DNA of 64,000 bases, taken from Phyllobacterium endophyticum. Its GTDB lineage: Bacteria > Pseudomonadota > Alphaproteobacteria > Rhizobiales > Rhizobiaceae. Location of the stretch: contig NZ_PGGN01000001.1 of the NCBI RefSeq assembly GCF_003010935.1, positions 868,001 through 932,000 of the forward strand, read 5' to 3'. The first letter of the stretch is position 1. Each line of letters begins with the position of its first letter. This document shows positions 1-64,000 of the stretch, piece by piece. The position numbers were made by a program, and so were the translations under genes. The notes under the pieces were generated by a model, which made no database searches, had not been told where the DNA came from, and saw only the letters and a program-made list of their open reading frames with translations.

Positions 1-358
1 GTGTGACCATGCCGGTGAACTTGACTTCGCCTGTGGAAAGGGCACGGCCCTTGCCCGGTTCGCCCAGCCAGCCGAGATAGAAGCCGGTCAGCTGCCACAT
101 GGCGTCAAGGCCCAGGCAGCCGGGCATGACAGGATCGCCAATGAAATGACATGCGAAGAACCACAGGTCAGGCTTGATATCGAATTCGGCACGGATATAG
201 CCCTTGCCATTTTCGCCGCCTGTTTCAGAAATCTCGGTGATCCGGTCGAACATCAGCATAGGTGGTGCTGGCAATTGGGCATTGCCCTGACCGAACATCT
301 CTCCGCGGGCACAAGTTAGAAGCTCGTCATACCCGTAGCTTGACTTCTGTTCTGGCAT
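1..358 (-). CDS. fabA: FabA, 3-hydroxydecanoyl-ACP dehydratase/isomerase (3' end outside window)
   Basis: Bifunctional dehydratase/isomerase of type II fatty acid synthesis; it makes the cis-3-decenoyl-ACP branch point for unsaturated fatty acids in the cytoplasm. The first 119 residues are visible, starting [14 protein letters not shown]. The hot-dog fold active-site segment [20 protein letters not shown] is clear, with its His near residue 70. The ATG at 358 is preceded by a GGGAGAA ribosome binding site. The gene runs off the left edge. It is divergent from irr, which is the usual fabA-irr arrangement in this order; fabB and fabI probably follow outside the window. Confidence 0.95.
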
Positions 359-778
359 TCTTTCTCCCATCGGTAACTTCAAGGCTTGCGCCTGCGTATG
401 TTCCGGCGCGGACGGACCCTAGCATAGAGTATTTCCGCCTGAAAACGCTGCATAGAGCAAACCAGCATCAAATGGAACCCTACTTTCGGGCGCGTTGATA
501 TTCATGCCATAGCGGCTTGAAATGACATTTTGGCCCTCCGGTACTCCGCGTCTTCCAGGTTCACTCGCCTTCACCGTACAAATCTTGCCGTTTCATCGCG
601 TCCTGACCCTGAACTCGGCCCCATCTTACCCGGGAAACCAGATCAGCCATGCAACCAATGGCGTAAAACCAGCCTATTGATCGGTTTTGCAAGACAGCAT
701 ATATCAATCATGTAACACGACGGACACTGTGTCTGTGGTGTGACTTCTGATATCAGTTAACGGAGTGGCAGGCGGGCC
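359..778. other. fabA-irr divergent intergenic region
   Basis: A 420-bp stretch between two divergent genes. The only element I can propose is a promoter toward irr, listed separately. The small open frames here have no ribosome binding sites and no recognisable products. Confidence 0.5.
677..705 (+). promoter_or_regulatory. putative irr promoter
   Basis: TTGATC (677-682), a 17-nt spacer and TATATC (700-705) give a sigma-70-like promoter about 70 nt before the irr start codon. This is assigned by eye; no iron-control or RirA box was recognised next to it. Confidence 0.4.
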
Positions 779-1210
779 ATGCATATTTCTTATGAAATCG
801 ATGCCGACGTATCCTTGCAGGAGCGCTTGCGCTTTGCAGGATTGAGGCCGACCCGTCAACGTATCGCGCTTGCCAGCCTGATCTTTTCGAAGGGCGACCG
901 ACACCTTTCGGCCGAAGAGTTGCACGAGGAAGCGCTCGGCGCAAACGTGCCGGTTTCGCTGGCGACTGTCTACAATACGCTGCATCAGTTCACGCAGGCC
1001 GGGATGCTGCGCATCCTCGCGGTTGAAGGCGCAAAAACCTATTTCGACACGAATGTTTCCGACCATCATCACTTTTTCGTTGAAGGCGACAATGAAGTGA
1101 TCGACATCCCGAGCGGTTCGACCATGGTGGGCAATTTGCCGCCGGTTCCCGAAGGCATGGAAATCGTCAATGTGGACATAATCATCCGCCTGCGCAAAAA
1201 GCGCGGCTGA
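779..1210 (+). CDS. irr: Irr, Fur-family iron response regulator
   Basis: A 143-residue Fur-superfamily repressor that in rhizobia and Brucella senses iron through haem and represses haem synthesis and iron-using genes when iron is short. An N-terminal winged helix (about residues 15-85, with RPTRQR and SLATVYNTLHQF) is followed by the dimerisation domain with the HHH motif at residues 96-98, part of the Irr haem site. The Bradyrhizobium-type N-terminal Cys-Pro haem regulatory motif is absent; the protein has no cysteine in this region. The ATG at 779 follows GGCAGGCGGGCC. It is divergent from fabA, as expected for this order. Confidence 0.93.
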   Translation: MHISYEIDADVSLQERLRFAGLRPTRQRIALASLIFSKGDRHLSAEELHEEALGANVPVSLATVYNTLHQFTQAGMLRILAVEGAKTYFDTNVSDHHHFFVEGDNEVIDIPSGSTMVGNLPPVPEGMEIVNVDIIIRLRKKRG

Positions 1211-1589
1211 TCCAGACGGGATAATCGCCAAGGCGGGCTGTTCATGGCGCTTTCCTGCGCTCGTAGCTCACGTATCCAACCTAGGCTGCCTTGAGTACTC
1301 GAAAAGCACCATTTTCGCCACGCCCTGACGGATTTGCCCTTGTAGGCACGAGCGGCGACGCATCGGCCGTTGCGCCATGAGGCTCGTTGTCCAATCCCGC
1401 GAGCCACAAGCCGACATTTGCGCTTGTCGCGAATCATGATGCCCGTTACCTCTAAGGCATAGGCTCGACCCGCGCCTCCTCCCTCCTCTCGGGAAGTATC
1501 CGACATACGGGGTGACAATCATCATCGAACCATCTGTTCGAGCACCGCATAAGGAGGGATTGCGTTTTCCGCTCGCAATGGAGGTCCTG
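1211..1589. other. intergenic region without recognisable gene
   Basis: A 379-bp gap between irr and the RecA-like ATPase gene. Overlapping open frames exist on the minus strand but none has a good ribosome binding site or recognisable product. No terminator with a T-tract was seen after irr. Confidence 0.4.
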
Positions 1590-2300
1590 ATGAAGCTTTC
1601 TGCCCCTGTCTTCCAGTTGAAACGCCGTGCCAAGCTACTGGTCCGCAAGAATAATGTTCCTCTGCACGAGGCACTCGATCAAATTGCGCGTGAGGAGGGA
1701 TTTGCAAGATGGAGCCTGCTTTCATCCCGGATCACCGCAGACACCTTGTCGAATACCATGCTGTCCCGACTGAATGACGGCGACCTGCTGCTGGTGGCCG
1801 GCCGCCCTGGACAGGGCAAAACGACGATGGGACTTCAGCTTTTGCTCGACGCTGCCCGCGACAACCGAATGGCGGTGTTCTTTACGCTGGAATCTACCGA
1901 GGAGCAGGCAAGGAAGCACATTGGCTCGTTGGATGAGAGCCATCACCTTACCAGCAGTCTTGAAATCGTGACTTCAAATGAAATCAGCGCCGATTACATT
2001 ATTCGCCACTTGTCAGGAGCTGGACGGGGAACAGTTGCCGTCATCGACTATCTTCAGATACTCGACCAGGAGCGGAGCAAGCCAGCCCTCTCGGACCAGA
2101 TCCTCGCTCTGAACGATTTTGCCAGAGAGAGCGGCGTTATTCTGGCTTTCATCTCGCAGATCGACAGGTCGTTCGATCCAGCTATAAGACCTCTGCCAGA
2201 TATGCGGGACATTCGCCTTCCCAATTTGGTCGATCTCCGGCTGTTCAACAAAGCCTGCTTCCTGCACAATGGTGAGGCGCAGCTTCGCGACATAAATTGA
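1590..2300 (+). CDS. DnaB/KaiC-like RecA-fold ATPase
   Basis: A 236-residue protein with a short basic N-terminus (to about residue 45) and one RecA-type ATPase core. Walker A is GRPGQGKT at 71-78; the Walker B-like strand with IDYLQ is at about 152-156. This resembles the C-terminal helicase domain of DnaB but lacks the DnaB N-terminal domain and linker, so it should not be the replicative helicase. The start at 1590 is chosen because GGAGG lies 7 nt upstream; a longer frame opens at 1512 without a site. Substrate and partners cannot be deduced. Neighbours give no clear functional link. Confidence 0.75.
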   Translation: MKLSAPVFQLKRRAKLLVRKNNVPLHEALDQIAREEGFARWSLLSSRITADTLSNTMLSRLNDGDLLLVAGRPGQGKTTMGLQLLLDAARDNRMAVFFTLESTEEQARKHIGSLDESHHLTSSLEIVTSNEISADYIIRHLSGAGRGTVAVIDYLQILDQERSKPALSDQILALNDFARESGVILAFISQIDRSFDPAIRPLPDMRDIRLPNLVDLRLFNKACFLHNGEAQLRDIN

Positions 2301-2354
2301 TCTCTACGTCCCTTGCGCGATGCCGAGAGCTTGTTCGCGCGGCATGGATTAGGT

Positions 2355-4427
2355 CTAATCGACTGCAATTCCGAGGGCGCCGGCAAGTGACTTGAACACG
2401 GGCGTATAGAGATAGCTCAAGCTTCGTGCCGTTGTGGCCGTGATATGGTCTGAATCCTTGTAAAGGGGCAGGCCGTTGCGCATGCTGTCGCAGCGGCCGT
2501 TGGCACAGATCGCCTGGAGTGCATCGACAGTCGTCGCACCGTATTTCGCGGCATATTCCGTGATCATGTCACGGGACGCGGCCTGTCTTTCCCACGTGTA
2601 GGTCCAGGATGGGGCGATATCAGTGGAAGTACCGCGTGTCGTGGCCTTGGCGAGGGCCTCGGGCATGAAATGCCCCATTTCCGGCACGTCCATCACAAGA
2701 ACGACTTGCGTACCCTGACGTTTCAGCTCCGCGAGCGTCTGGTCCAGCGCAGCCGCGATCGGGGCGGATCTATCATCCAACGGTGGACGGACCTTGGGAT
2801 CGAAATATAGACCCTGGTTGGGAAGCTCGGAGCGAAGAACGTATTTGGGCCAGTATGCAATCATGAAAACCAGCGGTATACGCTTGCGGACGATAAGGTC
2901 CCGCACGGCGGCATTGTAGTCGACGCAGCGCAATGTATCCTTCTCGGTTTTCAGTTCCACGTCCGGCAGCGGCGGACATGAGGCCCGGCCGGCAAAAATC
3001 CCGCTGGCGCCTGCCTGTCTTGCCGCCACATCGATGGCGGGCGCCATCGAACCCGAGTGCGAATCTCCCCAGACGAGAAAATTCACGTTCCCCGACCTTG
3101 CGACTCCGAGGCGGCAAAGATTGCCTTTCTCGATATCGGATAGGGAAGGGCCGCGCCCGCTCGTGTCCTGCAGGCACTTCGAACCGGAATAGGGGCTCTC
3201 GTCATAGGCAGCGCTATAAATTTTCTGGGCATCGGGAGAAAGACGGCCCGGAAGCCCGACTTCCGAGATGACGTAATATCCGAAAACCACGAACGCAGCG
3301 ATAGTCGCCGTCGCAGCGGCGAAGACGGGTTTGCGCGGTATGCGGCTGGTATGCCCGCGGAACGGCCGCTCGATGAAGTGCCATGAGAAAACTGCCACCA
3401 CGAATGAAATCGCCACAAGCAGGCCGCTCTGAACCGCAGAAAGCTCGTGACCATTCAGGTAGCGCGTGAAGACGATGATCGGCCAGTGCCACAGATAGAG
3501 CGAATACGAAACAAGGCCTATGAATACGAGCGGCGCGGACGTGAGCAATCGTCCGGCTGGACCACGTGCGGCTCTCCCCTGGATGATCAGAGCCGCACCA
3601 ACACAGGGCACGAGTGCGGTGAGCCCGGGAAACGAAGTATCGTCATTGAAGGAGAGGACCGCAAAGCCGATCATCAGAATTCCGGCACAGGCGAGAATCT
3701 CGCCGATGAACTGCTGTTTTGGCCGTGGCACGACGCCCAATGCGAGCAAGGCTCCAAGAAGCAGCTCCCAGACGCGGTAGGGCGACAGGTAGAACGCCTC
3801 GACCGGCCTGTAGTAGACGCCCCAGATGCTTGCCCCAAGCGAGGCTGCAAAAATGGCTATCAGAACAGGCGTCACGCACTTGCGGGCAATTCTGTTGATG
3901 ATGACGAGCAGCAGGGGAAAGACGATATAGAACTGTTCTTCGATGGCGAGCGACCATGTGTGCAACAGGGGCTTCAATTGCGCGCTTATGTCGAAATATC
4001 CGCTTTCCCTGTTGAGCTGCACATTCGATACGAAGAGTGCGGCAGCCTTGACGCTACGCGCGAAATACTCGAACTCCACGGGCATGAAGAAGAACCATGC
4101 CATCAGTGTCGAAGCGGCGATCATCGCGAAAAGCGCCGGGAAGATGCGGCGGATGCGGCTTTCGTAGAAGCGCAACAGGCTGAAATCGCCGTTGTCGATG
4201 CCTCCCATGATCCGCAGGGCCATCAGGTAGCCGGATATGACGAAGAAGACGTCTACACCGACGAACCCGCCCTGAAAGCCGGATATTCCGGCGTGATAGA
4301 GAACGACAGGCAGGATTGCGATTGCCCTGAGGCCATCGATATCAGGCCGATACACCGGAGCACCGGAGTTCGGATCAACTGCCTGCGGAATATCTGCGAA
4401 TCTCTGCGTCGGAACCAAGTTCAACAT
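2355..4427 (-). CDS. AT3-SGNH fused O-acyltransferase (OafA/YrhL type)
   Basis: Inner-membrane acyltransferase of about 690 residues. The N-terminal half is an acyltransferase-3 domain with about ten membrane segments (YRPDIDGLRAIAILPVVLYHAG near the start, SLAIEEQFYIVFPLL in the middle). The C-terminal periplasmic half is an SGNH domain with GDSHSGS and a late DSDH catalytic pair. Such proteins O-acetylate or otherwise acylate surface polysaccharides. The start at 4427 has GAGG just upstream; an alternative ATG lies at 4475. It stands alone between non-EPS genes, 4 kb from the EPS cluster; acting on that polymer is plausible but unproved. Confidence 0.85.
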   Translation of the reverse strand: MLNLVPTQRFADIPQAVDPNSGAPVYRPDIDGLRAIAILPVVLYHAGISGFQGGFVGVDVFFVISGYLMALRIMGGIDNGDFSLLRFYESRIRRIFPALFAMIAASTLMAWFFFMPVEFEYFARSVKAAALFVSNVQLNRESGYFDISAQLKPLLHTWSLAIEEQFYIVFPLLLVIINRIARKCVTPVLIAIFAASLGASIWGVYYRPVEAFYLSPYRVWELLLGALLALGVVPRPKQQFIGEILACAGILMIGFAVLSFNDDTSFPGLTALVPCVGAALIIQGRAARGPAGRLLTSAPLVFIGLVSYSLYLWHWPIIVFTRYLNGHELSAVQSGLLVAISFVVAVFSWHFIERPFRGHTSRIPRKPVFAAATATIAAFVVFGYYVISEVGLPGRLSPDAQKIYSAAYDESPYSGSKCLQDTSGRGPSLSDIEKGNLCRLGVARSGNVNFLVWGDSHSGSMAPAIDVAARQAGASGIFAGRASCPPLPDVELKTEKDTLRCVDYNAAVRDLIVRKRIPLVFMIAYWPKYVLRSELPNQGLYFDPKVRPPLDDRSAPIAAALDQTLAELKRQGTQVVLVMDVPEMGHFMPEALAKATTRGTSTDIAPSWTYTWERQAASRDMITEYAAKYGATTVDALQAICANGRCDSMRNGLPLYKDSDHITATTARSLSYLYTPVFKSLAGALGIAVD

Positions 4428-4521
4428 GACCTCGCAAGGGGCGAACAATGGCAAGGCTGGACGCCATGTGGGCATGGGAAGGGGACCGCCTTGGAGAGGC
4501 GGGGGGACAATATAAGGCTTG

Positions 4522-4761
4522 TCAATCTAGTTCACTCCGGCGTTGCCCCTGGGGCTTTTTCCTTGCCGCGCGGAATGTACTTTCCGCAAGGATGAGAATG
4601 CAGCCAGCCAATAGCATGATACCTCCAGCCAGGCCAGGCAATCCTCCAAACTCTACAGCGGCAGCGACGAGGAAGATCAGGATCATCGACCAGAGCGCCA
4701 GCGCGCCATCATCGATGAACATGCCGAAAATCTCCCGAATGGCAGTGCGGACAATGTTCAT
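4522..4761 (-). CDS. small two-helix membrane protein
   Basis: A 79-residue protein starting MNIVRTAIREIFGMF with two hydrophobic segments (about residues 20-38 and 42-60) and a basic, polar C-terminus. The start codon overlaps the stop of the upstream gene in a TGATG arrangement, indicating translational coupling, so I use the ATG at 4761 and not the longer frame. I do not recognise a family; it may be a subunit or accessory factor of the preceding membrane protein. Confidence 0.65.
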   Translation of the reverse strand: MNIVRTAIREIFGMFIDDGALALWSMILIFLVAAAVEFGGLPGLAGGIMLLAGCILILAESTFRAARKKPQGQRRSELD

Positions 4762-5513
4762 CAGGCGAGTGCTTCCAGTTTTGCACCGCGATGATTGCGC
4801 AATGCGCGAACGGCGGCGAAGGAGAAGACCCCGAGAACCGCGAGGATCGCGATCAGGGAAAGATCGGCACCGGGCCAGTGGGCACCGAGACCTTCGCCCA
4901 CCCAGAACACGCCGAACGAGGTAAGCAGCAGGCCGACCACAAATTTGAGCGTATTCTCCGGAACCTGTGCGAGCGGCTTGTGCACGACGAAGCCAACGAC
5001 GAGCACAAGGACACATGCAAGCGCCGCACCGAGCGCGGCGTAACCCAACATGCCACGCCCTGCACCGACGGCTATGACGATGAATACGACCTCGATGCCT
5101 TCGAGCAGGACTGCCTTGAATGCGGCGGTTCCCGCGATGAAATCGGCACGGCGCTCGGCCGCCTGACGTTTGAGCTGATCGGTTTCCCTGGCGAAGGCTT
5201 CAGTCTCGTCATGCAGCGCGATGATGCCGGCGGCGCGCAAGATGGCCTTGCGCAGCCAGCGCATTCCGAACAGGATCAACAGAGTGCCGATGATGAACTG
5301 CATCAGTTCCACGGGTATCATGCCGAGAAGCGGACCGAGGGTGAGGATCAGGACGGCCAATACCGCAAGCGCAAGGCCCGTGCCAATGAAAGCCGGCCGC
5401 CAGCTGCGTGAGACACCGACCGCAAGAATGATGGTGAACGCTTCGACGACTTCGACGAAGGAGCCAAGGAAAGCTGCCGTCATTGTCGGGACGATGGTTG
5501 TCATGCTGGTCAT
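4761..5513 (-). CDS. COG4280-type integral membrane protein
   Basis: A 250-residue inner-membrane protein with about seven hydrophobic segments. Two similar acidic motifs are visible, GSFVEVVEAFTIILAVG near residue 15 and LLEGIEVVFIVIAVG near residue 135, each at the start of a membrane helix. This is an internal duplication reminiscent of cation transporters with conserved membrane glutamates, but transport is inference only. It is followed by the coupled small membrane protein. The start is weakly supported; a second ATG lies at 5504. Confidence 0.7.
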   Translation of the reverse strand: MTSMTTIVPTMTAAFLGSFVEVVEAFTIILAVGVSRSWRPAFIGTGLALAVLAVLILTLGPLLGMIPVELMQFIIGTLLILFGMRWLRKAILRAAGIIALHDETEAFARETDQLKRQAAERRADFIAGTAAFKAVLLEGIEVVFIVIAVGAGRGMLGYAALGAALACVLVLVVGFVVHKPLAQVPENTLKFVVGLLLTSFGVFWVGEGLGAHWPGADLSLIAILAVLGVFSFAAVRALRNHRGAKLEALA

Positions 5514-5637
5514 GTTGGAGATCCGTGCGGGCAGGTGAGTCCGGACTTATACAGCCGAAGTGGTCAAGATTCAGGCGGGCGCCGCACAGATAACAGGAAA
5601 AACCTGCGGCTGCTACACGTCGTGCTTTCGACACGAC

Positions 5638-6528
5638 CTAGGGATTGTCAAAAACCAATGACTGGTGTGCGCCTACGCCGGCCAGCGCGCCTTCACCGGC
5701 CGCTAGCGCCACCGAACCGGAGGATCGCGCCACGTCACCGCACGCAAATACACCTGGAACCGTCGTCTCCTTGGACGCATCCGTGCGCAAATAGGGACCG
5801 AGCGCGTCATCTTCGATGGCACAGCCGAGCTGTTCGGCAAGGGTGCTCGCCATGCGTGTACGGGTCAAGGTAAAGAGCCCCGCGAGCGCAATGACGCGAC
5901 CGTCGCAAAGCACCACATCTGCACGTTCGCCTGTGATCTCGCGAACGGGTTCGCGCTCGATGGTCACGCCGCGCTGGCGGAGCTGGTCCTCTTGTCTCTC
6001 GTCAGGCTCGAACGTCTTGTTCAGAAAAAGCGTGGTGTCGCCCCAATCGGGAAGCATGAGCGCCTGGTGCATCGATTCTGGCGAGACGGCGAGAACACCG
6101 ATGCGCCCGTCGAGCTCATATCCATGGCAGTAGGGACAGTGGAAAACCGACCTGCCCCAGCGCGGCGGGATGCCGGGAACATCGGGTAACTCGTCGACGA
6201 CGCCGGTTGCAAGGATCAGCCTTCGTGCATGATAGGTCTCGCCGCTGTCGTCGGTGATGGAAAAGCCGTTGGCGCTCTTTTCGGCGAGGATGGCCCGGCC
6301 GTCGATCCATTCGACAGACGGATATGCCATCAATTGTTCGCGTGCCTCTCGAGCAATCGCGCCGGGCGACCTTCCATCGCGTCCGAGGAAGCCATGCGAT
6401 GTTTCGGCCGTCCGGTTGCGGGGCCTCGAAGCATCGATCACCAGCACCCGGCGACGAGCCCGTGCAAGTTGCAAGGCGGCGGAGAGGCCCGCATAACTGC
6501 CCCCGATGATGATCGCGTCCTGCAGCAT
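5638..6528 (-). CDS. thioredoxin reductase-like FAD/NAD(P) oxidoreductase
   Basis: A 296-residue two-domain flavoprotein. An N-terminal FAD-binding GGSYAG (residues 9-14), a redox-active CPYC at 131-134 in the NADPH domain, and a C-terminal CGDVA FAD-ribityl motif near 266 all match the thioredoxin reductase family. TrxB itself has CATC, so CPYC points to a TrxR-like reductase for another partner. No thioredoxin gene lies beside it. It is divergent from the P-loop kinase gene downstream in the window. Confidence 0.85.
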   Translation of the reverse strand: MLQDAIIIGGSYAGLSAALQLARARRRVLVIDASRPRNRTAETSHGFLGRDGRSPGAIAREAREQLMAYPSVEWIDGRAILAEKSANGFSITDDSGETYHARRLILATGVVDELPDVPGIPPRWGRSVFHCPYCHGYELDGRIGVLAVSPESMHQALMLPDWGDTTLFLNKTFEPDERQEDQLRQRGVTIEREPVREITGERADVVLCDGRVIALAGLFTLTRTRMASTLAEQLGCAIEDDALGPYLRTDASKETTVPGVFACGDVARSSGSVALAAGEGALAGVGAHQSLVFDNP

Positions 6529-6693
6529 GCCTTCCGCCGCTCCTGTGTCCTACCCGGGCGACAGCCTGCAGCCGGACCCGGTCGGCGTCAAACCCGAGGA
6601 ATTCTTGTTCGTTCCCGCTTGCGTAATTTTTGTTATGGTAAATAGTCGACTATAGACAGTATCGGATTCTCCTCCCCATCCAGGAACAGGCCA

Positions 6694-7323
6694 TTGAGCA
6701 TACGGATCGACCCGAACCTGAGAGTTCTTCTGATCGGTGGCTCATCCAATGTCGGGAAATCGGCGGTTGCAGCCGCACTTGCGGAACAGCTGGGCTGGCG
6801 CTGTGTCTCGACCGATAGCCTGGCAAGGCATCCGGGCCGGCCGTGGCGTCAGTCGAACAAGAAAGTTCCAACCCACGTCGCCGACCATTATCTGATCCTC
6901 AAGGCCAATGAACTCCTGGAATCGATAATCCTGCATCACCGGAAGATGTCGCCGATCGTTGCCGAACTCGTCAAGTCGACCGTGAGCGACACCAGTCTGC
7001 CGAAGCTGGTCCTGGAGGGATCGGCGCTCTGGCCATTCATCACCAGCGGCCCTCAACAGAAGGAGGTTGCGGCGATCTGGCTGACCGCAAGCGCGGATAC
7101 GCTTCGCGCGCGCATCTACGAGAATAGCGGCTTCGCCAACGCCAATGAACAAAATCGCGCCATGATCTCGAGGTTCCTCGAACGAACGCTGTTGTTCGAT
7201 CGCAAGACCGCCGAACTCGTGAACGGGCATGGCTGCAGGGTTATCGATGTCGACGCATATGAATCGGCGGAAGAACTTACCGGAGACATAATGGAGCATC
7301 TGAAGATGCGACCGAAACGTTGA
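6694..7323 (+). CDS. P-loop kinase-like protein
   Basis: A 209-residue cytoplasmic protein with a Walker A loop GGSSNVGKS at 15-23, a nucleoside or small-molecule-kinase-like fold pattern (STDSLARHPG, then LVLEGSALWPF near 110) and a basic tail. It resembles the shikimate kinase/2-phosphoglycerate kinase type of AAA-like kinases, but its substrate cannot be deduced. Translation appears to start at the TTG at 6694, with AGGAA upstream and MSIRIDPNLRVLLIGG reading directly into the P-loop. Confidence 0.65.
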   Translation: MSIRIDPNLRVLLIGGSSNVGKSAVAAALAEQLGWRCVSTDSLARHPGRPWRQSNKKVPTHVADHYLILKANELLESIILHHRKMSPIVAELVKSTVSDTSLPKLVLEGSALWPFITSGPQQKEVAAIWLTASADTLRARIYENSGFANANEQNRAMISRFLERTLLFDRKTAELVNGHGCRVIDVDAYESAEELTGDIMEHLKMRPKR

Positions 7324-7442
7324 ACCCTGGCCTGGGGTCACGCGGCGCTGCGACCGGATGGCGCTTCAAAACACGCCGGTGATCTGGCATAACGTGATGT
7401 CGCAGTGCCGTGCCTTTGCGCTCTTCGCGGCTACCATCTGGA

Positions 7443-8288
7443 ATGATCATGACTGACGAAACCTTGACGAAGCCAACGCAATCGCAGGCTGCAAAAATCG
7501 AGCAGACGTTCGGGACCGACGGTATTGCGCCCATGGCGCGACCGAGCAGAACCACCCGCTTTTTCATGGCGATCGTTGCCTGGGCCGAGAAGCTCAACCT
7601 CAAATATGCGAAATTCGGCAATCCCCCTGTCTATGACAACGCGACGTTCCCGTGGACACGCGAGATAGAGAAGGCCTGGCCCGAGATTCGCACTGAACTC
7701 GATCGGGTACTGCTGCGGAAAAACGAACTCCCCGCATTCCAGGACATTTCAACGGATGTGAGGACGATATCCACCGACAGACAATGGAAGACGTTTTTCC
7801 TGATCGGCTTCGGGGTCAAGTCCAAGCAGAATATTCAAGCTTGCCCGAAGACCTGGCAAGCGGTGCAGAAGATTCCGCATCTGAAGACGGCCATGTTCTC
7901 GATCTTCGAGCCGGGCAAGCATTTGCCGGCCCACCGGGGTCCGTATAACGGCGTATTGCGCCTGCATCTCGGTCTGATCGTTCCGGAACCCGGCGAAAAG
8001 CTCGCTATCCGGGTCAAGGACCAGATCTGTCATTGGGAAGAGGGCAAGGTACTGATTTTCGATGACGCCTACGAGCACGAAGCGTGGAATCATACGGACA
8101 AGACACGCGTCGTCCTCTTCGTCGACTTCGTCAAGCCGCTGAAATACCCCGCCCGTTTCGTGAACTGGGCGCTGATGAACCTGGCGTTTTTCACGCCGTT
8201 CATCCAGGAAGGCCTCGGCAACCACAAGGAATGGGAAAAGCGCTTCTATGCCGAAGCCGAGACCCTGCGAAACCGGCCCGACGCCTGA
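7443..8288 (+). CDS. aspartyl/asparaginyl beta-hydroxylase family protein (LpxO-like)
   Basis: Fe(II)/2-oxoglutarate dioxygenase of about 281 residues. The iron and co-substrate site is seen in LPAHRGPYNGVLRLHLGL (about 160-178) and DDAYEHEAWNHTDKTRVVLF (about 205-224). Bacterial members of this size include LpxO, which adds the 2-hydroxyl to a lipid A acyl chain; a hydrophobic stretch needed for membrane contact is only weak here. The ATG at 7443 is used; a GTG at 7410 and an ATG at 7449 are alternatives. The gene ends about 30 bp before the convergent end of exoF. Confidence 0.8.
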   Translation: MIMTDETLTKPTQSQAAKIEQTFGTDGIAPMARPSRTTRFFMAIVAWAEKLNLKYAKFGNPPVYDNATFPWTREIEKAWPEIRTELDRVLLRKNELPAFQDISTDVRTISTDRQWKTFFLIGFGVKSKQNIQACPKTWQAVQKIPHLKTAMFSIFEPGKHLPAHRGPYNGVLRLHLGLIVPEPGEKLAIRVKDQICHWEEGKVLIFDDAYEHEAWNHTDKTRVVLFVDFVKPLKYPARFVNWALMNLAFFTPFIQEGLGNHKEWEKRFYAEAETLRNRPDA

Positions 8289-8314
8289 GTTCCGGTGCTT
8301 GTCCTGCTTACGAG

Positions 8315-9598
8315 CTAGGATCGTTCCATATCGATTTTTACCTTGACCACGTCTCCGGGTAGCAGTGTGGTGCCTTCCTCTGCCGACACTTCCTCTGTTT
8401 TGCCTTTGGAGGTGCGGACAATACTGTACTGCATGGCGACGTCCGAATTGTTGGTCTGGCCTGCCGCAGCTGGGGCATTGACCAAGGCTTCCGTCATCAG
8501 GTTCTTGTTCATCTGAAGCTTGAGATTGCTCTCGTCGAGTGCGGCCTGGGTCGCCTGGATTTCGTTGGCAAGTTCGGCCTTGCGCTCGTTTTGCAGGTCG
8601 GTCTCATTCTGGGTCGACTTGTTGATTTCCTGCTTGGCCCGCAAGGAGGCGGTGTCAAGATCGAGAAGCTTGCCTTCCATGTCGGCAACCGACGTCTGCA
8701 GACCCATCACGCGCGAATTCACGACGAGGCCCTGATCCGCCAGCCCGCCAATGCTTTTCAGTTCCTTGCGCGTCAGGTCCATCTGGCGGTTCTGGACGTC
8801 CATTTTCTTCTCAAGTGAACTGATTTCGTTCGTATAGAGCGTCTTCAGCTCATTGAGACCATTCAATTGAAGGTCCAGCGCGCTCTTCCGCGACTGCATG
8901 ATGGCGACTTCATCGGCAATCAGGCGCTTGGCCTCGGATTTCTGAATGAGATCGTCGGGAACCTTGATTTCCTGCGCGTTGGCGAGTTCGGCCTGCAACC
9001 TTGCAAGCTTCACCACAAGGCGGTCATGCTGGGCGACGATGACGTCGTAATCGCCTCGTGCGTTGAAATAGTCCCTTTCAAAGCGCTGGCCCGCAGAACG
9101 CGGCATGCCGCCGGCAAGACTGACAGCCTTTAGCACGGTCATTTCCGGCTCAAAGGCGTATTTCCCGGGTGTCTGTACATCTCCAGAAACAAATATCGGG
9201 CGAAACTCGGAGATTTCGACAGATGCTTCCGGCAGATCGACCAATCCCAGTTTCTGCCTCAGGTTCTTGGCTATTTCCTTGGCAATGTCCGAAGTGGTCT
9301 TCCCGCCGGCCTCTATTTCCCCGGCAAAGGGCAGGGACAGCGTGCCCGATGGTCCTACCCTGTAATCCCCGGTGATCGTCGGCCACTCGCGGAAAGTGCC
9401 TTCCGCGGTTTGCCACTCGACAACCCGCACGGTGACCTTGTCCATGGGGCCAAGCTCGTAATCCGCGGCGCGGGCGGCGGGCGCATACATCAGCGCCAGA
9501 AGCAGCAAGCAGCCGCCGAGAACCCGGAACGCGAGAGCGAACCTGTCCTGCACGGCAAAACAAACATCGGATGGGGAAATCGGGATCATTTCCTGCAA
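8315..9598 (-). CDS. exoF: ExoF-like outer-membrane polysaccharide export protein
   Basis: A 427-residue periplasmic/outer-membrane protein of the Wza/ExoF family. A signal peptide ends near ARAADYELG (about residue 46). A poly-export domain follows (to about 130), then an SLBB-type segment (FVSGDVQTPGKYAFEP), a long coiled coil (about 195-375) and a C-terminal LLPGDVVKVKID segment. Length matches rhizobial ExoF, which works with ExoY in the first galactosyl-lipid step and in export. It reads away from exoX across an 870-bp regulatory region. Confidence 0.88.
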   Translation of the reverse strand: MQEMIPISPSDVCFAVQDRFALAFRVLGGCLLLLALMYAPAARAADYELGPMDKVTVRVVEWQTAEGTFREWPTITGDYRVGPSGTLSLPFAGEIEAGGKTTSDIAKEIAKNLRQKLGLVDLPEASVEISEFRPIFVSGDVQTPGKYAFEPEMTVLKAVSLAGGMPRSAGQRFERDYFNARGDYDVIVAQHDRLVVKLARLQAELANAQEIKVPDDLIQKSEAKRLIADEVAIMQSRKSALDLQLNGLNELKTLYTNEISSLEKKMDVQNRQMDLTRKELKSIGGLADQGLVVNSRVMGLQTSVADMEGKLLDLDTASLRAKQEINKSTQNETDLQNERKAELANEIQATQAALDESNLKLQMNKNLMTEALVNAPAAAGQTNNSDVAMQYSIVRTSKGKTEEVSAEEGTTLLPGDVVKVKIDMERS

Positions 9599-10468
9599 TT
9601 ACTCCTGTAAAATCTAATCGAGATCCGGTTGGCGGCGGCGTTCTTCTCTCCGCAGGGGGATCGGCCAAGCCTCGCCTGCAGGATGCGTGCAGCATCTACC
9701 CCGGAGGAAGCGACCCGAAAATGACCACCTATCCTGCCGAAAGCACCAATTTTCACGCAATGCTTGTCGAAAACAAGGCATCGTCACTGGTAAATGGCAG
9801 CCGCTGCATATCCCGCCCCAGGTACGGAACGCGACGGGAAGTTCTGCGGAGTACTCGAAGAGTAGCACAAAAATGGTGCACTGCAACAGAAGGTGCGTCC
9901 CAAAACCGTTGCGAACGGGCCACTAACCCCGTTATTTGGCGCTCAGCCGCCAATTCTCACGTGCATTCGGACAAAAAGCGTGCAATCGTGAATTCAATAC
10001 CGCTGGTCCTTCGCAAGTCGAGTGTGAATAAGCCCATTCATTTGGCTAAATATAGATGATTGTATAGTCCGCTTGGCGGCCGGGCAGATTGTATCGGTTC
10101 ACGCTATTGTGTGATTTTCCCGATGCCACGCAGCATCCCGTGTTTTTTTTGGCCGGGATTGTTCTCGGAACCGTATCTGAACGTAAAACAATTCTTTGTA
10201 AGCGTTGTTTCCTGTATTCGACCGGCGCAATACTCCAGAGAGCCCGAATTTCCCTTGAAACCGGTGGTTACAAACAAGAAAAATTGTTATACAGGAACGA
10301 TAACCGGCCGAAATCGTTTAATATAACCTCTACAGGTTTCTTAAGATTGGGTTGGCAACCATAAGAGAGTATTCATGTGCGTCTGTTAACGTGCGTGAAG
10401 GGGAGGATAAAAATGAAAAAAAGCCCACTTTCCGCTTTTCTCCGGACAAGGAACAGGAGCTGAGCAAT
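9599..10468. other. exoF-exoX regulatory intergenic region
   Basis: An unusually long 870-bp non-coding stretch. It contains one copy of the EPS palindrome (TGCACTGCAACA, 9877-9888), a looser copy (TGCCACGCAGCA, 10124-10135) and AT-rich sequence before exoX. A short frame opens at 10352 ahead of exoX but has no ribosome binding site. I saw no RNA gene. Confidence 0.5.
9875..9888 (+). promoter_or_regulatory. EPS palindrome site 1 (exoF/exoX region)
   Basis: GGTGCACTGCAACA; core TGC-ACT-GCA at 9877-9885. It is one of at least seven related sites in EPS-cluster intergenic regions, 279 bp upstream of exoF. Confidence 0.5.
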
Positions 10469-10741
10469 ATGAGATTCCCAAACTTTTTAGTTGGAATGTT
10501 TGGCGTTCTCATCGCATTCGGGATCGCTACTTACCTGATGACCGGATCGTTTTGGGCTACGATTGCCCAGACGCTGGCTTGCGCCGTCGTCATCCAGGTG
10601 GGTTATTTCGTCGCGGTCCTATTCCTTGTGGCACGCGAGAAACCGAAACCCTCCGAGAGAAAGCAGTCCGGGCAGATTGATGCCGGCGTTGCAAATACGC
10701 AGCCGCCGTTCAAATCCATCACACCGACTGAAACGCACTAA
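10469..10741 (+). CDS. exoX: ExoX, exopolysaccharide production repressor
   Basis: A 90-residue inner-membrane protein starting MRFPNFLVGMFGVLIAF with two membrane segments (about 8-25 and 32-53) and a polar cytoplasmic tail. This is the architecture of ExoX/Psi, which lowers EPS synthesis post-transcriptionally, probably by acting on the ExoY galactosyltransferase; its dose relative to exoY sets EPS output. The start at 10469 follows GGAGCTGAGCAAT. A longer frame starts at 10352, but its N-terminus is polar and lacks a site. Confidence 0.88.
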   Translation: MRFPNFLVGMFGVLIAFGIATYLMTGSFWATIAQTLACAVVIQVGYFVAVLFLVAREKPKPSERKQSGQIDAGVANTQPPFKSITPTETH

Positions 10742-10908
10742 CCGGCAAAAAGCCCTGTATCTTTCTGCCTCTTGCGGGGAGGCGAAATAATTGTATCTTC
10801 CCCCTGACCAACCGCGGTTGATCCAGCATTGCCTCGCAATCGGAATCTCCCGCAGAAAAATCAACCCGCATGCGGGGTTCGGTCGTGCAGCGTCGGATCG
10901 AGGGCTGC

Positions 10909-11952
10909 ATGGTCGCACAACTTGAGGCAGGGGCAATTACCGATAATTGGGACAATAGCGTCTGCGTGATCATCGCTGCGAAAAATGCAGCCGATACAAT
11001 CGCAACCGCCATATCATCCGCCTTGAACGATGCGTACGTCAAGGAAGTGATCGTCGTGGACGACGGATCGACGGACGGAACCGCCAAAACAGCCGAAGAG
11101 ACGGATGACGGGAGCGGGCGCCTGCGCGTCATTCGTTTCGAGGTGAACAAGGGACCCTCCTTTGCGCGCAACCACGCCATCTCATGCTCCTCCGCAGCTT
11201 TGATCAGCATTCTCGATGCCGACGACTTCTTTCTCCCGGGGCGTTTTTCTGAGCTTCTGGCGACACAGGACTGGGATTTGGCGGCCGACAACATCGCTTT
11301 CATCGATCAGCGTTGGATCAGCAGCCTCGACACACTTTCAATTCGCAGGTTTTCGCCGGAACGATGGTTTCTCGATCTGCCGACATTCGTCGAGCGCAAC
11401 ATTTCGAGGCCCAACAAGCAGCGGGGAGAACTCGGGTTTCTGAAGCCTGTCATGCGGCGGGAGTTTCTTGACCGCCATGATCTGCGTTACAGCGAGAAAT
11501 TGCGGCTCGGCGAAGACTACGATCTCTACGCGCGCGCGCTGGCACTCGATGCGCGGTTCCAGGTCATCAACAATTGCGGCTATGGCGCCGTGGTGCGGGC
11601 GGATTCGCTGAGCGGCAGGCACCGGACCGAAGATTTGAAGCAACTCGCCGATGCCGACAGGTTACTGCTGGAAAGCGGGCTTCTGGCGGGAAGATCGAAG
11701 CAGGCTGTTCTGGAGCACGAGCGCCACATGCGTGGCAAGTATCACCACCGCCAGTTTCTGGATCTCAAATCACAAAAGGGGCTTGTTTCAGCGGGATTTT
11801 ATGGCTTGGCCAATCCATCTGCAATCGTTCCCATCATAGGGGGTGTCCTCAGGGACAAGCTCGACGGCTTCACCAGATCTTCTGGAAAGAATGAGGTGCC
11901 CACCGGGGATTTGCCCGCTCCGCGTTATCTTTTCCCCGACGCGGCAAGATAG
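10909..11952 (+). CDS. exoU: ExoU-like family 2 glycosyltransferase
   Basis: A 347-residue GT-A enzyme. The nucleotide-sugar motif DDGSTDG is at 51-57 and the metal-binding DADD at 103-106; RLGEDYDLYARAL in the middle carries the likely catalytic acidic region. Overall it looks most like ExoU, which adds a late glucose of the succinoglycan repeat, but ExoO and ExoW are close relatives, so the exact step is uncertain. The ATG at 10909 follows GAGGGCTGC; an upstream ATG at 10870 has no site. It sits 167 bp after exoX. Confidence 0.78.
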   Translation: MVAQLEAGAITDNWDNSVCVIIAAKNAADTIATAISSALNDAYVKEVIVVDDGSTDGTAKTAEETDDGSGRLRVIRFEVNKGPSFARNHAISCSSAALISILDADDFFLPGRFSELLATQDWDLAADNIAFIDQRWISSLDTLSIRRFSPERWFLDLPTFVERNISRPNKQRGELGFLKPVMRREFLDRHDLRYSEKLRLGEDYDLYARALALDARFQVINNCGYGAVVRADSLSGRHRTEDLKQLADADRLLLESGLLAGRSKQAVLEHERHMRGKYHHRQFLDLKSQKGLVSAGFYGLANPSAIVPIIGGVLRDKLDGFTRSSGKNEVPTGDLPAPRYLFPDAAR

Positions 11953-11987
11953 AGCCGGCAAGCCCCGCACTCATACTTTATGCTTAT

Positions 11988-12000
11988 GGTGCATTGCACC
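11988..12000 (+). promoter_or_regulatory. EPS palindrome site 2 (before the PhyH-type gene)
   Basis: GGTGCATTGCACC, a perfect odd-length palindrome; core TGC-ATT-GCA at 11990-11998, about 110 bp before the dioxygenase start. It shares TATGGTGCA with sites 1 and 3. Confidence 0.5.
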
Positions 12001-12110
12001 AAAAGGATCGATGGACTAAGCTTGCCGCAAAAATCAGAGACATCCGGGGAGGATTGCGAGTGGACGCGGGCGGCTGAATATTTGCAGCCGGACGAACAGA
12101 GGACGCAGAC

Positions 12111-13085
12111 ATGACTGACTTGCAGACGAACAAGTCTCAGACCCCAAGTCTGGAAGCTATTGCGCGAACTGGCGGTTCACTTCAGCGGATTGCAGCGCGC
12201 CTTCCAACCTACTGGGTGGATATCAAGGAAAACCCCGCCTGGCTGCCGATGTTTCTGCTTGCACGCACCATGCCGGCGCGCAAGGCCCATTGGCTTGGCG
12301 CCCGCGCTGTCAAACGAAGCGCGAATGCAGCGCCCAGCATGTTTTCCGGGATTGACGCCACGTCCGTCGCCGACAATCTGCGCAAGTCGGGTTTGTTTTC
12401 CGGCCTGGTTCTCCCGGATGCAATCCATCGGGAAATTGCGGATTTTGCATGCAAAACCCCGTGCTTCGGCAATTTCGACCGGCGGCTCGAGTTTCTACCC
12501 GGAGAACACGCCGAGGCCGAGAAGAAGTTCAATCGCTCGATTCTGAGCGGACATTATTTCGAGCGGGTTCTCGAGTGCGAAGCTGCCGTCGCCGTGCAAC
12601 GCGATCCGCTACTGGCTGATATCGCCGCCGATTATCTTGGCGGCCAGGCGAAATTGATCACAACGCGCATCTGGTGGAGCTTTCCGACCAAGGCGGCCTC
12701 TGCGGCGGACAAGCACCTCGCTTCGCAGGACAAGTTCCATTTCGATCTCGACGATTGGCGGATGTTGAAATTCTTTTTCTATCTCACACCGGTAGATGAA
12801 GAATCGGGCCCGCATGTATATGTCGAGGGGAGCCATATGCGGCGGCTTCTCAAGCACCAACTGACGCTTCTCGTCGGGCACCCGGCTGATGAGGTTCTTG
12901 GTGCCTATGGCGCCGGCAACGCAGTGACACTGACGGGGGGTGCCGGGCTCGGATTCGTCGAGGACCCATTCGGATTCCATATGGGCACAGTAGCAAAACG
13001 TTCGCCGCGTCTGATGATGGAGGTGGGCTTTGGTGTCTCGCGTCCATCCCGCCGGCGGTTTCACGGAGAGCCGGTTGTTCGCTGA
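12111..13085 (+). CDS. phytanoyl-CoA dioxygenase (PhyH)-like protein
   Basis: A 324-residue protein with the signature of Fe(II)/2-oxoglutarate dioxygenases of the PhyH type: His-x-Asp in DKFHFDLDDW (about residue 205), the distal His in FGFHMGT (about 290) and an Arg a few residues later (KRSPRLMM) that would bind 2-oxoglutarate. It has no signal peptide, so it should act in the cytoplasm. It lies inside the EPS cluster between a glycosyltransferase and a pyruvyltransferase-like gene, behind its own EPS palindrome. No standard succinoglycan role exists for such an enzyme; the substrate is unknown. Confidence 0.8.
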   Translation: MTDLQTNKSQTPSLEAIARTGGSLQRIAARLPTYWVDIKENPAWLPMFLLARTMPARKAHWLGARAVKRSANAAPSMFSGIDATSVADNLRKSGLFSGLVLPDAIHREIADFACKTPCFGNFDRRLEFLPGEHAEAEKKFNRSILSGHYFERVLECEAAVAVQRDPLLADIAADYLGGQAKLITTRIWWSFPTKAASAADKHLASQDKFHFDLDDWRMLKFFFYLTPVDEESGPHVYVEGSHMRRLLKHQLTLLVGHPADEVLGAYGAGNAVTLTGGAGLGFVEDPFGFHMGTVAKRSPRLMMEVGFGVSRPSRRRFHGEPVVR

Positions 13086-13134
13086 CGACCCAGCTACAGT
13101 CGCAGTCAAAGGCTCCGCAACGGAATAGAGTTTC

Positions 13135-14514
13135 ATGAAAATCATCGTCGAGAATACTGTCTGCCTGAACACGGGCGACGCAGCGATCCTGCTTGCCATC
13201 AGGCATATATTGCGAACCGTCTGGGGCGAAGATCTGCAGTTTCAGGTGTTCGACAGTCAACCGGAAGTCGCCGCCAGGCTCTATCCTCCGAGCGAATATC
13301 CGGATCTCGAATTTCACAAACTCCTGTCTGAGTCCGTCTTCAAGTACAACTACGATCAAAATGTCCTCAAGAACGCGATCAAGCCGCTCTATAACAGGAT
13401 CGTGCTGCGTGCGTTGCGCAAGTTCGCCAGGGGCGGGCAACCCGCAAAGGCGCTGTTCAGCGAAACGGATCGCCGTTCGCTCGCGATCTACCGCGACGCC
13501 GACCTGGTGATCACGACGGGCGGCACATATCTCGTCGAAAACTACAATCTCGAAAGGCGTCTGAACCAGTTCCGCATAGATGCGATCCTCGGCAAGGATC
13601 CTGTGTTCTTCACGCAATCGCTGGGACCATTCGACAAGGAATATAATCGCCGGGAACTGAAGCCGGTTTTCGACCGCAGCCCTCTGATCCTGCTGCGCGA
13701 CGCCCGGTCCAAAGAGCATATAAGCGATCTCGTGGCAGATTCGGGCAAATGTCACGTGGTGGCGGATGCCGTGTTCGCACTCGCCGATACAGACCGGATA
13801 GCTGGAATTCTGGCGTCGAACGGGGCACCCGTGACCGGCCGCGTTGCCATTTCTGTCCGGCACTGGAACTACGTCAAGGGCGGCGGCAACGGCATGGACC
13901 GCTATCTCGATGCGATCCGCAATATCGTCACCATCCTCGTCAGGGAACAGGGAAAAGAGGTAACCTTCCTTTCAACCTGCCAGGGCGTGCCGGAATATGC
14001 CCATGATGATTCCAAGGCGGCCAAGGCGATCGTTGCGGGGCTCGATCCCGAGATCGCAGCGCATGTCAGCGTCGACGCCGCCTTCCATACGCCGGAGCAG
14101 TTGATGGCGGCGGTCAAGGGGTTTGACTTCGTTGTCGCCACGCGCATGCACATGATGATCATGTCCCTATGCGTTGGCACTCCCGTGCTTCCCATCGCCT
14201 ACGAGTTCAAGACCAAGGAAGTCGCCAAGCGCACCGGCGTCTCGGACGTCCTCTTGGACATCGATACCGTGACGGCGGAAGAAGCCGGCGAGAAATTGAA
14301 AAGCTTCACGCAGAATCTGGACCACTATCGCAGGACCGCGCTTCAGGGCGTTCTCGACGAGCACGCCTCGGCGATGTCAGCGACAGGGCTCCTCCGGCCG
14401 CTGCTCGATGCACCCTCAGCGGATATTGCCGGTGACCTTGGCAAGGGCGCCGAACAGGGCTTGGCGCGAGCGGGGAAGCAGCAGCATGAGGGCGAGCGCG
14501 ATCGCATAATTTAG
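13135..14514 (+). CDS. polysaccharide pyruvyl transferase family protein (WcaK/AmsJ-like)
   Basis: A 459-residue cytoplasmic protein of the pyruvyl-transferase superfamily. Landmarks are the N-terminal NTVCLNTGDAAIL, the central TTGGTYLVENYN and FFTQSLGPF, and the C-terminal ATRMHMMIMSLCVGTPVLPI. It is longer than S. meliloti ExoV (about 316 residues) and closer in layout to colanic-acid/amylovoran proteins. It probably adds a ketal pyruvate to a side-chain sugar. The last 99 bp overlap the 3' end of the flippase gene on the other strand. It follows the dioxygenase by 49 bp on the same strand. Confidence 0.82.
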   Translation: MKIIVENTVCLNTGDAAILLAIRHILRTVWGEDLQFQVFDSQPEVAARLYPPSEYPDLEFHKLLSESVFKYNYDQNVLKNAIKPLYNRIVLRALRKFARGGQPAKALFSETDRRSLAIYRDADLVITTGGTYLVENYNLERRLNQFRIDAILGKDPVFFTQSLGPFDKEYNRRELKPVFDRSPLILLRDARSKEHISDLVADSGKCHVVADAVFALADTDRIAGILASNGAPVTGRVAISVRHWNYVKGGGNGMDRYLDAIRNIVTILVREQGKEVTFLSTCQGVPEYAHDDSKAAKAIVAGLDPEIAAHVSVDAAFHTPEQLMAAVKGFDFVVATRMHMMIMSLCVGTPVLPIAYEFKTKEVAKRTGVSDVLLDIDTVTAEEAGEKLKSFTQNLDHYRRTALQGVLDEHASAMSATGLLRPLLDAPSADIAGDLGKGAEQGLARAGKQQHEGERDRII

Positions 14515-15876
14515 CACCAGTGCCAGGATGACTGAGCGCAGGTCGGCCCCCGTGGTCAATGACAGGGGAAGCGAAAAGTACGCGCCCCAGGCAAGGAGCG
14601 CTGAAACAATGAAAAGGCCCTGCACCAGAAGCACATCCATGGCGGTCACCGGGCCGATACGATGCACCAGCACGGCAAGGACCGGAACGCGCAGGATATA
14701 GCCGCTGATCGCATAGGCGGCGGCGACGCCGACAGCACCCCATTGCAGACCGACGACGAACGAGACGACTGTCGTGACCGAAGAATAGATGCCCCAACGG
14801 AACATGGTTTTCGTTCTGTCCTGGCAGATGAAGATCCAGCCCGTGGTGCTCGATATGGGCTGGATGAGCCCGGCGATGCCGAGCCAGGCGAAGATCGGGG
14901 CTACGGGCAGCCAGCGCTCGCCGAAGAGGATGCCGACGACCTGCGTCGAGGTCAGTGTCAGCGCAGCGATCGCCGGTACCGTGACTGCCGCAAGCACCCA
15001 GTTGGTCTGCATGTAGATATCGCGAAAACGCTTCTTGTCGTCCTGGATGCGGCTCAAGAGCGGGATCATGAGGCGCGTCAGCGGCTGGTTGATGTTCTGC
15101 AACGGAAACAGGAGAAGCTTGTAGGCGCGGTCGTAATAACCAAGCTCGATTGCGCCCGAGAACTTGCCGATCAGGATATTGTCGAGGTTGCGCGAGAAGA
15201 AATTGACAAGATTGAAACCTGTCAGATTGGCGCCGAAGGACATGATATCACGGTCGATCCGGAGCACCGGCTTGTCCGGCCTGAACCGGGCTACCCGCCA
15301 GGCCGCGAGCAAGCCAACGACGGCCGAAGCTGCGGGACCGAGTACCAGCGACCAATAGCCCATGCCGGCATAGGCGGCAAAGGCTGCCGTACCAAACCCC
15401 GCAATGGCAGTGACTACGTCGTTGATCGCAAGCTGGCCGAACTGGAGGTGCCGGTTCATCAGGCTGAGCGGCATTGCCGCCAGACTTCCAAGAAGGAGCG
15501 GCAGACCGGCGCCGATCGTGATGCCGACCATGCGCCCGTCGCCGTAATAGGCGGCGACGGCAGGAGCGAGAGCAATGACGATCATCGTGGTGACAAGGCC
15601 TGCGGCAGCGCTCATCCAGAATACCTGGTTCAGCTGGCGCTGGGTGATTTCCTTGCGCTGGACCACCGCCTGCTGCAGACCGAGATTCTGGAACAGTGCA
15701 ACGAAGGCAACAATCGGGCTGACGGAGGCGACGAGACCGAAATCCTCAGGGACGAGAAGACGCGCGAGGACAACGACCGAGAGGAACTGGACGCCGATCT
15801 TTATGGCCTGCGCTATGACCGTCAACAGCCCGCCGCGAAGGGCTATCCGGCCAAACTGGAGCGGCTCGGCGCTCAC
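14416..15876 (-). CDS. exoT: ExoT/WzxC-like polysaccharide flippase
   Basis: A 486-residue MOP-superfamily exporter with about 12-14 membrane helices, starting MSAEPLQFGRIALRGGLLTV; the motif FFSRNLDNILIGKFSG near 215-230 is typical of the WzxC/ExoT group. It would flip the undecaprenyl-linked repeat unit across the inner membrane. Last gene of the exoY-ugd-GT4-GT4-exoT run; its start overlaps the preceding gene's stop by 4 nt (ATGA). Its final 99 bp are antisense to the pyruvyl transferase gene. Confidence 0.85.
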   Translation of the reverse strand: MSAEPLQFGRIALRGGLLTVIAQAIKIGVQFLSVVVLARLLVPEDFGLVASVSPIVAFVALFQNLGLQQAVVQRKEITQRQLNQVFWMSAAAGLVTTMIVIALAPAVAAYYGDGRMVGITIGAGLPLLLGSLAAMPLSLMNRHLQFGQLAINDVVTAIAGFGTAAFAAYAGMGYWSLVLGPAASAVVGLLAAWRVARFRPDKPVLRIDRDIMSFGANLTGFNLVNFFSRNLDNILIGKFSGAIELGYYDRAYKLLLFPLQNINQPLTRLMIPLLSRIQDDKKRFRDIYMQTNWVLAAVTVPAIAALTLTSTQVVGILFGERWLPVAPIFAWLGIAGLIQPISSTTGWIFICQDRTKTMFRWGIYSSVTTVVSFVVGLQWGAVGVAAAYAISGYILRVPVLAVLVHRIGPVTAMDVLLVQGLFIVSALLAWGAYFSLPLSLTTGADLRSVILALVLNYAIALALMLLLPRSRQALFGALAKVTGNIR

Positions 15877-17051
15877 GCTTTTGACTTTTCGTTGGCCAGG
15901 CGCGCGATCATTTGCGCGAACTCGCCATTCAAGACGTCGGCGTTGAATTCCGACTCGACCTTTTTTCGTGCTGCCAGGGCGATGTGCTCACATGCGGCGG
16001 GATTTTCCGCGATCCAGGAAAGCTTGGCGGCGAGGGAAGGAGGATCTTTCTCCGGTACGAGAATGCCTGTCTTCTGATCCTCGACCAGTTCGGGAATGCC
16101 GGAGTGATAGGTGCTGACTGCAATCAGCCCGGCTGCCATCGCCTCCATAAGCGAAACAGGAATACCTTCGACGTCGCCGTCAACGGCTGTCACGCTTGGC
16201 AGGATGAACACGTGGGCCTGGCGCAAGCGCTGCTTGACCTCGCTGTGTGGACGCGGACCGAGGAACGTCACCTTGTCTGCAATCCCGAGATCCTTTGCCA
16301 ATTGCTTCAGCGCATCCTGCAATTCGCCGCCGCCTATGATCGTGTAGGACCAGTCGAGGCGGGGGGACGAAGCCGCAAGCTCTCCGAGAGCCCGCAAGGC
16401 AAACTCGATGCCCTTCTTCTCGGTCAAACGGCACACGGAAATGAACTCCAGGGTGCCGTGCTGCCAGGAGCGCCAGGAATATTCGATCTCCGCGAGCCGT
16501 ACGCCCATGTGATGCACCACGACTTTTTCCGCCGATGCACCAGCCTTCACGAGAGCGGTCCTGAAATAGTCATTTACCGTCAGTTGCAGCGCTCCCTGCT
16601 TGAAGAGCACGTCATACTGCCACAGGGAATTGTCCTGCATGGGACGGCCGACGTCTCGGCCATGAAAGATGGTAACGAGAGGAGCGGCGAGGTGCCTCCG
16701 CTTCAACACACGGGCAACGCGCAATCCATTGTTGCCGAAATGCGCGATGATGACATCGAAATTCCGGAGCTTCCTTGCAAAGAGGATATCGAAGGCAGTC
16801 GAAACCTTGTCCCAAAGTATCGCCGGCAGCTTCCGCAGCAAAGGCCGAAACACCGCGAGACTGCCCCACCACTGGACCGCGATGCCGGAAAGCGCCTGCG
16901 AGCTGGTTGCACTCCCGACATTCTCATTAAGTGCATTCCGGTTGCAGATGACGCAAACTTCGAAGCCCCGCTCCACAAAACCGTTTACCTGATCCAGAAT
17001 GAACGTTTCGGACAATGAGGGAAACGTGTCCACGACGAAACCAACTCTCAT
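15873..17051 (-). CDS. GT4 glycosyltransferase (WcaL/AmsK-like)
   Basis: A 392-residue GT-B enzyme starting MRVGFVVDTFPSLSETFIL, typical of the colanic-acid WcaL/amylovoran AmsK group. The C-terminal donor domain shows RLTEKKGIEFALRAL and, near the end, DGDVEGIPVSLMEAMAAGL with the E-x7-E pattern. It would add one sugar to the EPS repeat. The ATG at 17051 is preferred because homologues begin there; a TTG at 17069 is possible. Not part of the canonical S. meliloti exo set. Confidence 0.82.
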   Translation of the reverse strand: MRVGFVVDTFPSLSETFILDQVNGFVERGFEVCVICNRNALNENVGSATSSQALSGIAVQWWGSLAVFRPLLRKLPAILWDKVSTAFDILFARKLRNFDVIIAHFGNNGLRVARVLKRRHLAAPLVTIFHGRDVGRPMQDNSLWQYDVLFKQGALQLTVNDYFRTALVKAGASAEKVVVHHMGVRLAEIEYSWRSWQHGTLEFISVCRLTEKKGIEFALRALGELAASSPRLDWSYTIIGGGELQDALKQLAKDLGIADKVTFLGPRPHSEVKQRLRQAHVFILPSVTAVDGDVEGIPVSLMEAMAAGLIAVSTYHSGIPELVEDQKTGILVPEKDPPSLAAKLSWIAENPAACEHIALAARKKVESEFNADVLNGEFAQMIARLANEKSKA

Positions 17052-17097
17052 TATTGGGTATTCTTTCAATGTATTCTTCAGGAAACACCGAGCAGTA

Positions 17098-18177
17098 TCA
17101 CGCTACCTGTCTGGCATTATGCCCGGCTGCCTCGCCAAGCACGCCGAGGAAGGTTGAGAACTGGATCTTCGGGTCCATCTGCGGCCGTTCAGAAAACTTC
17201 CTGGCGGCGGCCGACAGCCGATCATATTCGCCCTTGTCACTCCAAAGCTTGCGGATTGCACCGACCCATTCATCCAGGGGAGCGTCGTAGTCCAGAATGA
17301 GACCACCCGCGCCAATCGCCTCGGGCAACCCGCCTCGGCGCGATCCGACGACCGGGATTCCGCTGCAATGGGCCTCGGAGGCGACGCGCCCCCATGCTTC
17401 TTCCCATTTGCTCGGTGCGAGCAGGATCTTGGTGCGGCCATAGACGGTTTTCATGTCGCTGGTGCGGTTCTCGAGCCGGATATTCTTATAGGGCGCGATG
17501 GTCTCTTCGATGCTGGCGCGATGATCGTCGGCAAGTTTCCAGCTTTCAACGAACAGGAACGGAATATCGGGACATTGACCGGCAATGCGAACGGCGAGTT
17601 CGAACCCCTTTTCCTTATAGGGGTTGATGAATGTCACATATTCGCCGCTCGTCGGTGTACCGTACAATACCGGATCGATCGTCGGTGGGATCACGGTAGA
17701 ATCGATGCCGAACTTTTCCTTGTAGGTTCTGGCGGTGAAATCCGAATTCGCGATATAGAGAGCCGTCTTCAACTCGCGCAGGTCGCCGGCGAGTTCGTGG
17801 AATTCCACGTTCCTGAGATAGATGACGAGGGGTACGCCCTCGGCTTCCAGGGCTTTGCCGATGGGCACGGATTTGTGGCACTGTACCACGGCGACATCCG
17901 GCTTGAGGCGGTCCACTGCGAAGGCGGCTGCCTCCCACGGAAACCACGCCCTGACGACCGGATATCCTGGAAAATTGTCAACGGCCGCGCGTTGGCCCAT
18001 GATTTTCATCTTGGCGCGCGCTTTCAGCCCGAACATTCCCTGACCGAACAAGGCAGCCAACACGGCAGCTTCATGGCCTTGGCTGCGCAATTGCTCCACC
18101 AGATGGTGCGTGCTGGATTGAACGCCGCCGCTGAACTGAGGATAGTATCCGTTACCGCCCGCAAAAAGAACATTCAT
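17098..18177 (-). CDS. GT4 family glycosyltransferase
   Basis: A 359-residue GT-B enzyme. The acceptor domain starts MNVLFAGGNGYYPQFSGGVQ; the donor domain shows INPYKEKGFELAVRIA and APSKWEEAWGRVASEAHCSG with the catalytic-type E-x7-E. AGGAG lies 7 nt before the ATG at 18177. It follows the UDP-glucose dehydrogenase gene by 40 bp, so it is a candidate for the glucuronosyl transfer that the dehydrogenase implies; that is inference from position. Confidence 0.82.
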   Translation of the reverse strand: MNVLFAGGNGYYPQFSGGVQSSTHHLVEQLRSQGHEAAVLAALFGQGMFGLKARAKMKIMGQRAAVDNFPGYPVVRAWFPWEAAAFAVDRLKPDVAVVQCHKSVPIGKALEAEGVPLVIYLRNVEFHELAGDLRELKTALYIANSDFTARTYKEKFGIDSTVIPPTIDPVLYGTPTSGEYVTFINPYKEKGFELAVRIAGQCPDIPFLFVESWKLADDHRASIEETIAPYKNIRLENRTSDMKTVYGRTKILLAPSKWEEAWGRVASEAHCSGIPVVGSRRGGLPEAIGAGGLILDYDAPLDEWVGAIRKLWSDKGEYDRLSAAARKFSERPQMDPKIQFSTFLGVLGEAAGHNARQVA

Positions 18178-18217
18178 CGCGTGGCTCCTTGTTATCCGGT
18201 TTCACCGGAGTATGACT

Positions 18218-19549
18218 CTACGCCGCCTGCCTGCCAATACTGTGATATTCCAGACCGTGGCGGGCAATGACTTTCGGATCATAAAGGTTCCGTCCGTCGA
18301 AAATGACTGGTGTCGTCAAGGCATCCCTCATCAGATCGAAAGATGGTGCCCGGAAGCTCTTCCATTCTGTCACGATCAGCAGCGCGTCGGCTGCGCGCAG
18401 GGCCGCCTCCTTCGTTCCGCAAAGAAGCAGATCGTCGCGCTGGCCATAGATGCTCTGGCATTCCTGCATGGCCTCCGGATCGAAGGCTTGCACGCTGGCT
18501 CCGGCCTTCCAGAGCGCCTCCATCAGCGTACGGGAAGGCGCCTCGCGCATGTCGTCGGTATTCGGTTTGAACGCCAGACCCCAAAGGGCAAAGACCTTGC
18601 CCTTCAGATCGCCCTTGAAATAGCGGTGAACCTTGTCGAACAGGATCGACTTCTGCGCATTGTTGCGCTCGTCCACGGCCTTCAACATCTTGGCGTCGAA
18701 ACTGATGCTTTCCGCGGTCTGGATCATCGCGCGGATATCCTTCGGGAAACACGAGCCTCCATAACCTATTCCCGGATAGATGAAGTCATAGCCGATGCGC
18801 GGGTCGCTGCCGATGCCCTTACGAACTTCCTCGATGTCGGCGCCAAGCCGCTCCGCCAATCCGGACATTTCGTTCATGAAACTGATCTTGGTCGCGAGCA
18901 GGCAGTTGGCCGCGTATTTGGTGAATTCGGCGCTGCGCACATCCATGACGATCATCTTTTCACGGTTGCGGCTGAACGGCGCGTATAGTTCGCGCATCAG
19001 GGCTTCGGTTGCCTCGCTATTGGTACCGACGATGATGCGGTCGGGTTTCATGCAGTCGACGACGGCCGAACCTTCCTTGAGGAACTCCGGATTGGAAACA
19101 ACGTCGAACTCGAGGTCTTCGCGTCCGCGCTGCCTGAGCACATCGGCAATGCGGGTTCTGATCTTGTCGCAGGTGCCGACCGGCACTGTCGACTTGCTGA
19201 CGATGATCTTGGGCTCGTCCATTTCGCGCCCGATCGATTGGGAGACGGCCAGCACGTATTGCAGATCGGCCGATCCATCCTCGGTCGGCGGGGTACCGAC
19301 AGCGCTCATGAGAATCTGCCCATGTTTAACCGCGGCCGCGGTGTCGGTGGTGAACTTCAACCGGCCCGCTGCATGATTTTCGCGAACAAGACTCTCAAGC
19401 CCTGGTTCGTAGATCGGAATCAGACCCTGGTTGAGGCGGTCTACCCGACCCGCATCGATATCGACGCAAAGCACATCGTGCCCGACCTCGGCCAGTACGG
19501 CGGCCTGGACGAGACCGACATAGCCAATTCCGAAAACAGTCAAATTCAT
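18218..19549 (-). CDS. UDP-glucose 6-dehydrogenase
   Basis: A 443-residue cytoplasmic enzyme that oxidises UDP-glucose to UDP-glucuronate with two NAD. The NAD-binding GIGYVG is at 7-12; the catalytic cysteine is C267 in YGGSCFPKD; LAFKPNTDDMREAPS marks the C-terminal domain. The ATG at 19549 has AGGAAT upstream; a frame from 19567 is less likely. It belongs to the exoY run. Classical succinoglycan contains no glucuronate, so its presence here says the polymer differs. Homologues are called ugd, udg or rkpK. Confidence 0.92.
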   Translation of the reverse strand: MNLTVFGIGYVGLVQAAVLAEVGHDVLCVDIDAGRVDRLNQGLIPIYEPGLESLVRENHAAGRLKFTTDTAAAVKHGQILMSAVGTPPTEDGSADLQYVLAVSQSIGREMDEPKIIVSKSTVPVGTCDKIRTRIADVLRQRGREDLEFDVVSNPEFLKEGSAVVDCMKPDRIIVGTNSEATEALMRELYAPFSRNREKMIVMDVRSAEFTKYAANCLLATKISFMNEMSGLAERLGADIEEVRKGIGSDPRIGYDFIYPGIGYGGSCFPKDIRAMIQTAESISFDAKMLKAVDERNNAQKSILFDKVHRYFKGDLKGKVFALWGLAFKPNTDDMREAPSRTLMEALWKAGASVQAFDPEAMQECQSIYGQRDDLLLCGTKEAALRAADALLIVTEWKSFRAPSFDLMRDALTTPVIFDGRNLYDPKVIARHGLEYHSIGRQAA

Positions 19550-19671
19550 AGGGTGATTCCTGTACAAGACAGCGGATCACGTGGGGATCCGCGCACTAAA
19601 ACGCTTTTGTGCCCCGTCAAGGGCACCGAACCGACCGCCACAAACACGTGTTGAGGCGATTCATGGAGATA

Positions 19672-20349
19672 TCAGTAGCTGCCCCTGGCCATGCAGACGG
19701 CGGGTACGGTCTTGATGATGATGTGCAGATCGAGCTTCAGCGACCAGTTCTCGACATATTGCCGGTCGAACGCCACGCGGCTGTCGTAGGATATGTCGTT
19801 GCGTCCGCTGATCTGCCACAGGCCGGTCAGGCCGGGACGTGACCTGAGATAGAATATGGCGGAGTTGCCGTAATTCTCCAGTTCATCCCTTACGACAGGG
19901 CGCGGGCCGACGAGGCTCATGTGGCCCTGGAGGATATTGATGATCTGCGGCAGCTCATCGAGGCTCAACTTCCTGAGCACAGCGCCGACACGCGTGACAC
20001 GGGGATCGTCCTTGAGCTTGCGCGTGGCTTCCCATTCGGCCCTTGCGTCGGGGTTTGCCGCAAAATAGCTGGCCAGCACAGCGTCTCCGTCCTCAACCAT
20101 GGTGCGGAACTTGAGGCATTGGAAAACCGTGCCGCCACGGCCTATCCGGCGATGGCCGTAAAAGACCGACCCGCCGCTGGACAAGCGAACGAGCAGTGCG
20201 ATGAGCAGGAAGAGCGGGCTGAGGGCGATGAGTGCCGCCAACGCGCCGAAAATGTCGAACCCGCGCTTCAGGATCCCTCCTAAAGCGGGGTCAAAGTCTG
20301 TATCGATATGGGGAAAGCTAAGTTCGGTCGATTTGACTGAATCGCTCAT
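19672..20349 (-). CDS. exoY: ExoY, undecaprenyl-phosphate galactose-phosphotransferase
   Basis: A 225-residue membrane enzyme that transfers galactose-1-phosphate to undecaprenyl phosphate, the first committed EPS step. One N-terminal membrane segment (about 33-55) precedes the bacterial sugar-transferase domain with KFRTMV (80-85), [13 protein letters not shown] and [13 protein letters not shown]. Length equals that of S. meliloti ExoY (about 226). The start at 20349 follows GGAGTTGTGCC; the longer frame from 20394 lacks a site. First gene of the five-gene minus-strand run; at least one EPS palindrome lies upstream. Confidence 0.93.
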
Positions 20350-20450
20350 GGCACAACTCCGGTCCGTACTGAATGGCTGATGCGACGATATCAAAAAGAG
20401 GGTCTAGCGATATCTGAAACGAGGCTAATACTAAAGTTGCATCAAAAATA

Positions 20451-20465
20451 TGGTGCATCGCAACA
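20451..20465 (+). promoter_or_regulatory. EPS palindrome site 3 (before exoY)
   Basis: TGGTGCATCGCAACA; core TGC-ATC-GCA at 20454-20462, about 105 bp upstream of the exoY start. A further TTGCATC half-site lies at 20437-20443. Confidence 0.5.
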
Positions 20466-20629
20466 CAAAAAATTACAGCCAGTGAAATACTTGGTGATGG
20501 CTATAAATTGCCCACAGTTTGCCCAATTTTTGACCTTTTCCACTGTAGTATGCTCTGGTTATTCAGTTGAAACTTCGTCGACTACTATATCCCATGGGTA
20601 GATCTTCCGGGAGTTAGCCGATATAGCAT

Positions 20630-20669
20630 CGCTGGCCGCCAATCAGGCCGCTTTCACGGCCTTCCAGCG
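20630..20669 (-). terminator. nested hairpin downstream of exoQ
   Basis: Outer arms CGCTGG (20630-20635) and CCAGCG (20664-20669) enclose GGCCG/CGGCC with a 6-nt loop. It lies 175 bp after the exoQ stop and has no T-tract, so a terminator role is uncertain. Confidence 0.3.
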
Positions 20670-20732
20670 CCACCCAGAGCCAGAAATACAGTCAAAAAAT
20701 GCAACTCCTCACAACCCGGGGATGTGGCGCTT

Positions 20733-20744
20733 TGTTGCGCTGCA
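20733..20744 (-). promoter_or_regulatory. EPS palindrome site 4 (exoQ-exoY region)
   Basis: Reads TGCAGCGCAACA on the minus strand; core TGC-N3-GCA. It lies 384 bp before the exoY start and about 100 bp after exoQ. Confidence 0.4.
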
Positions 20745-20843
20745 ATAGGGAAGCCGATGCACAAAGAAGCAGCTTCGCGAGCGTGAGGATCGGTCGCGGG
20801 AACCGTAGCCCATTGGAATTAGACAGGTGCGATCACGAAATTG

Positions 20844-22094
20844 TTACGCCTCTAAACGGGCTGTGTTCATGATTCGCACGGTCGCTCGCTGCGGGATCGC
20901 CAGCAGTCCGGCCGAATAATACAGCAGAAACGACCCGATCGTGTAGGGCTGGATGAAGTCGATCTCGAAGAACGAGCGAATCAGCAGCAGAAGCGCGATG
21001 CCGAACATGAGGTGCCCCTGAGGCGTATATTCCTCAACCAGCAGCCGTCGCAGGAAGCCCACCACCACACCGCCGATAAGCAGGGCAATCATCACAACGC
21101 CGATATAGCCGAGTTCAACGAGCACCTCGATATAGGTGTTGTGAAAGTGGAACCCGGTGCGTGCCGTGATGTAGAATTCGTCCCAAAGCCGTTCCGCCTC
21201 GGAAAATCCCTGCACCCAGTAAGCCTGATAACCGATGCCCATGAGTGGTGCCTGCTGCGAGGCCCTGAACCCCTCCTGCCACAGGTAAGTCCGCCCGGTA
21301 AGCGTCGAATTCTTGCCGAAGGCGCCGAGAATGAGATCAATGGCGCCGGCGTTGATAGCGACTGCCACCAGCAGCAATGCCACACCGACGCCGACTATAA
21401 AGAAGGAACGGCGGTGCTTCGGCGAGAATTTGAGCACGACGGCTATGGTGATCGTACCCGCCAGGATCGCGATGGTCGCGATGACGGAGGTCGCGGAACT
21501 CGAGGCAAGCAGGCAATAGGCAGACAGAAGGCCGCACAGGAGTGCGATGCAACGCCATATGATGCCCGTTTGCAGGACAAAGAAGCTTGCAAATGCGAAA
21601 TAGACGCCGAGTGATGCGAAAAAACCCAGCTGGTTCTTGGAGGAGAATGCACCCACGAAACTATAGGAGCCGTCGAGCGCATCGTAGTGGAACTCGCCGA
21701 ACAGGAGCGAGTAGAGCAGCACCAGCGCCACACCCGCAGTGACGCCGCCAGCAAAGGTTCGCGCATCAATGATGCGCGACGCGATGAGCGCGCAGATGAT
21801 CGTCGTTACATATTGGACGCCGGCGCGAAGGGTGACAGGCGGGGCCGCCGACCACACGAAAGACATGCAGGCGAAAATGGCAAACGGCAAGACCCAGTAG
21901 AAACGTGCGTAATTGCCGATCACCTTCCGGTAGTCCACCATGATGAGAGGCAACCACAGGCCATAGAAAACCAGAATGGACAGAAACCCGAAGATCGTGG
22001 AATAGGCGAAGACGAACACAGACAGGGCAACGGCAAATGTACCGTACCAGAAATTGATGCCTGGCTGGACCAGCAGGGATTTTGCAATTCTCAT
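20844..22094 (-). CDS. exoQ: ExoQ, EPS polymerase (Wzy/O-antigen ligase family)
   Basis: A 416-residue inner-membrane protein with about 11 hydrophobic helices. The Wzy_C-type periplasmic loop segment STLTGRTYLWQEGFRASQQA (about 270-290) and the following HFHNTYIEVLVELGYIG are family hallmarks. It would polymerise the flipped repeat units on the periplasmic face. I place the start at the ATG at 22094 (MRIAKSLLVQPGINFWYG) because the longer frame to 22688 has a polar, non-membrane N-terminus antisense to another gene. An N4 variant of the EPS palindrome (22271-22283) lies about 180 bp upstream. Confidence 0.85.
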   Translation of the reverse strand: MRIAKSLLVQPGINFWYGTFAVALSVFVFAYSTIFGFLSILVFYGLWLPLIMVDYRKVIGNYARFYWVLPFAIFACMSFVWSAAPPVTLRAGVQYVTTIICALIASRIIDARTFAGGVTAGVALVLLYSLLFGEFHYDALDGSYSFVGAFSSKNQLGFFASLGVYFAFASFFVLQTGIIWRCIALLCGLLSAYCLLASSSATSVIATIAILAGTITIAVVLKFSPKHRRSFFIVGVGVALLLVAVAINAGAIDLILGAFGKNSTLTGRTYLWQEGFRASQQAPLMGIGYQAYWVQGFSEAERLWDEFYITARTGFHFHNTYIEVLVELGYIGVVMIALLIGGVVVGFLRRLLVEEYTPQGHLMFGIALLLLIRSFFEIDFIQPYTIGSFLLYYSAGLLAIPQRATVRIMNTARLEA

Positions 22095-22270
22095 CGTGTC
22101 AGTGTCCGTAGGAGAGCAATGTGTTTTTCTCTGGAACAGATTTCCTTTTGTTGTCCGAGCGCCGAGAACTTGCAACACAAGCAAGGATTGTAAAACTAAA
22201 AAAGCTGAAGCTGCGGCACCCTGTCCGGGCTGTCGAATCAATGCCCATGCGTTTGGTGACTTGACAGGAT

Positions 22271-22283
22271 TGCAACCGCAACA
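22271..22283 (+). promoter_or_regulatory. variant EPS palindrome (N4 spacer)
   Basis: TGCAACCGCAACA keeps both half sites but has four bases between TGC and GCA. It lies between the divergent exoQ and the coiled-coil gene, next to a TTGACA at 22261-22266. Weak support. Confidence 0.25.
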
Positions 22284-22347
22284 AACCATTGCGTAACGGT
22301 TTGAAGACCGTCGTGGTTTGAATGATCGTGTGGAAATGAGGTGAGAG

Positions 22348-22716
22348 ATGGCGCTTTTCGGCTTCCGGACAAGAAATCCCGAGAGAGATCGTCTGTCGGA
22401 CGCCACGCGTTTCCAGAGTATCAAGCGGGCAATCAGGGACGTCGTCCTTGAGACGGAGCGCGAGCGCGACGGCTTTCGCCGCCGATATGACGATGCTTCG
22501 GCCACCGCCGCCTTCACGTTCGAAAACATGGAGAACGAGGGCGAGACGGAAAAGGCCTCGGCGCAGGTCGAGGATCTTACGCAGTCGCTCGCGAGGTTTT
22601 CAAAGCGCATCGAATTCCTCGAAAAGCAGGTGACGTTCATGCGGGAAATGGACGAGGCCATCACCAATTTTGAAAACATCAATGGCATCGGTCAGATGGA
22701 TCGAAAATCCGATTGA
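22348..22716 (+). CDS. coiled-coil hypothetical protein
   Basis: A 122-residue, highly charged protein with no signal peptide or membrane segment. Residues 20-45 and 65-112 form predicted amphipathic helices with heptad-like spacing (EDLTQSLARFSKRIEFLEKQ). GAGGTGAGAG precedes the ATG at 22348. I recognise no family. It lies between exoQ (divergent) and exoK (same strand, 250 bp on), so an EPS-related role is possible but unsupported. Confidence 0.6.
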   Translation: MALFGFRTRNPERDRLSDATRFQSIKRAIRDVVLETERERDGFRRRYDDASATAAFTFENMENEGETEKASAQVEDLTQSLARFSKRIEFLEKQVTFMREMDEAITNFENINGIGQMDRKSD

Positions 22717-22843
22717 GGAGTTATGAGGCAGCGGGCGAATGCGACCTTAAAAAGGCATGGCCGTCGTGACCGATGAGGCCGCCAAGAGCCAACATATTGA
22801 TTAAAAACAAAAAAGGGAGTTCTTCTTTCGATTTTATACGCGG

Positions 22844-22872
22844 TTGACAGGGGCCGCATCGCGTTGTGTTAT
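22844..22872 (+). promoter_or_regulatory. putative exoK promoter
   Basis: TTGACA (22844-22849), 17-nt spacer and TGTTAT (22867-22872). EPS palindrome site 5 starts 3 nt after the -10 hexamer, a position expected for a repressor operator. Confidence 0.5.
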
Positions 22873-22874
22873 GA

Positions 22875-22886
22875 TGCAGTGCAGCA
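22875..22886 (+). promoter_or_regulatory. EPS palindrome site 5 (exoK promoter)
   Basis: TGCAGTGCAGCA; core TGC-AGT-GCA at 22875-22883, overlapping the expected transcription start of exoK and about 80 bp before its start codon. Confidence 0.5.
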
Positions 22887-22966
22887 AAGAACTCTGCATA
22901 ATTCGGATTAAACCTGACTTCGGCTTCTTGCTGATGTGCCTTTTCTCCATAAAGAAAGGAAGATCG

Positions 22967-23755
22967 ATGGTCGCCACGATTTCACGCCTGGTAGCGCTTT
23001 CAAGCCTCGTCATTGCACTTGGCCCGCTCGGATTTTCGCTCGCCCATGCCGAGGATACCGGCAAGTCTTTCGTTGAAGATTTCACCAGCCTGGACAAGAA
23101 GCGCTGGTACGTTTCTGATGGCTGGTCCAACGGCGCCCACCAGAACTGCACATGGTCGGCGGGACAGGTCAGCGTGAAAGACAAGACCCTGACGCTCGGC
23201 TTTGCACCTCAGAAGACTAAGGATCGCGACTACGCGTGCGGAGAAATCCAGTCGAAGGCGCGCTTCAGCTATGGCACCTATGAGGCTCGCATCAAGGCCG
23301 CCGCGGGTTCAGGCTTCAATACCAGTTTCTTCACCTATATTGGCCCGGCACAGAAACAACCCTGGGATGAAATCGACTTCGAGTTTCTCGGCAAAGACCC
23401 ATCCAGGGTCCAGTTGAATACATATGTCAACGGCAAGGGCGGCAACGAGAAGATGGTCGAAGTGCCCGGAGGAGCAGATAGCGGGTTCAACGATTACGCG
23501 TTCGTTTGGGAGAAGGATCGCCTGCGTTACTTCGTCAACGGCAAGCTGGTGCATGAGGTCACGGACCCGGCGGCGCTTCCGACCCACCCGCAGAAAATAT
23601 ACTTGAGCCTGTGGGCCAGCGACAAGATGAAATCCTGGCTGGGCGCCTTCAGCATGCCGGAAGCGCCCGTAAAGGCCGAGTATAGCCGAATCGCATTCAC
23701 CGCGCCGGGCGAACCGTGCCAGTTTCCAGAATCCGTTGCCTGTTCGTTGAAGTGA
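22967..23755 (+). CDS. exoK: ExoK, secreted endo-beta-1,3-1,4-glycanase (GH16)
   Basis: A 262-residue glycoside hydrolase of family 16 that cleaves nascent EPS to give low-molecular-weight chains. A signal peptide ends at about AHA|ED (residue 28). The catalytic motif E-I-D-F-E lies at 135-139 (nucleophile E135, acid/base E139). Length is close to S. meliloti ExoK (about 269). The ATG at 22967 follows AAGGAAG; the frame extends upstream to 22844 but that part is promoter. It is controlled separately from exoL by its own promoter and EPS palindrome. Confidence 0.92.
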   Translation: MVATISRLVALSSLVIALGPLGFSLAHAEDTGKSFVEDFTSLDKKRWYVSDGWSNGAHQNCTWSAGQVSVKDKTLTLGFAPQKTKDRDYACGEIQSKARFSYGTYEARIKAAAGSGFNTSFFTYIGPAQKQPWDEIDFEFLGKDPSRVQLNTYVNGKGGNEKMVEVPGGADSGFNDYAFVWEKDRLRYFVNGKLVHEVTDPAALPTHPQKIYLSLWASDKMKSWLGAFSMPEAPVKAEYSRIAFTAPGEPCQFPESVACSLK

Positions 23756-23842
23756 TATTTTGCAATGACACCAAACCCATGCCTGATTTCAGGTAATAAT
23801 GCAGGAATTGTCGATATGGATATCGATGCACGCAAGCGAGAA

Positions 23843-23854
23843 TGTTGCACTGCA
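23843..23854 (-). promoter_or_regulatory. EPS palindrome site 6 (before exoL)
   Basis: Reads TGCAGTGCAACA on the minus strand; core TGC-N3-GCA at 23846-23854, 50 bp before the exoL start codon. Confidence 0.5.
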
Positions 23855-23903
23855 AAAAATACCATACTAGGCTGCCTGTGCAGATCGATTGCGGGATAGT
23901 TTC

Positions 23904-25076
23904 ATGCTGCATGTCCTGTACCTGGTGCATGATCTTTCCGACCCCGCGGTGCGGCGCCGGGTGATCATGATGCAAGCCGGCGGCGCGACCGTGACGCTCG
24001 CCGGCTTCACGCGAAGCAGCGCGCCGGTAGAACAGATTGCGGGCGTCGTTCCGGTTGATCTCGGTAAAACAAGCGATGGCAGGTTCGCGCAGCGTCTCGC
24101 CGCTGTTGCCCGTGCGGCGCTAACTCTCGGCTCAAGCCTCAAGGGCGTTGTGCGGCCCGACGTGATCATCGGCCGCAATCTGGAAATGCTTGCGCTTGCC
24201 AATCGGGCTAAAGCGCTGTTCGCCACCAATGTGCCGATCGTTTATGAATGCCTCGATATCCATCGACTGCTTTTGCGGCGCGACCTGACTGGCAAGGCTT
24301 TCCGGTTCGTCGAGCGGACGCTCGGCAGCAACGCGCAGCTCCTGATCACCTCATCGCCTGCATTCGTCAGACAATATTTTGCTCCCTTCGGCCAGATGAA
24401 CCTGCCGGTGGAGCTCGTGGAGAACAAGGTGCTTGAACTCGTGGAGCCGGAAATGCGGGCAACCGGCTCCAGCCCGGCTGCCGGCGAACCCTGGAAGATC
24501 GGCTGGTTCGGAGCCCTTCGTTGCCGTCGCTCTCTGGAACTGTTGTCTGCCTTCTCGCGCAAGATGGAAGGCCGGGTCGAGATCGTCCTGCGAGGGCGGC
24601 CGGCCTATACGGAGTTCGACGATTTTGATCGCTTCGTCGCCGATGAACCCTTCATGCAATTTCATGGCGCTTACGCAAATCCGGAAGATTTGCAGAAGAT
24701 CTATGACGAGGTGCATTTTTCATGGGCCATCGATTTCTACGAGGCGGGACAGAATTCCAGCTGGCTTCTGCCGAACCGGCTCTATGAGGGATGCCGGTAT
24801 GGTTCTGTGCCGATAGCCATGCAGGACACTGAAACGTCGTTGTTCCTGCGGGCTCGGGACATCGGTTATTCTATCGCGGAACCGAGCGTCAAGGCTCTTG
24901 CGGGCCTTTTCGATACAATCGATGCCGAGCGCTACGAGAGCGCGCGGGAAAAGGTCAAAGCGCAGGAACGGGAAACCTGGGTGTTCGACCAGAACAATTG
25001 TCGGGCGCTGGTGGAACGTCTGGGACGGCTGACGCAGTCTTACGGGCAAGGCACCATACTTCAGGTCGCAGCCTGA
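23904..25076 (+). CDS. exoL: ExoL-like succinoglycan glycosyltransferase
   Basis: A 390-residue cytoplasmic protein of GT-B-like layout: MLHVLYLVHDLSDPAVRRRV at the N-terminus, YECLDIHRLLLRRD near 118, WKIGWFGALRCRRSLELL near 198 and LLPNRLYEGCRYGSVPI near 290. This matches rhizobial ExoL, which adds the third sugar. The ATG at 23904 follows GCGGGA; a TTG at 23889 is also in frame. First gene of the exoL-exoA-exoM-exoO run; EPS palindrome site 6 lies just upstream. Confidence 0.82.
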   Translation: MLHVLYLVHDLSDPAVRRRVIMMQAGGATVTLAGFTRSSAPVEQIAGVVPVDLGKTSDGRFAQRLAAVARAALTLGSSLKGVVRPDVIIGRNLEMLALANRAKALFATNVPIVYECLDIHRLLLRRDLTGKAFRFVERTLGSNAQLLITSSPAFVRQYFAPFGQMNLPVELVENKVLELVEPEMRATGSSPAAGEPWKIGWFGALRCRRSLELLSAFSRKMEGRVEIVLRGRPAYTEFDDFDRFVADEPFMQFHGAYANPEDLQKIYDEVHFSWAIDFYEAGQNSSWLLPNRLYEGCRYGSVPIAMQDTETSLFLRARDIGYSIAEPSVKALAGLFDTIDAERYESAREKVKAQERETWVFDQNNCRALVERLGRLTQSYGQGTILQVAA

Positions 25077-25121
25077 CCGCGCTTGCGGCAGGGCAACACG
25101 GAAACAGGAGACGCAACTACA

Positions 25122-26129
25122 ATGCCAGGCGCCAATGAGCCGCAATTTTCCGGCCGATGCATTGTAATCGTGCCCTGCCTGAACGAGGCCGAACATATCG
25201 GTGCGCTCCTTGACAAGCTTGGCGGCGAAGCCCGGCGCTTCGACCTCAAGATCATCGTGGTGGACGGCGGGAGCAGCGACGGCACGCAGCAGATCGTGAC
25301 GCAGAAGATGCAAGGCGATCCGCGCATTATCCTTCTGCATAACGATAAGCGAATCCAGAGCGCCGCGATCAACCTGGCGGTGGCGACCTATGGCGACGGC
25401 TGTGATTATCTCATCCGCATCGACGCGCACGGAAAGTATCCGGACGATTATTGCGAAAAACTGCTGCAGGAAGTCGAAGCGACCGGTGCAGATTCCGTCG
25501 TCGTCGGCATGGCGACCGAAGGGTTTGGTACGTTCCAGAAAGCGACAGCCCTCGCGCAGAATTCCAAGCTGGGCAATGGCGGCGCCAGGCATCGTCTTGG
25601 CGCAAAGGGCCACTGGACCGATCACGGGCATCACGCGCTGATGCGGATTTCCGTATTCCGGCAAGTCGGCGGCTACGACGAAAATTTCACCCATAATGAA
25701 GATGCCGAACTCGATTGCCGGCTGAAGGCGATCGGTGCGCGCATATGGATGACCGACAAGACCTTCATGGTCTATTATCCGCGCTCATCGGCGTTGGCGC
25801 TGTTCAGGCAATATCTCGGATATGGCCGGGGCAGGGCAAAAAATCTCCTGAAGCACCGCATGATACCGAAGGTTCGTCAGGCGCTTCCGCTGATGGTCCT
25901 TCCCCTTGTTGCCGGCGTGTTTCTTGCTGCACTAAACTGGTGGGCGGCGGTACCCGCCATCCTGTGGGTGACGATCTGCCTGGGCTACGGAATATGGCTG
26001 GCGGTGGGCGAACGCAATCCTTACGGTCCACTGGCGTCGATATCGGCAATGATCATGCATTTTGCCTGGTCGACGGGATTCTGGCTGCAATTGTTCGATT
26101 CGCGCAGGCGAGGGGATACGCGCTCATGA
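25122..26129 (+). CDS. exoA: ExoA-like beta-1,3-glucosyltransferase
   Basis: A 335-residue family 2 glycosyltransferase with a membrane C-terminus. VDGGSSDG (47-54) and the DAH metal site (101-103) form the donor site; HWTDHGHHALMRISVFRQVGGYDENFTHNEDAELD shape the acceptor region; hydrophobic helices follow at about 235-300. ExoA adds the second sugar (glucose) to lipid-linked galactose. The ATG at 25122 follows AGGAGA; a TTG at 25083 is less likely. Its stop overlaps the start of exoM by 4 nt. Confidence 0.88.
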   Translation: MPGANEPQFSGRCIVIVPCLNEAEHIGALLDKLGGEARRFDLKIIVVDGGSSDGTQQIVTQKMQGDPRIILLHNDKRIQSAAINLAVATYGDGCDYLIRIDAHGKYPDDYCEKLLQEVEATGADSVVVGMATEGFGTFQKATALAQNSKLGNGGARHRLGAKGHWTDHGHHALMRISVFRQVGGYDENFTHNEDAELDCRLKAIGARIWMTDKTFMVYYPRSSALALFRQYLGYGRGRAKNLLKHRMIPKVRQALPLMVLPLVAGVFLAALNWWAAVPAILWVTICLGYGIWLAVGERNPYGPLASISAMIMHFAWSTGFWLQLFDSRRRGDTRS

Positions 26130-27109
26130 CCGGCTTGGATGATCACCAAAACAGCGCGGGCGAAATCCGGGTCGACATTTGCGTCTGTACCTATCGCCGG
26201 GAGGAACTGAAGGCGACGCTGCTTTCGCTCGCGAAGCTGAGGCTACCGGAGAATTGCCGCGTCCGGGTCATCGTCGCCGACAATGATATCGAACCCAGCG
26301 CCAAAGCACGGGTTGCGCTCCTTGCGCCTGAACTGCCGTTTGAAGTGCGGTATATTCACAGTCCGTCAGCGAATATATCGCTTGCCCGCAATGCCTGCCT
26401 CGATGCAAGCACAGGCGACTACGTGGCGTTCATCGATGACGATGAGACCGCCTCGGAAGAATGGCTGGCACAATTGCTGACCAAGGCGCGCGACACGAAT
26501 GCCGATGCCGTACTCGGACCCGTTCAGGCAACTTATGCGAGCGATGCGCCGCAATGGATGAGCACAGGGGATTTCCACTCGACATTTCCCGTCTGGGTGC
26601 GAGATGAAATCCTGACCGGATATACGTGCAACGTGCTGTTGCGACGTTCGTCGGCGGCCTTGGGCAGCCGCCGGTTCAGCCTGGCGCTCGGAAAAACGGG
26701 CGGCGAAGACACGCAGTATTTCAGCGAGTTGCACGAGGCAGGCGGCAAGATCTCGTTCGCAGCGGACGCCTGGGTGTTTGAACCGGTCACGCCCGGCCGT
26801 GCAAACTTCAACTGGCTTTGCAAGCGGCGCTTCCGCATGGGCCAGACCCATGGGCGCATGCTCAGGAGCAGAACCGCAGGTGTCAAGCGCGGTACCCAGC
26901 TCTTGCTTGCAGGCGCCAAGGCGAAGTTCTGTATGGTTGTCGCGCTGTTGACCGCCTTTTCCGCAACCCGCCGCAACCGATGGTTCCTGCGCGGCATCAT
27001 GCATGCGGGCGCTGTCAGCGGGCTGATGGGTGTCAGGGAAATCGAGCAATATGGTCTGGGCCAGGACGCGATGATACCGGCGAGGAGCGATAAATCCCGT
27101 GCAGCCTGA
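26126..27109 (+). CDS. exoM: ExoM-like glucosyltransferase
   Basis: A 327-residue family 2 glycosyltransferase: VDICVCTYRREEL near 16-28 and the metal-binding DDDE at 104-107, with GGEDTQYFSELHEAGG as the likely catalytic loop. S. meliloti ExoM adds the fourth sugar. The true start is the ATG at 26126, overlapping the exoA stop (ATGA); a frame open back to 25715 merely runs inside exoA. Its end overlaps exoO by 11 nt, indicating coupled translation. Confidence 0.87.
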   Translation: MTGLDDHQNSAGEIRVDICVCTYRREELKATLLSLAKLRLPENCRVRVIVADNDIEPSAKARVALLAPELPFEVRYIHSPSANISLARNACLDASTGDYVAFIDDDETASEEWLAQLLTKARDTNADAVLGPVQATYASDAPQWMSTGDFHSTFPVWVRDEILTGYTCNVLLRRSSAALGSRRFSLALGKTGGEDTQYFSELHEAGGKISFAADAWVFEPVTPGRANFNWLCKRRFRMGQTHGRMLRSRTAGVKRGTQLLLAGAKAKFCMVVALLTAFSATRRNRWFLRGIMHAGAVSGLMGVREIEQYGLGQDAMIPARSDKSRAA

Positions 27110-28043
27110 TGTCACGTTCATCATTGCCGCCTACAACGCCGAAGGCACGATCTTGCGCGCCATCGAAAGCGCGCTTGCCCAGCGCGAGGTCGGTGTCGAG
27201 GTAATCGTGGCCGACGACAGGTCGACCGACAGCACCGCCGCTGTCGCTGCATCGATTGCCGACGATCGCGTGACTGTCGTGACGCTGGAGCGCAACAGCG
27301 GGCCCGGCGGCGCACGCAACGCCGCTCTTGCCCATGCGAAGGGCCGGTGGATCGCAGTGCTCGATTCGGATGACGCGGTGTTTCCGGATCGCCTTGCCTC
27401 GATGATAGCCCGCGCCGAAAAGGCCGGGGCGAATGCTGCCGTGGACAATATCGAGGTGATCGCGGATGGCAAGACGAGGGGCGAAACGATGTTTCCCGCG
27501 GATCATCTCGCGAAAATCGGGGAGATCACACTTGCGGACTTCATAGCGTCCAACCTCGTTTTCGAGTCTACATTCAACTATGGCTACATGAAGCCGATCT
27601 TTGAGCGCCGGTTCATCGAGGAGAATTCTTTGCAGTATGACGAAACGCTTCGTATCGGCGAGGACTATATATTTCTCGCATCGATCCTGGCTAGCGGCGG
27701 GAAGTGCGTCGTAGAGCCCTCGGTGGGCTACGCCTATCACGTAAGGTCGGGCTCGATCTCGCGTGTTCTTGAACTGCACCACGTCGTCTCCATGCTAGAT
27801 GCAGACAGGAAATTTACCGGAAAATTCGAACTCGACGCCGGGGCCAGAGCGGCGCAGGCTCGAAGGACACGTAGCCTTGAGCAGGCAAAATCGTTCCTCT
27901 CGCTCGTCGGGCACATCAAACGACGATCGATCGGAGGGATAGTCAGAGTTGCCCTGAGCGACCCTGTAGCCCTGCGCCATCTTTCGATGCCTATCGCAAT
28001 AAGGCTAAGGCGGTTATTGCCGGCATTGCAGAGACCGGGTTGA
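27099..28043 (+). CDS. exoO: ExoO-like glucosyltransferase
   Basis: A 314-residue family 2 enzyme with DDRSTD (39-44), DSDD (89-92) and RIGEDYIFLASIL in the acceptor region. ExoO adds the fifth sugar in S. meliloti. It starts at GTG 27099 inside the end of exoM, and no better start reads into MQPDVTFIIAAYNAEG. It closely resembles the ExoU-like protein at 10909, so the two steps could be exchanged. Confidence 0.83.
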   Translation: MQPDVTFIIAAYNAEGTILRAIESALAQREVGVEVIVADDRSTDSTAAVAASIADDRVTVVTLERNSGPGGARNAALAHAKGRWIAVLDSDDAVFPDRLASMIARAEKAGANAAVDNIEVIADGKTRGETMFPADHLAKIGEITLADFIASNLVFESTFNYGYMKPIFERRFIEENSLQYDETLRIGEDYIFLASILASGGKCVVEPSVGYAYHVRSGSISRVLELHHVVSMLDADRKFTGKFELDAGARAAQARRTRSLEQAKSFLSLVGHIKRRSIGGIVRVALSDPVALRHLSMPIAIRLRRLLPALQRPG

Positions 28044-28124
28044 TTGAAGGCCCGGTACTATTTCGACCACATGGTGAGTTTACGACATAATAATCGTACT
28101 GAGTAGAAAAAGACTGGCGGTAAA

Positions 28125-30449
28125 ATGCATCAGGGTAATCGGCTTCTAAATGTGAGACTGGCGGCAAACCCCGAAGGGGCGGAAAACGCAGATAATTTCA
28201 TCGACATCGAGCGCTTGATGGCCATTGCCCGGCGGCAGGCGAGAACGGTTATCCTGACTGCGAGCGTGGGTCTCCTCCTGGGCCTGGTCTATATCATTGT
28301 CGCCACACCAAGTTACACGGCCGCGACAAGCATTTTGCTCGACGACAATCTTGGTAAATTCGCTGACGAAGTTTCCCCGGCTCCTGCCAACATGCAGACC
28401 GACACGACAATCCTCAGCCAGATCGCCATTCTGAAATCCTCCGAGCTAGCCGACAAGGTAGTGGCCAGGGAAAAGCTCGAAGAAGACGACATATTCATGA
28501 ACCCGCCGCGGTCGATCCTTTCGAAGGTCATATCGACGATGCGCGGCATTGTCGGGCTTTTTTCCAGCAGTAAACCGGCGAGCACCGGCGAGTCGGCAGC
28601 TGACCTCAAGCGCGACTATGCCTCGGCGTTGCTGCAATCGGGTCTCGATGTGCAGCGGCAGGGACGCAGTTTCGTCATTGACCTGGCCTTCACATCCAAC
28701 GACGCGGAACTTGCGGGAAGAATCGCCAAGGCCTATGCCGACGTTTACCTTTCCGATCAGCTCGACGCGAATTTCGATGCGACGCAAAGGGCGACCGTGT
28801 GGCTTCAGGGCCGCTTGAATGAACTGAAGGAAAGTTCCCAGGCCGCGGCACTCGAAGTCGAGCGCTACCGGGCTGCCAATGGTCTTACCGCAGCAAAGGG
28901 CGCGCTGGTCTCCGAACAGCAGCTGTCGGACATCAACAGCCAGTTGATCTTGGCGCAGGCCGACACCGCACGCGCCCGAGCGCTCTATAATCAGTATCAA
29001 TCAATATTGGCTTCGGGCCCCGAGGGCGCCGTCAATAATGCGGCCGTCGTGTCGGACCAGAACGGGACGTCGGTGATAGGAACCCTGAGGGCTCGCTACC
29101 TGACGATCACCAAACGTGAGCAGGAGATCGTCAGCCGCTTTGGGCAGGATCATCCGCAGGCGGTCAGTCTGCGCACGGAGGAACAAGATGTTGCGCGTCA
29201 GATATTCCAGGAACTGAAGCAGATAACGGAAAGCTACCGCAACCAGTACGAGGCGGCGCAGTCGCGAGAAACATCCTTGCGTGAAGGCCTGAACAACGCC
29301 ACGGGGAAAACATCCAGCGCCAACGAAGCTCTGGTCCATCTGAGGGATCTCGAGCAGAACGCGCAGGCCCTGAGCAATCTCTACCAGACCTACCTTGGCC
29401 GTTATCAGGAGGCTTCGCAGCAACAGTCGTTCCCGATCGCCAAGGCGCGGGTGATTTCCGTTGCCTCGACGCCGACAGACCCATCGAGCCCGAAGAAGAA
29501 ACTGGCCCTTGCAGCCTCCCTGCTGCTCGGTCTGTTTGCCGGTGCAGGCCTTGGCGCCTGGCGTGAGTATCGCGAGCGCTTCTTCCGTGTCGGTGAAGAT
29601 GTCCGGTCACTTCTCGGCGTCAAGTTCCTCGGCTATGTGCCGACACTCGAGGGCATTTCAGAAGCCAGGAAGGCGCCCGTCCCCCTGGAGGGCCAGGCTT
29701 CGCCCGCCCGGACAAACATCATCCGCTTGGCTGTCGATAACCCCTCGTCGCTGTTTGCCGAGACATTGCGCAACGTCAACATAGCGGCCGACGTCGTGCT
29801 GCAGGGCAAGCAGAGCAAGGTAATCGGCGTCGTCTCCGTCTTGCCGGACGAAGGCAAAACCACGATCGCTGCCAACTTCGCCGGACTTCTTGCCGCCAAG
29901 GGCTCCAAGACGCTGCTGATCGATGGCGATCTGCGCAATCCCGGCCTGTCACGCGCCCTGTCGCTTTCGACGCAGCGAGGGCTTGTGAAGGCCATCATGG
30001 ACGATCAGCCATGGCAAAATTCGGTCAAGGTCGAGAACAAGACCAAGCTTGCGATCATCCCGACAGTTCTGCACCGCAACCTGCGCCACACGAGCGAGAT
30101 ACTCTCCAGTCCGGGCATGAAGAAACTCCTGGACGAGGCACGCAACGTTTTCGACTATATCGTCATCGATCTCCCGCCCCTGGGGCCGGTCGTCGATGCA
30201 AAAGCCTTTGCGCCGCTGGCCGACGGCTTTGTGATGGTGGCTGAGTGGGGCGTTACGCCGCGCGCACTGGTCAAATCCATACTGCAATCGGAAACAGAGA
30301 TCGCGCCAAAGGTCCTCGGACTGGTCCTTAACAAGGTCGATATGAAGCGATTGGCGAAATACAGCTCCTATGGCAGCTCGGAGCACTTCATGGAACGGTA
30401 TTCGAACTACTATATCGACCATTCGCCAAAGGCGCCGCCCAAGGCCTAG
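28125..30449 (+). CDS. exoP: ExoP, EPS chain-length regulator and tyrosine autokinase
   Basis: A 774-residue inner-membrane polysaccharide co-polymerase. Domains in order: Wzz segment with a first membrane helix (about 45-65), long periplasmic coiled coil (about 210-440), a Pro-rich stretch and second helix (STPTDPSSPKKKLALAASLL, about 447-475), then a cytoplasmic BY-kinase. The kinase shows Walker A DEGKTT (about 574), Walker A' LLIDGDLRNPG and a C-terminal Tyr cluster in the last 30 residues. It controls polymer length with ExoQ and the export pore. It follows exoO by about 80 bp and ends 21 bp before a convergent phosphatase gene. Confidence 0.93.
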   Translation: MHQGNRLLNVRLAANPEGAENADNFIDIERLMAIARRQARTVILTASVGLLLGLVYIIVATPSYTAATSILLDDNLGKFADEVSPAPANMQTDTTILSQIAILKSSELADKVVAREKLEEDDIFMNPPRSILSKVISTMRGIVGLFSSSKPASTGESAADLKRDYASALLQSGLDVQRQGRSFVIDLAFTSNDAELAGRIAKAYADVYLSDQLDANFDATQRATVWLQGRLNELKESSQAAALEVERYRAANGLTAAKGALVSEQQLSDINSQLILAQADTARARALYNQYQSILASGPEGAVNNAAVVSDQNGTSVIGTLRARYLTITKREQEIVSRFGQDHPQAVSLRTEEQDVARQIFQELKQITESYRNQYEAAQSRETSLREGLNNATGKTSSANEALVHLRDLEQNAQALSNLYQTYLGRYQEASQQQSFPIAKARVISVASTPTDPSSPKKKLALAASLLLGLFAGAGLGAWREYRERFFRVGEDVRSLLGVKFLGYVPTLEGISEARKAPVPLEGQASPARTNIIRLAVDNPSSLFAETLRNVNIAADVVLQGKQSKVIGVVSVLPDEGKTTIAANFAGLLAAKGSKTLLIDGDLRNPGLSRALSLSTQRGLVKAIMDDQPWQNSVKVENKTKLAIIPTVLHRNLRHTSEILSSPGMKKLLDEARNVFDYIVIDLPPLGPVVDAKAFAPLADGFVMVAEWGVTPRALVKSILQSETEIAPKVLGLVLNKVDMKRLAKYSSYGSSEHFMERYSNYYIDHSPKAPPKA

Positions 30450-30470
30450 CGTCCCTTGAGCTGAAACGTC

Positions 30471-31292
30471 CTAGGTGCTCAGCACCCGGCCCTTCTTGTT
30501 CCAGAGGCGTAGCGCGCTCAACTTTCCCGTGTGAAACGCGCCGGTGTCGATATTGAACCGGCGTCCCTCCTGGCGGGGGTTTTCGATGGGCGTATGACCA
30601 TGGACGACCCATTGCCGGAGCAGATGGGCGTTGTCGTAGAACTCGCTGCGGATGGACACGAGATCCTCATCGCTCTGTTGCTTGAGCGGAACCGAAGGCC
30701 TTATTCCGGCGTGGACAAACAGGAAATTTCCCGCATCGGCCAGGATTGGCAGCGAACGGAGAAATTGCCTGTGCCGCTGCGGAATTGACGAGCGGATCGT
30801 GTCGTCAAGCATCTGCTGCGAGTTGTGGACCATTCTCAAACGTTCCAGGTCGATCCCATACGACAGCAGTGTCGGGTTTGCGCCCATGTACCACCATTCC
30901 GAAAGGGACAGTCGCTTTTCGAGGTAGTCGAGCATGGCCATGTCATGATTGCCGGTCAGGCAGATGCGCTGGAATCCGGCGGGCGGGCGATGAATCAGAT
31001 GATCGATGACCTGAGCCGAAGACGGCCCCCTGTCGATATAGTCGCCCAGCATGATGATGAGCTTTGCTCCGGGCAGCGCGGCCGCATCCTCGGCGATCAT
31101 GCCTTCCAGCGTCAGCAACTGGTCGTAGCAGCCATGGACGTCGCCGATGACGTAGACGGCTGACTGCGCGATATCGATCGATAGACGGCGCCTTGCGACC
31201 CGCGGGACAGGTCTGTCGGATCGCAAGAAGCCAAGAAGACTCTTCAAGGGTGGTTCTCCGCTCTTGGCGACTGGATTTACCCGTCTAAGCAA
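30471..31292 (-). CDS. PP2A-type serine/threonine phosphatase
   Basis: A 273-residue metallophosphoesterase with the full signature GDVHG (50-54), GDYIDRG (83-89), GNHD (114-117) and late His residues in VHAG and VHGHTP. No signal peptide, so cytoplasmic. It is convergent with exoP, the cluster's tyrosine kinase. Classical Wzc partners are low-molecular-weight tyrosine phosphatases, so a role on ExoP is only a suggestion. TATGGTGC, half of the EPS palindrome, occurs at 31303-31310 just before its start. Confidence 0.88.
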   Translation of the reverse strand: MLRRVNPVAKSGEPPLKSLLGFLRSDRPVPRVARRRLSIDIAQSAVYVIGDVHGCYDQLLTLEGMIAEDAAALPGAKLIIMLGDYIDRGPSSAQVIDHLIHRPPAGFQRICLTGNHDMAMLDYLEKRLSLSEWWYMGANPTLLSYGIDLERLRMVHNSQQMLDDTIRSSIPQRHRQFLRSLPILADAGNFLFVHAGIRPSVPLKQQSDEDLVSIRSEFYDNAHLLRQWVVHGHTPIENPRQEGRRFNIDTGAFHTGKLSALRLWNKKGRVLST

Positions 31293-31353
31293 GTTTCCAA
31301 ATATGGTGCTTTAAAACAAAGGCTTATAGCTAATAAACACCCCCGAATGCAAT

Positions 31354-31499
31354 CTCGCCGCTAGAGCAAATTTTGTTTATTCAGAGCCGTTCTGCCGGAG
31401 GGTAAACATCGGCCTGGCCACCTTCCGCGTGGATTGTCTCGCCATCCGCGAAACAGAACTGGCCCCGAATAGACAAAACTTGCTCTAGGGTGCGGCGAG
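31354..31499. repeat. 146-bp imperfect inverted-repeat element
   Basis: Left arm 31354-31398 and right arm 31455-31499 are inverted copies. Both share CTCGCCG at the outer ends, then CTAGAGCAA, TTTTGT and TATTC with about 20 of 22 matches, then a weaker GCC/TTCTG part; the centre is about 56 bp. No open frame. It could be a MITE-like or palindromic intergenic repeat, or a long RNA hairpin 52 bp after the acyltransferase stop. Confidence 0.6.
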
Positions 31500-31551
31500 A
31501 TGGCATGCGTAACCGCGAGGTGGTCACGGAGGTTTTGCCGGACAGTGCAGA

Positions 31552-33594
31552 CTATTGCAGCTGGAAAGCCGCACGCTTCTCGGGGTTTTTGTCACTGATC
31601 GGTTGGACCTTCACGCCGCCGGCAATCGACTGCTTGAAGATTGCGCGCTCGAGAGGCGCAGCGAGCGACTCGGCATAGGGGGTTGCGATGTGGTGACGAT
31701 CGCGGAAGGTCAGTTTGCCGTCGATCATGGCGTGACAACGCGTGTCGCTACAGAAGAAATTGGTCATGTCCACATAGCGGGCGTTCTTGATGCCTGAGAT
31801 GATTCCTTCTTCGATTCGAGCATCATTGTCATCGGCGGCAGCCGCCCGCGGCGTATCACAGACCGACGGGTCTCTTTTCTGCCAGAGCGCCCGTGCAACG
31901 CATTTGTCGAGATAGGATGTGTGTGTGGGAACGTCCCTGATGAAGACCACATTGATCCCGGCATTGCCAAGCGTTTCGACTGTCGATTTCAATCCTTGGG
32001 CCCATTGCTGTTTCCGCGCCGCAAACTCCGACGGATCGCCGATTTCATTGGGTAGATTGCTTATAGCGAGTTGCGAGATGATGACCGTGCGCGGCTTCAT
32101 CGCGAGGATCTCCTTGAGTGCAAGCTCCCTCCAGTCGTTGCATTCGGTATATTCCCGCCGCAGCTTCGAATCCCTTGTCGTGATTCGCGTCGCCCGGCAT
32201 GACGATTTGAGGTAGGTAACCAGACGCAGATTGTCCTTCTCCGCTATGTCGACGAGAGGTGTCGACCAATGATCCGCATGGGAATCGCCGAACAGCACGA
32301 CTGTTTCGCTTGAAGACTGCGCGCCGAACACGCAAGGTTTCGGCTTCACCGTTTCAAGATCGAGCACGCAACTCTTATCCTTGGCGCGGACCGCAGACGG
32401 GCGTTCAGCGGTTTCCAGGATCGCCTGCTGCTGTGGCGTAAGGTTGTGTTTGGCCAATGTGGCACTCGCATAGGCGACCGTGACGCCGGTCACTGTGAGC
32501 AGTCCTGCAAAGACGAGAGAGCGGCGCGTTCCTGCGACCAGCCACTTGTTCTGCCGTATGGGGTTCTCGACAAAATGGTAGCTGAAGAGCGACAGGGCGA
32601 ATGTCAGCACCAGAAGCAGCACGCGATGTATGAGCGTAAGGTCCGGGATCAGCATGGTTCCATAAACGATGACGGGCCAGTGCCACAGGTAGAGCGAATA
32701 GGATAGTTTACCGGTCAGCTGCATCGGCGCAAGCGCAAGAATGCGCCTCGGTCCGAGAAGGCTTTCGTGTACGCCGCTGAGGAGCACCATGACGGTCCCT
32801 GCTGCAGGTATCAGCGCTATGAACCCGGGAAAAGCAGATTCCTCCGATACGCTCAGATAGGCTGCAATGATCATGACCAGTCCGAGCCAGCCCATGGCAG
32901 GCGAATAGGAAAAGCGCCGGGACCAGTTGTTCAGAACCGCCATTGACGCAAGGCCGCCCAAGGCAAATTCCCATGCCCGGAGGGGCGAAAAATAAAACGC
33001 CCAGGGTTGCGAAACGGTTGTCAGCCATGCGCAGAGGGCAAAAGATATCACGGCAACGCCGATCATCAGCAAGAGGACGCCGTGCTTTCCGGGGCGCATT
33101 CGCGCAAACAGCAGGAGAAGTGCGGGCCAAGCCAGATAGAACTGTTCCTCGACCGATAGCGACCAGAAGTGAATGAATGGATTATTGGAAGCATCGACAG
33201 CGAAATAGTCGAGCGACCAGCGGATCAGCCACAGGTTGATGATGTATGTCGAGGCAAACAGCGCTCCCTTCGAATAGAGCTGCTGTTCGGAGGGCGCCAA
33301 TATGAAATACCCGGCGACCAGCGTGACCAGAATGACAAAAAGTGATGCAGGAAGCAGACGTCGGGCACGGCGGGCATAGAACGTCCAGAGATTGACCGTG
33401 CCGTGCCTGGCTATTTCCTGTTGCAGATGCCTGGTGATGAGGTAGCCGGATATGACGAAGAAGATATCCACGCCGACGAAGCCGCCAGGAAGTTGGGTAA
33501 GACCGAAATGGAAGGCGACCACTCCAGACACTGCCAGGGCACGTAGCCCCTCGATATCGGGGCGAAATGAATTTGATGTGGTGACGGCGCTCAT
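31552..33594 (-). CDS. AT3-SGNH fused O-acyltransferase (second copy)
   Basis: A 680-residue membrane acyltransferase with the same layout as the gene at 2355-4427. The N-terminal AT3 domain holds FRPDIEGLRALAVSGVVAFH and SLSVEEQFYLAWPALL; the periplasmic SGNH domain holds GDSHADHW and the late DRHHI. Members acylate surface glycans. Its position in the EPS cluster and the EPS palindrome upstream make it the likelier decorating enzyme. MSAVTTSNSFRPDIEG at 33594 is the preferred start; the frame extends to 33684 with a polar tail. Confidence 0.86.
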   Translation of the reverse strand: MSAVTTSNSFRPDIEGLRALAVSGVVAFHFGLTQLPGGFVGVDIFFVISGYLITRHLQQEIARHGTVNLWTFYARRARRLLPASLFVILVTLVAGYFILAPSEQQLYSKGALFASTYIINLWLIRWSLDYFAVDASNNPFIHFWSLSVEEQFYLAWPALLLLFARMRPGKHGVLLLMIGVAVISFALCAWLTTVSQPWAFYFSPLRAWEFALGGLASMAVLNNWSRRFSYSPAMGWLGLVMIIAAYLSVSEESAFPGFIALIPAAGTVMVLLSGVHESLLGPRRILALAPMQLTGKLSYSLYLWHWPVIVYGTMLIPDLTLIHRVLLLVLTFALSLFSYHFVENPIRQNKWLVAGTRRSLVFAGLLTVTGVTVAYASATLAKHNLTPQQQAILETAERPSAVRAKDKSCVLDLETVKPKPCVFGAQSSSETVVLFGDSHADHWSTPLVDIAEKDNLRLVTYLKSSCRATRITTRDSKLRREYTECNDWRELALKEILAMKPRTVIISQLAISNLPNEIGDPSEFAARKQQWAQGLKSTVETLGNAGINVVFIRDVPTHTSYLDKCVARALWQKRDPSVCDTPRAAAADDNDARIEEGIISGIKNARYVDMTNFFCSDTRCHAMIDGKLTFRDRHHIATPYAESLAAPLERAIFKQSIAGGVKVQPISDKNPEKRAAFQLQ

Positions 33595-33674
33595 AGGCTG
33601 GTCAAACTCCCAGTCTCGGAAATCTCCTGCCGGGGCAGCATAAGTGAAATTTGACGCGTTGCAACAAAAGTTTG

Positions 33675-33686
33675 TGCGGCGCAATA
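33675..33686 (+). promoter_or_regulatory. EPS palindrome site 7 (before the AT3-SGNH gene)
   Basis: TGCGGCGCAATA; core TGC-GGC-GCA at 33675-33683, about 80 bp before the acyltransferase start at 33594. It differs at one position from the consensus tail. GTTGCAACA occurs at 33658-33666. Confidence 0.4.
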
Positions 33687-33710
33687 TGCTGTCCGGCTGG
33701 AAAAGGAAGG

Positions 33711-34442
33711 TCAGGCGGTGGTGCCCGTCCGGCGAAGTATGACGTTTTCCCCATCTTCAAAGGTGAAATCATGGCGCATGCGCAGGAATTCGTCGGTTGC
33801 GGTGCGGCATCCGCCATAGTCATGATAGTCGTCGATCAGCACAACGCCATTCGGGCTAAGCCTGTCAGCGACCTTGTTGAGGCAGTACATGACCGGATCG
33901 TACCAGTCGCAATCGATGTGGGCGAACGCTACCTGTTCCATCTTGGCCTTTGGCACCGTGTTTTCGAACAGGCCTTTGTGCAAACCAACGGTGGAATTGT
34001 CGATATTGAGGCCATATTTCGCAAACGAGCGGCAGACATCGTCGTAAAGATTGTCGCGATACCCGTAATATTCGTCGCCGCCAAGGCCCGACGATTTTCC
34101 ACTCGCGATTTTCTGATAGCGGTCCTTCGATTTCACGTCGTCCTTTTCCGAAGTCGGGGGAGGGATCATGCTGAAGACGTCGAAACCATGGAAGCATCGC
34201 CCCTGGCTCGTTGCGGTCGTGGCGAGGACAATCGCGCTTCCGCCCAGTGCAACGCCGAACTCGGCGACGTCACCCGCCACCTGCCGCCTCTTGATTTCAT
34301 CCAGTGCGGCTTCGAGCCGCCTCAACTTGCGCGGGGAGAGATAGGTGAGCCTATCGCGCCGAACCGACCGTGCCGTCGTACTCAGGCGGGACTCGTCAAT
34401 CATGCGGCGGGCACGCCTGACGATAGCATGCATCGTAGCCAT
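33711..34442 (-). CDS. TylF/MycF-type SAM-dependent O-methyltransferase
   Basis: A 243-residue class I methyltransferase of the macrocin O-methyltransferase family. The SAM site is DVAEFGVALGGSAIVL (about 58-73); the metal-binding acidic pair lies in HIDCDWYDP (about 174-182) and VLIDDYHDYG (about 200-209), typical of TylF/MycF sugar methyltransferases. It may O-methylate a sugar or sugar nucleotide. It sits at the edge of the EPS cluster, upstream of the acyltransferase on the same strand. Confidence 0.82.
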   Translation of the reverse strand: MATMHAIVRRARRMIDESRLSTTARSVRRDRLTYLSPRKLRRLEAALDEIKRRQVAGDVAEFGVALGGSAIVLATTATSQGRCFHGFDVFSMIPPPTSEKDDVKSKDRYQKIASGKSSGLGGDEYYGYRDNLYDDVCRSFAKYGLNIDNSTVGLHKGLFENTVPKAKMEQVAFAHIDCDWYDPVMYCLNKVADRLSPNGVVLIDDYHDYGGCRTATDEFLRMRHDFTFEDGENVILRRTGTTA

Positions 34443-34581
34443 TACGTTCTCCTTCGGGTGTGCCCCTTCTTCGAATCGTCTGTGCCGTTATGCAACCCGT
34501 GCAGTTGAAGCAACAGGTTGTGGTCATAGCATGGCAGGACGGAGAACTTGTCAGCGGGGAGGTCGATTCGCCCGCTAGGGG

Positions 34582-34914
34582 CTATTCGGAGGCCGAGCCG
34601 AAGGTAATAAGAATAACGGCAAGGATGGCCAATGCCATTCCGAAGGACTGGGTGATCGTCAGCTTCTCGCCGAAATAGACCAGCGCAATCACGTTGACCG
34701 CGATGAGCTGGATGACGGCTGAAAGGCTGAAGGCCGAAGACATTCCGACCTCGCGAACGAGCCGCAACATGATCAGATTGCCGGCCGAATACAAGACAAT
34801 CGTCAGCACAAGCTTCAAGGTGCCTGGAGCGAGCGCCCAGTATTTCGCGCAGGTTGCGGCAAGCAAAAAAATGACGGTTGAAAGCGCGAGTTGGATGGAG
34901 GCGGCGAGCGTCAC
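34582..34914 (-). CDS. small four-helix EamA/DMT-like membrane protein
   Basis: A 110-residue protein with four hydrophobic helices, resembling half-size DMT or ArnE/SMR-type transporters (GEKLTITQSFGMALAILAVIL at the C-terminus matches the DMT repeat). The start is the GTG at 34914, which has AGGAG 7 nt upstream; the frame opens at 34938. It is 140 bp from the methyltransferase gene on the same strand. Substrate unknown; flipping of a lipid-linked sugar and drug efflux are both possible. Confidence 0.7.
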   Translation of the reverse strand: MTLAASIQLALSTVIFLLAATCAKYWALAPGTLKLVLTIVLYSAGNLIMLRLVREVGMSSAFSLSAVIQLIAVNVIALVYFGEKLTITQSFGMALAILAVILITFGSASE

Positions 34915-35038
34915 GTAAAAACTCCTGAAAGAGTGCACAGCCAGATCTTCGCCGCGGCGAAGACTACGGCAAATCCCGTGAGTTGTTATTCAGCCGCGTG
35001 GGGATGCAGCGGTCTACAAGCCTGGGGGAATTTGACGA

Positions 35039-35587
35039 TCAGTTATCGAACTTCTCGTCCGGATAAGCGCCCCAGATATCCGACTGCCGAATCCACCCGC
35101 TGGCGCCGCTGAAGACGACGCGGCAATAGCTTCCATTGCAGGTCTTCAGGCTTCCCAAAACGCCGGGCTGGACCTTGGCGACGACACTCGCCGTATCATC
35201 GGGGCTGCGATAGACATTGAGCATTGCCCCGTTCTTGTCGCGCTGCCAGGGGGCCGTCATAGCCGTGCGCTTGCCTGAAAGCAGCGACTGGTAAACCCAG
35301 CCTTCTGTCCCTTCCGAGTCGCGTATTCGCCGCCAGTTGTCATATTCCTGCACGATTTCGACCGGCAGGCCCGATTTCAGGAACAGCCACGTCACCGCGT
35401 AGTCGCGGCCTGGGCCGACCCGCAGATTGACGCGGCCCGGCTTCAGGCTGACGAAACGCGGCAGCGGCAGACCGCTTGGCCCGACCTGGGCCGCGGCATT
35501 GGCGCGGCCCAGCGCCGGGATGCCCAGCGGCGATGCCAGTACGATCGCAAGTGCAACGATGAAAAGGCGAGAATTGCGAATATTCAA
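35039..35587 (-). CDS. exported protein with two SH3-like domains
   Basis: A 182-residue protein with a signal peptide (cleavage near RANAA, about residue 32) and two bacterial SH3 units (about 45-105 and 118-175) marked by VNLRVGPGRDYAVTWLFLKSGLPV and GWVYQSLL, then by GSYCRVVFSGASGWIRQSDIWG. Such periplasmic proteins bind peptidoglycan or act as scaffolds. It is divergent from the 2-hydroxyacid dehydrogenase gene. It is a single gene with no operon partner. Confidence 0.83.
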   Translation of the reverse strand: MNIRNSRLFIVALAIVLASPLGIPALGRANAAAQVGPSGLPLPRFVSLKPGRVNLRVGPGRDYAVTWLFLKSGLPVEIVQEYDNWRRIRDSEGTEGWVYQSLLSGKRTAMTAPWQRDKNGAMLNVYRSPDDTASVVAKVQPGVLGSLKTCNGSYCRVVFSGASGWIRQSDIWGAYPDEKFDN

Positions 35588-35775
35588 CTAGTCAGTCCTT
35601 CGTCGTTCCGAACCTGCAACAGCCAAATTGCGGCTGAATGGAGAACGATCCCTATTTTTCTTTGTCTTCTGTACGCCGCCTTGATAGACAGATGGAGGCG
35701 CCGCACAAGACCGATTGCAGTTTGCAATGACTTGGTTAAAGAGGTCTCAATAAGGCCGCTATATGGAGGGGAATA

Positions 35776-36774
35776 TTGGTGAACAAAAAGCCTCTGGTCG
35801 TCATTACCCGCAAATTGCCGGATTCAATCGAGACGCGCATGCGCGAGCTCTTCGAGGCCCGGCTGAATGTCGATGACCGCCGGCTGACCCGGGCGGAACT
35901 GATCCAGGCAGTCACCAACGCCAATGTTCTCGTGCCGACCATCACCGATCACATCGACGAAGAGATCATCGCCGCTGCCGGCCCCAATCTCAAGCTCATC
36001 GCCAATTTTGGCAATGGCACCGACAATATCGACGTCGTTGCTGCCGCCAAACGTGGAATTACCGTCACCAACACCCCCAATGTGCTGACCGAAGACACGG
36101 CAGACATGACGATGGCGCTGATGCTGGCTGTGCCGCGCCGCCTGGTCGAAGGTGCGTCGATCCTTCTCGACGACGGCAAATGGGAGGGCTGGGGTCCGAC
36201 CTGGATGCTGGGCCGCCGCATCTGGGGCAAGCGCCTCGGCATTGTCGGCATGGGCCGGATCGGCACGGCGGTTGCCCGGCGGGCGAAAGCATTCGGATTG
36301 TCGATCCACTATCACAATCGCAAGCCGGTGAGTCCGAAGACTGAGGAAGAACTGGAGGCGACCTATTGGGAAAGCCTCGACCAGATGCTGGCCCGCATGG
36401 ACATCATTTCGGTCAATTGTCCCTCGACGCCCGCGACTTTCCACCTGCTCTCGGCCCGGCGGATCGCCTTGATGCAGCCGACCGCCTTCGTCGTCAACAC
36501 GGCACGCGGCCAGATCATCGACGAACACGCACTCGTGGAGCGGCTGGAACAGGGCAAGCTTTCCGGCGCCGCGCTCGACGTTTTCGAGCACGAGCCCGCC
36601 GTCAATTCCAAGCTGCGCAAGCTCGCCAAGCAGGGAAAGGTGGTGATCCTGCCGCATATGGGTTCGGCGACGCTGGAAGGGCGCATCGACATGGGCGAAA
36701 AGGTGATCATCAATATTCGCACGTTTATCGATGGGCATCGCCCGCCCGACCGGGTCCTGCCCCGAGACCGCTGA
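35776..36774 (+). CDS. D-isomer 2-hydroxyacid dehydrogenase (glyoxylate/hydroxypyruvate reductase type)
   Basis: A 332-residue NAD(P)-dependent enzyme. The cofactor loop GIVGMGRIGTAVARR (about 157-171) and the catalytic set (Arg in NTARGQIIDE, Glu in FEHEP, His in LPHMGSAT) fit the glyoxylate/hydroxypyruvate reductase or D-glycerate dehydrogenase group. GGAGGGG lies before a TTG at 35776 and a GTG at 35779; either may be used. A 19-bp sequence is tandemly duplicated across the stop codon. Confidence 0.88.
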   Translation: MVNKKPLVVITRKLPDSIETRMRELFEARLNVDDRRLTRAELIQAVTNANVLVPTITDHIDEEIIAAAGPNLKLIANFGNGTDNIDVVAAAKRGITVTNTPNVLTEDTADMTMALMLAVPRRLVEGASILLDDGKWEGWGPTWMLGRRIWGKRLGIVGMGRIGTAVARRAKAFGLSIHYHNRKPVSPKTEEELEATYWESLDQMLARMDIISVNCPSTPATFHLLSARRIALMQPTAFVVNTARGQIIDEHALVERLEQGKLSGAALDVFEHEPAVNSKLRKLAKQGKVVILPHMGSATLEGRIDMGEKVIINIRTFIDGHRPPDRVLPRDR

Positions 36775-36801
36775 CAATCCACGAGACCGGTGACAATCCA
36801 C
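36764..36801. repeat. tandem duplication of 19 bp over the dehydrogenase stop codon
   Basis: Copies 36764-36782 and 36783-36801 differ at one base (GAGACCGCTGACAATCCAC versus GAGACCGGTGACAATCCAC). The TGA stop lies in the first copy, so the protein is not lengthened. Confidence 0.85.
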
Positions 36802-36828
36802 CCTGACGGCCATCTGATGCGGTTTTCT

Positions 36829-36880
36829 GCGCTTCCGGTGCTCACGGACGAATAAGTCCGCTGCGCTCCGGTTCTCGAAA
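36829..36880. repeat. imperfect palindromic intergenic element
   Basis: CCGGTGCTCACGGAC and GTCCGCTGCGCTCCGG flank GAATAA; GGAC/GTCC and CCGG/CCGG pair with unpaired bases between. It lies between convergent genes. Similar palindromes are common as dispersed repeats in this order, but no second copy is in this window. Confidence 0.45.
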
Positions 36881-36931
36881 AATACACCAGCTGGACTCGT
36901 CAGGCTGAATTCTCAAATGGTCTCGAAGCAC

Positions 36932-37336
36932 CTAGCCCCGGGTAATTGAACCATCGCTACCAATTGTTAGATTTTTACCGGCAAAACCCGCAAATTTCGC
37001 GCGGTCCAGCCGCAATGCCATCGGCGTCTGGTAGCCCATCTCCTGCGCAACGATGAGGCCGAGCAACAGGATCGCGTCGGGTTCATGCAGGATGAGCGCG
37101 GCGGGTGCGAGACCCGCGCTGACCAGTTCCAAAAGCACGGCTGAAGCCGAGGATGAACCGATCGTGCCAGGCAGGCACAGCACCTTGCCACTGATCGAAA
37201 CGCCATGCTGCGGGTGGCGCACGTCCGCTATCAACCCGGTCCTGGGATCGACGCCTCCCCAGAAGCTGATGGGGGCGGTAAGCACAAGGGCTGGCGCTTT
37301 TGCGGGCTGCCCTGAAACGAGGACTTCCGCCATCAT
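36932..37336 (-). CDS. aconitase X small (swivel) subunit, DUF126
   Basis: A 134-residue protein matching the swivel domain of aconitase X, with LCLPGTIGSSSASAVLLELV as the conserved Ser-rich site. Together with the large subunit it forms an Fe-S dehydratase; bacterial two-subunit forms act on cis-3-hydroxy-L-proline. The ATG at 37336 overlaps the large-subunit stop by 4 nt (ATGA); a second ATG follows at 37333. Confidence 0.85.
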   Translation of the reverse strand: MMAEVLVSGQPAKAPALVLTAPISFWGGVDPRTGLIADVRHPQHGVSISGKVLCLPGTIGSSSASAVLLELVSAGLAPAALILHEPDAILLLGLIVAQEMGYQTPMALRLDRAKFAGFAGKNLTIGSDGSITRG

Positions 37337-38589
37337 GCTGCAACCTCGAACACGGGGCGACCGAGCACCGCACTTTCGACGCATTCGGACATGGAGCCAT
37401 AGATGACGCCATAGCCGGTATTGCCGGGCGCATAGTGGGCAAATTTGCCGGAATTTGTCATCAGTACTGCGCCTTCGATATCCGGCAGGATGGGTGTGAC
37501 CACGACGCAGGTATCGGCGACGATGACGACGCCTGCCGCTTCCAGCGCCGCCCGCCGCCCGTCTGCTTCAAGCGCTACGAGTGCGTGTCGGCCCGTGCAG
37601 GCATATAGCGCAACCTTGAGCTTACGCTTGCCGATCAAACTTTCCAGCCGGTCGAATTCGGCCACAGATAGATGCGGGCTGCCGATGGCGACGGCGTCGA
37701 TACGCTCCATGTCAGGTGCCGTGGAAAGGCGGCGGCGCGAGTCCGCGATCATTTCGGCCGTGACTTTGATCACAGCTTGTGGCGACTGGTTGTGCAGGGC
37801 CGTCGCAAGGTCCGGCGCTTCCGGTGTCACGCCCGCCACATGGAACAACCCGACAGCGCCTGCCGAAGCGGAAGCAGCACCGAACGCTTTGAGCGCGTCC
37901 TCGCCAGGATGCCTGGCGATGCCTGTGACCACGCCCACCGCATCTCCGATCTCGCGTCCATAAAGGCTGCCAAGAATAGGCCATGCGACTTCCGACGACA
38001 GGAATGCCGGACGCAATCCAGACACGTCGAAGACCAGCGTCGCGCGACGGTTTTCCGGCCGGTGAAGGCCGTAATAGGGGGCGAAACCCGAGATGGCGCA
38101 GGCGATATCGAGAAAATCGCCATAGCGGTTCGTGCGCGCGCCGAGTACGGAATTGCAGAATACCACGGCATTGGATTCGCCCCAGGCAACATCCGTGCCG
38201 GGCGCCGGACGGTGGCCCGCCTGATAGGGCGCACAGGTCCAGCTCGGCTCGCAGCCAAGGGCGCGATAGGCTTCCATCATGCGCCGAGCCATGGCGCGCT
38301 CATGGGCCGGAAGCCGGTTTTTCGAACAGCCGGTAAGGTCAAGCGCGCCGACATTCAGTGTGGCCCGGACTGCAACCTTGCCGCCGCCTGCCACCAGTTT
38401 TTCCGCAAAAAGCGTGCCACTGTCGCCGTGGTAGAGCGCGCCGTCAATGTGAGCCGAGGCGATGGGAATGAGCGATGGCGCGCCCATCAGACGTGCGGTA
38501 GCGGCAACAATACGCATCGCCATGGCCGCGCCTTCTCCGCGCGCGCCATTGGCAATTTCCCGTTGTTCAGGGGAAAGCGCGAGCGCCAT
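37333..38589 (-). CDS. aconitase X large subunit, DUF521
   Basis: A 418-residue catalytic subunit of aconitase X. Cysteines that could bind the iron-sulfur cluster are in VFCNSVLG, ADTCVVV and SMSECVESA; GARTNRYGDF is a family hallmark. The likely reaction is dehydration of cis-3-hydroxy-L-proline to a pyrroline; in archaea relatives dehydrate phosphomevalonate. No proline-catabolism genes are adjacent, so the substrate is inferred from the family only. It is 4 bp downstream of moeB. Confidence 0.85.
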   Translation of the reverse strand: MALALSPEQREIANGARGEGAAMAMRIVAATARLMGAPSLIPIASAHIDGALYHGDSGTLFAEKLVAGGGKVAVRATLNVGALDLTGCSKNRLPAHERAMARRMMEAYRALGCEPSWTCAPYQAGHRPAPGTDVAWGESNAVVFCNSVLGARTNRYGDFLDIACAISGFAPYYGLHRPENRRATLVFDVSGLRPAFLSSEVAWPILGSLYGREIGDAVGVVTGIARHPGEDALKAFGAASASAGAVGLFHVAGVTPEAPDLATALHNQSPQAVIKVTAEMIADSRRRLSTAPDMERIDAVAIGSPHLSVAEFDRLESLIGKRKLKVALYACTGRHALVALEADGRRAALEAAGVVIVADTCVVVTPILPDIEGAVLMTNSGKFAHYAPGNTGYGVIYGSMSECVESAVLGRPVFEVAA

Positions 38590-38592
38590 TCG

Positions 38593-39363
38593 TCAGGGCC
38601 TGCGGGCTCTATACTTGATGGTCTCAAACCTCGAACTCAGCGCATCATAAAGCAGAAGACGGCCGACCAGCGGCTCGCCGATGCCGGTGATGAGCTTGAT
38701 CACCTCGGTCGCCTGCAGCGTGCCGATCACGCCGGGCAGGACGCCGAGCACCCCAGCCTCGGCGCAGGCCGGTAAAAGCCCGGGCGGCGGCGGCGTGGGG
38801 AAAAGATCGCGATAGGACGGGTTCGGCTCGCCCGCCGCGTTTACAGCGTAGGGCATGAGGGTCGTTACCGATCCGTCGAACCGTCCGAGCGCCGCCGATA
38901 CCAGCGGGCGCTTCTGCTCGAGGCAAACATCGGCCAGCATGTAGCGCGTATCGAAATTATCGGAGCCATCGACGACGATATGATAGCGGCTGACGAGATC
39001 GGCCGCATTGTCCGGCGCAAGACGCATCTCATGCGCCTCGACCGTCACGTGCGGGTTGATGGCGGCAATGGCGCGCGCCGCGCTCTCCACCTTGGGCGAG
39101 CCGACGAGCTCGGTCGAATGGATGATCTGCCGTTGCAGATTTGACAGCGAAACGCGATCATCATCGATCACGCCGAGCGTGCCGACGCCGGACGCCGCGA
39201 GATATTGCAGCACTGGCGCGCCCAACCCGCCGGCGCCGACGACAAGCACGCGGGCTCGCTTCAGCTTCTGCTGGCCGGGCCCGCCCACTTCGCCGAGGAT
39301 TATGTGGCGGGCATAGCGCTCGATTTCAGAAGAGGTGAGGGGCGTGATCTGCTGTTGGGTCAT
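38593..39363 (-). CDS. moeB: MoeB/ThiF-family adenylyltransferase
   Basis: A 256-residue E1-like enzyme that adenylates the C-terminal glycine of a ubiquitin-like sulfur carrier (MoaD or ThiS). The ATP site is VVGAGGLGAPVLQYLAASG (about 41-59); GSDNFDTRYMLAD (about 133-145) is the conserved Asp/Arg segment. The two Cys-x-x-Cys zinc pairs of E. coli MoeB are missing; only isolated cysteines remain. It ends 4 bp before the aconitase X operon. Confidence 0.87.
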   Translation of the reverse strand: MTQQQITPLTSSEIERYARHIILGEVGGPGQQKLKRARVLVVGAGGLGAPVLQYLAASGVGTLGVIDDDRVSLSNLQRQIIHSTELVGSPKVESAARAIAAINPHVTVEAHEMRLAPDNAADLVSRYHIVVDGSDNFDTRYMLADVCLEQKRPLVSAALGRFDGSVTTLMPYAVNAAGEPNPSYRDLFPTPPPPGLLPACAEAGVLGVLPGVIGTLQATEVIKLITGIGEPLVGRLLLYDALSSRFETIKYRARRP

Positions 39364-39428
39364 GACGCTGTTTTACCCGCCCCCATGCTGGAGAGAAAGC
39401 AATTTCACAAAAGCCTCCGGGCGGGCAA

Positions 39429-39743
39429 TCACGCAAGAAATTTCAGCCCGCCAATGCCGGCAACGATGAGCCCGATACAGACAAGGCGGACCACCGTCGC
39501 GGGTTCGCCGAAAATGTACATGCCGAGCAGCGCCGTGCCCACGGTGCCAATGCCGGTCCACACCGCATAGGCGCTGCCGACAGGCAATTCACGCAAGGCA
39601 AGGCCAAGCAGAACGACGCTGATGATCATGCTGCCGGCGGTGAGAATAGTGGGAGTGAGCCTGGTGAACCCATCGGTATATTTCAGGCCAATGGCCCAGC
39701 CGATTTCAAAGAGACCCGCCAGAATGAGTATTGTCCAGGCCAT
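39429..39743 (-). CDS. sugE: SugE/Gdx-type small multidrug resistance transporter (guanidinium exporter)
   Basis: A 104-residue four-helix SMR protein. Glu13 in [13 protein letters not shown] is the proton-coupling residue, and [19 protein letters not shown] is the SMR signature. The SugE/Gdx branch exports guanidinium; this assignment is strengthened by the guanidine-II riboswitch just upstream. MAWTIL at 39743 is preferred since GAAGGA lies at the right distance; the frame opens at 39752. Confidence 0.92.
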
Positions 39744-39767
39744 GACGACCATCCTTCACTGTTTGAT

Positions 39768-39820
39768 CGGGCCGTCCCGGATTGTCTGGAAACGCTTGGG
39801 AAGCGTGGAGGCCGTCCTCC
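39768..39820 (-). promoter_or_regulatory. guanidine-II (mini-ykkC) riboswitch
   Basis: On the minus strand two hairpins carry the hallmark ACGG loop. The first is GGAGG-ACGG-CCTCC (39820-39807); the second is CGGG-ACGG-CCCG (39779-39768). They are separated by 27 nt and end 24 nt before the sugE start. This matches the mini-ykkC consensus of two ACGR-looped stems and the known gene association. Confidence 0.85.
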
Positions 39821-39959
39821 GTGGAATAATGTATGGATGAGGGTATGGATTGGCAAGCCAGCGGCAAAATGAGGTCTTGTCAGGCGATTTGCTAGCTTGC
39901 GACGAAAGGAACCTTTCTTTGGGCTTCGCCTTTGAAGGAACATGGAACATGGATCCAAG

Positions 39960-40178
39960 ATGAAGCACTTCCACAAAGGCGCGCGCGTTGAATGGAACTG
40001 GGCCAATGGCACGGGCAGCGGCAAGGTCGTCGAGCAGTTCACCAAATCCGTGACCCGCAGGATCAAAGGTGTCGAGGTCACGCGCAAAGCGTCGCCGGAG
40101 GAGCCCGCCTACATGATCGAGCAGGACGATGGCGGAAGGGTTCTGAAAAGTGCTTCGGAGCTCAAGCCGGCAGGATAG
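39960..40178 (+). CDS. DUF2945 (HVA1/TUDOR-like) small protein
   Basis: A 72-residue protein starting MKHFHKGARVEWNWANGTGSG, the typical start of the DUF2945 family (hypervirulence-associated TUDOR-like domain). It has no signal or membrane segment. The start at 39960 is chosen by family; an ATG at 39942 is also in frame. Function unknown. Confidence 0.75.
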   Translation: MKHFHKGARVEWNWANGTGSGKVVEQFTKSVTRRIKGVEVTRKASPEEPAYMIEQDDGGRVLKSASELKPAG

Positions 40179-40479
40179 CTCGCGATAAGCTCATGAGCTC
40201 AGAACAGGCCCCCGGGCTTGATTGCTGCAGGCGCCTTCATGACAATCAGCAAGAGCGGTGTCGCCGGCCAATAGCGCTGCTTCGGCATTCTCGCTTGACG
40301 CATTTTCATTCGAATATTCGCAGCCGCATAAACCGGTTGGTAACCATCATTCTTCATCCTCCATAAAGTCAGCATGGCGGCGTGGGCGTTTTTTCGCTCC
40401 CCCTGGCCTCAGTTTTGCCATGGGAATAGTGGTTTTGCCGGGCTGACGCGTTGGTGTTTGAGCGTGGGTTGCGTGTATC
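40179..40479. other. intergenic region without recognisable feature
   Basis: About 300 bp between the DUF2945 gene and the Tlde1/DUF2778 gene. I see no gene, clear promoter or terminator. Confidence 0.4.
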
Positions 40480-41748
40480 ATGGGGTTTGCAGTCAAGACA
40501 GCCAGGGGCGGCAAGCTCTCTGGCGAGAAGGGTCGTTACCGCGGCCGCCGGTTCCTGTCCGCAGCCTTGCTCGCGGGCGCAAGTGCCTTGGCTTCGGTTG
40601 GCGCACTCGTTGCCATGGCGACCATGCAGGGCGCTTTCGGCTCCCATGCCGGGGGTAACGGTGCTTTCAATCACGCGGAACGGACCTTTTCGGCCCATTC
40701 CGTGGCGCTTGTCGGACCTATGGACGACACATACAAATCCTCGAAATTGCCGCGCCTGCCCGAAGTGAAACACACGCCCTGGCAGGCCAGCACCATGGAG
40801 GAAGGTGCGGTGATAGCGCCTACCGGCGATATTGTCGTGCTGAGCCAGCCAACTGCGAAGATAATGGCGCAAGTCCATCATCCTTTGCCAGCCGAGACCT
40901 TCGGTGCACGGTTCGATGTGGTCCGGACAGGACCCTTGGCCGAAGATGCCTTCGGCGCGCGCGCGTCTGGTCTCGACACGATGCAGGTCGCCTCGATCCA
41001 GACCTACAGCGCTTTCGACGCTGCGCCTCCGGTGACCGCGCCTTCCGCTCCGGCGCCTGCCATTGCGCTGGCAGCCTTGGAGGATTCACCGCCGCCGGTC
41101 GGTACCCTGCCACAGGGCCCGTTCAGTCTCGTCCTCGCCGAGGATGAACCAGCCGCCGCCGATGACATGAGCGCTGTACCCTTGCCAGGAATGCGGCCAA
41201 GGCGCGCAGCGGGCGATGCGGTCCTGCCCACGGCGAAGACCTTGAAGCGGGCCGCCCCGCCAATGCTCGCCTATGCACCGCAGGACAATGCCATCCAGGA
41301 TAATGCGCCGAGCTACCGGCCAGCGCCGCTCCTCGCCTCGCGGGGGCGTACCGCCGTCTACGATATCTCGGCAGCGACGGTCTATATGCCCAATGGCGAG
41401 CGGCTCGAAGCGCATTCGGGGCTTGGCCCCATGCTCGACAATCCGCGCTTCGTGCACAAGAAGATGCGCGGTGCGACGCCGCCGCATACGTATAAACTGA
41501 CGATGCGCGAGGCGCTTTTTCACGGCGTCGAGGCGATAAGGCTCAATCCCGTCGATCCCAGCAAGATCTTCGGTCGGGACGGTCTCCTGGCGCATACCTA
41601 CATGCTCGGGCCGCGCGGCGATTCGAACGGGTGCCTTGTGTTCAAGGACTACCGACGCTTTCTCGCCGCCTTCAAGCGGGGCGATATCACCCAGCTCGTC
41701 GTCGTGGCGCGCCTGCCCGCCGGATCGCCGCGCGTCGCCTCCAGATAG
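40480..41748 (+). CDS. DUF2778/Tlde1-like L,D-transpeptidase domain protein
   Basis: A 422-residue protein with a basic N-terminus, one membrane segment (about 25-48) that anchors it in the inner membrane, a long Pro/Ala-rich low-complexity region (about 80-285) and a C-terminal DUF2778 domain (about 295-410). The domain carries LLAHTYMLGPRGDSNGCLVF with the His and Cys expected of the catalytic pair. Members of this fold cleave or exchange peptidoglycan cross-links; some are secreted toxins. No secretion or immunity genes are next to it, so a housekeeping cell-wall role is likelier. Confidence 0.8.
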   Translation: MGFAVKTARGGKLSGEKGRYRGRRFLSAALLAGASALASVGALVAMATMQGAFGSHAGGNGAFNHAERTFSAHSVALVGPMDDTYKSSKLPRLPEVKHTPWQASTMEEGAVIAPTGDIVVLSQPTAKIMAQVHHPLPAETFGARFDVVRTGPLAEDAFGARASGLDTMQVASIQTYSAFDAAPPVTAPSAPAPAIALAALEDSPPPVGTLPQGPFSLVLAEDEPAAADDMSAVPLPGMRPRRAAGDAVLPTAKTLKRAAPPMLAYAPQDNAIQDNAPSYRPAPLLASRGRTAVYDISAATVYMPNGERLEAHSGLGPMLDNPRFVHKKMRGATPPHTYKLTMREALFHGVEAIRLNPVDPSKIFGRDGLLAHTYMLGPRGDSNGCLVFKDYRRFLAAFKRGDITQLVVVARLPAGSPRVASR

Positions 41749-41851
41749 ACCGGGAGACTGTCCCGCAATCGGCGCATGAGCCCTGGCAATTCTTGAACCA
41801 ATGCCCCGGCTTTGCGTTCTCCCTTTTCGATGCGTTCAAAGGGAGATGATC

Positions 41852-42271
41852 ATGAGCGAGATGAACCTGTCCGATCTTGCGGCGAAGATGCGGGAGATCG
41901 ACATCTGCATGTTGATGACCCATACCGACAATGGCGCTATCGCCGGCCGGCCGATGAGCAACAACCGCGATGTCGAATATGATGGCGATTCCTATTTCTT
42001 CACTTGGGACAAGTCGCGCATGACCAGTGATATAGAGGGCAATTCCAAGGTAGCCCTGACGTTCCAAGGCGCCAAGGCGTTCTCGATCTCGCTGGAAGGC
42101 GAAGCCGAACTGGTGCGGGACAAGGAGGCATTCAGGGAACACTGGACGCCGGATCTCGACGACTGGTTCAAGGAAGGCGTCGACACGCCGGGTGTCGTGA
42201 TGATCAAGGTTCATGCGACGCGCGCGCATTACTGGGACGGTATGGACGAAGGCGAGATCAAAATCGAATAG
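41852..42271 (+). CDS. pyridoxamine 5'-phosphate oxidase-like (general stress protein 26) protein
   Basis: A 139-residue split-barrel flavin/F420-type protein starting MSEMNLSDLAAKMREIDIC, with GRPMSNNRDVEYDGDSYFFT and the C-terminal ATRAHYWDGMDEGE typical of the general-stress-protein-26 branch. It probably binds FMN; function undefined. GGGAG precedes the ATG at 41852. A small conserved gene follows by 64 bp on the same strand. Confidence 0.82.
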   Translation: MSEMNLSDLAAKMREIDICMLMTHTDNGAIAGRPMSNNRDVEYDGDSYFFTWDKSRMTSDIEGNSKVALTFQGAKAFSISLEGEAELVRDKEAFREHWTPDLDDWFKEGVDTPGVVMIKVHATRAHYWDGMDEGEIKIE

Positions 42272-42335
42272 TTCGCGCCCGGAACATTTCTCCGGGCCAT
42301 GACTTACCCGAAAGCACCTTAGCAAGGAGAACGTC

Positions 42336-42554
42336 ATGGCCACACGTGCTGAAAAGATCGATGCCCTCAAGGCGCTCGTCGCTTCGCAAATTTCCGATAT
42401 CCTTGACACGGTCTATCCGGCCGAAGCTGTCGATATCACGCCATTGATGGAGCGCAAGGGCGAGCTCGCCGGATTGGTGGCACTCTATCATGCTGCGGAA
42501 ATTGCCGAATCGGCGAACAAGCAAAGCACCTATAATCTCGGCAACATCATCTAG
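42336..42554 (+). CDS. small hypothetical protein
   Basis: A 72-residue mostly helical protein, no signal or membrane segment. AAGGAGAACGTC precedes the ATG at 42336, so translation is likely. I recognise no family. It probably shares a transcript with the stress protein gene before it and ends 10 bp from the convergent GYD-domain gene. Confidence 0.7.
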   Translation: MATRAEKIDALKALVASQISDILDTVYPAEAVDITPLMERKGELAGLVALYHAAEIAESANKQSTYNLGNII

Positions 42555-42564
42555 AAAGGAGTGC

Positions 42565-42858
42565 CTATCCAAGCGAGGCGATGATCTCCCGGTAGGCGGC
42601 TTCGGGAAATGCCTTCATTGTTTTTGTGCGGACATTGCCTTGCACAGCAAGTTTCAGCGCGAACCGTGCCATCACTGCGTCATCGGAAGCCTCGGCAATG
42701 ACCACCATGTCATACTCTCCCATGGTAAGATAAATGTCCTTGAAGGAACCGCCCATCTCGCCCAGCAGCTTGCGCGCTGCGTCGAGCCTTGCGGGCGAGT
42801 CGCGCACGTTCTTGACGCCAATCTCGGTCCAATTGATCAAAACTACATAGGTTATCAT
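42565..42858 (-). CDS. GYD-domain protein
   Basis: A 97-residue cytoplasmic protein starting MITYVVLINWTEIGVKNVRD, with GEYDMVVIAEASDDAVMARF as the GYD motif. The fold is a ferredoxin-like dimer of unknown role. GGAGG stands 7 nt before the ATG at 42858. It is separate from the ArsR gene, which ends 131 bp upstream on the same strand. Confidence 0.83.
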   Translation of the reverse strand: MITYVVLINWTEIGVKNVRDSPARLDAARKLLGEMGGSFKDIYLTMGEYDMVVIAEASDDAVMARFALKLAVQGNVRTKTMKAFPEAAYREIIASLG

Positions 42859-42989
42859 GGCAAACCTCCGGCGCGGTCCGGTTTGCACCACAGGCCGCGA
42901 ATTGATCCGCCTCCCGCCCGGAAGGATCATACGCCTGCGACCCCAAGCGGGCAATTACACCGGAGTGCTGAGTTAGCGTAAGTAGATGC

Positions 42990-43319
42990 TTACCTATCGA
43001 GGTATACCCGAAGCCTTGCCAGTGCGTCGTCCCAATGGTGTGAAATGCTTTCGAGATAGACGCGCAATTCTTCGAGAGGTTCGGGTCGCAGGGCAAATTG
43101 GCTCTCGCGCCCAACCCTGCTGCTGATGACCAGTCCTGCCGCTTCAAGAATCCGCAAATGCTTGGTGACAGCTTGCCGCGTCAAGTCTGTGCCCGCCGAC
43201 AGACCAGCAATCGAGCGGCTTGGTCCATCACTGAGCTTTGTCAGCAGCGACAGGCGAGTGCGATCACCCAAGGCAGCAAAAAGCGGTGCGGGATCGCGGC
43301 CGGCACCTTCATTCAACAT
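42990..43319 (-). CDS. ArsR-family transcriptional regulator
   Basis: A 109-residue winged-helix repressor: FAALGDRTRLSLLTKLS and the recognition helix LTRQAVTKHLRILEAAGLV (about 47-65). No metal-binding cysteines are present, so it is a non-metal ArsR of the kind paired with SRPBCC proteins. It overlaps the SRPBCC stop by 11 nt, giving one operon. It probably binds the 36-bp palindrome before that operon. Confidence 0.88.
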   Translation of the reverse strand: MLNEGAGRDPAPLFAALGDRTRLSLLTKLSDGPSRSIAGLSAGTDLTRQAVTKHLRILEAAGLVISSRVGRESQFALRPEPLEELRVYLESISHHWDDALARLRVYLDR

Positions 43320-43752
43320 GGGCTTTTATATTCTTGATCTGCTCGGTCCAACCGCCCTCATTCATGCGCATTGCTTCCGGCATGCGATGCGGTGGGAGAC
43401 CATTGAAGCCGGATTCGACAACAGTCAATTTGGTGCCTTCACCAGCGGTCTCGAGCTTGAACTCGACCAGCGTCGGCGTCTCCTTCGAGTAGTCCACATC
43501 GGGTTCGACGGCGTAAGGATGCCACGTGAAAGCAAAGAGATGTGGCTCGTCCATCGCCGTTACGGTTGCCTCCCACTTCAGATGTTCATAGCCCGGATAG
43601 GCGATGCGGCCGGTGCTGACTTCTCCGGTTCTGAACGGGCCGTCCAACTTTACGCGAAACCATTCACCAAACTCGGTGTAATCCGTCAGCGCCCGCCAGA
43701 CGCGCTCTATGGGTGCGCTGAGTTCGATACTTTTTTCGATGCGATCAGACAT
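43309..43752 (-). CDS. SRPBCC (AHSA1-like) domain protein
   Basis: A 147-residue START-like ligand-binding protein: starts MSDRIEKSIELSAPIERVWRALTDYTEFGEWF and ends GGWTEQIKNIKAHVE. This family binds a hydrophobic ligand and often accompanies an ArsR regulator. AGGGAG precedes the ATG at 43752; the frame extends to 43863 but its start lies beyond the palindrome. It is first in the operon, unusual since ArsR often comes first. Confidence 0.87.
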   Translation of the reverse strand: MSDRIEKSIELSAPIERVWRALTDYTEFGEWFRVKLDGPFRTGEVSTGRIAYPGYEHLKWEATVTAMDEPHLFAFTWHPYAVEPDVDYSKETPTLVEFKLETAGEGTKLTVVESGFNGLPPHRMPEAMRMNEGGWTEQIKNIKAHVE

Positions 43753-43789
43753 AAGGCAACTCCCTGTTGCTCTTATAATGCCCGTCTCA

Positions 43790-43825
43790 GAATAAATATG
43801 CAACCATATGGTTGCATATTTATTC
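43790..43825. promoter_or_regulatory. 36-bp perfect palindrome, likely ArsR operator
   Basis: A perfect inverted repeat centred between 43807 and 43808 with CAACCATATGGTTG at its heart and AT-rich arms. It lies 38 bp before the SRPBCC start. On the minus strand TTGCAT in its right half and TTATAA near 43775 could form -35 and -10, so binding would block the promoter. Confidence 0.7.
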
Positions 43826-43859
43826 AATCTTGGGCAATTCGCCGGTGCCGCAAAGGCGC

Positions 43860-45494
<1,635 letters not shown>

Positions 45495-45701
45495 TCACTC
45501 CCTGGTTCGTGAGGGATTTTTGTTCCCCCTGGAAACACTTCGGAATCCGTCAGGACTCACTCTAGTGCACGCATGAATCCACAGGGATGATATCATGGAC
45601 GGCAGAGCATTCGTACTGGTGATAGGGGCTCACCACGGCCGGAGATGCACTATGATCACTCGGCCGACTGAGGCTGGACGAAAACTGCGAAAGGTCCCGC
45701 T

Positions 45702-46406
45702 TCAACCCGGCCGTTTGGGAATATCAAGACCGCGTTGCACTGCCGGTCGGGCAAGGCCACGTTCCAGCCATGCGGGAACGCGCTTCAGATCGTCGAACGC
45801 GACGAGGTCCCGGGCGCCATAGAAGCCGACGAGGTTGCGGACCCAGCCGAGCATCGAAATGTCGGCTATGCCATATTCGTCCATGATCCAGTCCCGCCCT
45901 TCGAGACGGGTTTCGAGCACGCCGAGCAGTCGCTGCGCCTCGTCCCTGTAGCGCTCGAGCGGGCGCTTGTCTTCATAGTCGCGTCCGGCGAACTTGTGGA
46001 AAAAACCGACCTGGCCAAACATCGGTCCTATCGCGGCCATCTGGAAGAATACCCACTGGATGGTCTCGTAGCGCCGGGCAGGTTCCTGTGACATCAGCCT
46101 GCCGGTTTTCTCGGCGAGATAAAGCAGGATGGCGCCAGATTCGAAAAGCCCCAGCGGCTTGCCGCCTGGTCCGTCCGGATCGATGATCGCGGGAATCTTG
46201 CCATTCGGGTTCAACGACAGAAATTCCGGTGTCCAGCTCTCATTTTTGCCGATGTCGACCGTATGGGGCTCATAAGGCAGCTCGAGCTCCTCCAGCGCAA
46301 TGGAGATTTTAACGCCATTGGGTGTCGGGAATGAATAGAGCTGCAGGCGGTCCGGATATTTTGCGGGCCAGCGACTGGCAATTGGAAACGCGGATAAGTC
46401 TGGCAT
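45702..46406 (-). CDS. glutathione S-transferase family protein (YghU/YfcG-like)
   Basis: A 234-residue protein of the nu-class GST type. The thioredoxin-like domain holds LYSFPTPNGVKISIALEEL with the Asn-Gly glutathione site, then NPNGKIPAIIDPDG and FESGAILLYLAE; the helical C-terminal domain follows. YghU/YfcG have disulfide-bond reductase activity with glutathione. I use the ATG at 46406; one at 46418 is possible, and the frame extends far upstream without support. Confidence 0.85.
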   Translation of the reverse strand: MPDLSAFPIASRWPAKYPDRLQLYSFPTPNGVKISIALEELELPYEPHTVDIGKNESWTPEFLSLNPNGKIPAIIDPDGPGGKPLGLFESGAILLYLAEKTGRLMSQEPARRYETIQWVFFQMAAIGPMFGQVGFFHKFAGRDYEDKRPLERYRDEAQRLLGVLETRLEGRDWIMDEYGIADISMLGWVRNLVGFYGARDLVAFDDLKRVPAWLERGLARPAVQRGLDIPKRPG

Positions 46407-46510
46407 ACGCAACACCATCGGGTGACTGGAAGTTAATCTCGGTGGGCCGCAGCGGGCCCGATTCTCCCCTGGAGGGTAGCACGGGGCAACCGGGTGTTCT
46501 ATCGCGCGAG

Positions 46511-46543
46511 AAAAAATTGGCCCGGTTCCGAACGCCGGGCCAA
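46511..46543 (-). terminator. rho-independent terminator after recF
   Basis: Perfect 9-bp stem (46517-46525 with 46535-46543) and 9-nt loop, followed on the minus strand by six T (46516-46511). It lies about 105 bp after the recF stop. Confidence 0.85.
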
Positions 46544-46649
46544 TCTGGTAGAAAAGCTCCGGCTTCGGGCGTGATACTGGCAAGTATCCACTTGAAATGT
46601 TGGCACCGCTGCTTCGCGTCAATCGCGTGTAAACAGGCGATATCCCCGC

Positions 46650-47813
46650 TCAGCGTTGCTCTACGTTGCCATGCGCCACCTCGAAGAACTGCGCACGGCC
46701 TTCGAGGCTCCCGAAGAGAGCCTTGTCGGTACCCGTCATGAAGGCCTGGCCGCCCAGTTCATCGATAATGTCGAATAATGCTGCCCTGCGGCCCTCATCG
46801 AGATGCGCGGCGATTTCGTCCAGAAGAAGGATCGGCGCCATGCCGGCAAGTTCGCCGGTGAGGCGGGCGTGTGAGAGAATGAGGCCGATTAGCAATGCCT
46901 TCTGCTCGCCGGTCGAACAGTGTTCGGCAGGCATGGCCTTCGGGCGATGGCGGACGAGCAGATCGGAGCGATGCGGCCCATCAAGCGTGCGCCCGGCGGC
47001 CCGATCGCGCGAACGGCCATCATGCAGGGCGCGCCGAAAGCCTTCCTCGACATCGGTCGCGGCTTCCATGCCAACGCGCTGTTCCATTTCCCCTTCAAGC
47101 AGGCAATCCGCTTTGGGGAAAGGCGTATCATCGGGCAGCCGTTCGATCATGCCGTTGATCAGGCGCATCAGCTCCGCCCGGGCTGCGGCGATTGCGATGC
47201 CAAGTTCGGCCATCGGTATTTCGATCGCATCGAGCCAAGAATCGTTGCCACGCTCTTCGGTAAGCAGGCGGTTACGGCTGCGCATTGCCTTTTCATATTC
47301 CAGAACCCGTTTGCCATGGGCCGGATCGATGGCAAGAACCATGCGGTCGAGGAAACGCCGCCGGTCAGCGGCCGGTCCTGTGAACAACCCATCCATGGCG
47401 GGCACCAGCCAGAGTATCCGCGAATAGTCGAGAAGCTCATCGGCCCCGCTTGCAGTCACTCCGTTGATGCGGACTCGGCGGGCATTATCTCCAGCTATGT
47501 TTCCGGCAAGGCCGGTGCCGATATCGACCGTACCCTCGGCCGTCTCGATGGCGGCGTGGATGGCAAAACCGTCGCTCGCATTGTTGCGTGTCACGTCAGT
47601 ATAGGTTGCGCGCCGCAGACCGCGGCCAGGCGAAAGGAATGATACCGCTTCGAGGAGATTGGTCTTGCCCGCGCCGTTCTCTCCGGTCAGCACCACGTGA
47701 GACGGCGCCAGCCGCAGCGACAGGCCTTCATAATTGCGGAAGTTGGCAAGCTTCAACCGGCTGATCGAAACGCGTGCCGGCTTGCCCGCGTCCGTATCTG
47801 GATCATCGGCCAT
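46650..47813 (-). CDS. recF: RecF, DNA replication/repair ATPase
   Basis: A 387-residue SMC/ABC-type ATPase that loads RecA at single-strand gaps. Walker A GENGAGKT (44-51), the ABC signature CSTGEQKALLIGLIL (near 305) and Walker B ILLLDEIAAHLD (near 330) are all visible. The ATG at 47813 gives MADDPDTDAG; a TTG at 47816 is adjacent. It is 20 bp after dnaN and probably co-transcribed, closed by the terminator at 46511-46543. Confidence 0.95.
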   Translation of the reverse strand: MADDPDTDAGKPARVSISRLKLANFRNYEGLSLRLAPSHVVLTGENGAGKTNLLEAVSFLSPGRGLRRATYTDVTRNNASDGFAIHAAIETAEGTVDIGTGLAGNIAGDNARRVRINGVTASGADELLDYSRILWLVPAMDGLFTGPAADRRRFLDRMVLAIDPAHGKRVLEYEKAMRSRNRLLTEERGNDSWLDAIEIPMAELGIAIAAARAELMRLINGMIERLPDDTPFPKADCLLEGEMEQRVGMEAATDVEEGFRRALHDGRSRDRAAGRTLDGPHRSDLLVRHRPKAMPAEHCSTGEQKALLIGLILSHARLTGELAGMAPILLLDEIAAHLDEGRRAALFDIIDELGGQAFMTGTDKALFGSLEGRAQFFEVAHGNVEQR

Positions 47814-47833
47814 CAAATCTATGCTTCGCGGTA

Positions 47834-48952
47834 CTATACCCGCATTGGCATGAGCACATAAAGCGCATTTTCATCGCCCGTATCACGCACCAGCGTTGGC
47901 GAGCCTGCATCGGCCAGCATGAAGATCGCTTCCGACCCCGTCAGCTGCCCCGTGATGTCGAGCAGGTATTTGGCATTGAAACCAATTTCGATCGGATCCG
48001 AGTCGTAATCGGCGGCAAGCTCGTCGGTGGCGCTGCCTGAATCGGGATTGTTGACGGTGAGCGTCAACTGGCCATCGGCGATCGTAAGCTTGACGGCGCG
48101 GCCGCGCTCGCTGGAGATCGTCGAGACGCGGTCGACGGCGGAAGCAAAGCTTTGCCGGTCGATCGTCAGCTTCTTGTCATTGCCCGACGGGATAACCCGC
48201 TGGTAGTCGGGGAAAGTCCCATCGATCAGCTTTGAGGTCAAAACAACCGAACCAATGGTGAAGCGGATCTTGGTCTCCGACAGTTCGACGGTCACTGCAA
48301 TGTCGGGATCATCGACCAGTTTTTGCAATTCGGCGACGGTTTTGCGCGGAATGATGATGCCGGGCATGCCCTCTACGCCAGAGGGCGCGTCAAGCTCGGC
48401 ACGGGCAAGCCGGTGACCGTCAGTCGCGACCGCCCGCAGCTTCAGCGCGCCATCGCTCTCTATCGCATGCAAATAGATGCCATTGAGGTAATAGCGCGTT
48501 TCTTCGGTGGAAATCGCAAACTGCGTGCGGTCGATCAGGCCCTTCAGCGCGGTCGACGGCATGCGGAACGTATGGGTGAACGTGCCAGCGGTCAGCTCGG
48601 GAAAGTCCGATTGCGGTAGGCACTGCAGGCGGAAACTCGACCTGCCCGATGTAACCGCCATCGAATTGCCGTCCGCGTTGGTTGCAAGCAACACTTCCGC
48701 GCCATCGGGCAATTTGCGCACGATATCGTAAAGCAGATGCGCTGGAACCGTCGTGGCGCCAGCCTGGTTGACCTGGGCGGCGGTTGCTTCCGTAACTTCA
48801 AGGTCGAGATCGGTCGCCTTCAGCGCAAGGCTGGCGCCATCGGCGTTCAGCAGAACATTCGACAGGATCGGAATGGTATTGCGCCGTTCAACCACACGAT
48901 GCACATGGTTGAGCGACTTGAGAAGATTGGAACGTTCAAGAGTTACACGCAT
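47834..48952 (-). CDS. dnaN: DnaN, DNA polymerase III sliding clamp
   Basis: A 372-residue beta clamp made of three similar domains, starting MRVTLERSNLLKSLNHVHRVVERRNTIPILSN and ending YVLMPMRV, the usual C-terminal pocket. It tethers polymerase III to DNA. Gene order dnaA-dnaN-recF is ancestral. A 174-bp gap separates it from dnaA, so it may have its own promoter. Confidence 0.97.
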   Translation of the reverse strand: MRVTLERSNLLKSLNHVHRVVERRNTIPILSNVLLNADGASLALKATDLDLEVTEATAAQVNQAGATTVPAHLLYDIVRKLPDGAEVLLATNADGNSMAVTSGRSSFRLQCLPQSDFPELTAGTFTHTFRMPSTALKGLIDRTQFAISTEETRYYLNGIYLHAIESDGALKLRAVATDGHRLARAELDAPSGVEGMPGIIIPRKTVAELQKLVDDPDIAVTVELSETKIRFTIGSVVLTSKLIDGTFPDYQRVIPSGNDKKLTIDRQSFASAVDRVSTISSERGRAVKLTIADGQLTLTVNNPDSGSATDELAADYDSDPIEIGFNAKYLLDITGQLTGSEAIFMLADAGSPTLVRDTGDENALYVLMPMRV

Positions 48953-49126
48953 GATAAACCGGTCTCGCTGACTTCAATTCCAGCCAAAGCACCGCGGGTT
49001 TGCCGCACTTTTCTGGCGAGGGAAACGCAATTTTCCCAGGTCAAGCAAATTGGCAGATATTTACCGCAAAAAGCAAGTCTGCGGCTGGCAACACCGTGCC
49101 ATACCGCTGGCTTTCTGTTGATAAAC

Positions 49127-50665
49127 CTATTGTGCCTGATCGTTGATCAAACGCTTGAGCAGTTCCAGCTCCTGCGACAGTTTCTGGTCCTTGCCAACGA
49201 TGTCCTCGATCTTGCGGACAGCATGGAGGACTGTCGTGTGATCGCGGCCACCGAAGCGACGGCCGATTTCCGGCAGTGAACGCGGTGTCAGCGTCTTTGC
49301 AAGATACATGGCGATCTGGCGCGGTTTGACGATTGTGCGCGTGCGGCGGTTGGATAGAAGGTCCTGCTTGGAAACGTTGTAATGCCTCGCGACGATACGC
49401 TGAATCTCCTCGATGCGAATGCGCTTGGCTTCTCCGCCGCGCATCAAGTGGCTCAGCAGCTCATCGACCCGGTCTACGGAGAGATTGGGCTCGAAGGTCT
49501 GGCGGAACAGGAGCTGATTGAACGCGCCTTCAAGTTCGCGGCCGCTGCCGGTGACGGATTGTGCCACGTGATCGAGAATTTCCGGGGAAATGTCGAGCGA
49601 ATGATCCTCCTGCTGGGCCGCAGCCAAACGGCGCTTCAGGATTTCGAGGCGCATCGCATAATCCGGCGAGATCATTTCCAGCGCAACACCACCCTGCAGC
49701 CGCGAACGAACGCGCGGGTCCAGCGATTCAAGTTCCGACGGCGGCCGGTCGGCAGCAACGACGACCTGTTTGGCACTGTCAAGCAAGGTGTTGATGAGAT
49801 GGCAGAACTCGTGCTGGATCGACTTGCCCTGCAGGAATTGCATGTCGTCGATGATCAGCAGATCGATGTCGCGCAGCTGCTCCTTGAACGAAAGCGCGTT
49901 GTTGTCGCGAATTGCCGTTGCAAAGCGCCACATGAAATATTCGGCGGTGAGATAGACGACGCGAGCCCGTTCCGGCCGCTTGAGTGCCTCGGCGGCAATC
50001 GCCTGCAGTAAATGTGTCTTGCCCAGACCAACGGACGCGTGAATGAACAGCGGATTGAAGCGCACGGCGCTCGCGCCTGCGTCAGCAATGGTGCGTGCGG
50101 CGGCAAGGGCGACGCGATTGGGCGAGCCATCGACAAAGGTATCGAATGTGTAGCGCGGATCGAGCGGCGAGCCGAAGACGGAGTTCTGGGAACGATCGGC
50201 GAAATGCGCCGGCGCCTTCTTGTCAAGCGTGGTGTTTCCGACTGGAAAAACCGGCTTTTCGCGTGTGAGCGGACCCCGATCAGCGCGAACGGCGATTTCC
50301 GTATCGCAAGCCGGCCTGGCGGCGCGGCTGGCGCTGCGGAAAACGATTTCTACCTTCAGCGTCTGCTCGTCTTCTTCACGCCACAGGGCCGTAATCATGT
50401 CGCTATAGTGATTGTTGATCCACGAACGCAAAAACGCCGTGGGTACCGATAGGCGAACGATGCTCTTGGAAGTTTCGTCGAGCTTCAGCCGCCCGAACCA
50501 GCTCGAATAGACCTCGCTTCCAAGCTTGGCTTTCAATTTGAGTTTGACGCGCTCGAAAATCAATTCGCCCTGACTGGCCGCAGTATCCACATTTTCCCCT
50601 TCCATATGGAGCGCGATCATCGCTGTTTTCGAGCCGTCCTCCATAATCCCGCTGGTCATTGTCAT
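49127..50665 (-). CDS. dnaA: DnaA, replication initiator
   Basis: A 512-residue AAA+ protein. The N-terminal domain I holds [23 protein letters not shown]; the AAA+ domain holds Walker [10 protein letters not shown] (about 212-220) and [11 protein letters not shown]; domain IV holds [16 protein letters not shown], the DnaA-box binding signature (about 475-490). GAGGCG precedes the ATG at 50665. The origin in this order is usually not at dnaA and I saw no DnaA-box cluster here. Confidence 0.97.
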
Positions 50666-51460
50666 CGCCTCATCCTGATATTGTCGATCGGGTCACATGT
50701 GCCCGTGTTTCTTTCACGCCGGCCCGGTGCGAGCCATGCAAGTTGAATCGTGCGCCGACCCCCTGTGGTCAGCCAAATGGTCGAAGCTAGTGGGTAGAAG
50801 GTGTGACGACGCGGTGCCGGACTGAATTTATTTGGCCCAGAATACTTATGACTACCACGTTCGCATCCCTCTCAAGTTTCGGCGCAGTAAGACTCACGCC
50901 CGGCTCGCGCCAGCGTCGTCTACTCACTCATTTTTTGAAACAACTCAAATCGCAAGGACTTGAGTACTGACAAAATCTACTCGTCACGCAAACTATGAAA
51001 TCTGCGCCCGACCCTACATTTACTAAGCCTGTTAAATGGGTTTTGCCCCACCCCTTCGATGTCTGGACCTTACAAAAACCTTTGTAGGAAGAGCAAGTGC
51101 GCACCAAGGGTTTTTTGATGAATTAAAGGTTAACGATTTTGCATTTTTTTTAACTGTCTTCGACCCAGCGGGGAAAAATCGTTCGGATTCAAAGCCTTTT
51201 TTGGGCTCCCCATTTTGTTGCAGTGCGGACTCATGCGCCTGAAAAAAAATATTAAATTATCGCTTGACAGAGGCTGAGGCCGGAGATTCTCCCCGTGTGG
51301 TTTGCACTGTAACCGCTTCCTTCCGTAACCCATTGAAAATACTCAAAAAAGCATGGTTGACGCTTTTTGTCCTAGCTTGTTTGTGACTGCCTCATGTCAT
51401 GGTTTTGATAAGGCACGATCTTTTCCTCGGGAAACGAATTTATTCCCAAAAAAGCGCACA
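50666..51460. other. dnaA upstream region
   Basis: About 800 bp, AT-rich between 51110 and 51270, with no supported gene. It should hold the dnaA promoter and its control sites. It contains a few GANTC sites (near 50886, 51186, 51228 and 51288), about the number expected by chance. A sequence resembling the EPS palindrome (TTGCACTGTAACC) occurs at 51303-51315. Confidence 0.5.
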
Positions 51461-51495
51461 AACAAAAAACCCGGCTAAAGAAGTAGCCGGGTTTT
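51461..51495 (-). terminator. rho-independent terminator after rpsT
   Basis: An 11-bp stem (51466-51476 with 51485-51495), 8-nt loop, followed on the minus strand by a T-rich tract (TTTTTTGTT). It begins 25 bp after the rpsT stop. Confidence 0.88.
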
Positions 51496-51519
51496 CATAT
51501 ATAAAAATGGAGTGTCGGA

Positions 51520-51786
51520 TCAGGCTGTCATGCTCTTCAGGCGGGCCGACAAACGGGACACTTTACGCGAGGCGGTGTTCTTGTGAAAAACGCCCTTCGA
51601 TGCAGCGCGCATCACTTCCGGTTCGACCGCCTTGAAGGCGAGGGAAGCGGCTGCCTGATCGCCACTTGCCACGGCATCTTCAAACTTGCGAAGGAAGGTG
51701 CGCACGCGCGAACGGCGGGACTTGTTGACTTCGGTGCGGGCTTCGATCTTGCGCGCCGCTTTCTTGGCCGAAGGAGTGTTGGCCAT
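51520..51786 (-). CDS. rpsT: ribosomal protein S20
   Basis: An 88-residue basic helical protein that binds 16S rRNA, starting [20 protein letters not shown] and ending [12 protein letters not shown]. Length matches the family. Single-gene unit with a strong terminator; placed between dnaA and the enoyl-CoA hydratase gene, as is standard in this order. Confidence 0.97.
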
Positions 51787-52017
51787 GGTGCCTCTCTTTT
51801 CTGTCAGCTAGTCGGCAGCATGGAAGCGGCCGTCACAAAATAATAGGGCGGCCAAGGGGCCACCGAACGTTGTCGGGCTTATAGATGACGTTTGCTTTTG
51901 CGTCAACTTGGAATCTGCGCTGAAAACCATGTTATCGCAAGACATGCACTGATGTGGTCCCGCCATATCGCCTGCCTTCCGTATAGACGTGAGAGGAGCG
52001 AGAAGGAACGGGTCATC

Positions 52018-52791
52018 TCACCGGTTCTTGAAGTTCGGCGCACGCTTTTCGGCAAAAGCGCTCATACCCTCGTGCTGATCGTCAAGAGCAAACATGGAAT
52101 GAAAGACGCGGCGCTCGAACCGCAGCCCCTCGGCAAGCGTCGTTTCATAAGCGCGGTTGACGGTCTCCTTGGTCATCATGACGACAGGCAGCGAGAAGGA
52201 TGCGATTTTGCCGGCAGCCCTCATGGCTTCCCCGATCAGATCACCGGCGGGAACGACACGCGAGACCAGGCCGCTCCGTTCCGCCTCCGCAGCGTCCATC
52301 ATTCGACCGGTCAGGCACATATCCATCGATTTCGACTTGCCCACAAAGCGCGTCAGCCGCTGCGAACCGCCCATCCCTGGCATGACGCCAAGCGTGATCT
52401 CCGGCTGACCGAATTTCGCCGTATCGGCGGCAATGATGAAATCGCACATCATGGCGAGTTCGCAGCCACCCCCGAGCGCATAGCCGGCCACGGCCGCTAT
52501 CAGCGGCTTCCGGATGCGTGTCACCCGTTCCCACTCGCTGAAATAATCTCCGAGATAGGCGTCGGCAAAATGGAGGCTCAACATCTCCTTTATATCAGCA
52601 CCCGCTGCAAAAGCCTTTTCCGACCCGGTAAGAACGATCGCTCCAATGTTGTCGTCCTTGTCGAAAGCCTCCAGCGCCTCGGTAAGCTCGGCCAGCAAGG
52701 CTGAATTGAGCGCATTGAGTGCCTGAGGGCGATTGAGTTGAATAAAACCGACCTTCTCGCGTGTCTCGACGATGATATTTTCGTACGGCAT
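52018..52791 (-). CDS. enoyl-CoA hydratase
   Basis: A 257-residue crotonase-family enzyme. It shows the oxyanion-hole segments [11 protein letters not shown] and [14 protein letters not shown] (about 65 and 105) and the two catalytic glutamates (in [10 protein letters not shown] and in FGQPEITLG). It hydrates 2-enoyl-CoA in beta-oxidation. GGAGGAG precedes the ATG at 52791 ([15 protein letters not shown]); the frame extends further upstream into mutM but has no site. It follows mutM by 16 bp. Confidence 0.93.
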
Positions 52792-52807
52792 TCGAAATCT
52801 CCTCCAA

Positions 52808-53698
52808 TCAATGCTGGCAGACAGGGCAATAAAATGTCGAGCGCCCGCTTTGAACAATACGCGACACCGTGCCATGGCAACCCGCGCGCGGGCAAGGTTT
52901 GCCTTCACGGTCATAGACGGAAAACGAGTGCTGAAAATAACCGAGCGCGCCATCGGCCTGCCTGTAGTCCTTCAGGCTCGATCCACCAGCTTTGATCGCA
53001 TCGCCGATAACGGAGCGGATTGCCAGAGCGAGTCGCTTCGACATGTCCGTTGCCGTACCATTTTCGCCGGAAATACTACCCGCCATGCGCGAGGGCAAGA
53101 GTTCAGCTCGCCAAAGCGCTTCGCATACATAGATATTGCCAAGCCCGGCTATCAGTTTCTGGTCGAGCAGCGCTGCCTTCAGCGGAGCGGCCTTACTGGC
53201 GAAGAGCCTTGCCAGCAAAGCGCCATCGAGACGATTGCCGGTCGGGTCTGTCCCGAGATCCTTGATCAGTGGATGCGTATTGAGCTCTCCGGGTTCCGCA
53301 AGCAACATGAAGCCGAAGCGTCTCGGATCATTATAGACGATGCGTCGCTTGCCACTTCCCGTGCCGAGATGCAGCACGACATGATCGTGAACCGAACTCT
53401 TGGAGCGATCGTGATGAAAAAGGCCCGGCGTTTCACCGCCATCTTCGTGTTCGATGCGATAGGAGCCGGACATGCCAAGATGGCTTATGAGGCTGAGCCC
53501 GTTATCGAGATGAGCAATGAGATATTTGGCGCGGCGTTCGAGCGCGCCTATGTGGCGGCCCGTCAGCCTTTCAGCAAAACGCTCGGGGAATGGGAAACGC
53601 AGATCAGCACGTTTCTGGTCTACGGCGACAATCGTCGCCCCCTCCATGACCGGCTGCAGGCCCCGCTTGACTGTTTCAACCTCGGGTAACTCAGGCAT
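52808..53698 (-). CDS. mutM: formamidopyrimidine-DNA glycosylase
   Basis: A 296-residue bifunctional glycosylase/AP lyase that removes 8-oxoguanine. The N-terminal [12 protein letters not shown] supplies Pro2 (nucleophile) and Glu3; [16 protein letters not shown] carries the conserved Lys; a zinc finger closes the protein (two Cys in CPRAGC and two in YCPVCQH). Its start overlaps the deoB stop by 8 bp; an enoyl-CoA hydratase gene follows. Also called fpg. Confidence 0.95.
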
Positions 53699-54935
53699 CT
53701 GGTGACGGAGCCCCCGTTCCCTTCAGGAAGCTCTTGCCGTGCAAGCCAGGCTCAATGCCGAGGTGGGTGGCGATTGTCTCGCCGATATCGGCAAAGGTCG
53801 GGCGAATACCGAACGACGCGTGGGGAAGCCCTGGGCCGTAGCAGAGGACGGGAACGCGCTCGCGCGTGTGGTCCGTACCCTTGTATGTCGGGTCACAACC
53901 ATGATCGGCGGTGAGGATCATCAGGTCTTCGGGCACTAATCTCGCCATCAATTCCGGGAGCCGCCGGTCGAAGGCTTCCAGCGCTGCCGCATAGCCGGGC
54001 ACATCGCGGCGATGGCCGTAGAGCATGTCGAAATCGACAAAGTTGGTAAAGACGAGATCACCGTCCCGCGCCTCGTCCATTGCAATCAATGTCTCATCCA
54101 GAAGCGCCATATTGCCATTGGCCTTGCGAACCTGACCAACGCCCTTGTGGGCATAGATATCTCCGATCTTGCCGATGGCAATGACTGTGCGGCCAGCCGC
54201 CGTCAACCGGTCGAGCAAGGTCGGCTCCGGCGGCGGCACGGAATAATCGCGGCGGTTGCCGGTACGCCGGAACGTTTCGCGCGTCTCGCCGACAAAGGGT
54301 CGTGCGATCACTCGGCCGATATTAAGCGGATCGACGAGTTTGCGAACAATTGCACAGAGCTCGTAAAGCCGCTCCAGACCGAAATGATCCTCGTGCGCGG
54401 CAATCTGGATGACGGAATCGGTGGACGTGTAGAAGATGGGCTTGCCGGTGCGGATGTGCTCTTCGCCGTACTCGTCGATGATATCGGTGCCGGAGGCATG
54501 TTTGTTACCGATCCCGCCGGGAATGGACGCAAGGCGCATGGCGTCCGCGATGAGGTGGTCGGGGAAGGCAGGTATCTGCTGGGGGAAATAGCCCCAATTG
54601 AAGGTAACCGGCACTCCGGCGATCTCCCAATGGCCGGATGGCGTGTCCTTGCCGTTGGAGACTTCTTCCGCTGCGCCCCAAAGTGCCGAGGGAACGGCAA
54701 TTCCCGGGGGAAGGGCGAATCCCGACGCAAGATTTGCCGCGTGGAGAAGGCCGAGCGCCTGCAGGTTCGGCAGTCCAAGCGGACCGGACCGCAGCCCTGT
54801 TCGATCGCCGCGTCCGGCCGCGCAAGCCTCGTAGATGTGGCCAAATGTGTTCGAACCTTCGTCTCCGAATGCCTTTGCGTCCGGTGCACCGCCGATGCCG
54901 AAGGAGTCGAGTACGAAAAGGAAAGCGCGAGACAT
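53691..54935 (-). CDS. deoB: phosphopentomutase
   Basis: A 414-residue alkaline-phosphatase-fold enzyme interconverting (deoxy)ribose 1- and 5-phosphates. Metal sites are visible in [17 protein letters not shown] at the N-terminus and in [22 protein letters not shown] near 350. It overlaps mutM by 8 bp at its stop, so the two are probably co-translated. No other nucleoside-salvage gene is nearby. Confidence 0.95.
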
Positions 54936-55021
54936 GCCTCACTCCAATGGGATCAAGAACCCACAGATAGGTCAAACCTTGCGCAATGACAAATCCAGGT
55001 TCGAAGTGACGGAAAATACGC

Positions 55022-55648
55022 CTAGCAGTCGGAACAGGCGACGGACTTACCCTGCCTGACGCGTCCATAGGATGTCTTCGGCATGGTCAGTCCCACCGCT
55101 GAAACGCCTGCCGCAGTCGTTACCGTGTCGTTGATGACGAAAGCCATCAGCGGCACATAGGCAATCTTCATTTCGACGCGGATGACGGACGTATCCGGAA
55201 TCAGCACATTTGCATCGAGAGCCACGGCACTGCCGGCCGCGTAGGGTGTCGTATAGGTCAGATTTACTTTGCGCCTCGACCACGCCACCGTCGCCACATT
55301 GGTCGCGGAGACATTGATGGCCGTGATCGTGATCTGGGGGGTGTCGCGTCGATAGGGATAAAGCGCAGCTTCCCCGATATCCATGATGTTGGTGATTTCG
55401 GCCTTGGTGATTGTCGGCTGGCGCGTGACGAGATCCGCCACCATGGTCGTGGCGCGGCCGAGATTCTTGTTCAGGTCGATACCCGCCGTTGTCTCGACGC
55501 TGCCCATATAAAGGACGATCATGACCGGTGCGATGAGCGCGAATTCGATCGCCGCGACGCCGCGTTTGTCCTTAAGCAACGCACGCGCATTCTTCAACAG
55601 GTTCATCATAGCCATTGCTTGTTTCTTATTGGCGTTCATGCGGCACAT
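55022..55648 (-). CDS. TadE/TadG-like pilus pseudopilin (first)
   Basis: A 208-residue protein with one N-terminal hydrophobic helix inside the TadE signature (KRGVAAIEFALIAPVMIVLYMG, about 29-49), then a periplasmic domain ending in two cysteines (VACSDC). TadE-like proteins are minor pilins of the Flp pilus. Starts at 55648 or 55639 are possible; GGGAAAG precedes the first. It lies 30 bp after the next gene on the same strand. Confidence 0.83.
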   Translation of the reverse strand: MCRMNANKKQAMAMMNLLKNARALLKDKRGVAAIEFALIAPVMIVLYMGSVETTAGIDLNKNLGRATTMVADLVTRQPTITKAEITNIMDIGEAALYPYRRDTPQITITAINVSATNVATVAWSRRKVNLTYTTPYAAGSAVALDANVLIPDTSVIRVEMKIAYVPLMAFVINDTVTTAAGVSAVGLTMPKTSYGRVRQGKSVACSDC

Positions 55649-55677
55649 ACTTTCCCAGGCAGAAGGCTCACGTCGCT

Positions 55678-56271
55678 TTAGAGATACGGCTCGTTTTTCC
55701 AGGTTGCGGTCGACAGGAGCAATGTCTTGCCGGTACCATCGATGCTCTCGAGACGAGGCTGCATGAGGTTGGTGAATATCGGCCAGCGATAGAAGACCCG
55801 CAGCTGATTGATGGTGTTGGCTCCGCCAGGGGTGCTATTGAATCCTGTCGCGTCAACGTCCCCGTTGGGCAGCAAAGGCAGGGTCTTTGGAACAGCCGCG
55901 AAGGTTGCGTAGGTGCGCAGATCGACGAACAGGTCGGGACAGTTTGGTGCCGGCATCAGGAGCCTGCTGCAAACCATCTGCTTCAACTGCGTCAAGGTGA
56001 GTGCCTTGATTTCTCCGGTGCGCACCTGGCGCGCGATATCGTCCGTTGTGTTCGCCATCACCTGCTGGGCGGTAAAGCTCAGGCTCACTTCGATGATGGC
56101 AAAGATCAGCAGAAAGAACGGCAGGGCAATGAGCGCGAACTCGATGGCAACCGTGCCACGCCTGTTGAGCAGGAACCGGGCGGCAAGCGGCTGTTGAGCG
56201 CCTTCCGGCACGCCACCAACGCTTTTGGCCGACTGGCAATCATCGATAAACTTATGGACTTTTCCGAACAT
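55678..56271 (-). CDS. TadE/TadG-like pilus pseudopilin (second)
   Basis: A 197-residue protein with the TadE signature RRGTVAIEFALIALPFFLLIFA (about 38-59) after a cytoplasmic tail, and a periplasmic domain with two cysteines in MVCSRLLMPAPNC. A minor pilin or assembly factor. MFGKVHKFIDD at 56271 follows GGGGAAACA. It is probably co-transcribed with the TadE-like gene after it. Confidence 0.85.
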   Translation of the reverse strand: MFGKVHKFIDDCQSAKSVGGVPEGAQQPLAARFLLNRRGTVAIEFALIALPFFLLIFAIIEVSLSFTAQQVMANTTDDIARQVRTGEIKALTLTQLKQMVCSRLLMPAPNCPDLFVDLRTYATFAAVPKTLPLLPNGDVDATGFNSTPGGANTINQLRVFYRWPIFTNLMQPRLESIDGTGKTLLLSTATWKNEPYL

Positions 56272-56392
56272 TGTTTCCCCGCGCAATCAGCACCGGGGAA
56301 GTCTTACAGGCGAGACGTTAGAATCTCGTTTGATGGCAGGCGCAAATTGCAGGAGATAGATTTACTGTTTCTAAACCTATATGGCGCCCGGC

Positions 56393-56833
56393 CTAGCCGC
56401 CACCTCCGCCGATCTGAGTATCCGATGCCTTTTCCGCTTCCGTCTTCTGCGCAGTTTCGCAGTAGGGCGTGCATGATAGCGTCTGCACAAAGGCGCGGCG
56501 GTAGACGCGGGTCGTATTGGCAACGCTGCGGCTGACCATGACCTGATCGTCAACGATAGCGGCGCCGTCGGCATCGATGATGACGATGTTCGTGATGCCG
56601 AAGCCCTTGCCGGTCAAAACGACGGTCCGTGCGTCCTTGACGACAGCATCGGCAATTTCCGGGTCCCCGACGACCACCGTATCGGCAGGGCGCGCGAGCT
56701 TGAGGATTCTTGCCTGGTTCATCACGATGTGGATGCCTGTATCGGCGGCAGCCATATCCGGCACAGCGGCGGCCAGAGCCATTACGGCTGCGAGCCCACA
56801 AGAACGAATACTTAGGCTTTTGATGGGAACCAT
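56393..56833 (-). CDS. CpaC N-terminal-domain-like pilus protein
   Basis: A 146-residue secreted protein. A signal peptide ends near AAAD (about 30), followed by a domain like the N-terminal region of the secretin CpaC (IHIVMNQARILKLARPADTVVVGDPEIADAVV). The secretin channel part is missing, so it is a stand-alone N-domain protein. It reads away from flp and may be translated with the two TadE-like genes after it. Its own C-terminus is Gly-rich with two cysteines. Confidence 0.78.
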   Translation of the reverse strand: MVPIKSLSIRSCGLAAVMALAAAVPDMAAADTGIHIVMNQARILKLARPADTVVVGDPEIADAVVKDARTVVLTGKGFGITNIVIIDADGAAIVDDQVMVSRSVANTTRVYRRAFVQTLSCTPYCETAQKTEAEKASDTQIGGGGG

Positions 56834-57109
56834 GGCGATCGCCTTCTAAAAAATGTCAAATCAACCATGGCGGCGATTGGTGAAGGAAGGCTTAAACCGG
56901 GAGGAATAGTATTAAGTATAATATCCCGTTCCAGCCGGTTGAACGCAGATCAGCCGATTCCTAGAATTTGAAACAAATCGGATTGCCAGCTTTTACCTCT
57001 TGGAGACGCGGTCAGGCGTTACATGGTGTTTACTGTTCCCTAACGGTATTTCTTAAGCCGAATGCAATGGGGGCACTCTAGTTTTCGAGGCGACGCGGAC
57101 GCCAGAGGC

Positions 57110-57325
57110 ATGAACGAGATCGATATGAGACTTCCGGTAAATATCATCCTGAAGGCGTTTGCCGGCTGGCTGCGGAACAGATCAGGGACGACTGCCATCG
57201 AATACACGCTGATCGCCTCGATCATCAGTCTTGGCATAATGGTCGGGGCAGGCATGCTCGGCACTTCCGTCGGGGAATTGTACACGGGCCTCGCTCAAGA
57301 TCTAACTAAGGCCTCGAACCAATGA
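57110..57325 (+). CDS. flp: Flp/Fap-type pilin
   Basis: A 71-residue type IVb pilin precursor. A short leader ends at Gly in NRSG, then TTAIEYTLIASIISLGIMVG with the essential Glu at +5; the helix is followed by a short variable tail. Cleaved by CpaA. The ATG at 57110 is used; one at 57125 also works. First gene of the flp-cpaA-F unit. Confidence 0.88.
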   Translation: MNEIDMRLPVNIILKAFAGWLRNRSGTTAIEYTLIASIISLGIMVGAGMLGTSVGELYTGLAQDLTKASNQ

Positions 57326-57361
57326 CCAGGCACATGTCGACCAGTGCGGTGGAACGGAACC

Positions 57362-57886
57362 ATGACTGAAGCAGCCATTCTCGTCATCTTCCCCTTTGCC
57401 ATGGTCTTTGCCGCCACGTCAGACCTTCTGTCGATGACGATCCAAAACAGGGTTTCGCTTGTTCTTGTACTATCTTTTGCGGTGCTCGCGCCTCTGACCG
57501 GCATGCCATGGGATGTTTACGGCATGCACTTTGTCGCCGGCGCGGCGGTTCTGGCTGCTACATTCGCTCTGTTCGCTGCGGGAACGATGGGAGGCGGAGA
57601 CGCGAAGCTGATGACTGCCACCGCGATCTGGCTGGGTTGGAACCTCGAATTGGTGCAGTATCTATTAAGCCTTTCGGTCTTCGGCGGGATGCTGACATTG
57701 GCGATCTTGCGGTATCGCAGCTCGTTCCTGGCCCAGGCTTACACTCAAAAGTTCGAATTTCTTCGGCGCCTTGCAAAAAAGGACGAAGGCGTTCCCTATG
57801 GTATAGCGCTAGGTTTGGCGGGCTTGCTGGTTTTCCCGTCATCGCCGTTGGGCTTGTGGGTTGTGGAGCGCCTTGCGCAGAATTGA
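57362..57886 (+). CDS. cpaA: CpaA/TadV prepilin peptidase
   Basis: A 174-residue inner-membrane aspartic peptidase of the type IV prepilin family, with about five to six helices. The two catalytic aspartates are D21 (ATSDLLSM) and D80 (MGGGDAKL). It processes the Flp pilin encoded just upstream. GGAACGGAACC precedes the ATG at 57362; a start at 57344 is weaker. It lacks the N-methyltransferase domain of PilD, as usual for CpaA. Confidence 0.88.
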   Translation: MTEAAILVIFPFAMVFAATSDLLSMTIQNRVSLVLVLSFAVLAPLTGMPWDVYGMHFVAGAAVLAATFALFAAGTMGGGDAKLMTATAIWLGWNLELVQYLLSLSVFGGMLTLAILRYRSSFLAQAYTQKFEFLRRLAKKDEGVPYGIALGLAGLLVFPSSPLGLWVVERLAQN

Positions 57887-58033
57887 TCATTCGCAGTGCA
57901 TTTGCCTGCTGAAACGGTAAATATTAAGCGCCGTTAATCATACTTTTAAGCAAAGCGTTAACCTTAATTACACGATTGCCAAGTCAATGTGCGCCTTAAG
58001 TATCAAAGACGAAAGTCTAATGGGGCGCAATCA
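57887..58033. promoter_or_regulatory. TTAA-rich cpaA-cpaB intergenic region
   Basis: Six TTAA sequences occur between 57924 and 57999; spacers between successive copies are 6, 8, 8 and 2 nt, then a more distant one. CtrA sites are TTAA-N7-TTAA, so the spacing does not match exactly. A promoter for cpaB onward is plausible. Confidence 0.3.
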
Positions 58034-58828
58034 ATGCAAAAAGCTCGTCTGATCATATTGGTTGTAGCGGTCGCCGCTGCAGGTGCGGCTGGCTATATAG
58101 CCACGCAAATGAAGCCCAATGTCACGGTCGTTGCCGAGGCGGTTCCCCAGATCGAGTTGCAGGATGTTCTCGTTGCCACCGAGAACCTCGGCGTTGGCGC
58201 CGAAATGCAAGGCCAGATGCGTTGGCAGCAATGGCCTGCCGCCGCTATCGCCGATGGCTACATCAAGCGCTCCGACCGCCCCAATGCGGAGGAGGAGTTG
58301 AAGGGATCGACAGTCCGCTTGCAGATTTTTCCGGGCGAACCGATCCGCGAAGCCAAGTTGATCGGCAAGGGCCAGAGCTTCATGTCGGCGCAATTGCCCG
58401 CTGGGATGCGTGCTGTCGCTACGCAAATAGCCGCCGAAACCAGCGCAGGCGGATTTATCCTGCCTGACGACTACGTCGACGTGATCATGATCAGACAGAT
58501 GGAAGGCGAGCAAAAGCAATACGCCACCGAAACCATCCTGAGCAACATTCGCGTGCTGGCGATCGACCAGACGATCCAGGAAGACGAGAAGGGCGAAAAG
58601 ACCAAGGTCGGTTCCACGGCTACGCTCGAGCTCACGCCGGAGCAGGCCGAGATCCTGACTGTCGCGCAGCAAATGGCCGCGCGCCTGTCATTGGTTCTCC
58701 GCTCCGTTCAGGACGCGCAGGAACAGACAGGCCCCGGTGCCGAATACCTCGTGAACTCCCCCGGACGCGCAGGCAATGTGAAGCTGATCAAGTCGGGCAC
58801 GGTAACCGAAATCCTTGGGCGGAAATAG
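58034..58828 (+). CDS. cpaB: CpaB/RcpC pilus assembly protein
   Basis: A 264-residue inner-membrane/periplasmic protein: one N-terminal helix (about 5-23), then a SAF-like beta-clip domain (about 45-120, LVATENLGVGAEM and LQIFPGEPIREAKLI) and an RcpC-type C-terminal domain. It links the secretin and inner-membrane parts of the Flp apparatus. GGGGCG precedes the ATG at 58034; the frame extends to 57989. Confidence 0.9.
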   Translation: MQKARLIILVVAVAAAGAAGYIATQMKPNVTVVAEAVPQIELQDVLVATENLGVGAEMQGQMRWQQWPAAAIADGYIKRSDRPNAEEELKGSTVRLQIFPGEPIREAKLIGKGQSFMSAQLPAGMRAVATQIAAETSAGGFILPDDYVDVIMIRQMEGEQKQYATETILSNIRVLAIDQTIQEDEKGEKTKVGSTATLELTPEQAEILTVAQQMAARLSLVLRSVQDAQEQTGPGAEYLVNSPGRAGNVKLIKSGTVTEILGRK

Positions 58829-58831
58829 CAA

Positions 58832-60436
58832 ATGGGAAACGAGACGAAGACCATGTTCCAATACCGTTTCCTTCGGTCACTCACCGCCGTGGCGATCGTC
58901 GCCGGCTGCGCTGTGGCGCTTCCTCCGACGCAAGGAACGGCGCTTGCCGAGAGCAACGTCGTGCGGCTCAACCAGGGCCAGGGCGTCAACAAGCGCATCA
59001 ATCTCGGCCTCAACAAATCGCTCGTGGTCGATCTTCCGGCCGATGCCTATGACATTCTCGTGGCGAATCCGGCAGTTGCCGATGCGGTGACCCGGACGGC
59101 GCGCCGTATCTATCTCTTCGGCAAGCAGGTCGGACAGACAAATATTTTCGTTTTCGGTCCCAATGGAGAGCAACTGGCAAGCTTCGACCTCGTGATCGAA
59201 CGCGACGTTGCCGGACTTGAAGATGCGTTGAAAAAATACATTCCGGACTCGAATATCAAAGTCGAGTTGATGAACGACAACGTCATCCTGACAGGTTCGG
59301 TCCAGACACCGCTCGATGCGAAGCGGGCGACCGATCTCGCCACGTTGCTTGTTTCAGGCGGCGAGGCGACGACGGGGCAGTATCAGCAGAGTTCTGTCAG
59401 TGGCGGTGGTGGTGGTACCAGCGTCGTCATCGGCGACAATGACGAAGCGCGGCAGAAGAGCAAGATCGTCAATCTGATTCAAATCGCCGGTGATGATCAG
59501 GTCACGCTGAAGGTGACTGTCGCCGAAGTCAGCCGAACCGTGATGAAGCAGCTTGGCGTCAATCTCATCGGTTCCACCAAGTCCGACGGTATCTTTTTCA
59601 GCTCGGACAATCTTGCCTCGCTAGCAGGCAAAGCGCTGTCCAACACAGGAATATCCGCTCCCATTTCGATCGGCAGTACGACCATCGACGCTTATCTCAA
59701 TGCCATGGAGAGCGCCGGGGTTATGAAGACACTGGCCGAGCCATCCTTGACGGCAGTGTCCGGTCAGCAGGCTACATTCAAGGTAGGTGGCGAATACAAC
59801 CTCATTACCGGGCAAAGCGTAACAGAGAATTCCAGAACTGGTGTTGAACGCTCCGCCTATGAGATTTCGAAGATCGAGTACGGAATTGGGCTCGAATTCG
59901 TTCCCGTTGTCTTGTCACCGGGACGGATCAGTTTGAAGGTCCGCACATCGGTTTCTGAACCCACGATGGAGAGTTCCGTGAGTTTGGCTGCGGGCGGAAA
60001 CCCTCATGCTGATGGGTTCTTTAACAAAAACAGGGCACCCGCGCCCTCGACGAATCTCATATCCATTCGCAAGCGACTTGCAGACACGACTGTGGAACTT
60101 CCTTCAGGAGGGTCCATGATGATCGCCGGACTCATGCGGGATGAAAACCGATCCGCGATATCTGGCCTTCCAGGAATGTCCAAGATTCCAATTCTTGGCA
60201 CACTTTTCCGTAGTCGCGAGTTCGTCCGCAATGAGAGCGAGTTGGTAATTATCATCACTCCTTACCTCGTCCGTCCGGTCGCTCGCTCTGCGCTTGCCCG
60301 ACCCGACGACAATCTCAATCCTGCGAGTGACGCCGCCGGTATTTTCCTTGGCAAGGTCAATCGCGTCTACGGCACGAACGAGGCCAGCCTGCCGGCGGGC
60401 CAGTACGAAGGCACTGTTGGATATATCTACAAATGA
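58832..60436 (+). CDS. cpaC: CpaC/RcpA outer-membrane secretin
   Basis: A 534-residue secretin forming the Flp outer-membrane channel. A signal peptide ends near LAES (about 40); the N-terminal pilus domain (about 45-115), a BON-like segment and the secretin domain follow, the latter with VPVVLSPGRISLKVRTSVSE and SGLPGMSKIPILGTLFRSRE. The start at 58832 has CGGAAA upstream; an ATG at 58853 is possible. The next gene overlaps its stop or starts just after it. Confidence 0.92.
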   Translation: MGNETKTMFQYRFLRSLTAVAIVAGCAVALPPTQGTALAESNVVRLNQGQGVNKRINLGLNKSLVVDLPADAYDILVANPAVADAVTRTARRIYLFGKQVGQTNIFVFGPNGEQLASFDLVIERDVAGLEDALKKYIPDSNIKVELMNDNVILTGSVQTPLDAKRATDLATLLVSGGEATTGQYQQSSVSGGGGGTSVVIGDNDEARQKSKIVNLIQIAGDDQVTLKVTVAEVSRTVMKQLGVNLIGSTKSDGIFFSSDNLASLAGKALSNTGISAPISIGSTTIDAYLNAMESAGVMKTLAEPSLTAVSGQQATFKVGGEYNLITGQSVTENSRTGVERSAYEISKIEYGIGLEFVPVVLSPGRISLKVRTSVSEPTMESSVSLAAGGNPHADGFFNKNRAPAPSTNLISIRKRLADTTVELPSGGSMMIAGLMRDENRSAISGLPGMSKIPILGTLFRSREFVRNESELVIIITPYLVRPVARSALARPDDNLNPASDAAGIFLGKVNRVYGTNEASLPAGQYEGTVGYIYK

Positions 60437-60450
60437 ACGGGAAACGGATC

Positions 60451-61131
60451 ATGTCGAACGCAAGCACAACAATCCGCATGAAGCCGATCCTGGTCCTGCT
60501 GGCGGTGACGCTCCTTGCAGGCTGCGCCCAGAAACGCGATGTAACCGCGGGTATTCCCGACGATTACCGCACCAATCATCCGATCATCATCTCGGAGAAG
60601 GAGCAGGTCGCGGACATCCCCGTCGGCCACGCGGATACAAGGCTGTCGATAACGCAGCGCAGCATCGTCGAGCACGCGGCGGCCAACTACCGCTCGAACG
60701 GTTCCGGCGTCATCCATATCCTTGTTCCAGAAGGCTCCGCCAATGGACGCGCTGCCGCAAGACTGCGCGGTGATATCGCAGCGACCCTGCGCAAAAACGG
60801 GGTGAAGCCTTTCAACATCTCCAGCGAACGTTATCAGGCGGGGCCTGAGGAATCCGCACCCATACGCCTTTCCTATTCGGCAATGACAGCCTCCACCAAT
60901 AAATGCGGCCAATGGCCCAAGGATCTACTCGAAACCGCTGCAAACAGGCACTACGCCAATTTCGGCTGCGCCAGTCAGAACAATTTCGCTGCACAGCTCG
61001 CCAATCCGGCCGACCTGCTGGGACCGCGCGCCACATCCCCGATCGATGCGGAACGGCGGATCGTGGTGATCGACGATTACAGAAACGCCCCGACGCCCGT
61101 CATGAGCACCGGACGCGAAGTCGAATACTAG
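60451..61131 (+). CDS. cpaD: CpaD pilus lipoprotein
   Basis: A 226-residue outer-membrane lipoprotein with a lipobox LLAGC ending at C25; the mature part has the CpaD signature (TERRIVVIDDYRNAP-like, here DAERRIVVIDDYRNAPTPV near the C-terminus) and two further cysteines. It pilots or stabilises the secretin. The frame starts at 60433, overlapping the cpaC stop (ATGA); I choose 60451 because GGGAAACGG precedes it and the signal peptide is better formed. Confidence 0.86.
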   Translation: MSNASTTIRMKPILVLLAVTLLAGCAQKRDVTAGIPDDYRTNHPIIISEKEQVADIPVGHADTRLSITQRSIVEHAAANYRSNGSGVIHILVPEGSANGRAAARLRGDIAATLRKNGVKPFNISSERYQAGPEESAPIRLSYSAMTASTNKCGQWPKDLLETAANRHYANFGCASQNNFAAQLANPADLLGPRATSPIDAERRIVVIDDYRNAPTPVMSTGREVEY

Positions 61132-61174
61132 GCCCGGAGCGAACGAGCGACATTTCGAGAAGCGGAACGATAAA

Positions 61175-62464
61175 ATGAGTCAAGTGGCCTTCGACAAAGA
61201 TACCAAGGCGGGAGATGGCGGCGAACCCTCTCCTCCGATGAACCTGCACGCACACCGGCCGATACCCCGGATTTCCATCCAGGCGTTTTGCGAAAGCGAC
61301 AATGTCGCACGACAGATCGCCCGCGCAAGCGATGACAGGCGGATGGCGAAGACCCATGTCCAGGTGCACATGGGCGGCGTCGATACCGCTGTCGAGCTTT
61401 TTCAGACTGTGCCGACGCCCAATCTTATCCTGCTCGAGACGTCGGCGGCTCCGCGCGACATGCTGCAGAGCCTGGCGGCCTTGTCAGAGGTCTGCGACCC
61501 TTCAACCAAGGTCGTCATCATTGGACATTTCAATGATGTATGGCTCTATCGCGAACTGATCCGAAACGGCATCTCAGAATATATGGTCGCTCCGATCGAT
61601 CTATCGGAGATCATCGGGGTCATCGGCGGACTTTTCGTCGATCCGGAAGCAAAGCCGCTCGGCCATTCGATCGCTTTCATCGGCGCCAAGGGCGGCGTTG
61701 GTGCCTCCACCATGGCCCACAATATCGCCTGGGCAATTTCGTCGCTTTTCAAGAACGAAGTCGTGATTGCCGACATGGACCTGCCCTATGGTACCGCCAA
61801 CATCAACTTCGATCAGGACCCGGCCCAGGGGATTGCCGAGGCCGTGTTTTCACCGGAGCGCATCGACGATGTCTATCTCGACCGGCTGCTCGCACAATGC
61901 GCCGAACATCTCTCATTGCTCGCTGCACCATCCACACTGGAACGTGTCTTCGATTTCCGCGACGATTCGTTTGCGCACCTCATCGACGTGGCGCAGCGTT
62001 CGGTACCCCACGTCGTCCTGGACGTGCCGCATACCTGGAATGGCTGGACACGCACGACCCTTGCCAGGGCCGACGAGGTTGTCATCGTTGCATCACCGGA
62101 ACTGGCAAACTTGCGCAACACCAAGAACCTGCTCGATACGCTCAAGCAGCTCCGGCCCAATGATGCTCCGCCAAGGTTGATCCTCAACCAGGTCAATGTC
62201 CCCAAGCGTCCGGAAATCGCACCTCTCGATTTTTGCAGTCCGCTCGGGCTTCTCCCCGTCGCGACGATCCCCTTCGATCCTGCGCTGTTCGGCAACGCGG
62301 CGAACAATGGCCGGATGCTGGCGGAAACGGACGGGGCGAACCCCATCGTTCAGAGCATTAACGAGATCGCGCATATCCTGACGGGACGCATGACGCTGAA
62401 GCCCAAGCGCAAGCCGGGGCTTTCTTCCGTCCTTTCCCGGTTGAAGCGCAAGAAACAGTCGTGA
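61175..62464 (+). CDS. cpaE: CpaE/TadZ pilus-localising ATPase
   Basis: A 429-residue cytoplasmic protein of the MinD/ParA superfamily: an N-terminal receiver-like domain without phosphorylation motif (about 40-160), then the ATPase with deviant Walker A GAKGGVGAST (about 170-179) and ADMDLPYGTANI. It positions the Flp machine at a cell pole. It follows cpaD by 43 bp. C-terminus is basic. Confidence 0.9.
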   Translation: MSQVAFDKDTKAGDGGEPSPPMNLHAHRPIPRISIQAFCESDNVARQIARASDDRRMAKTHVQVHMGGVDTAVELFQTVPTPNLILLETSAAPRDMLQSLAALSEVCDPSTKVVIIGHFNDVWLYRELIRNGISEYMVAPIDLSEIIGVIGGLFVDPEAKPLGHSIAFIGAKGGVGASTMAHNIAWAISSLFKNEVVIADMDLPYGTANINFDQDPAQGIAEAVFSPERIDDVYLDRLLAQCAEHLSLLAAPSTLERVFDFRDDSFAHLIDVAQRSVPHVVLDVPHTWNGWTRTTLARADEVVIVASPELANLRNTKNLLDTLKQLRPNDAPPRLILNQVNVPKRPEIAPLDFCSPLGLLPVATIPFDPALFGNAANNGRMLAETDGANPIVQSINEIAHILTGRMTLKPKRKPGLSSVLSRLKRKKQS

Positions 62465-62480
62465 ACGAGTAAGAGACATC

Positions 62481-63962
62481 ATGTTTGGCAAACGCGGCAA
62501 TTCCCAGTTCGGCGGTGGTGGTGCAAACCAGACGCAGGAGTTTCGCTCGCCGGTACTCGAGACCGCAATGCCCGTCGCGGCCGGGCTGAGCGCCCCTGCA
62601 GGACTACCGCGCGATATATTGGAGCCGAAGCGTTCACCGGTCGAAACCGTCAAGCCAGTGGTGCCGCTCCGGGAAAAGAACGAAGCCTATTACGATACAA
62701 AGTCGCAGGTTTTCGCCGCATTGATCGATACGATCGATCTTGCGCAACTATCGAAGCTGGACCCCGAGGTCGCCCGCGAGGAAATTCGCGACATCGTCAA
62801 CGATATCATCGCGATCAAGAACTTCGCCATGTCGATATCAGAGCAGGAAGAACTCCTCGACGATATCTGCAATGATGTTCTCGGCTATGGCCCGCTCGAG
62901 CCGTTACTGGCTCGCGATGACATTGCCGACATCATGGTCAACGGCGCGCGAAAGACATATATCGAAGTGCTCGGGAAGGTGCAGGAATCCGGCGTCCGCT
63001 TCCGCGACAATCAACAATTGCTCAACATCTGCCAACGCATCGTGAGTCAGGTCGGACGGCGTGTCGATGAGTCCAGCCCGATCTGCGACGCTCGTCTGCC
63101 AGACGGATCGCGCGTCAACGTCATCGCGCCGCCGCTGGCCATCGACGGGCCGGTCCTGACCATTCGAAAGTTCAAGAAGGACAAGCTGACACTCGACCAG
63201 CTTGTTCGCTTTGGTGCCATATCTCCTGCAGGCGCCGAATTGTTACAGATCATTGGCCGCGTACGCTGCAATATCGTGATCTCGGGGGGCACAGGCTCGG
63301 GCAAGACGACGCTTCTCAACTGCCTGACCAATTATATTGACAAGGACGAGCGTATCATCACCTGCGAGGACTCTGCCGAGTTGCAGCTCCAGCAGCCGCA
63401 TGTCGTCCGTCTTGAAACAAGGCCGGCGAACCTTGAAGGCGAGGGCGAGATCACCATGCGCGATCTCGTCAAGAACTGCCTGCGCATGCGCCCCGAGCGG
63501 ATCATCGTCGGCGAAGTCCGCGGGCCTGAAGTATTCGATCTGCTTTCAGCGATGAACACGGGTCATGACGGTTCCATGGGAACGATCCACTCCAACAGCC
63601 CGCGTGAATGCCTCAGCCGCATGGAATCCATGATTGCCATGGGCGGCTTCGCGCTTCCTCAAAAAACGGTCCGCGAGATCATCGTCGGGTCGGTCGACAT
63701 CATCATCCAGGCGGCTCGCCTGCGCGATGGTTCCCGGCGTATCACCCATATCACCGAGGTGGTTGGCATGGAGGGCGAGGTCGTCATCACGCAGGATCTC
63801 GTCGTCTACGAAATCACCGGTGAGGATGCAAACGGCCGCCTGATCGGCAAGCATGTATCCACCGGCATCGCCCGGCCGCATATGTGGGAAAGGGCGCGGT
63901 ACTACAACGAAGATCGCCGCCTCGCCAATGCGCTCGACTCCATGGAAACGGCAAAGCCATGA
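62481..63962 (+). CDS. cpaF: CpaF/TadA pilus motor ATPase
   Basis: A 493-residue type II/IV secretion ATPase that powers Flp pilus assembly. Walker [10 protein letters not shown] (about 269-277), the Asp box [20 protein letters not shown], the Walker B-type [16 protein letters not shown] and the His box [15 protein letters not shown] are all present. It is 16 bp after cpaE and is followed at once by the start of tadB. Confidence 0.94.
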
Positions 63963-63983
63963 TGGCGCGACCGGGGCTCAATC

Positions 63984-64000
63984 ATGTTCGGGCTTGATCT
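63984..64000 (+). CDS. tadB: TadB-like start (gene continues beyond window)
   Basis: The ATG at 63984 begins MFGLD, and tadB is the standard gene after cpaF in this locus. Only five codons and part of a sixth are visible, so the call rests on gene order. Confidence 0.45.

Follow-up and report, generated by a model that had tools for sequence, protein, structure and literature searches.

Genes and Predicted Operators in the Window

The window, by which we mean the whole 64-kb stretch of Phyllobacterium DNA that was analysed, carries exopolysaccharide (EPS) genes together with a recurring short palindrome (Table 1). All seven sites that a first-pass annotation had claimed here were recovered in place, six of them fitting TGCRNYGCANCA exactly and the one at 33675-33686 with a single mismatch. 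Two of the gene calls should be read with care: exoK more likely starts near 22967, and the acyltransferase-SGNH gene near 33594, downstream of both of its tandem sites.

Table 1. Genes, predicted PhaR operators and related sites (PWM, score under the S. meliloti PhaR matrix)
Feature	Position	Strand	Basis
exoF-like polysaccharide export gene	8315..9598	-	Poly_export + SLBB domains
Predicted operator, exoF (minus)/exoX (plus) intergenic, TGGTGCACTGCAACA	9874..9888	.	PWM 22.7
Decayed counterpart TGCCACGCAGCA of the second, exoX-side operator of relatives	10124..10135	+	Alignment
exoX/SyrA-like EPS production repressor gene	10352..10741	+	PF11089 4.9e-12
Predicted operator before PhyH-like gene, perfect palindrome TGGTGCATTGCACCA	11987..12001	.	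PWM 27.9
PhyH-like gene	12111..13085	+	PF05721 7.5e-4, under curated cut-off
exoY-like priming sugar transferase gene	19672..20394	-	TIGR03022 + TIGR03025, both under cut-offs
Predicted operator, exoY-proximal	20451..20465	.	PWM 19.5
Predicted operator, exoY-distal, weak here	20733..20747	.	PWM 12.3
exoK	22844..23755	+	NF052392 ExoK 436 bits, above cut-off; gene call
Predicted operator at exoK	22872..22886	.	PWM 24.7
Predicted operator before exoL	23843..23857	.	PWM 21.6
exoL-like glycosyltransferase gene	23889..25076	+	PF13579; name exoL from position
Acyltransferase-SGNH gene	31552..33684	-	PF01757 + PF19040; gene call
Predicted operator 1, acyltransferase-gene tandem, TGACGCGTTGCAACA	33652..33666	.	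PWM 17.1
Predicted operator 2, acyltransferase-gene tandem (the one-mismatch site of the first-pass annotation)	33672..33686	.	PWM 10.6
dnaA	49127..50665	-	PF00308, PF08299, PF11638
Candidate PhaR site between rpsT and dnaA	51216..51230	.	PWM 16.3

Both exoY sites exist, one about 64 bp and the other, which is weak, about 346 bp ahead of the longest reading frame. Similarly, the weak acyltransferase-gene site is real, but it is the lesser member of a tandem with 20-bp spacing whose stronger member had been missed. At exoK, a promoter predicted from consensus only would consist of TTGACA (22844-22849), 17 bp, and TGTTAT (22867-22872); the exoK operator overlaps its predicted -10/+1 region, in keeping with the earlier suggestion of an overlap with the expected transcription start.

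Form and Frequency of the Palindrome

With its A/T-rich arms, the element forms a palindrome of 15 bp, TGNTGCRNYGCANCA. Four full copies lie in the window (9874-9888, 11987-12001, 20451-20465, and 22872-22886), and because they are full palindromes they match TGCRNYGCANCA on both strands. Counted on both strands, the window holds 10 matches to TGCRNYGCANCA; in 100 dinucleotide shuffles the mean, taken as the expectation, was 1.49, the maximum was 7, and no shuffle gave 10. Genome-wide, a pattern search finds 11 mismatch-free TGNTGCRNYGCANCA sites, and TKNTGCRNYGCANMA finds 31, against none for a reversed-pattern control. Called genes contain seven of these 31 (scores 11-18), and an eighth falls in a short reading frame of doubtful status; the scores of two are below 11. 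Five fall within 14 kb of the EPS cluster, for which the Poisson P of ~2e-8 is indicative only, since the region was singled out on account of its sites.

Some of the original reasoning needs correction. The bare TGC-N3-GCA, put at about one per 4 kb, is not rare: it occurs 32 times in the 64-kb window, and the discriminating parts of the motif are its R-N-Y centre and outer TG..CA arms. The TATGG or ATGG noted upstream of several sites is present, but it is not a separate element, being the outer TG arm and A/T-rich flank of the same palindrome. An intergenic total of under 3 kb could not be reproduced; rough gene calls, with 30 bp trimmed at each gene end, leave ~5.5 kb gene-free in 9599-28124.

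Scores Under an Independent PhaR Matrix

The matrix was built from 14 S. meliloti sites outside the EPS genes, drawn from promoters reported as efficiently bound by PhaR (Lagares et al. 2025, PMC12542648), and it scores these training sites at 15.5-26.7. Five window sites reach at least 19, a sixth scores 17.1, and two are weak (12.3 and 10.6); the site before the PhyH-like gene exceeds all 14 training sites. Across a 780-kb background from this genome, three sites score at least 19, compared with the five in the window. For this background, contigs C4-C7 were sampled at regular intervals in 39 pieces of 20 kb each, which together cover ~14% of the genome; the pieces were chosen after the genome site lists were known but regardless of them, and the phaR region (L127), a deliberately chosen locus, was excluded. 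Its gene-free part amounts to 154 kb (closed-end gene calls, 30-bp trim) or 91 kb (open-ended calls).

PhaR and PHB-Related Loci of the Same Genome

The genome encodes PhaR once, outside the window (a single PF07879 match, C4:45614-45793), and has one PhaC. Both PhaR domains, PF07879 (PHB_acc_N) and PF05233 (PHB_acc), were found for a near-identical protein (P0001), and the genome's own PhaR shows 82-89% full-length identity to named PhaR proteins of several Phyllobacterium and 71% to that of P. salinisoli. The same matrix finds sites upstream of a phasin gene (20.4 and 24.8), a PHB_depo_C gene (19.3), an Esterase_PHB gene (19.6), ppdK (22.1), and a citrate synthase gene (20.4), as well as ~24 bp ahead of the small RNA mmgR (20.7). 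A second phasin gene has sites of 15.6 and 17.2 at its start; since they precede the domain match yet fall within the N-terminus as called, that start is uncertain. At the phaR locus (L046), no site of at least 11 was found. An Rfam search of ten loci of this genome (E <= 0.01) returned nine matches: mmgR, two ar14, Atu_C9, two tRNAs, and three below the gathering score.

Conservation in Relatives

The locus survey left out cases in which the gene was not found, the match started after residue 60, or less than 300 bp lay upstream; n is below 80 throughout. A promoter comparison, also proposed at the outset, shows sites recurring at exoY, exoL, exoF, and the acyltransferase gene, unevenly. For exoY, 52 of 53 usable loci have an upstream site of at least 13. 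The proximal site lies within a block kept in the four closest Phyllobacterium loci, and the distal position aligns with the best exoY site of those loci (22.4-25.0). The exoL site is likewise aligned in the four closest Phyllobacterium loci; a site of at least 16 is present in 57 of 73 loci (16 without), and a wider second sample has it in 6 of 17 (11 without). One relative (L266) has an exoL site letter-identical to the published S. meliloti exoL site (PMC12542648). At exoK, sites of at least 13 occur in 10 of 59 loci; the four closest Phyllobacterium loci share the same core, and those of P. phragmitis (L052) and P. salinisoli (L054) lack a site.

All five close orthologues of exoF within the genus carry a counterpart (18.7-19.4). 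None of 47 loci in the wider set has one, which restricts the exoF site to close relatives; of two genus homologues at 64-65%, one reaches 11.5 and the other shows nothing above 9.5. On the exoX side, TGCCACGCAGCA scores just 2.3 and aligns with TTTGCGCTGCAACAT in all five relatives. The tandem is kept in 5/5 close orthologues of the acyltransferase gene, with site 1 at 16.3 and site 2 at 15.3-15.7, against 10.6 for the latter here. The sole other genus orthologue of the PhyH-like gene, at a different locus, has a 17.5 site ~90 bp upstream.

Elsewhere in the survey, no upstream sites were found at the operon-internal genes exoA (0/69), exoM (0/68), exoO (0/34), and exoP (0/31). At a threshold of 13, upstream sites were counted for wzx (35/55), the pyruvyl transferase gene (9/9), the exoQ-like gene (2/2), and the glycosyltransferase genes at 10870 (4/66), 15873 (1/10), and 17098 (0/44), with none for ugd (0/52) or the phosphatase gene at 30471 (0/20). 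With 300 permuted matrices, the true counts at exoY, exoL, and exoK were never attained; one of these matrices gave 54 of 73 at exoL, where the true count is 57 (threshold 13). The predicted sites are thus widely conserved at exoY, limited to the genus at exoF and the acyltransferase gene, and limited to certain lineages at exoK and exoL.

PF07879 is absent from 40 of 393 family genomes. At 1e-20, exoL was found in 0 of 22 PhaR-lacking genomes (nine listed as such, thirteen inferred from gaps in the list) and in 17 of 24 others, which were hand-picked and mostly large (23 with PhaR, plus G019, outside the PF07879 sample).

What the Palindrome Probably Does

The repeated palindrome is very probably a PhaR (AniA) operator. 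PhaR had been suggested from the start, and in silico it is the regulator with the best support: the published consensuses are nearly the pattern first proposed, the sites agree with an independently derived matrix and are enriched in the window, the motif recurs at phasin, depolymerase-type, and mmgR loci, and it is conserved in relatives. In our proposal, PhaR would be a DNA- and PHB-binding repressor. When PHB is low, free PhaR would sit on these operators and repress exoY, exoK, exoL, exoF/exoX, the PhyH-like gene, and the acyltransferase gene, the phasin and depolymerase genes being likewise held down; as PHB granules form they would titrate PhaR and release the EPS genes, so that polysaccharide is exported when carbon is in excess. 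We give roughly nine chances in ten to an operator of single-copy PhaR that represses EPS and PHB-related genes until granules bind it; binding, repression, and the PHB switch in Phyllobacterium are here argued by analogy with S. meliloti.

Could the sites have been picked by chance, as a common TGC-N3-GCA drawn out of A/T-rich intergenic DNA? The abundance of that core in the window speaks for it, but the shuffles, the permuted matrices, and the orthologous sites leave it next to no probability, conservation at exoY, exoF, and the acyltransferase gene already contradicting it. A different, EPS-specific regulator whose motif resembles that of PhaR by accident would fit eight sites in one EPS region and the shortness of the PhaR core; it is nonetheless quite improbable, for this genome has comparable sites at its phasin, PHB_depo_C, Esterase_PHB, ppdK, and mmgR loci, which are PhaR targets as reported for S. 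meliloti (PMC12542648), and the matrix was derived from PhaR sites outside the EPS genes.

A doubtful reading, though one with an appreciable chance, is that these are real PhaR sites of which some are inert or activating, so that the cluster is not uniformly PhaR-repressed. In S. meliloti the motif is also reported at seven PhaR-activated genes, and the guaB promoter is described as carrying it unbound by PhaR (PMC12542648); here, the distances of the exoY sites and the decay of the exoX-side site point the same way. Against this, S. meliloti exoY, exoL, and exoH are reported as PhaR-repressed in a PHB-dependent manner (PMC12542648), and the exoK site overlaps the predicted promoter.

If PhaR is the regulator, the pattern suggests that exo promoters of Phyllobacterium, Mesorhizobium, and relatives carry the PHB-to-EPS link described in S. 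meliloti, with exoY sites retained even as their sequence and place shift, and exoK and exoL sites gained and lost. Further candidate targets would be exoF/exoX, the acyltransferase gene, small RNAs, and possibly dnaA.

A Candidate Site Upstream of dnaA

The last of these candidates lies ~557 bp upstream of dnaA. At the same place in the genus, 16 of 18 genomes (our own included) score at least 13 and 17 of 18 at least 10. In an alignment of eight upstream regions, the core substitutions of seven fall at degenerate positions of the published consensus, and one (L285) has lost the site. Because the surrounding DNA is well conserved too, the argument from conservation loses force. In other families, 1 of 12 genomes has an upstream site of at least 13, elsewhere in the region. 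Papers matching PhaR and dnaA were unrelated by title, a weak absence given that most subscription journals fell outside the scope. We offer only tentatively, as a rather unlikely idea, that PhaR in Phyllobacterium also occupies the site ahead of dnaA, so that the PHB store would feed into both replication initiation and EPS output. If true, carbon storage would also gate replication in these root-associated bacteria, and this can now be tested.

Comparison with Known PhaR Systems

The wiring of PhaR to EPS genes is itself already known, from S. meliloti exo promoters and the Bradyrhizobium consensus. In S. meliloti, PhaR is reported to shift the exoY, exoL, and exoH promoters in gels, and its loss to raise expression of these genes, as well as EPS on TY medium (PMC12542648). 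The consensus given there, WNWD2NYGCRNYGCRNH2WNW, describes the same palindrome, with exoY and exoL as common targets and phaP, phaZ, a PHB-depolymerase-type gene, mmgR, ppdK, and gltA as shared companions; there, the operon headed by exoH includes exoK. In B. diazoefficiens, footprints and promoter comparison gave the consensus TGCRNYGCASMA, and phaR loss is reported to raise EPS along with an operon containing exoZ (Nishihata et al. 2018, PMC6201568), although the EPS genes and promoters differ. PhaR of Paracoccus denitrificans and Rhodobacter sphaeroides recognises a TGC-rich region, the context being phasin and phaR promoters (as cited in PMC10888616). For Phyllobacterium and PhaR, the matches listed were unrelated by title; most subscription journals were outside the scope, and this absence is weak. 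Relative to S. meliloti, the extra features here are the predicted sites at exoF/exoX and the PhyH-like gene, the apparent tandem at the acyltransferase gene, and the genus-conserved candidate upstream of dnaA, and these are the details that we believe to be new.

Palindrome abundance and likeness to PhaR sites

The window holds ten matches to TGCRNYGCANCA, counting both strands; 100 dinucleotide shuffles gave a mean of 1.49 and a maximum of 7. This confirms the repeated palindrome reported by the first-pass annotation, whose seven sites were all found where it had placed them; four are 15-bp palindromes (TGNTGCRNYGCANCA) and so match on both strands. Genome-wide (5.51 Mb, with the window at 868001-932000 of contig C4), the 12-bp pattern has 132 matches versus 24 for its reverse, and the 15-bp palindrome occurs 11 times without mismatch. 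The related pattern TKNTGCRNYGCANMA occurs 31 times versus 0 for the reversed control, with 5 of the 31 in the window's EPS cluster. Not all 31 are good PhaR-site candidates: seven lie inside called genes (scores 11–18) and two score <11.

The PhaR consensus is reported as TGCRNYGCASMA in Bradyrhizobium diazoefficiens (PMC6201568) and as WNWD2NYGCRNYGCRNH2WNW, with A/T-rich arms, in Sinorhizobium meliloti (PMC12542648). Our matrix was built from 14 S. meliloti non-EPS promoter sites reported as efficiently bound (PMC12542648), which themselves score 15.5–26.7, and was then applied to the Phyllobacterium genome. Five window sites score at least 19, and PHB-related loci carry the same motif, in support of PhaR, which the annotation had named as a possible regulator. 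A score of 19 is reached just three times in 39 background stretches of the genome (780 kb), once upstream of ppdK and twice within a single stretch (L160). With gene boundaries from a rough in-house gene finder, the background has 14 sites of at least 12 in its 154 kb of gene-free DNA and 10 within genes, versus 8 in 14.6 kb and 0, respectively, in the window.

Candidate PhaR sites and neighboring features
Feature	Coordinates	Matrix match	Score
exoF/exoX site	9874-9888	start 9871	22.7
PhyH-like gene site	11987-12001	start 11984	27.9
PhyH-like and polysaccharide pyruvyl transferase-like genes	12111-14514		
exoY site	20451-20465	start 20448	19.5
exoY site	20733-20747	start 20730	12.3
Block GCGAATGCGACCTTAAAAAGGCA, upstream of exoK promoter	22735-22757		
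exoK site	22872-22886	start 22869	24.7
exoL site	23843-23857	start 23840	21.6
Acyltransferase tandem	33652-33666	start 33649	17.1
Acyltransferase tandem	33672-33686	start 33669	10.6
rpsT–dnaA site	51216-51230	51213-51233	16.3
Pair, 22 bp apart (stretch L171; contig C4 near 1144951)	1476-1518		15.1, 19.2
ar14 sRNA (RF02344) in L171	1316-1435, minus		
Pair, 30 bp apart (stretch L177; contig C5 near 316151)	1149-1199		25.0, 20.6
Convergent intergenic site (stretch L187; contig C7 near 196240)	1038-1058		26.8

Among the PHB-related loci, one phasin gene is preceded by a tandem (20.4 and 24.8), and at a second phasin locus two sites (15.6 and 17.2) coincide with the called start of the gene and precede the domain match. 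Sites also accompany the PHB_depo_C (19.3), Esterase_PHB (19.6), ppdK (22.1), and citrate synthase (20.4) genes and the mmgR small RNA (RF00519; 20.7, ~24 bp before the RNA). Counterparts of these phasin, depolymerase-type, ppdK, citrate synthase, and mmgR loci are on the reported S. meliloti PhaR list (PMC12542648). The genome encodes a single PhaR and a single PhaC; the matrix scan gave no site of at least 11 at its phaR locus.

Conservation of the sites

Relatives were the 80 loci with the closest ExoK relatives (best 80 of 249 in the genome collection). Within these, a site of at least 13 lies upstream of exoY in 52/53 usable loci and of exoK in 10/59, and one of at least 16 upstream of exoL in 57/73; the operon-internal exoA (0/69), exoM (0/68), exoO (0/34), and exoP (0/31) have none. 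None of 300 column-permuted matrices matched the true counts (nearest, 54/73 at exoL), and after dinucleotide shuffling a score of 13 is reached by 2.6% (exoY), 1.0% (exoL), and 0.7% (exoK) of upstream regions. The exoY sites comprise 39 different sequences, mostly near -325 or near -15, so the site persists as its sequence and position vary. Of 17 genomes in a second set, six have a site at exoL, which makes exoL control lineage-limited. Conservation in relatives' promoters is broad at exoY and uneven at exoL and exoK.

The four closest Phyllobacterium loci share an identical exoK core, which overlaps the end of a predicted, conserved TTGACA-17-TGTTAT/TGAAAT-type promoter (spacing counted in the window and one relative, L048), in line with the overlap with the expected transcription start noted earlier. 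The matrix scan found no exoK site in P. phragmitis or P. salinisoli. The block GCGAATGCGACCTTAAAAAGGCA is nearly unchanged in the same four loci.

In the same best 80 of 249 loci (L047-L126), PhaR-like sites of at least 13 precede wzx relatives in 35/55 and a pyruvyl transferase-like gene in 9/9; in the window itself, neither the wzx-like nor the pyruvyl transferase-like gene is directly preceded by such a site.

Candidate sites at dnaA and small RNAs

The site ~557 bp upstream of dnaA recurs in the same position across the genus (at least 13 in 16/18 genomes, at least 10 in 17/18); in other families, 1/12 genomes has one of at least 13. The S. meliloti study, in the main text as available, leaves dnaA unmentioned (PMC12542648). 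We regard this site as a lead, not a result. The L171 pair lies ~41 and ~63 bp upstream of ar14. The L177 pair precedes a DUF2157 membrane-protein gene and lies ~263 and ~293 bp upstream of a second ar14, and the very strong L187 site is 165 bp before the Atu_C9 sRNA (RF02503, plus strand).

A probable PhaR/PHB switch and its candidate targets

In S. meliloti, PhaR is reported to repress exoY, exoL, and exoH and to be sequestered by PHB, and a phbC mutant regains EPS when phaR is lost (PMC12542648). The simplest view is that the same switch would act on the exo genes here, with PhaR sterically blocking the exoK promoter; that PhaR binds and represses at the window sites and responds to PHB there is inferred by analogy. 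We put the probability that the palindromes are PhaR operators of an S. meliloti-type PHB switch over EPS genes at about 0.92. That a different regulator lies behind them is very improbable, given the matrix scores and the PHB-related loci; the exoF result in the wider set (best 80 of 249), where 0/47 loci have a site upstream of the gene, slightly lowers our confidence in PhaR and slightly raises that rival.

Within the genus (20 genomes, own included), exoF has close orthologues (82–84%) in five other genomes. Each of the five carries a site of 18.7–19.4 in the equivalent position, plus another (17.5–19.3) near exoX, whose window counterpart has decayed to TGCCACGCAGCA; of two homologues at 64–65%, one scores 11.5 and the other nothing >9.5. 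The acyltransferase tandem is kept in 5/5 close orthologues (77–84%), two of which are interrupted by a stop within the match. For the PhyH-like gene, a single orthologue turned up among the other 19 genomes, also with a site (17.5, ~90 bp upstream); its presence in 2/20 genomes, at different loci, suggests that it was gained or moved.

PhaR–EPS wiring of this kind is already published for S. meliloti; compared with that system, the window adds candidate sites at the exoF/exoX, PhyH-like, and acyltransferase genes.
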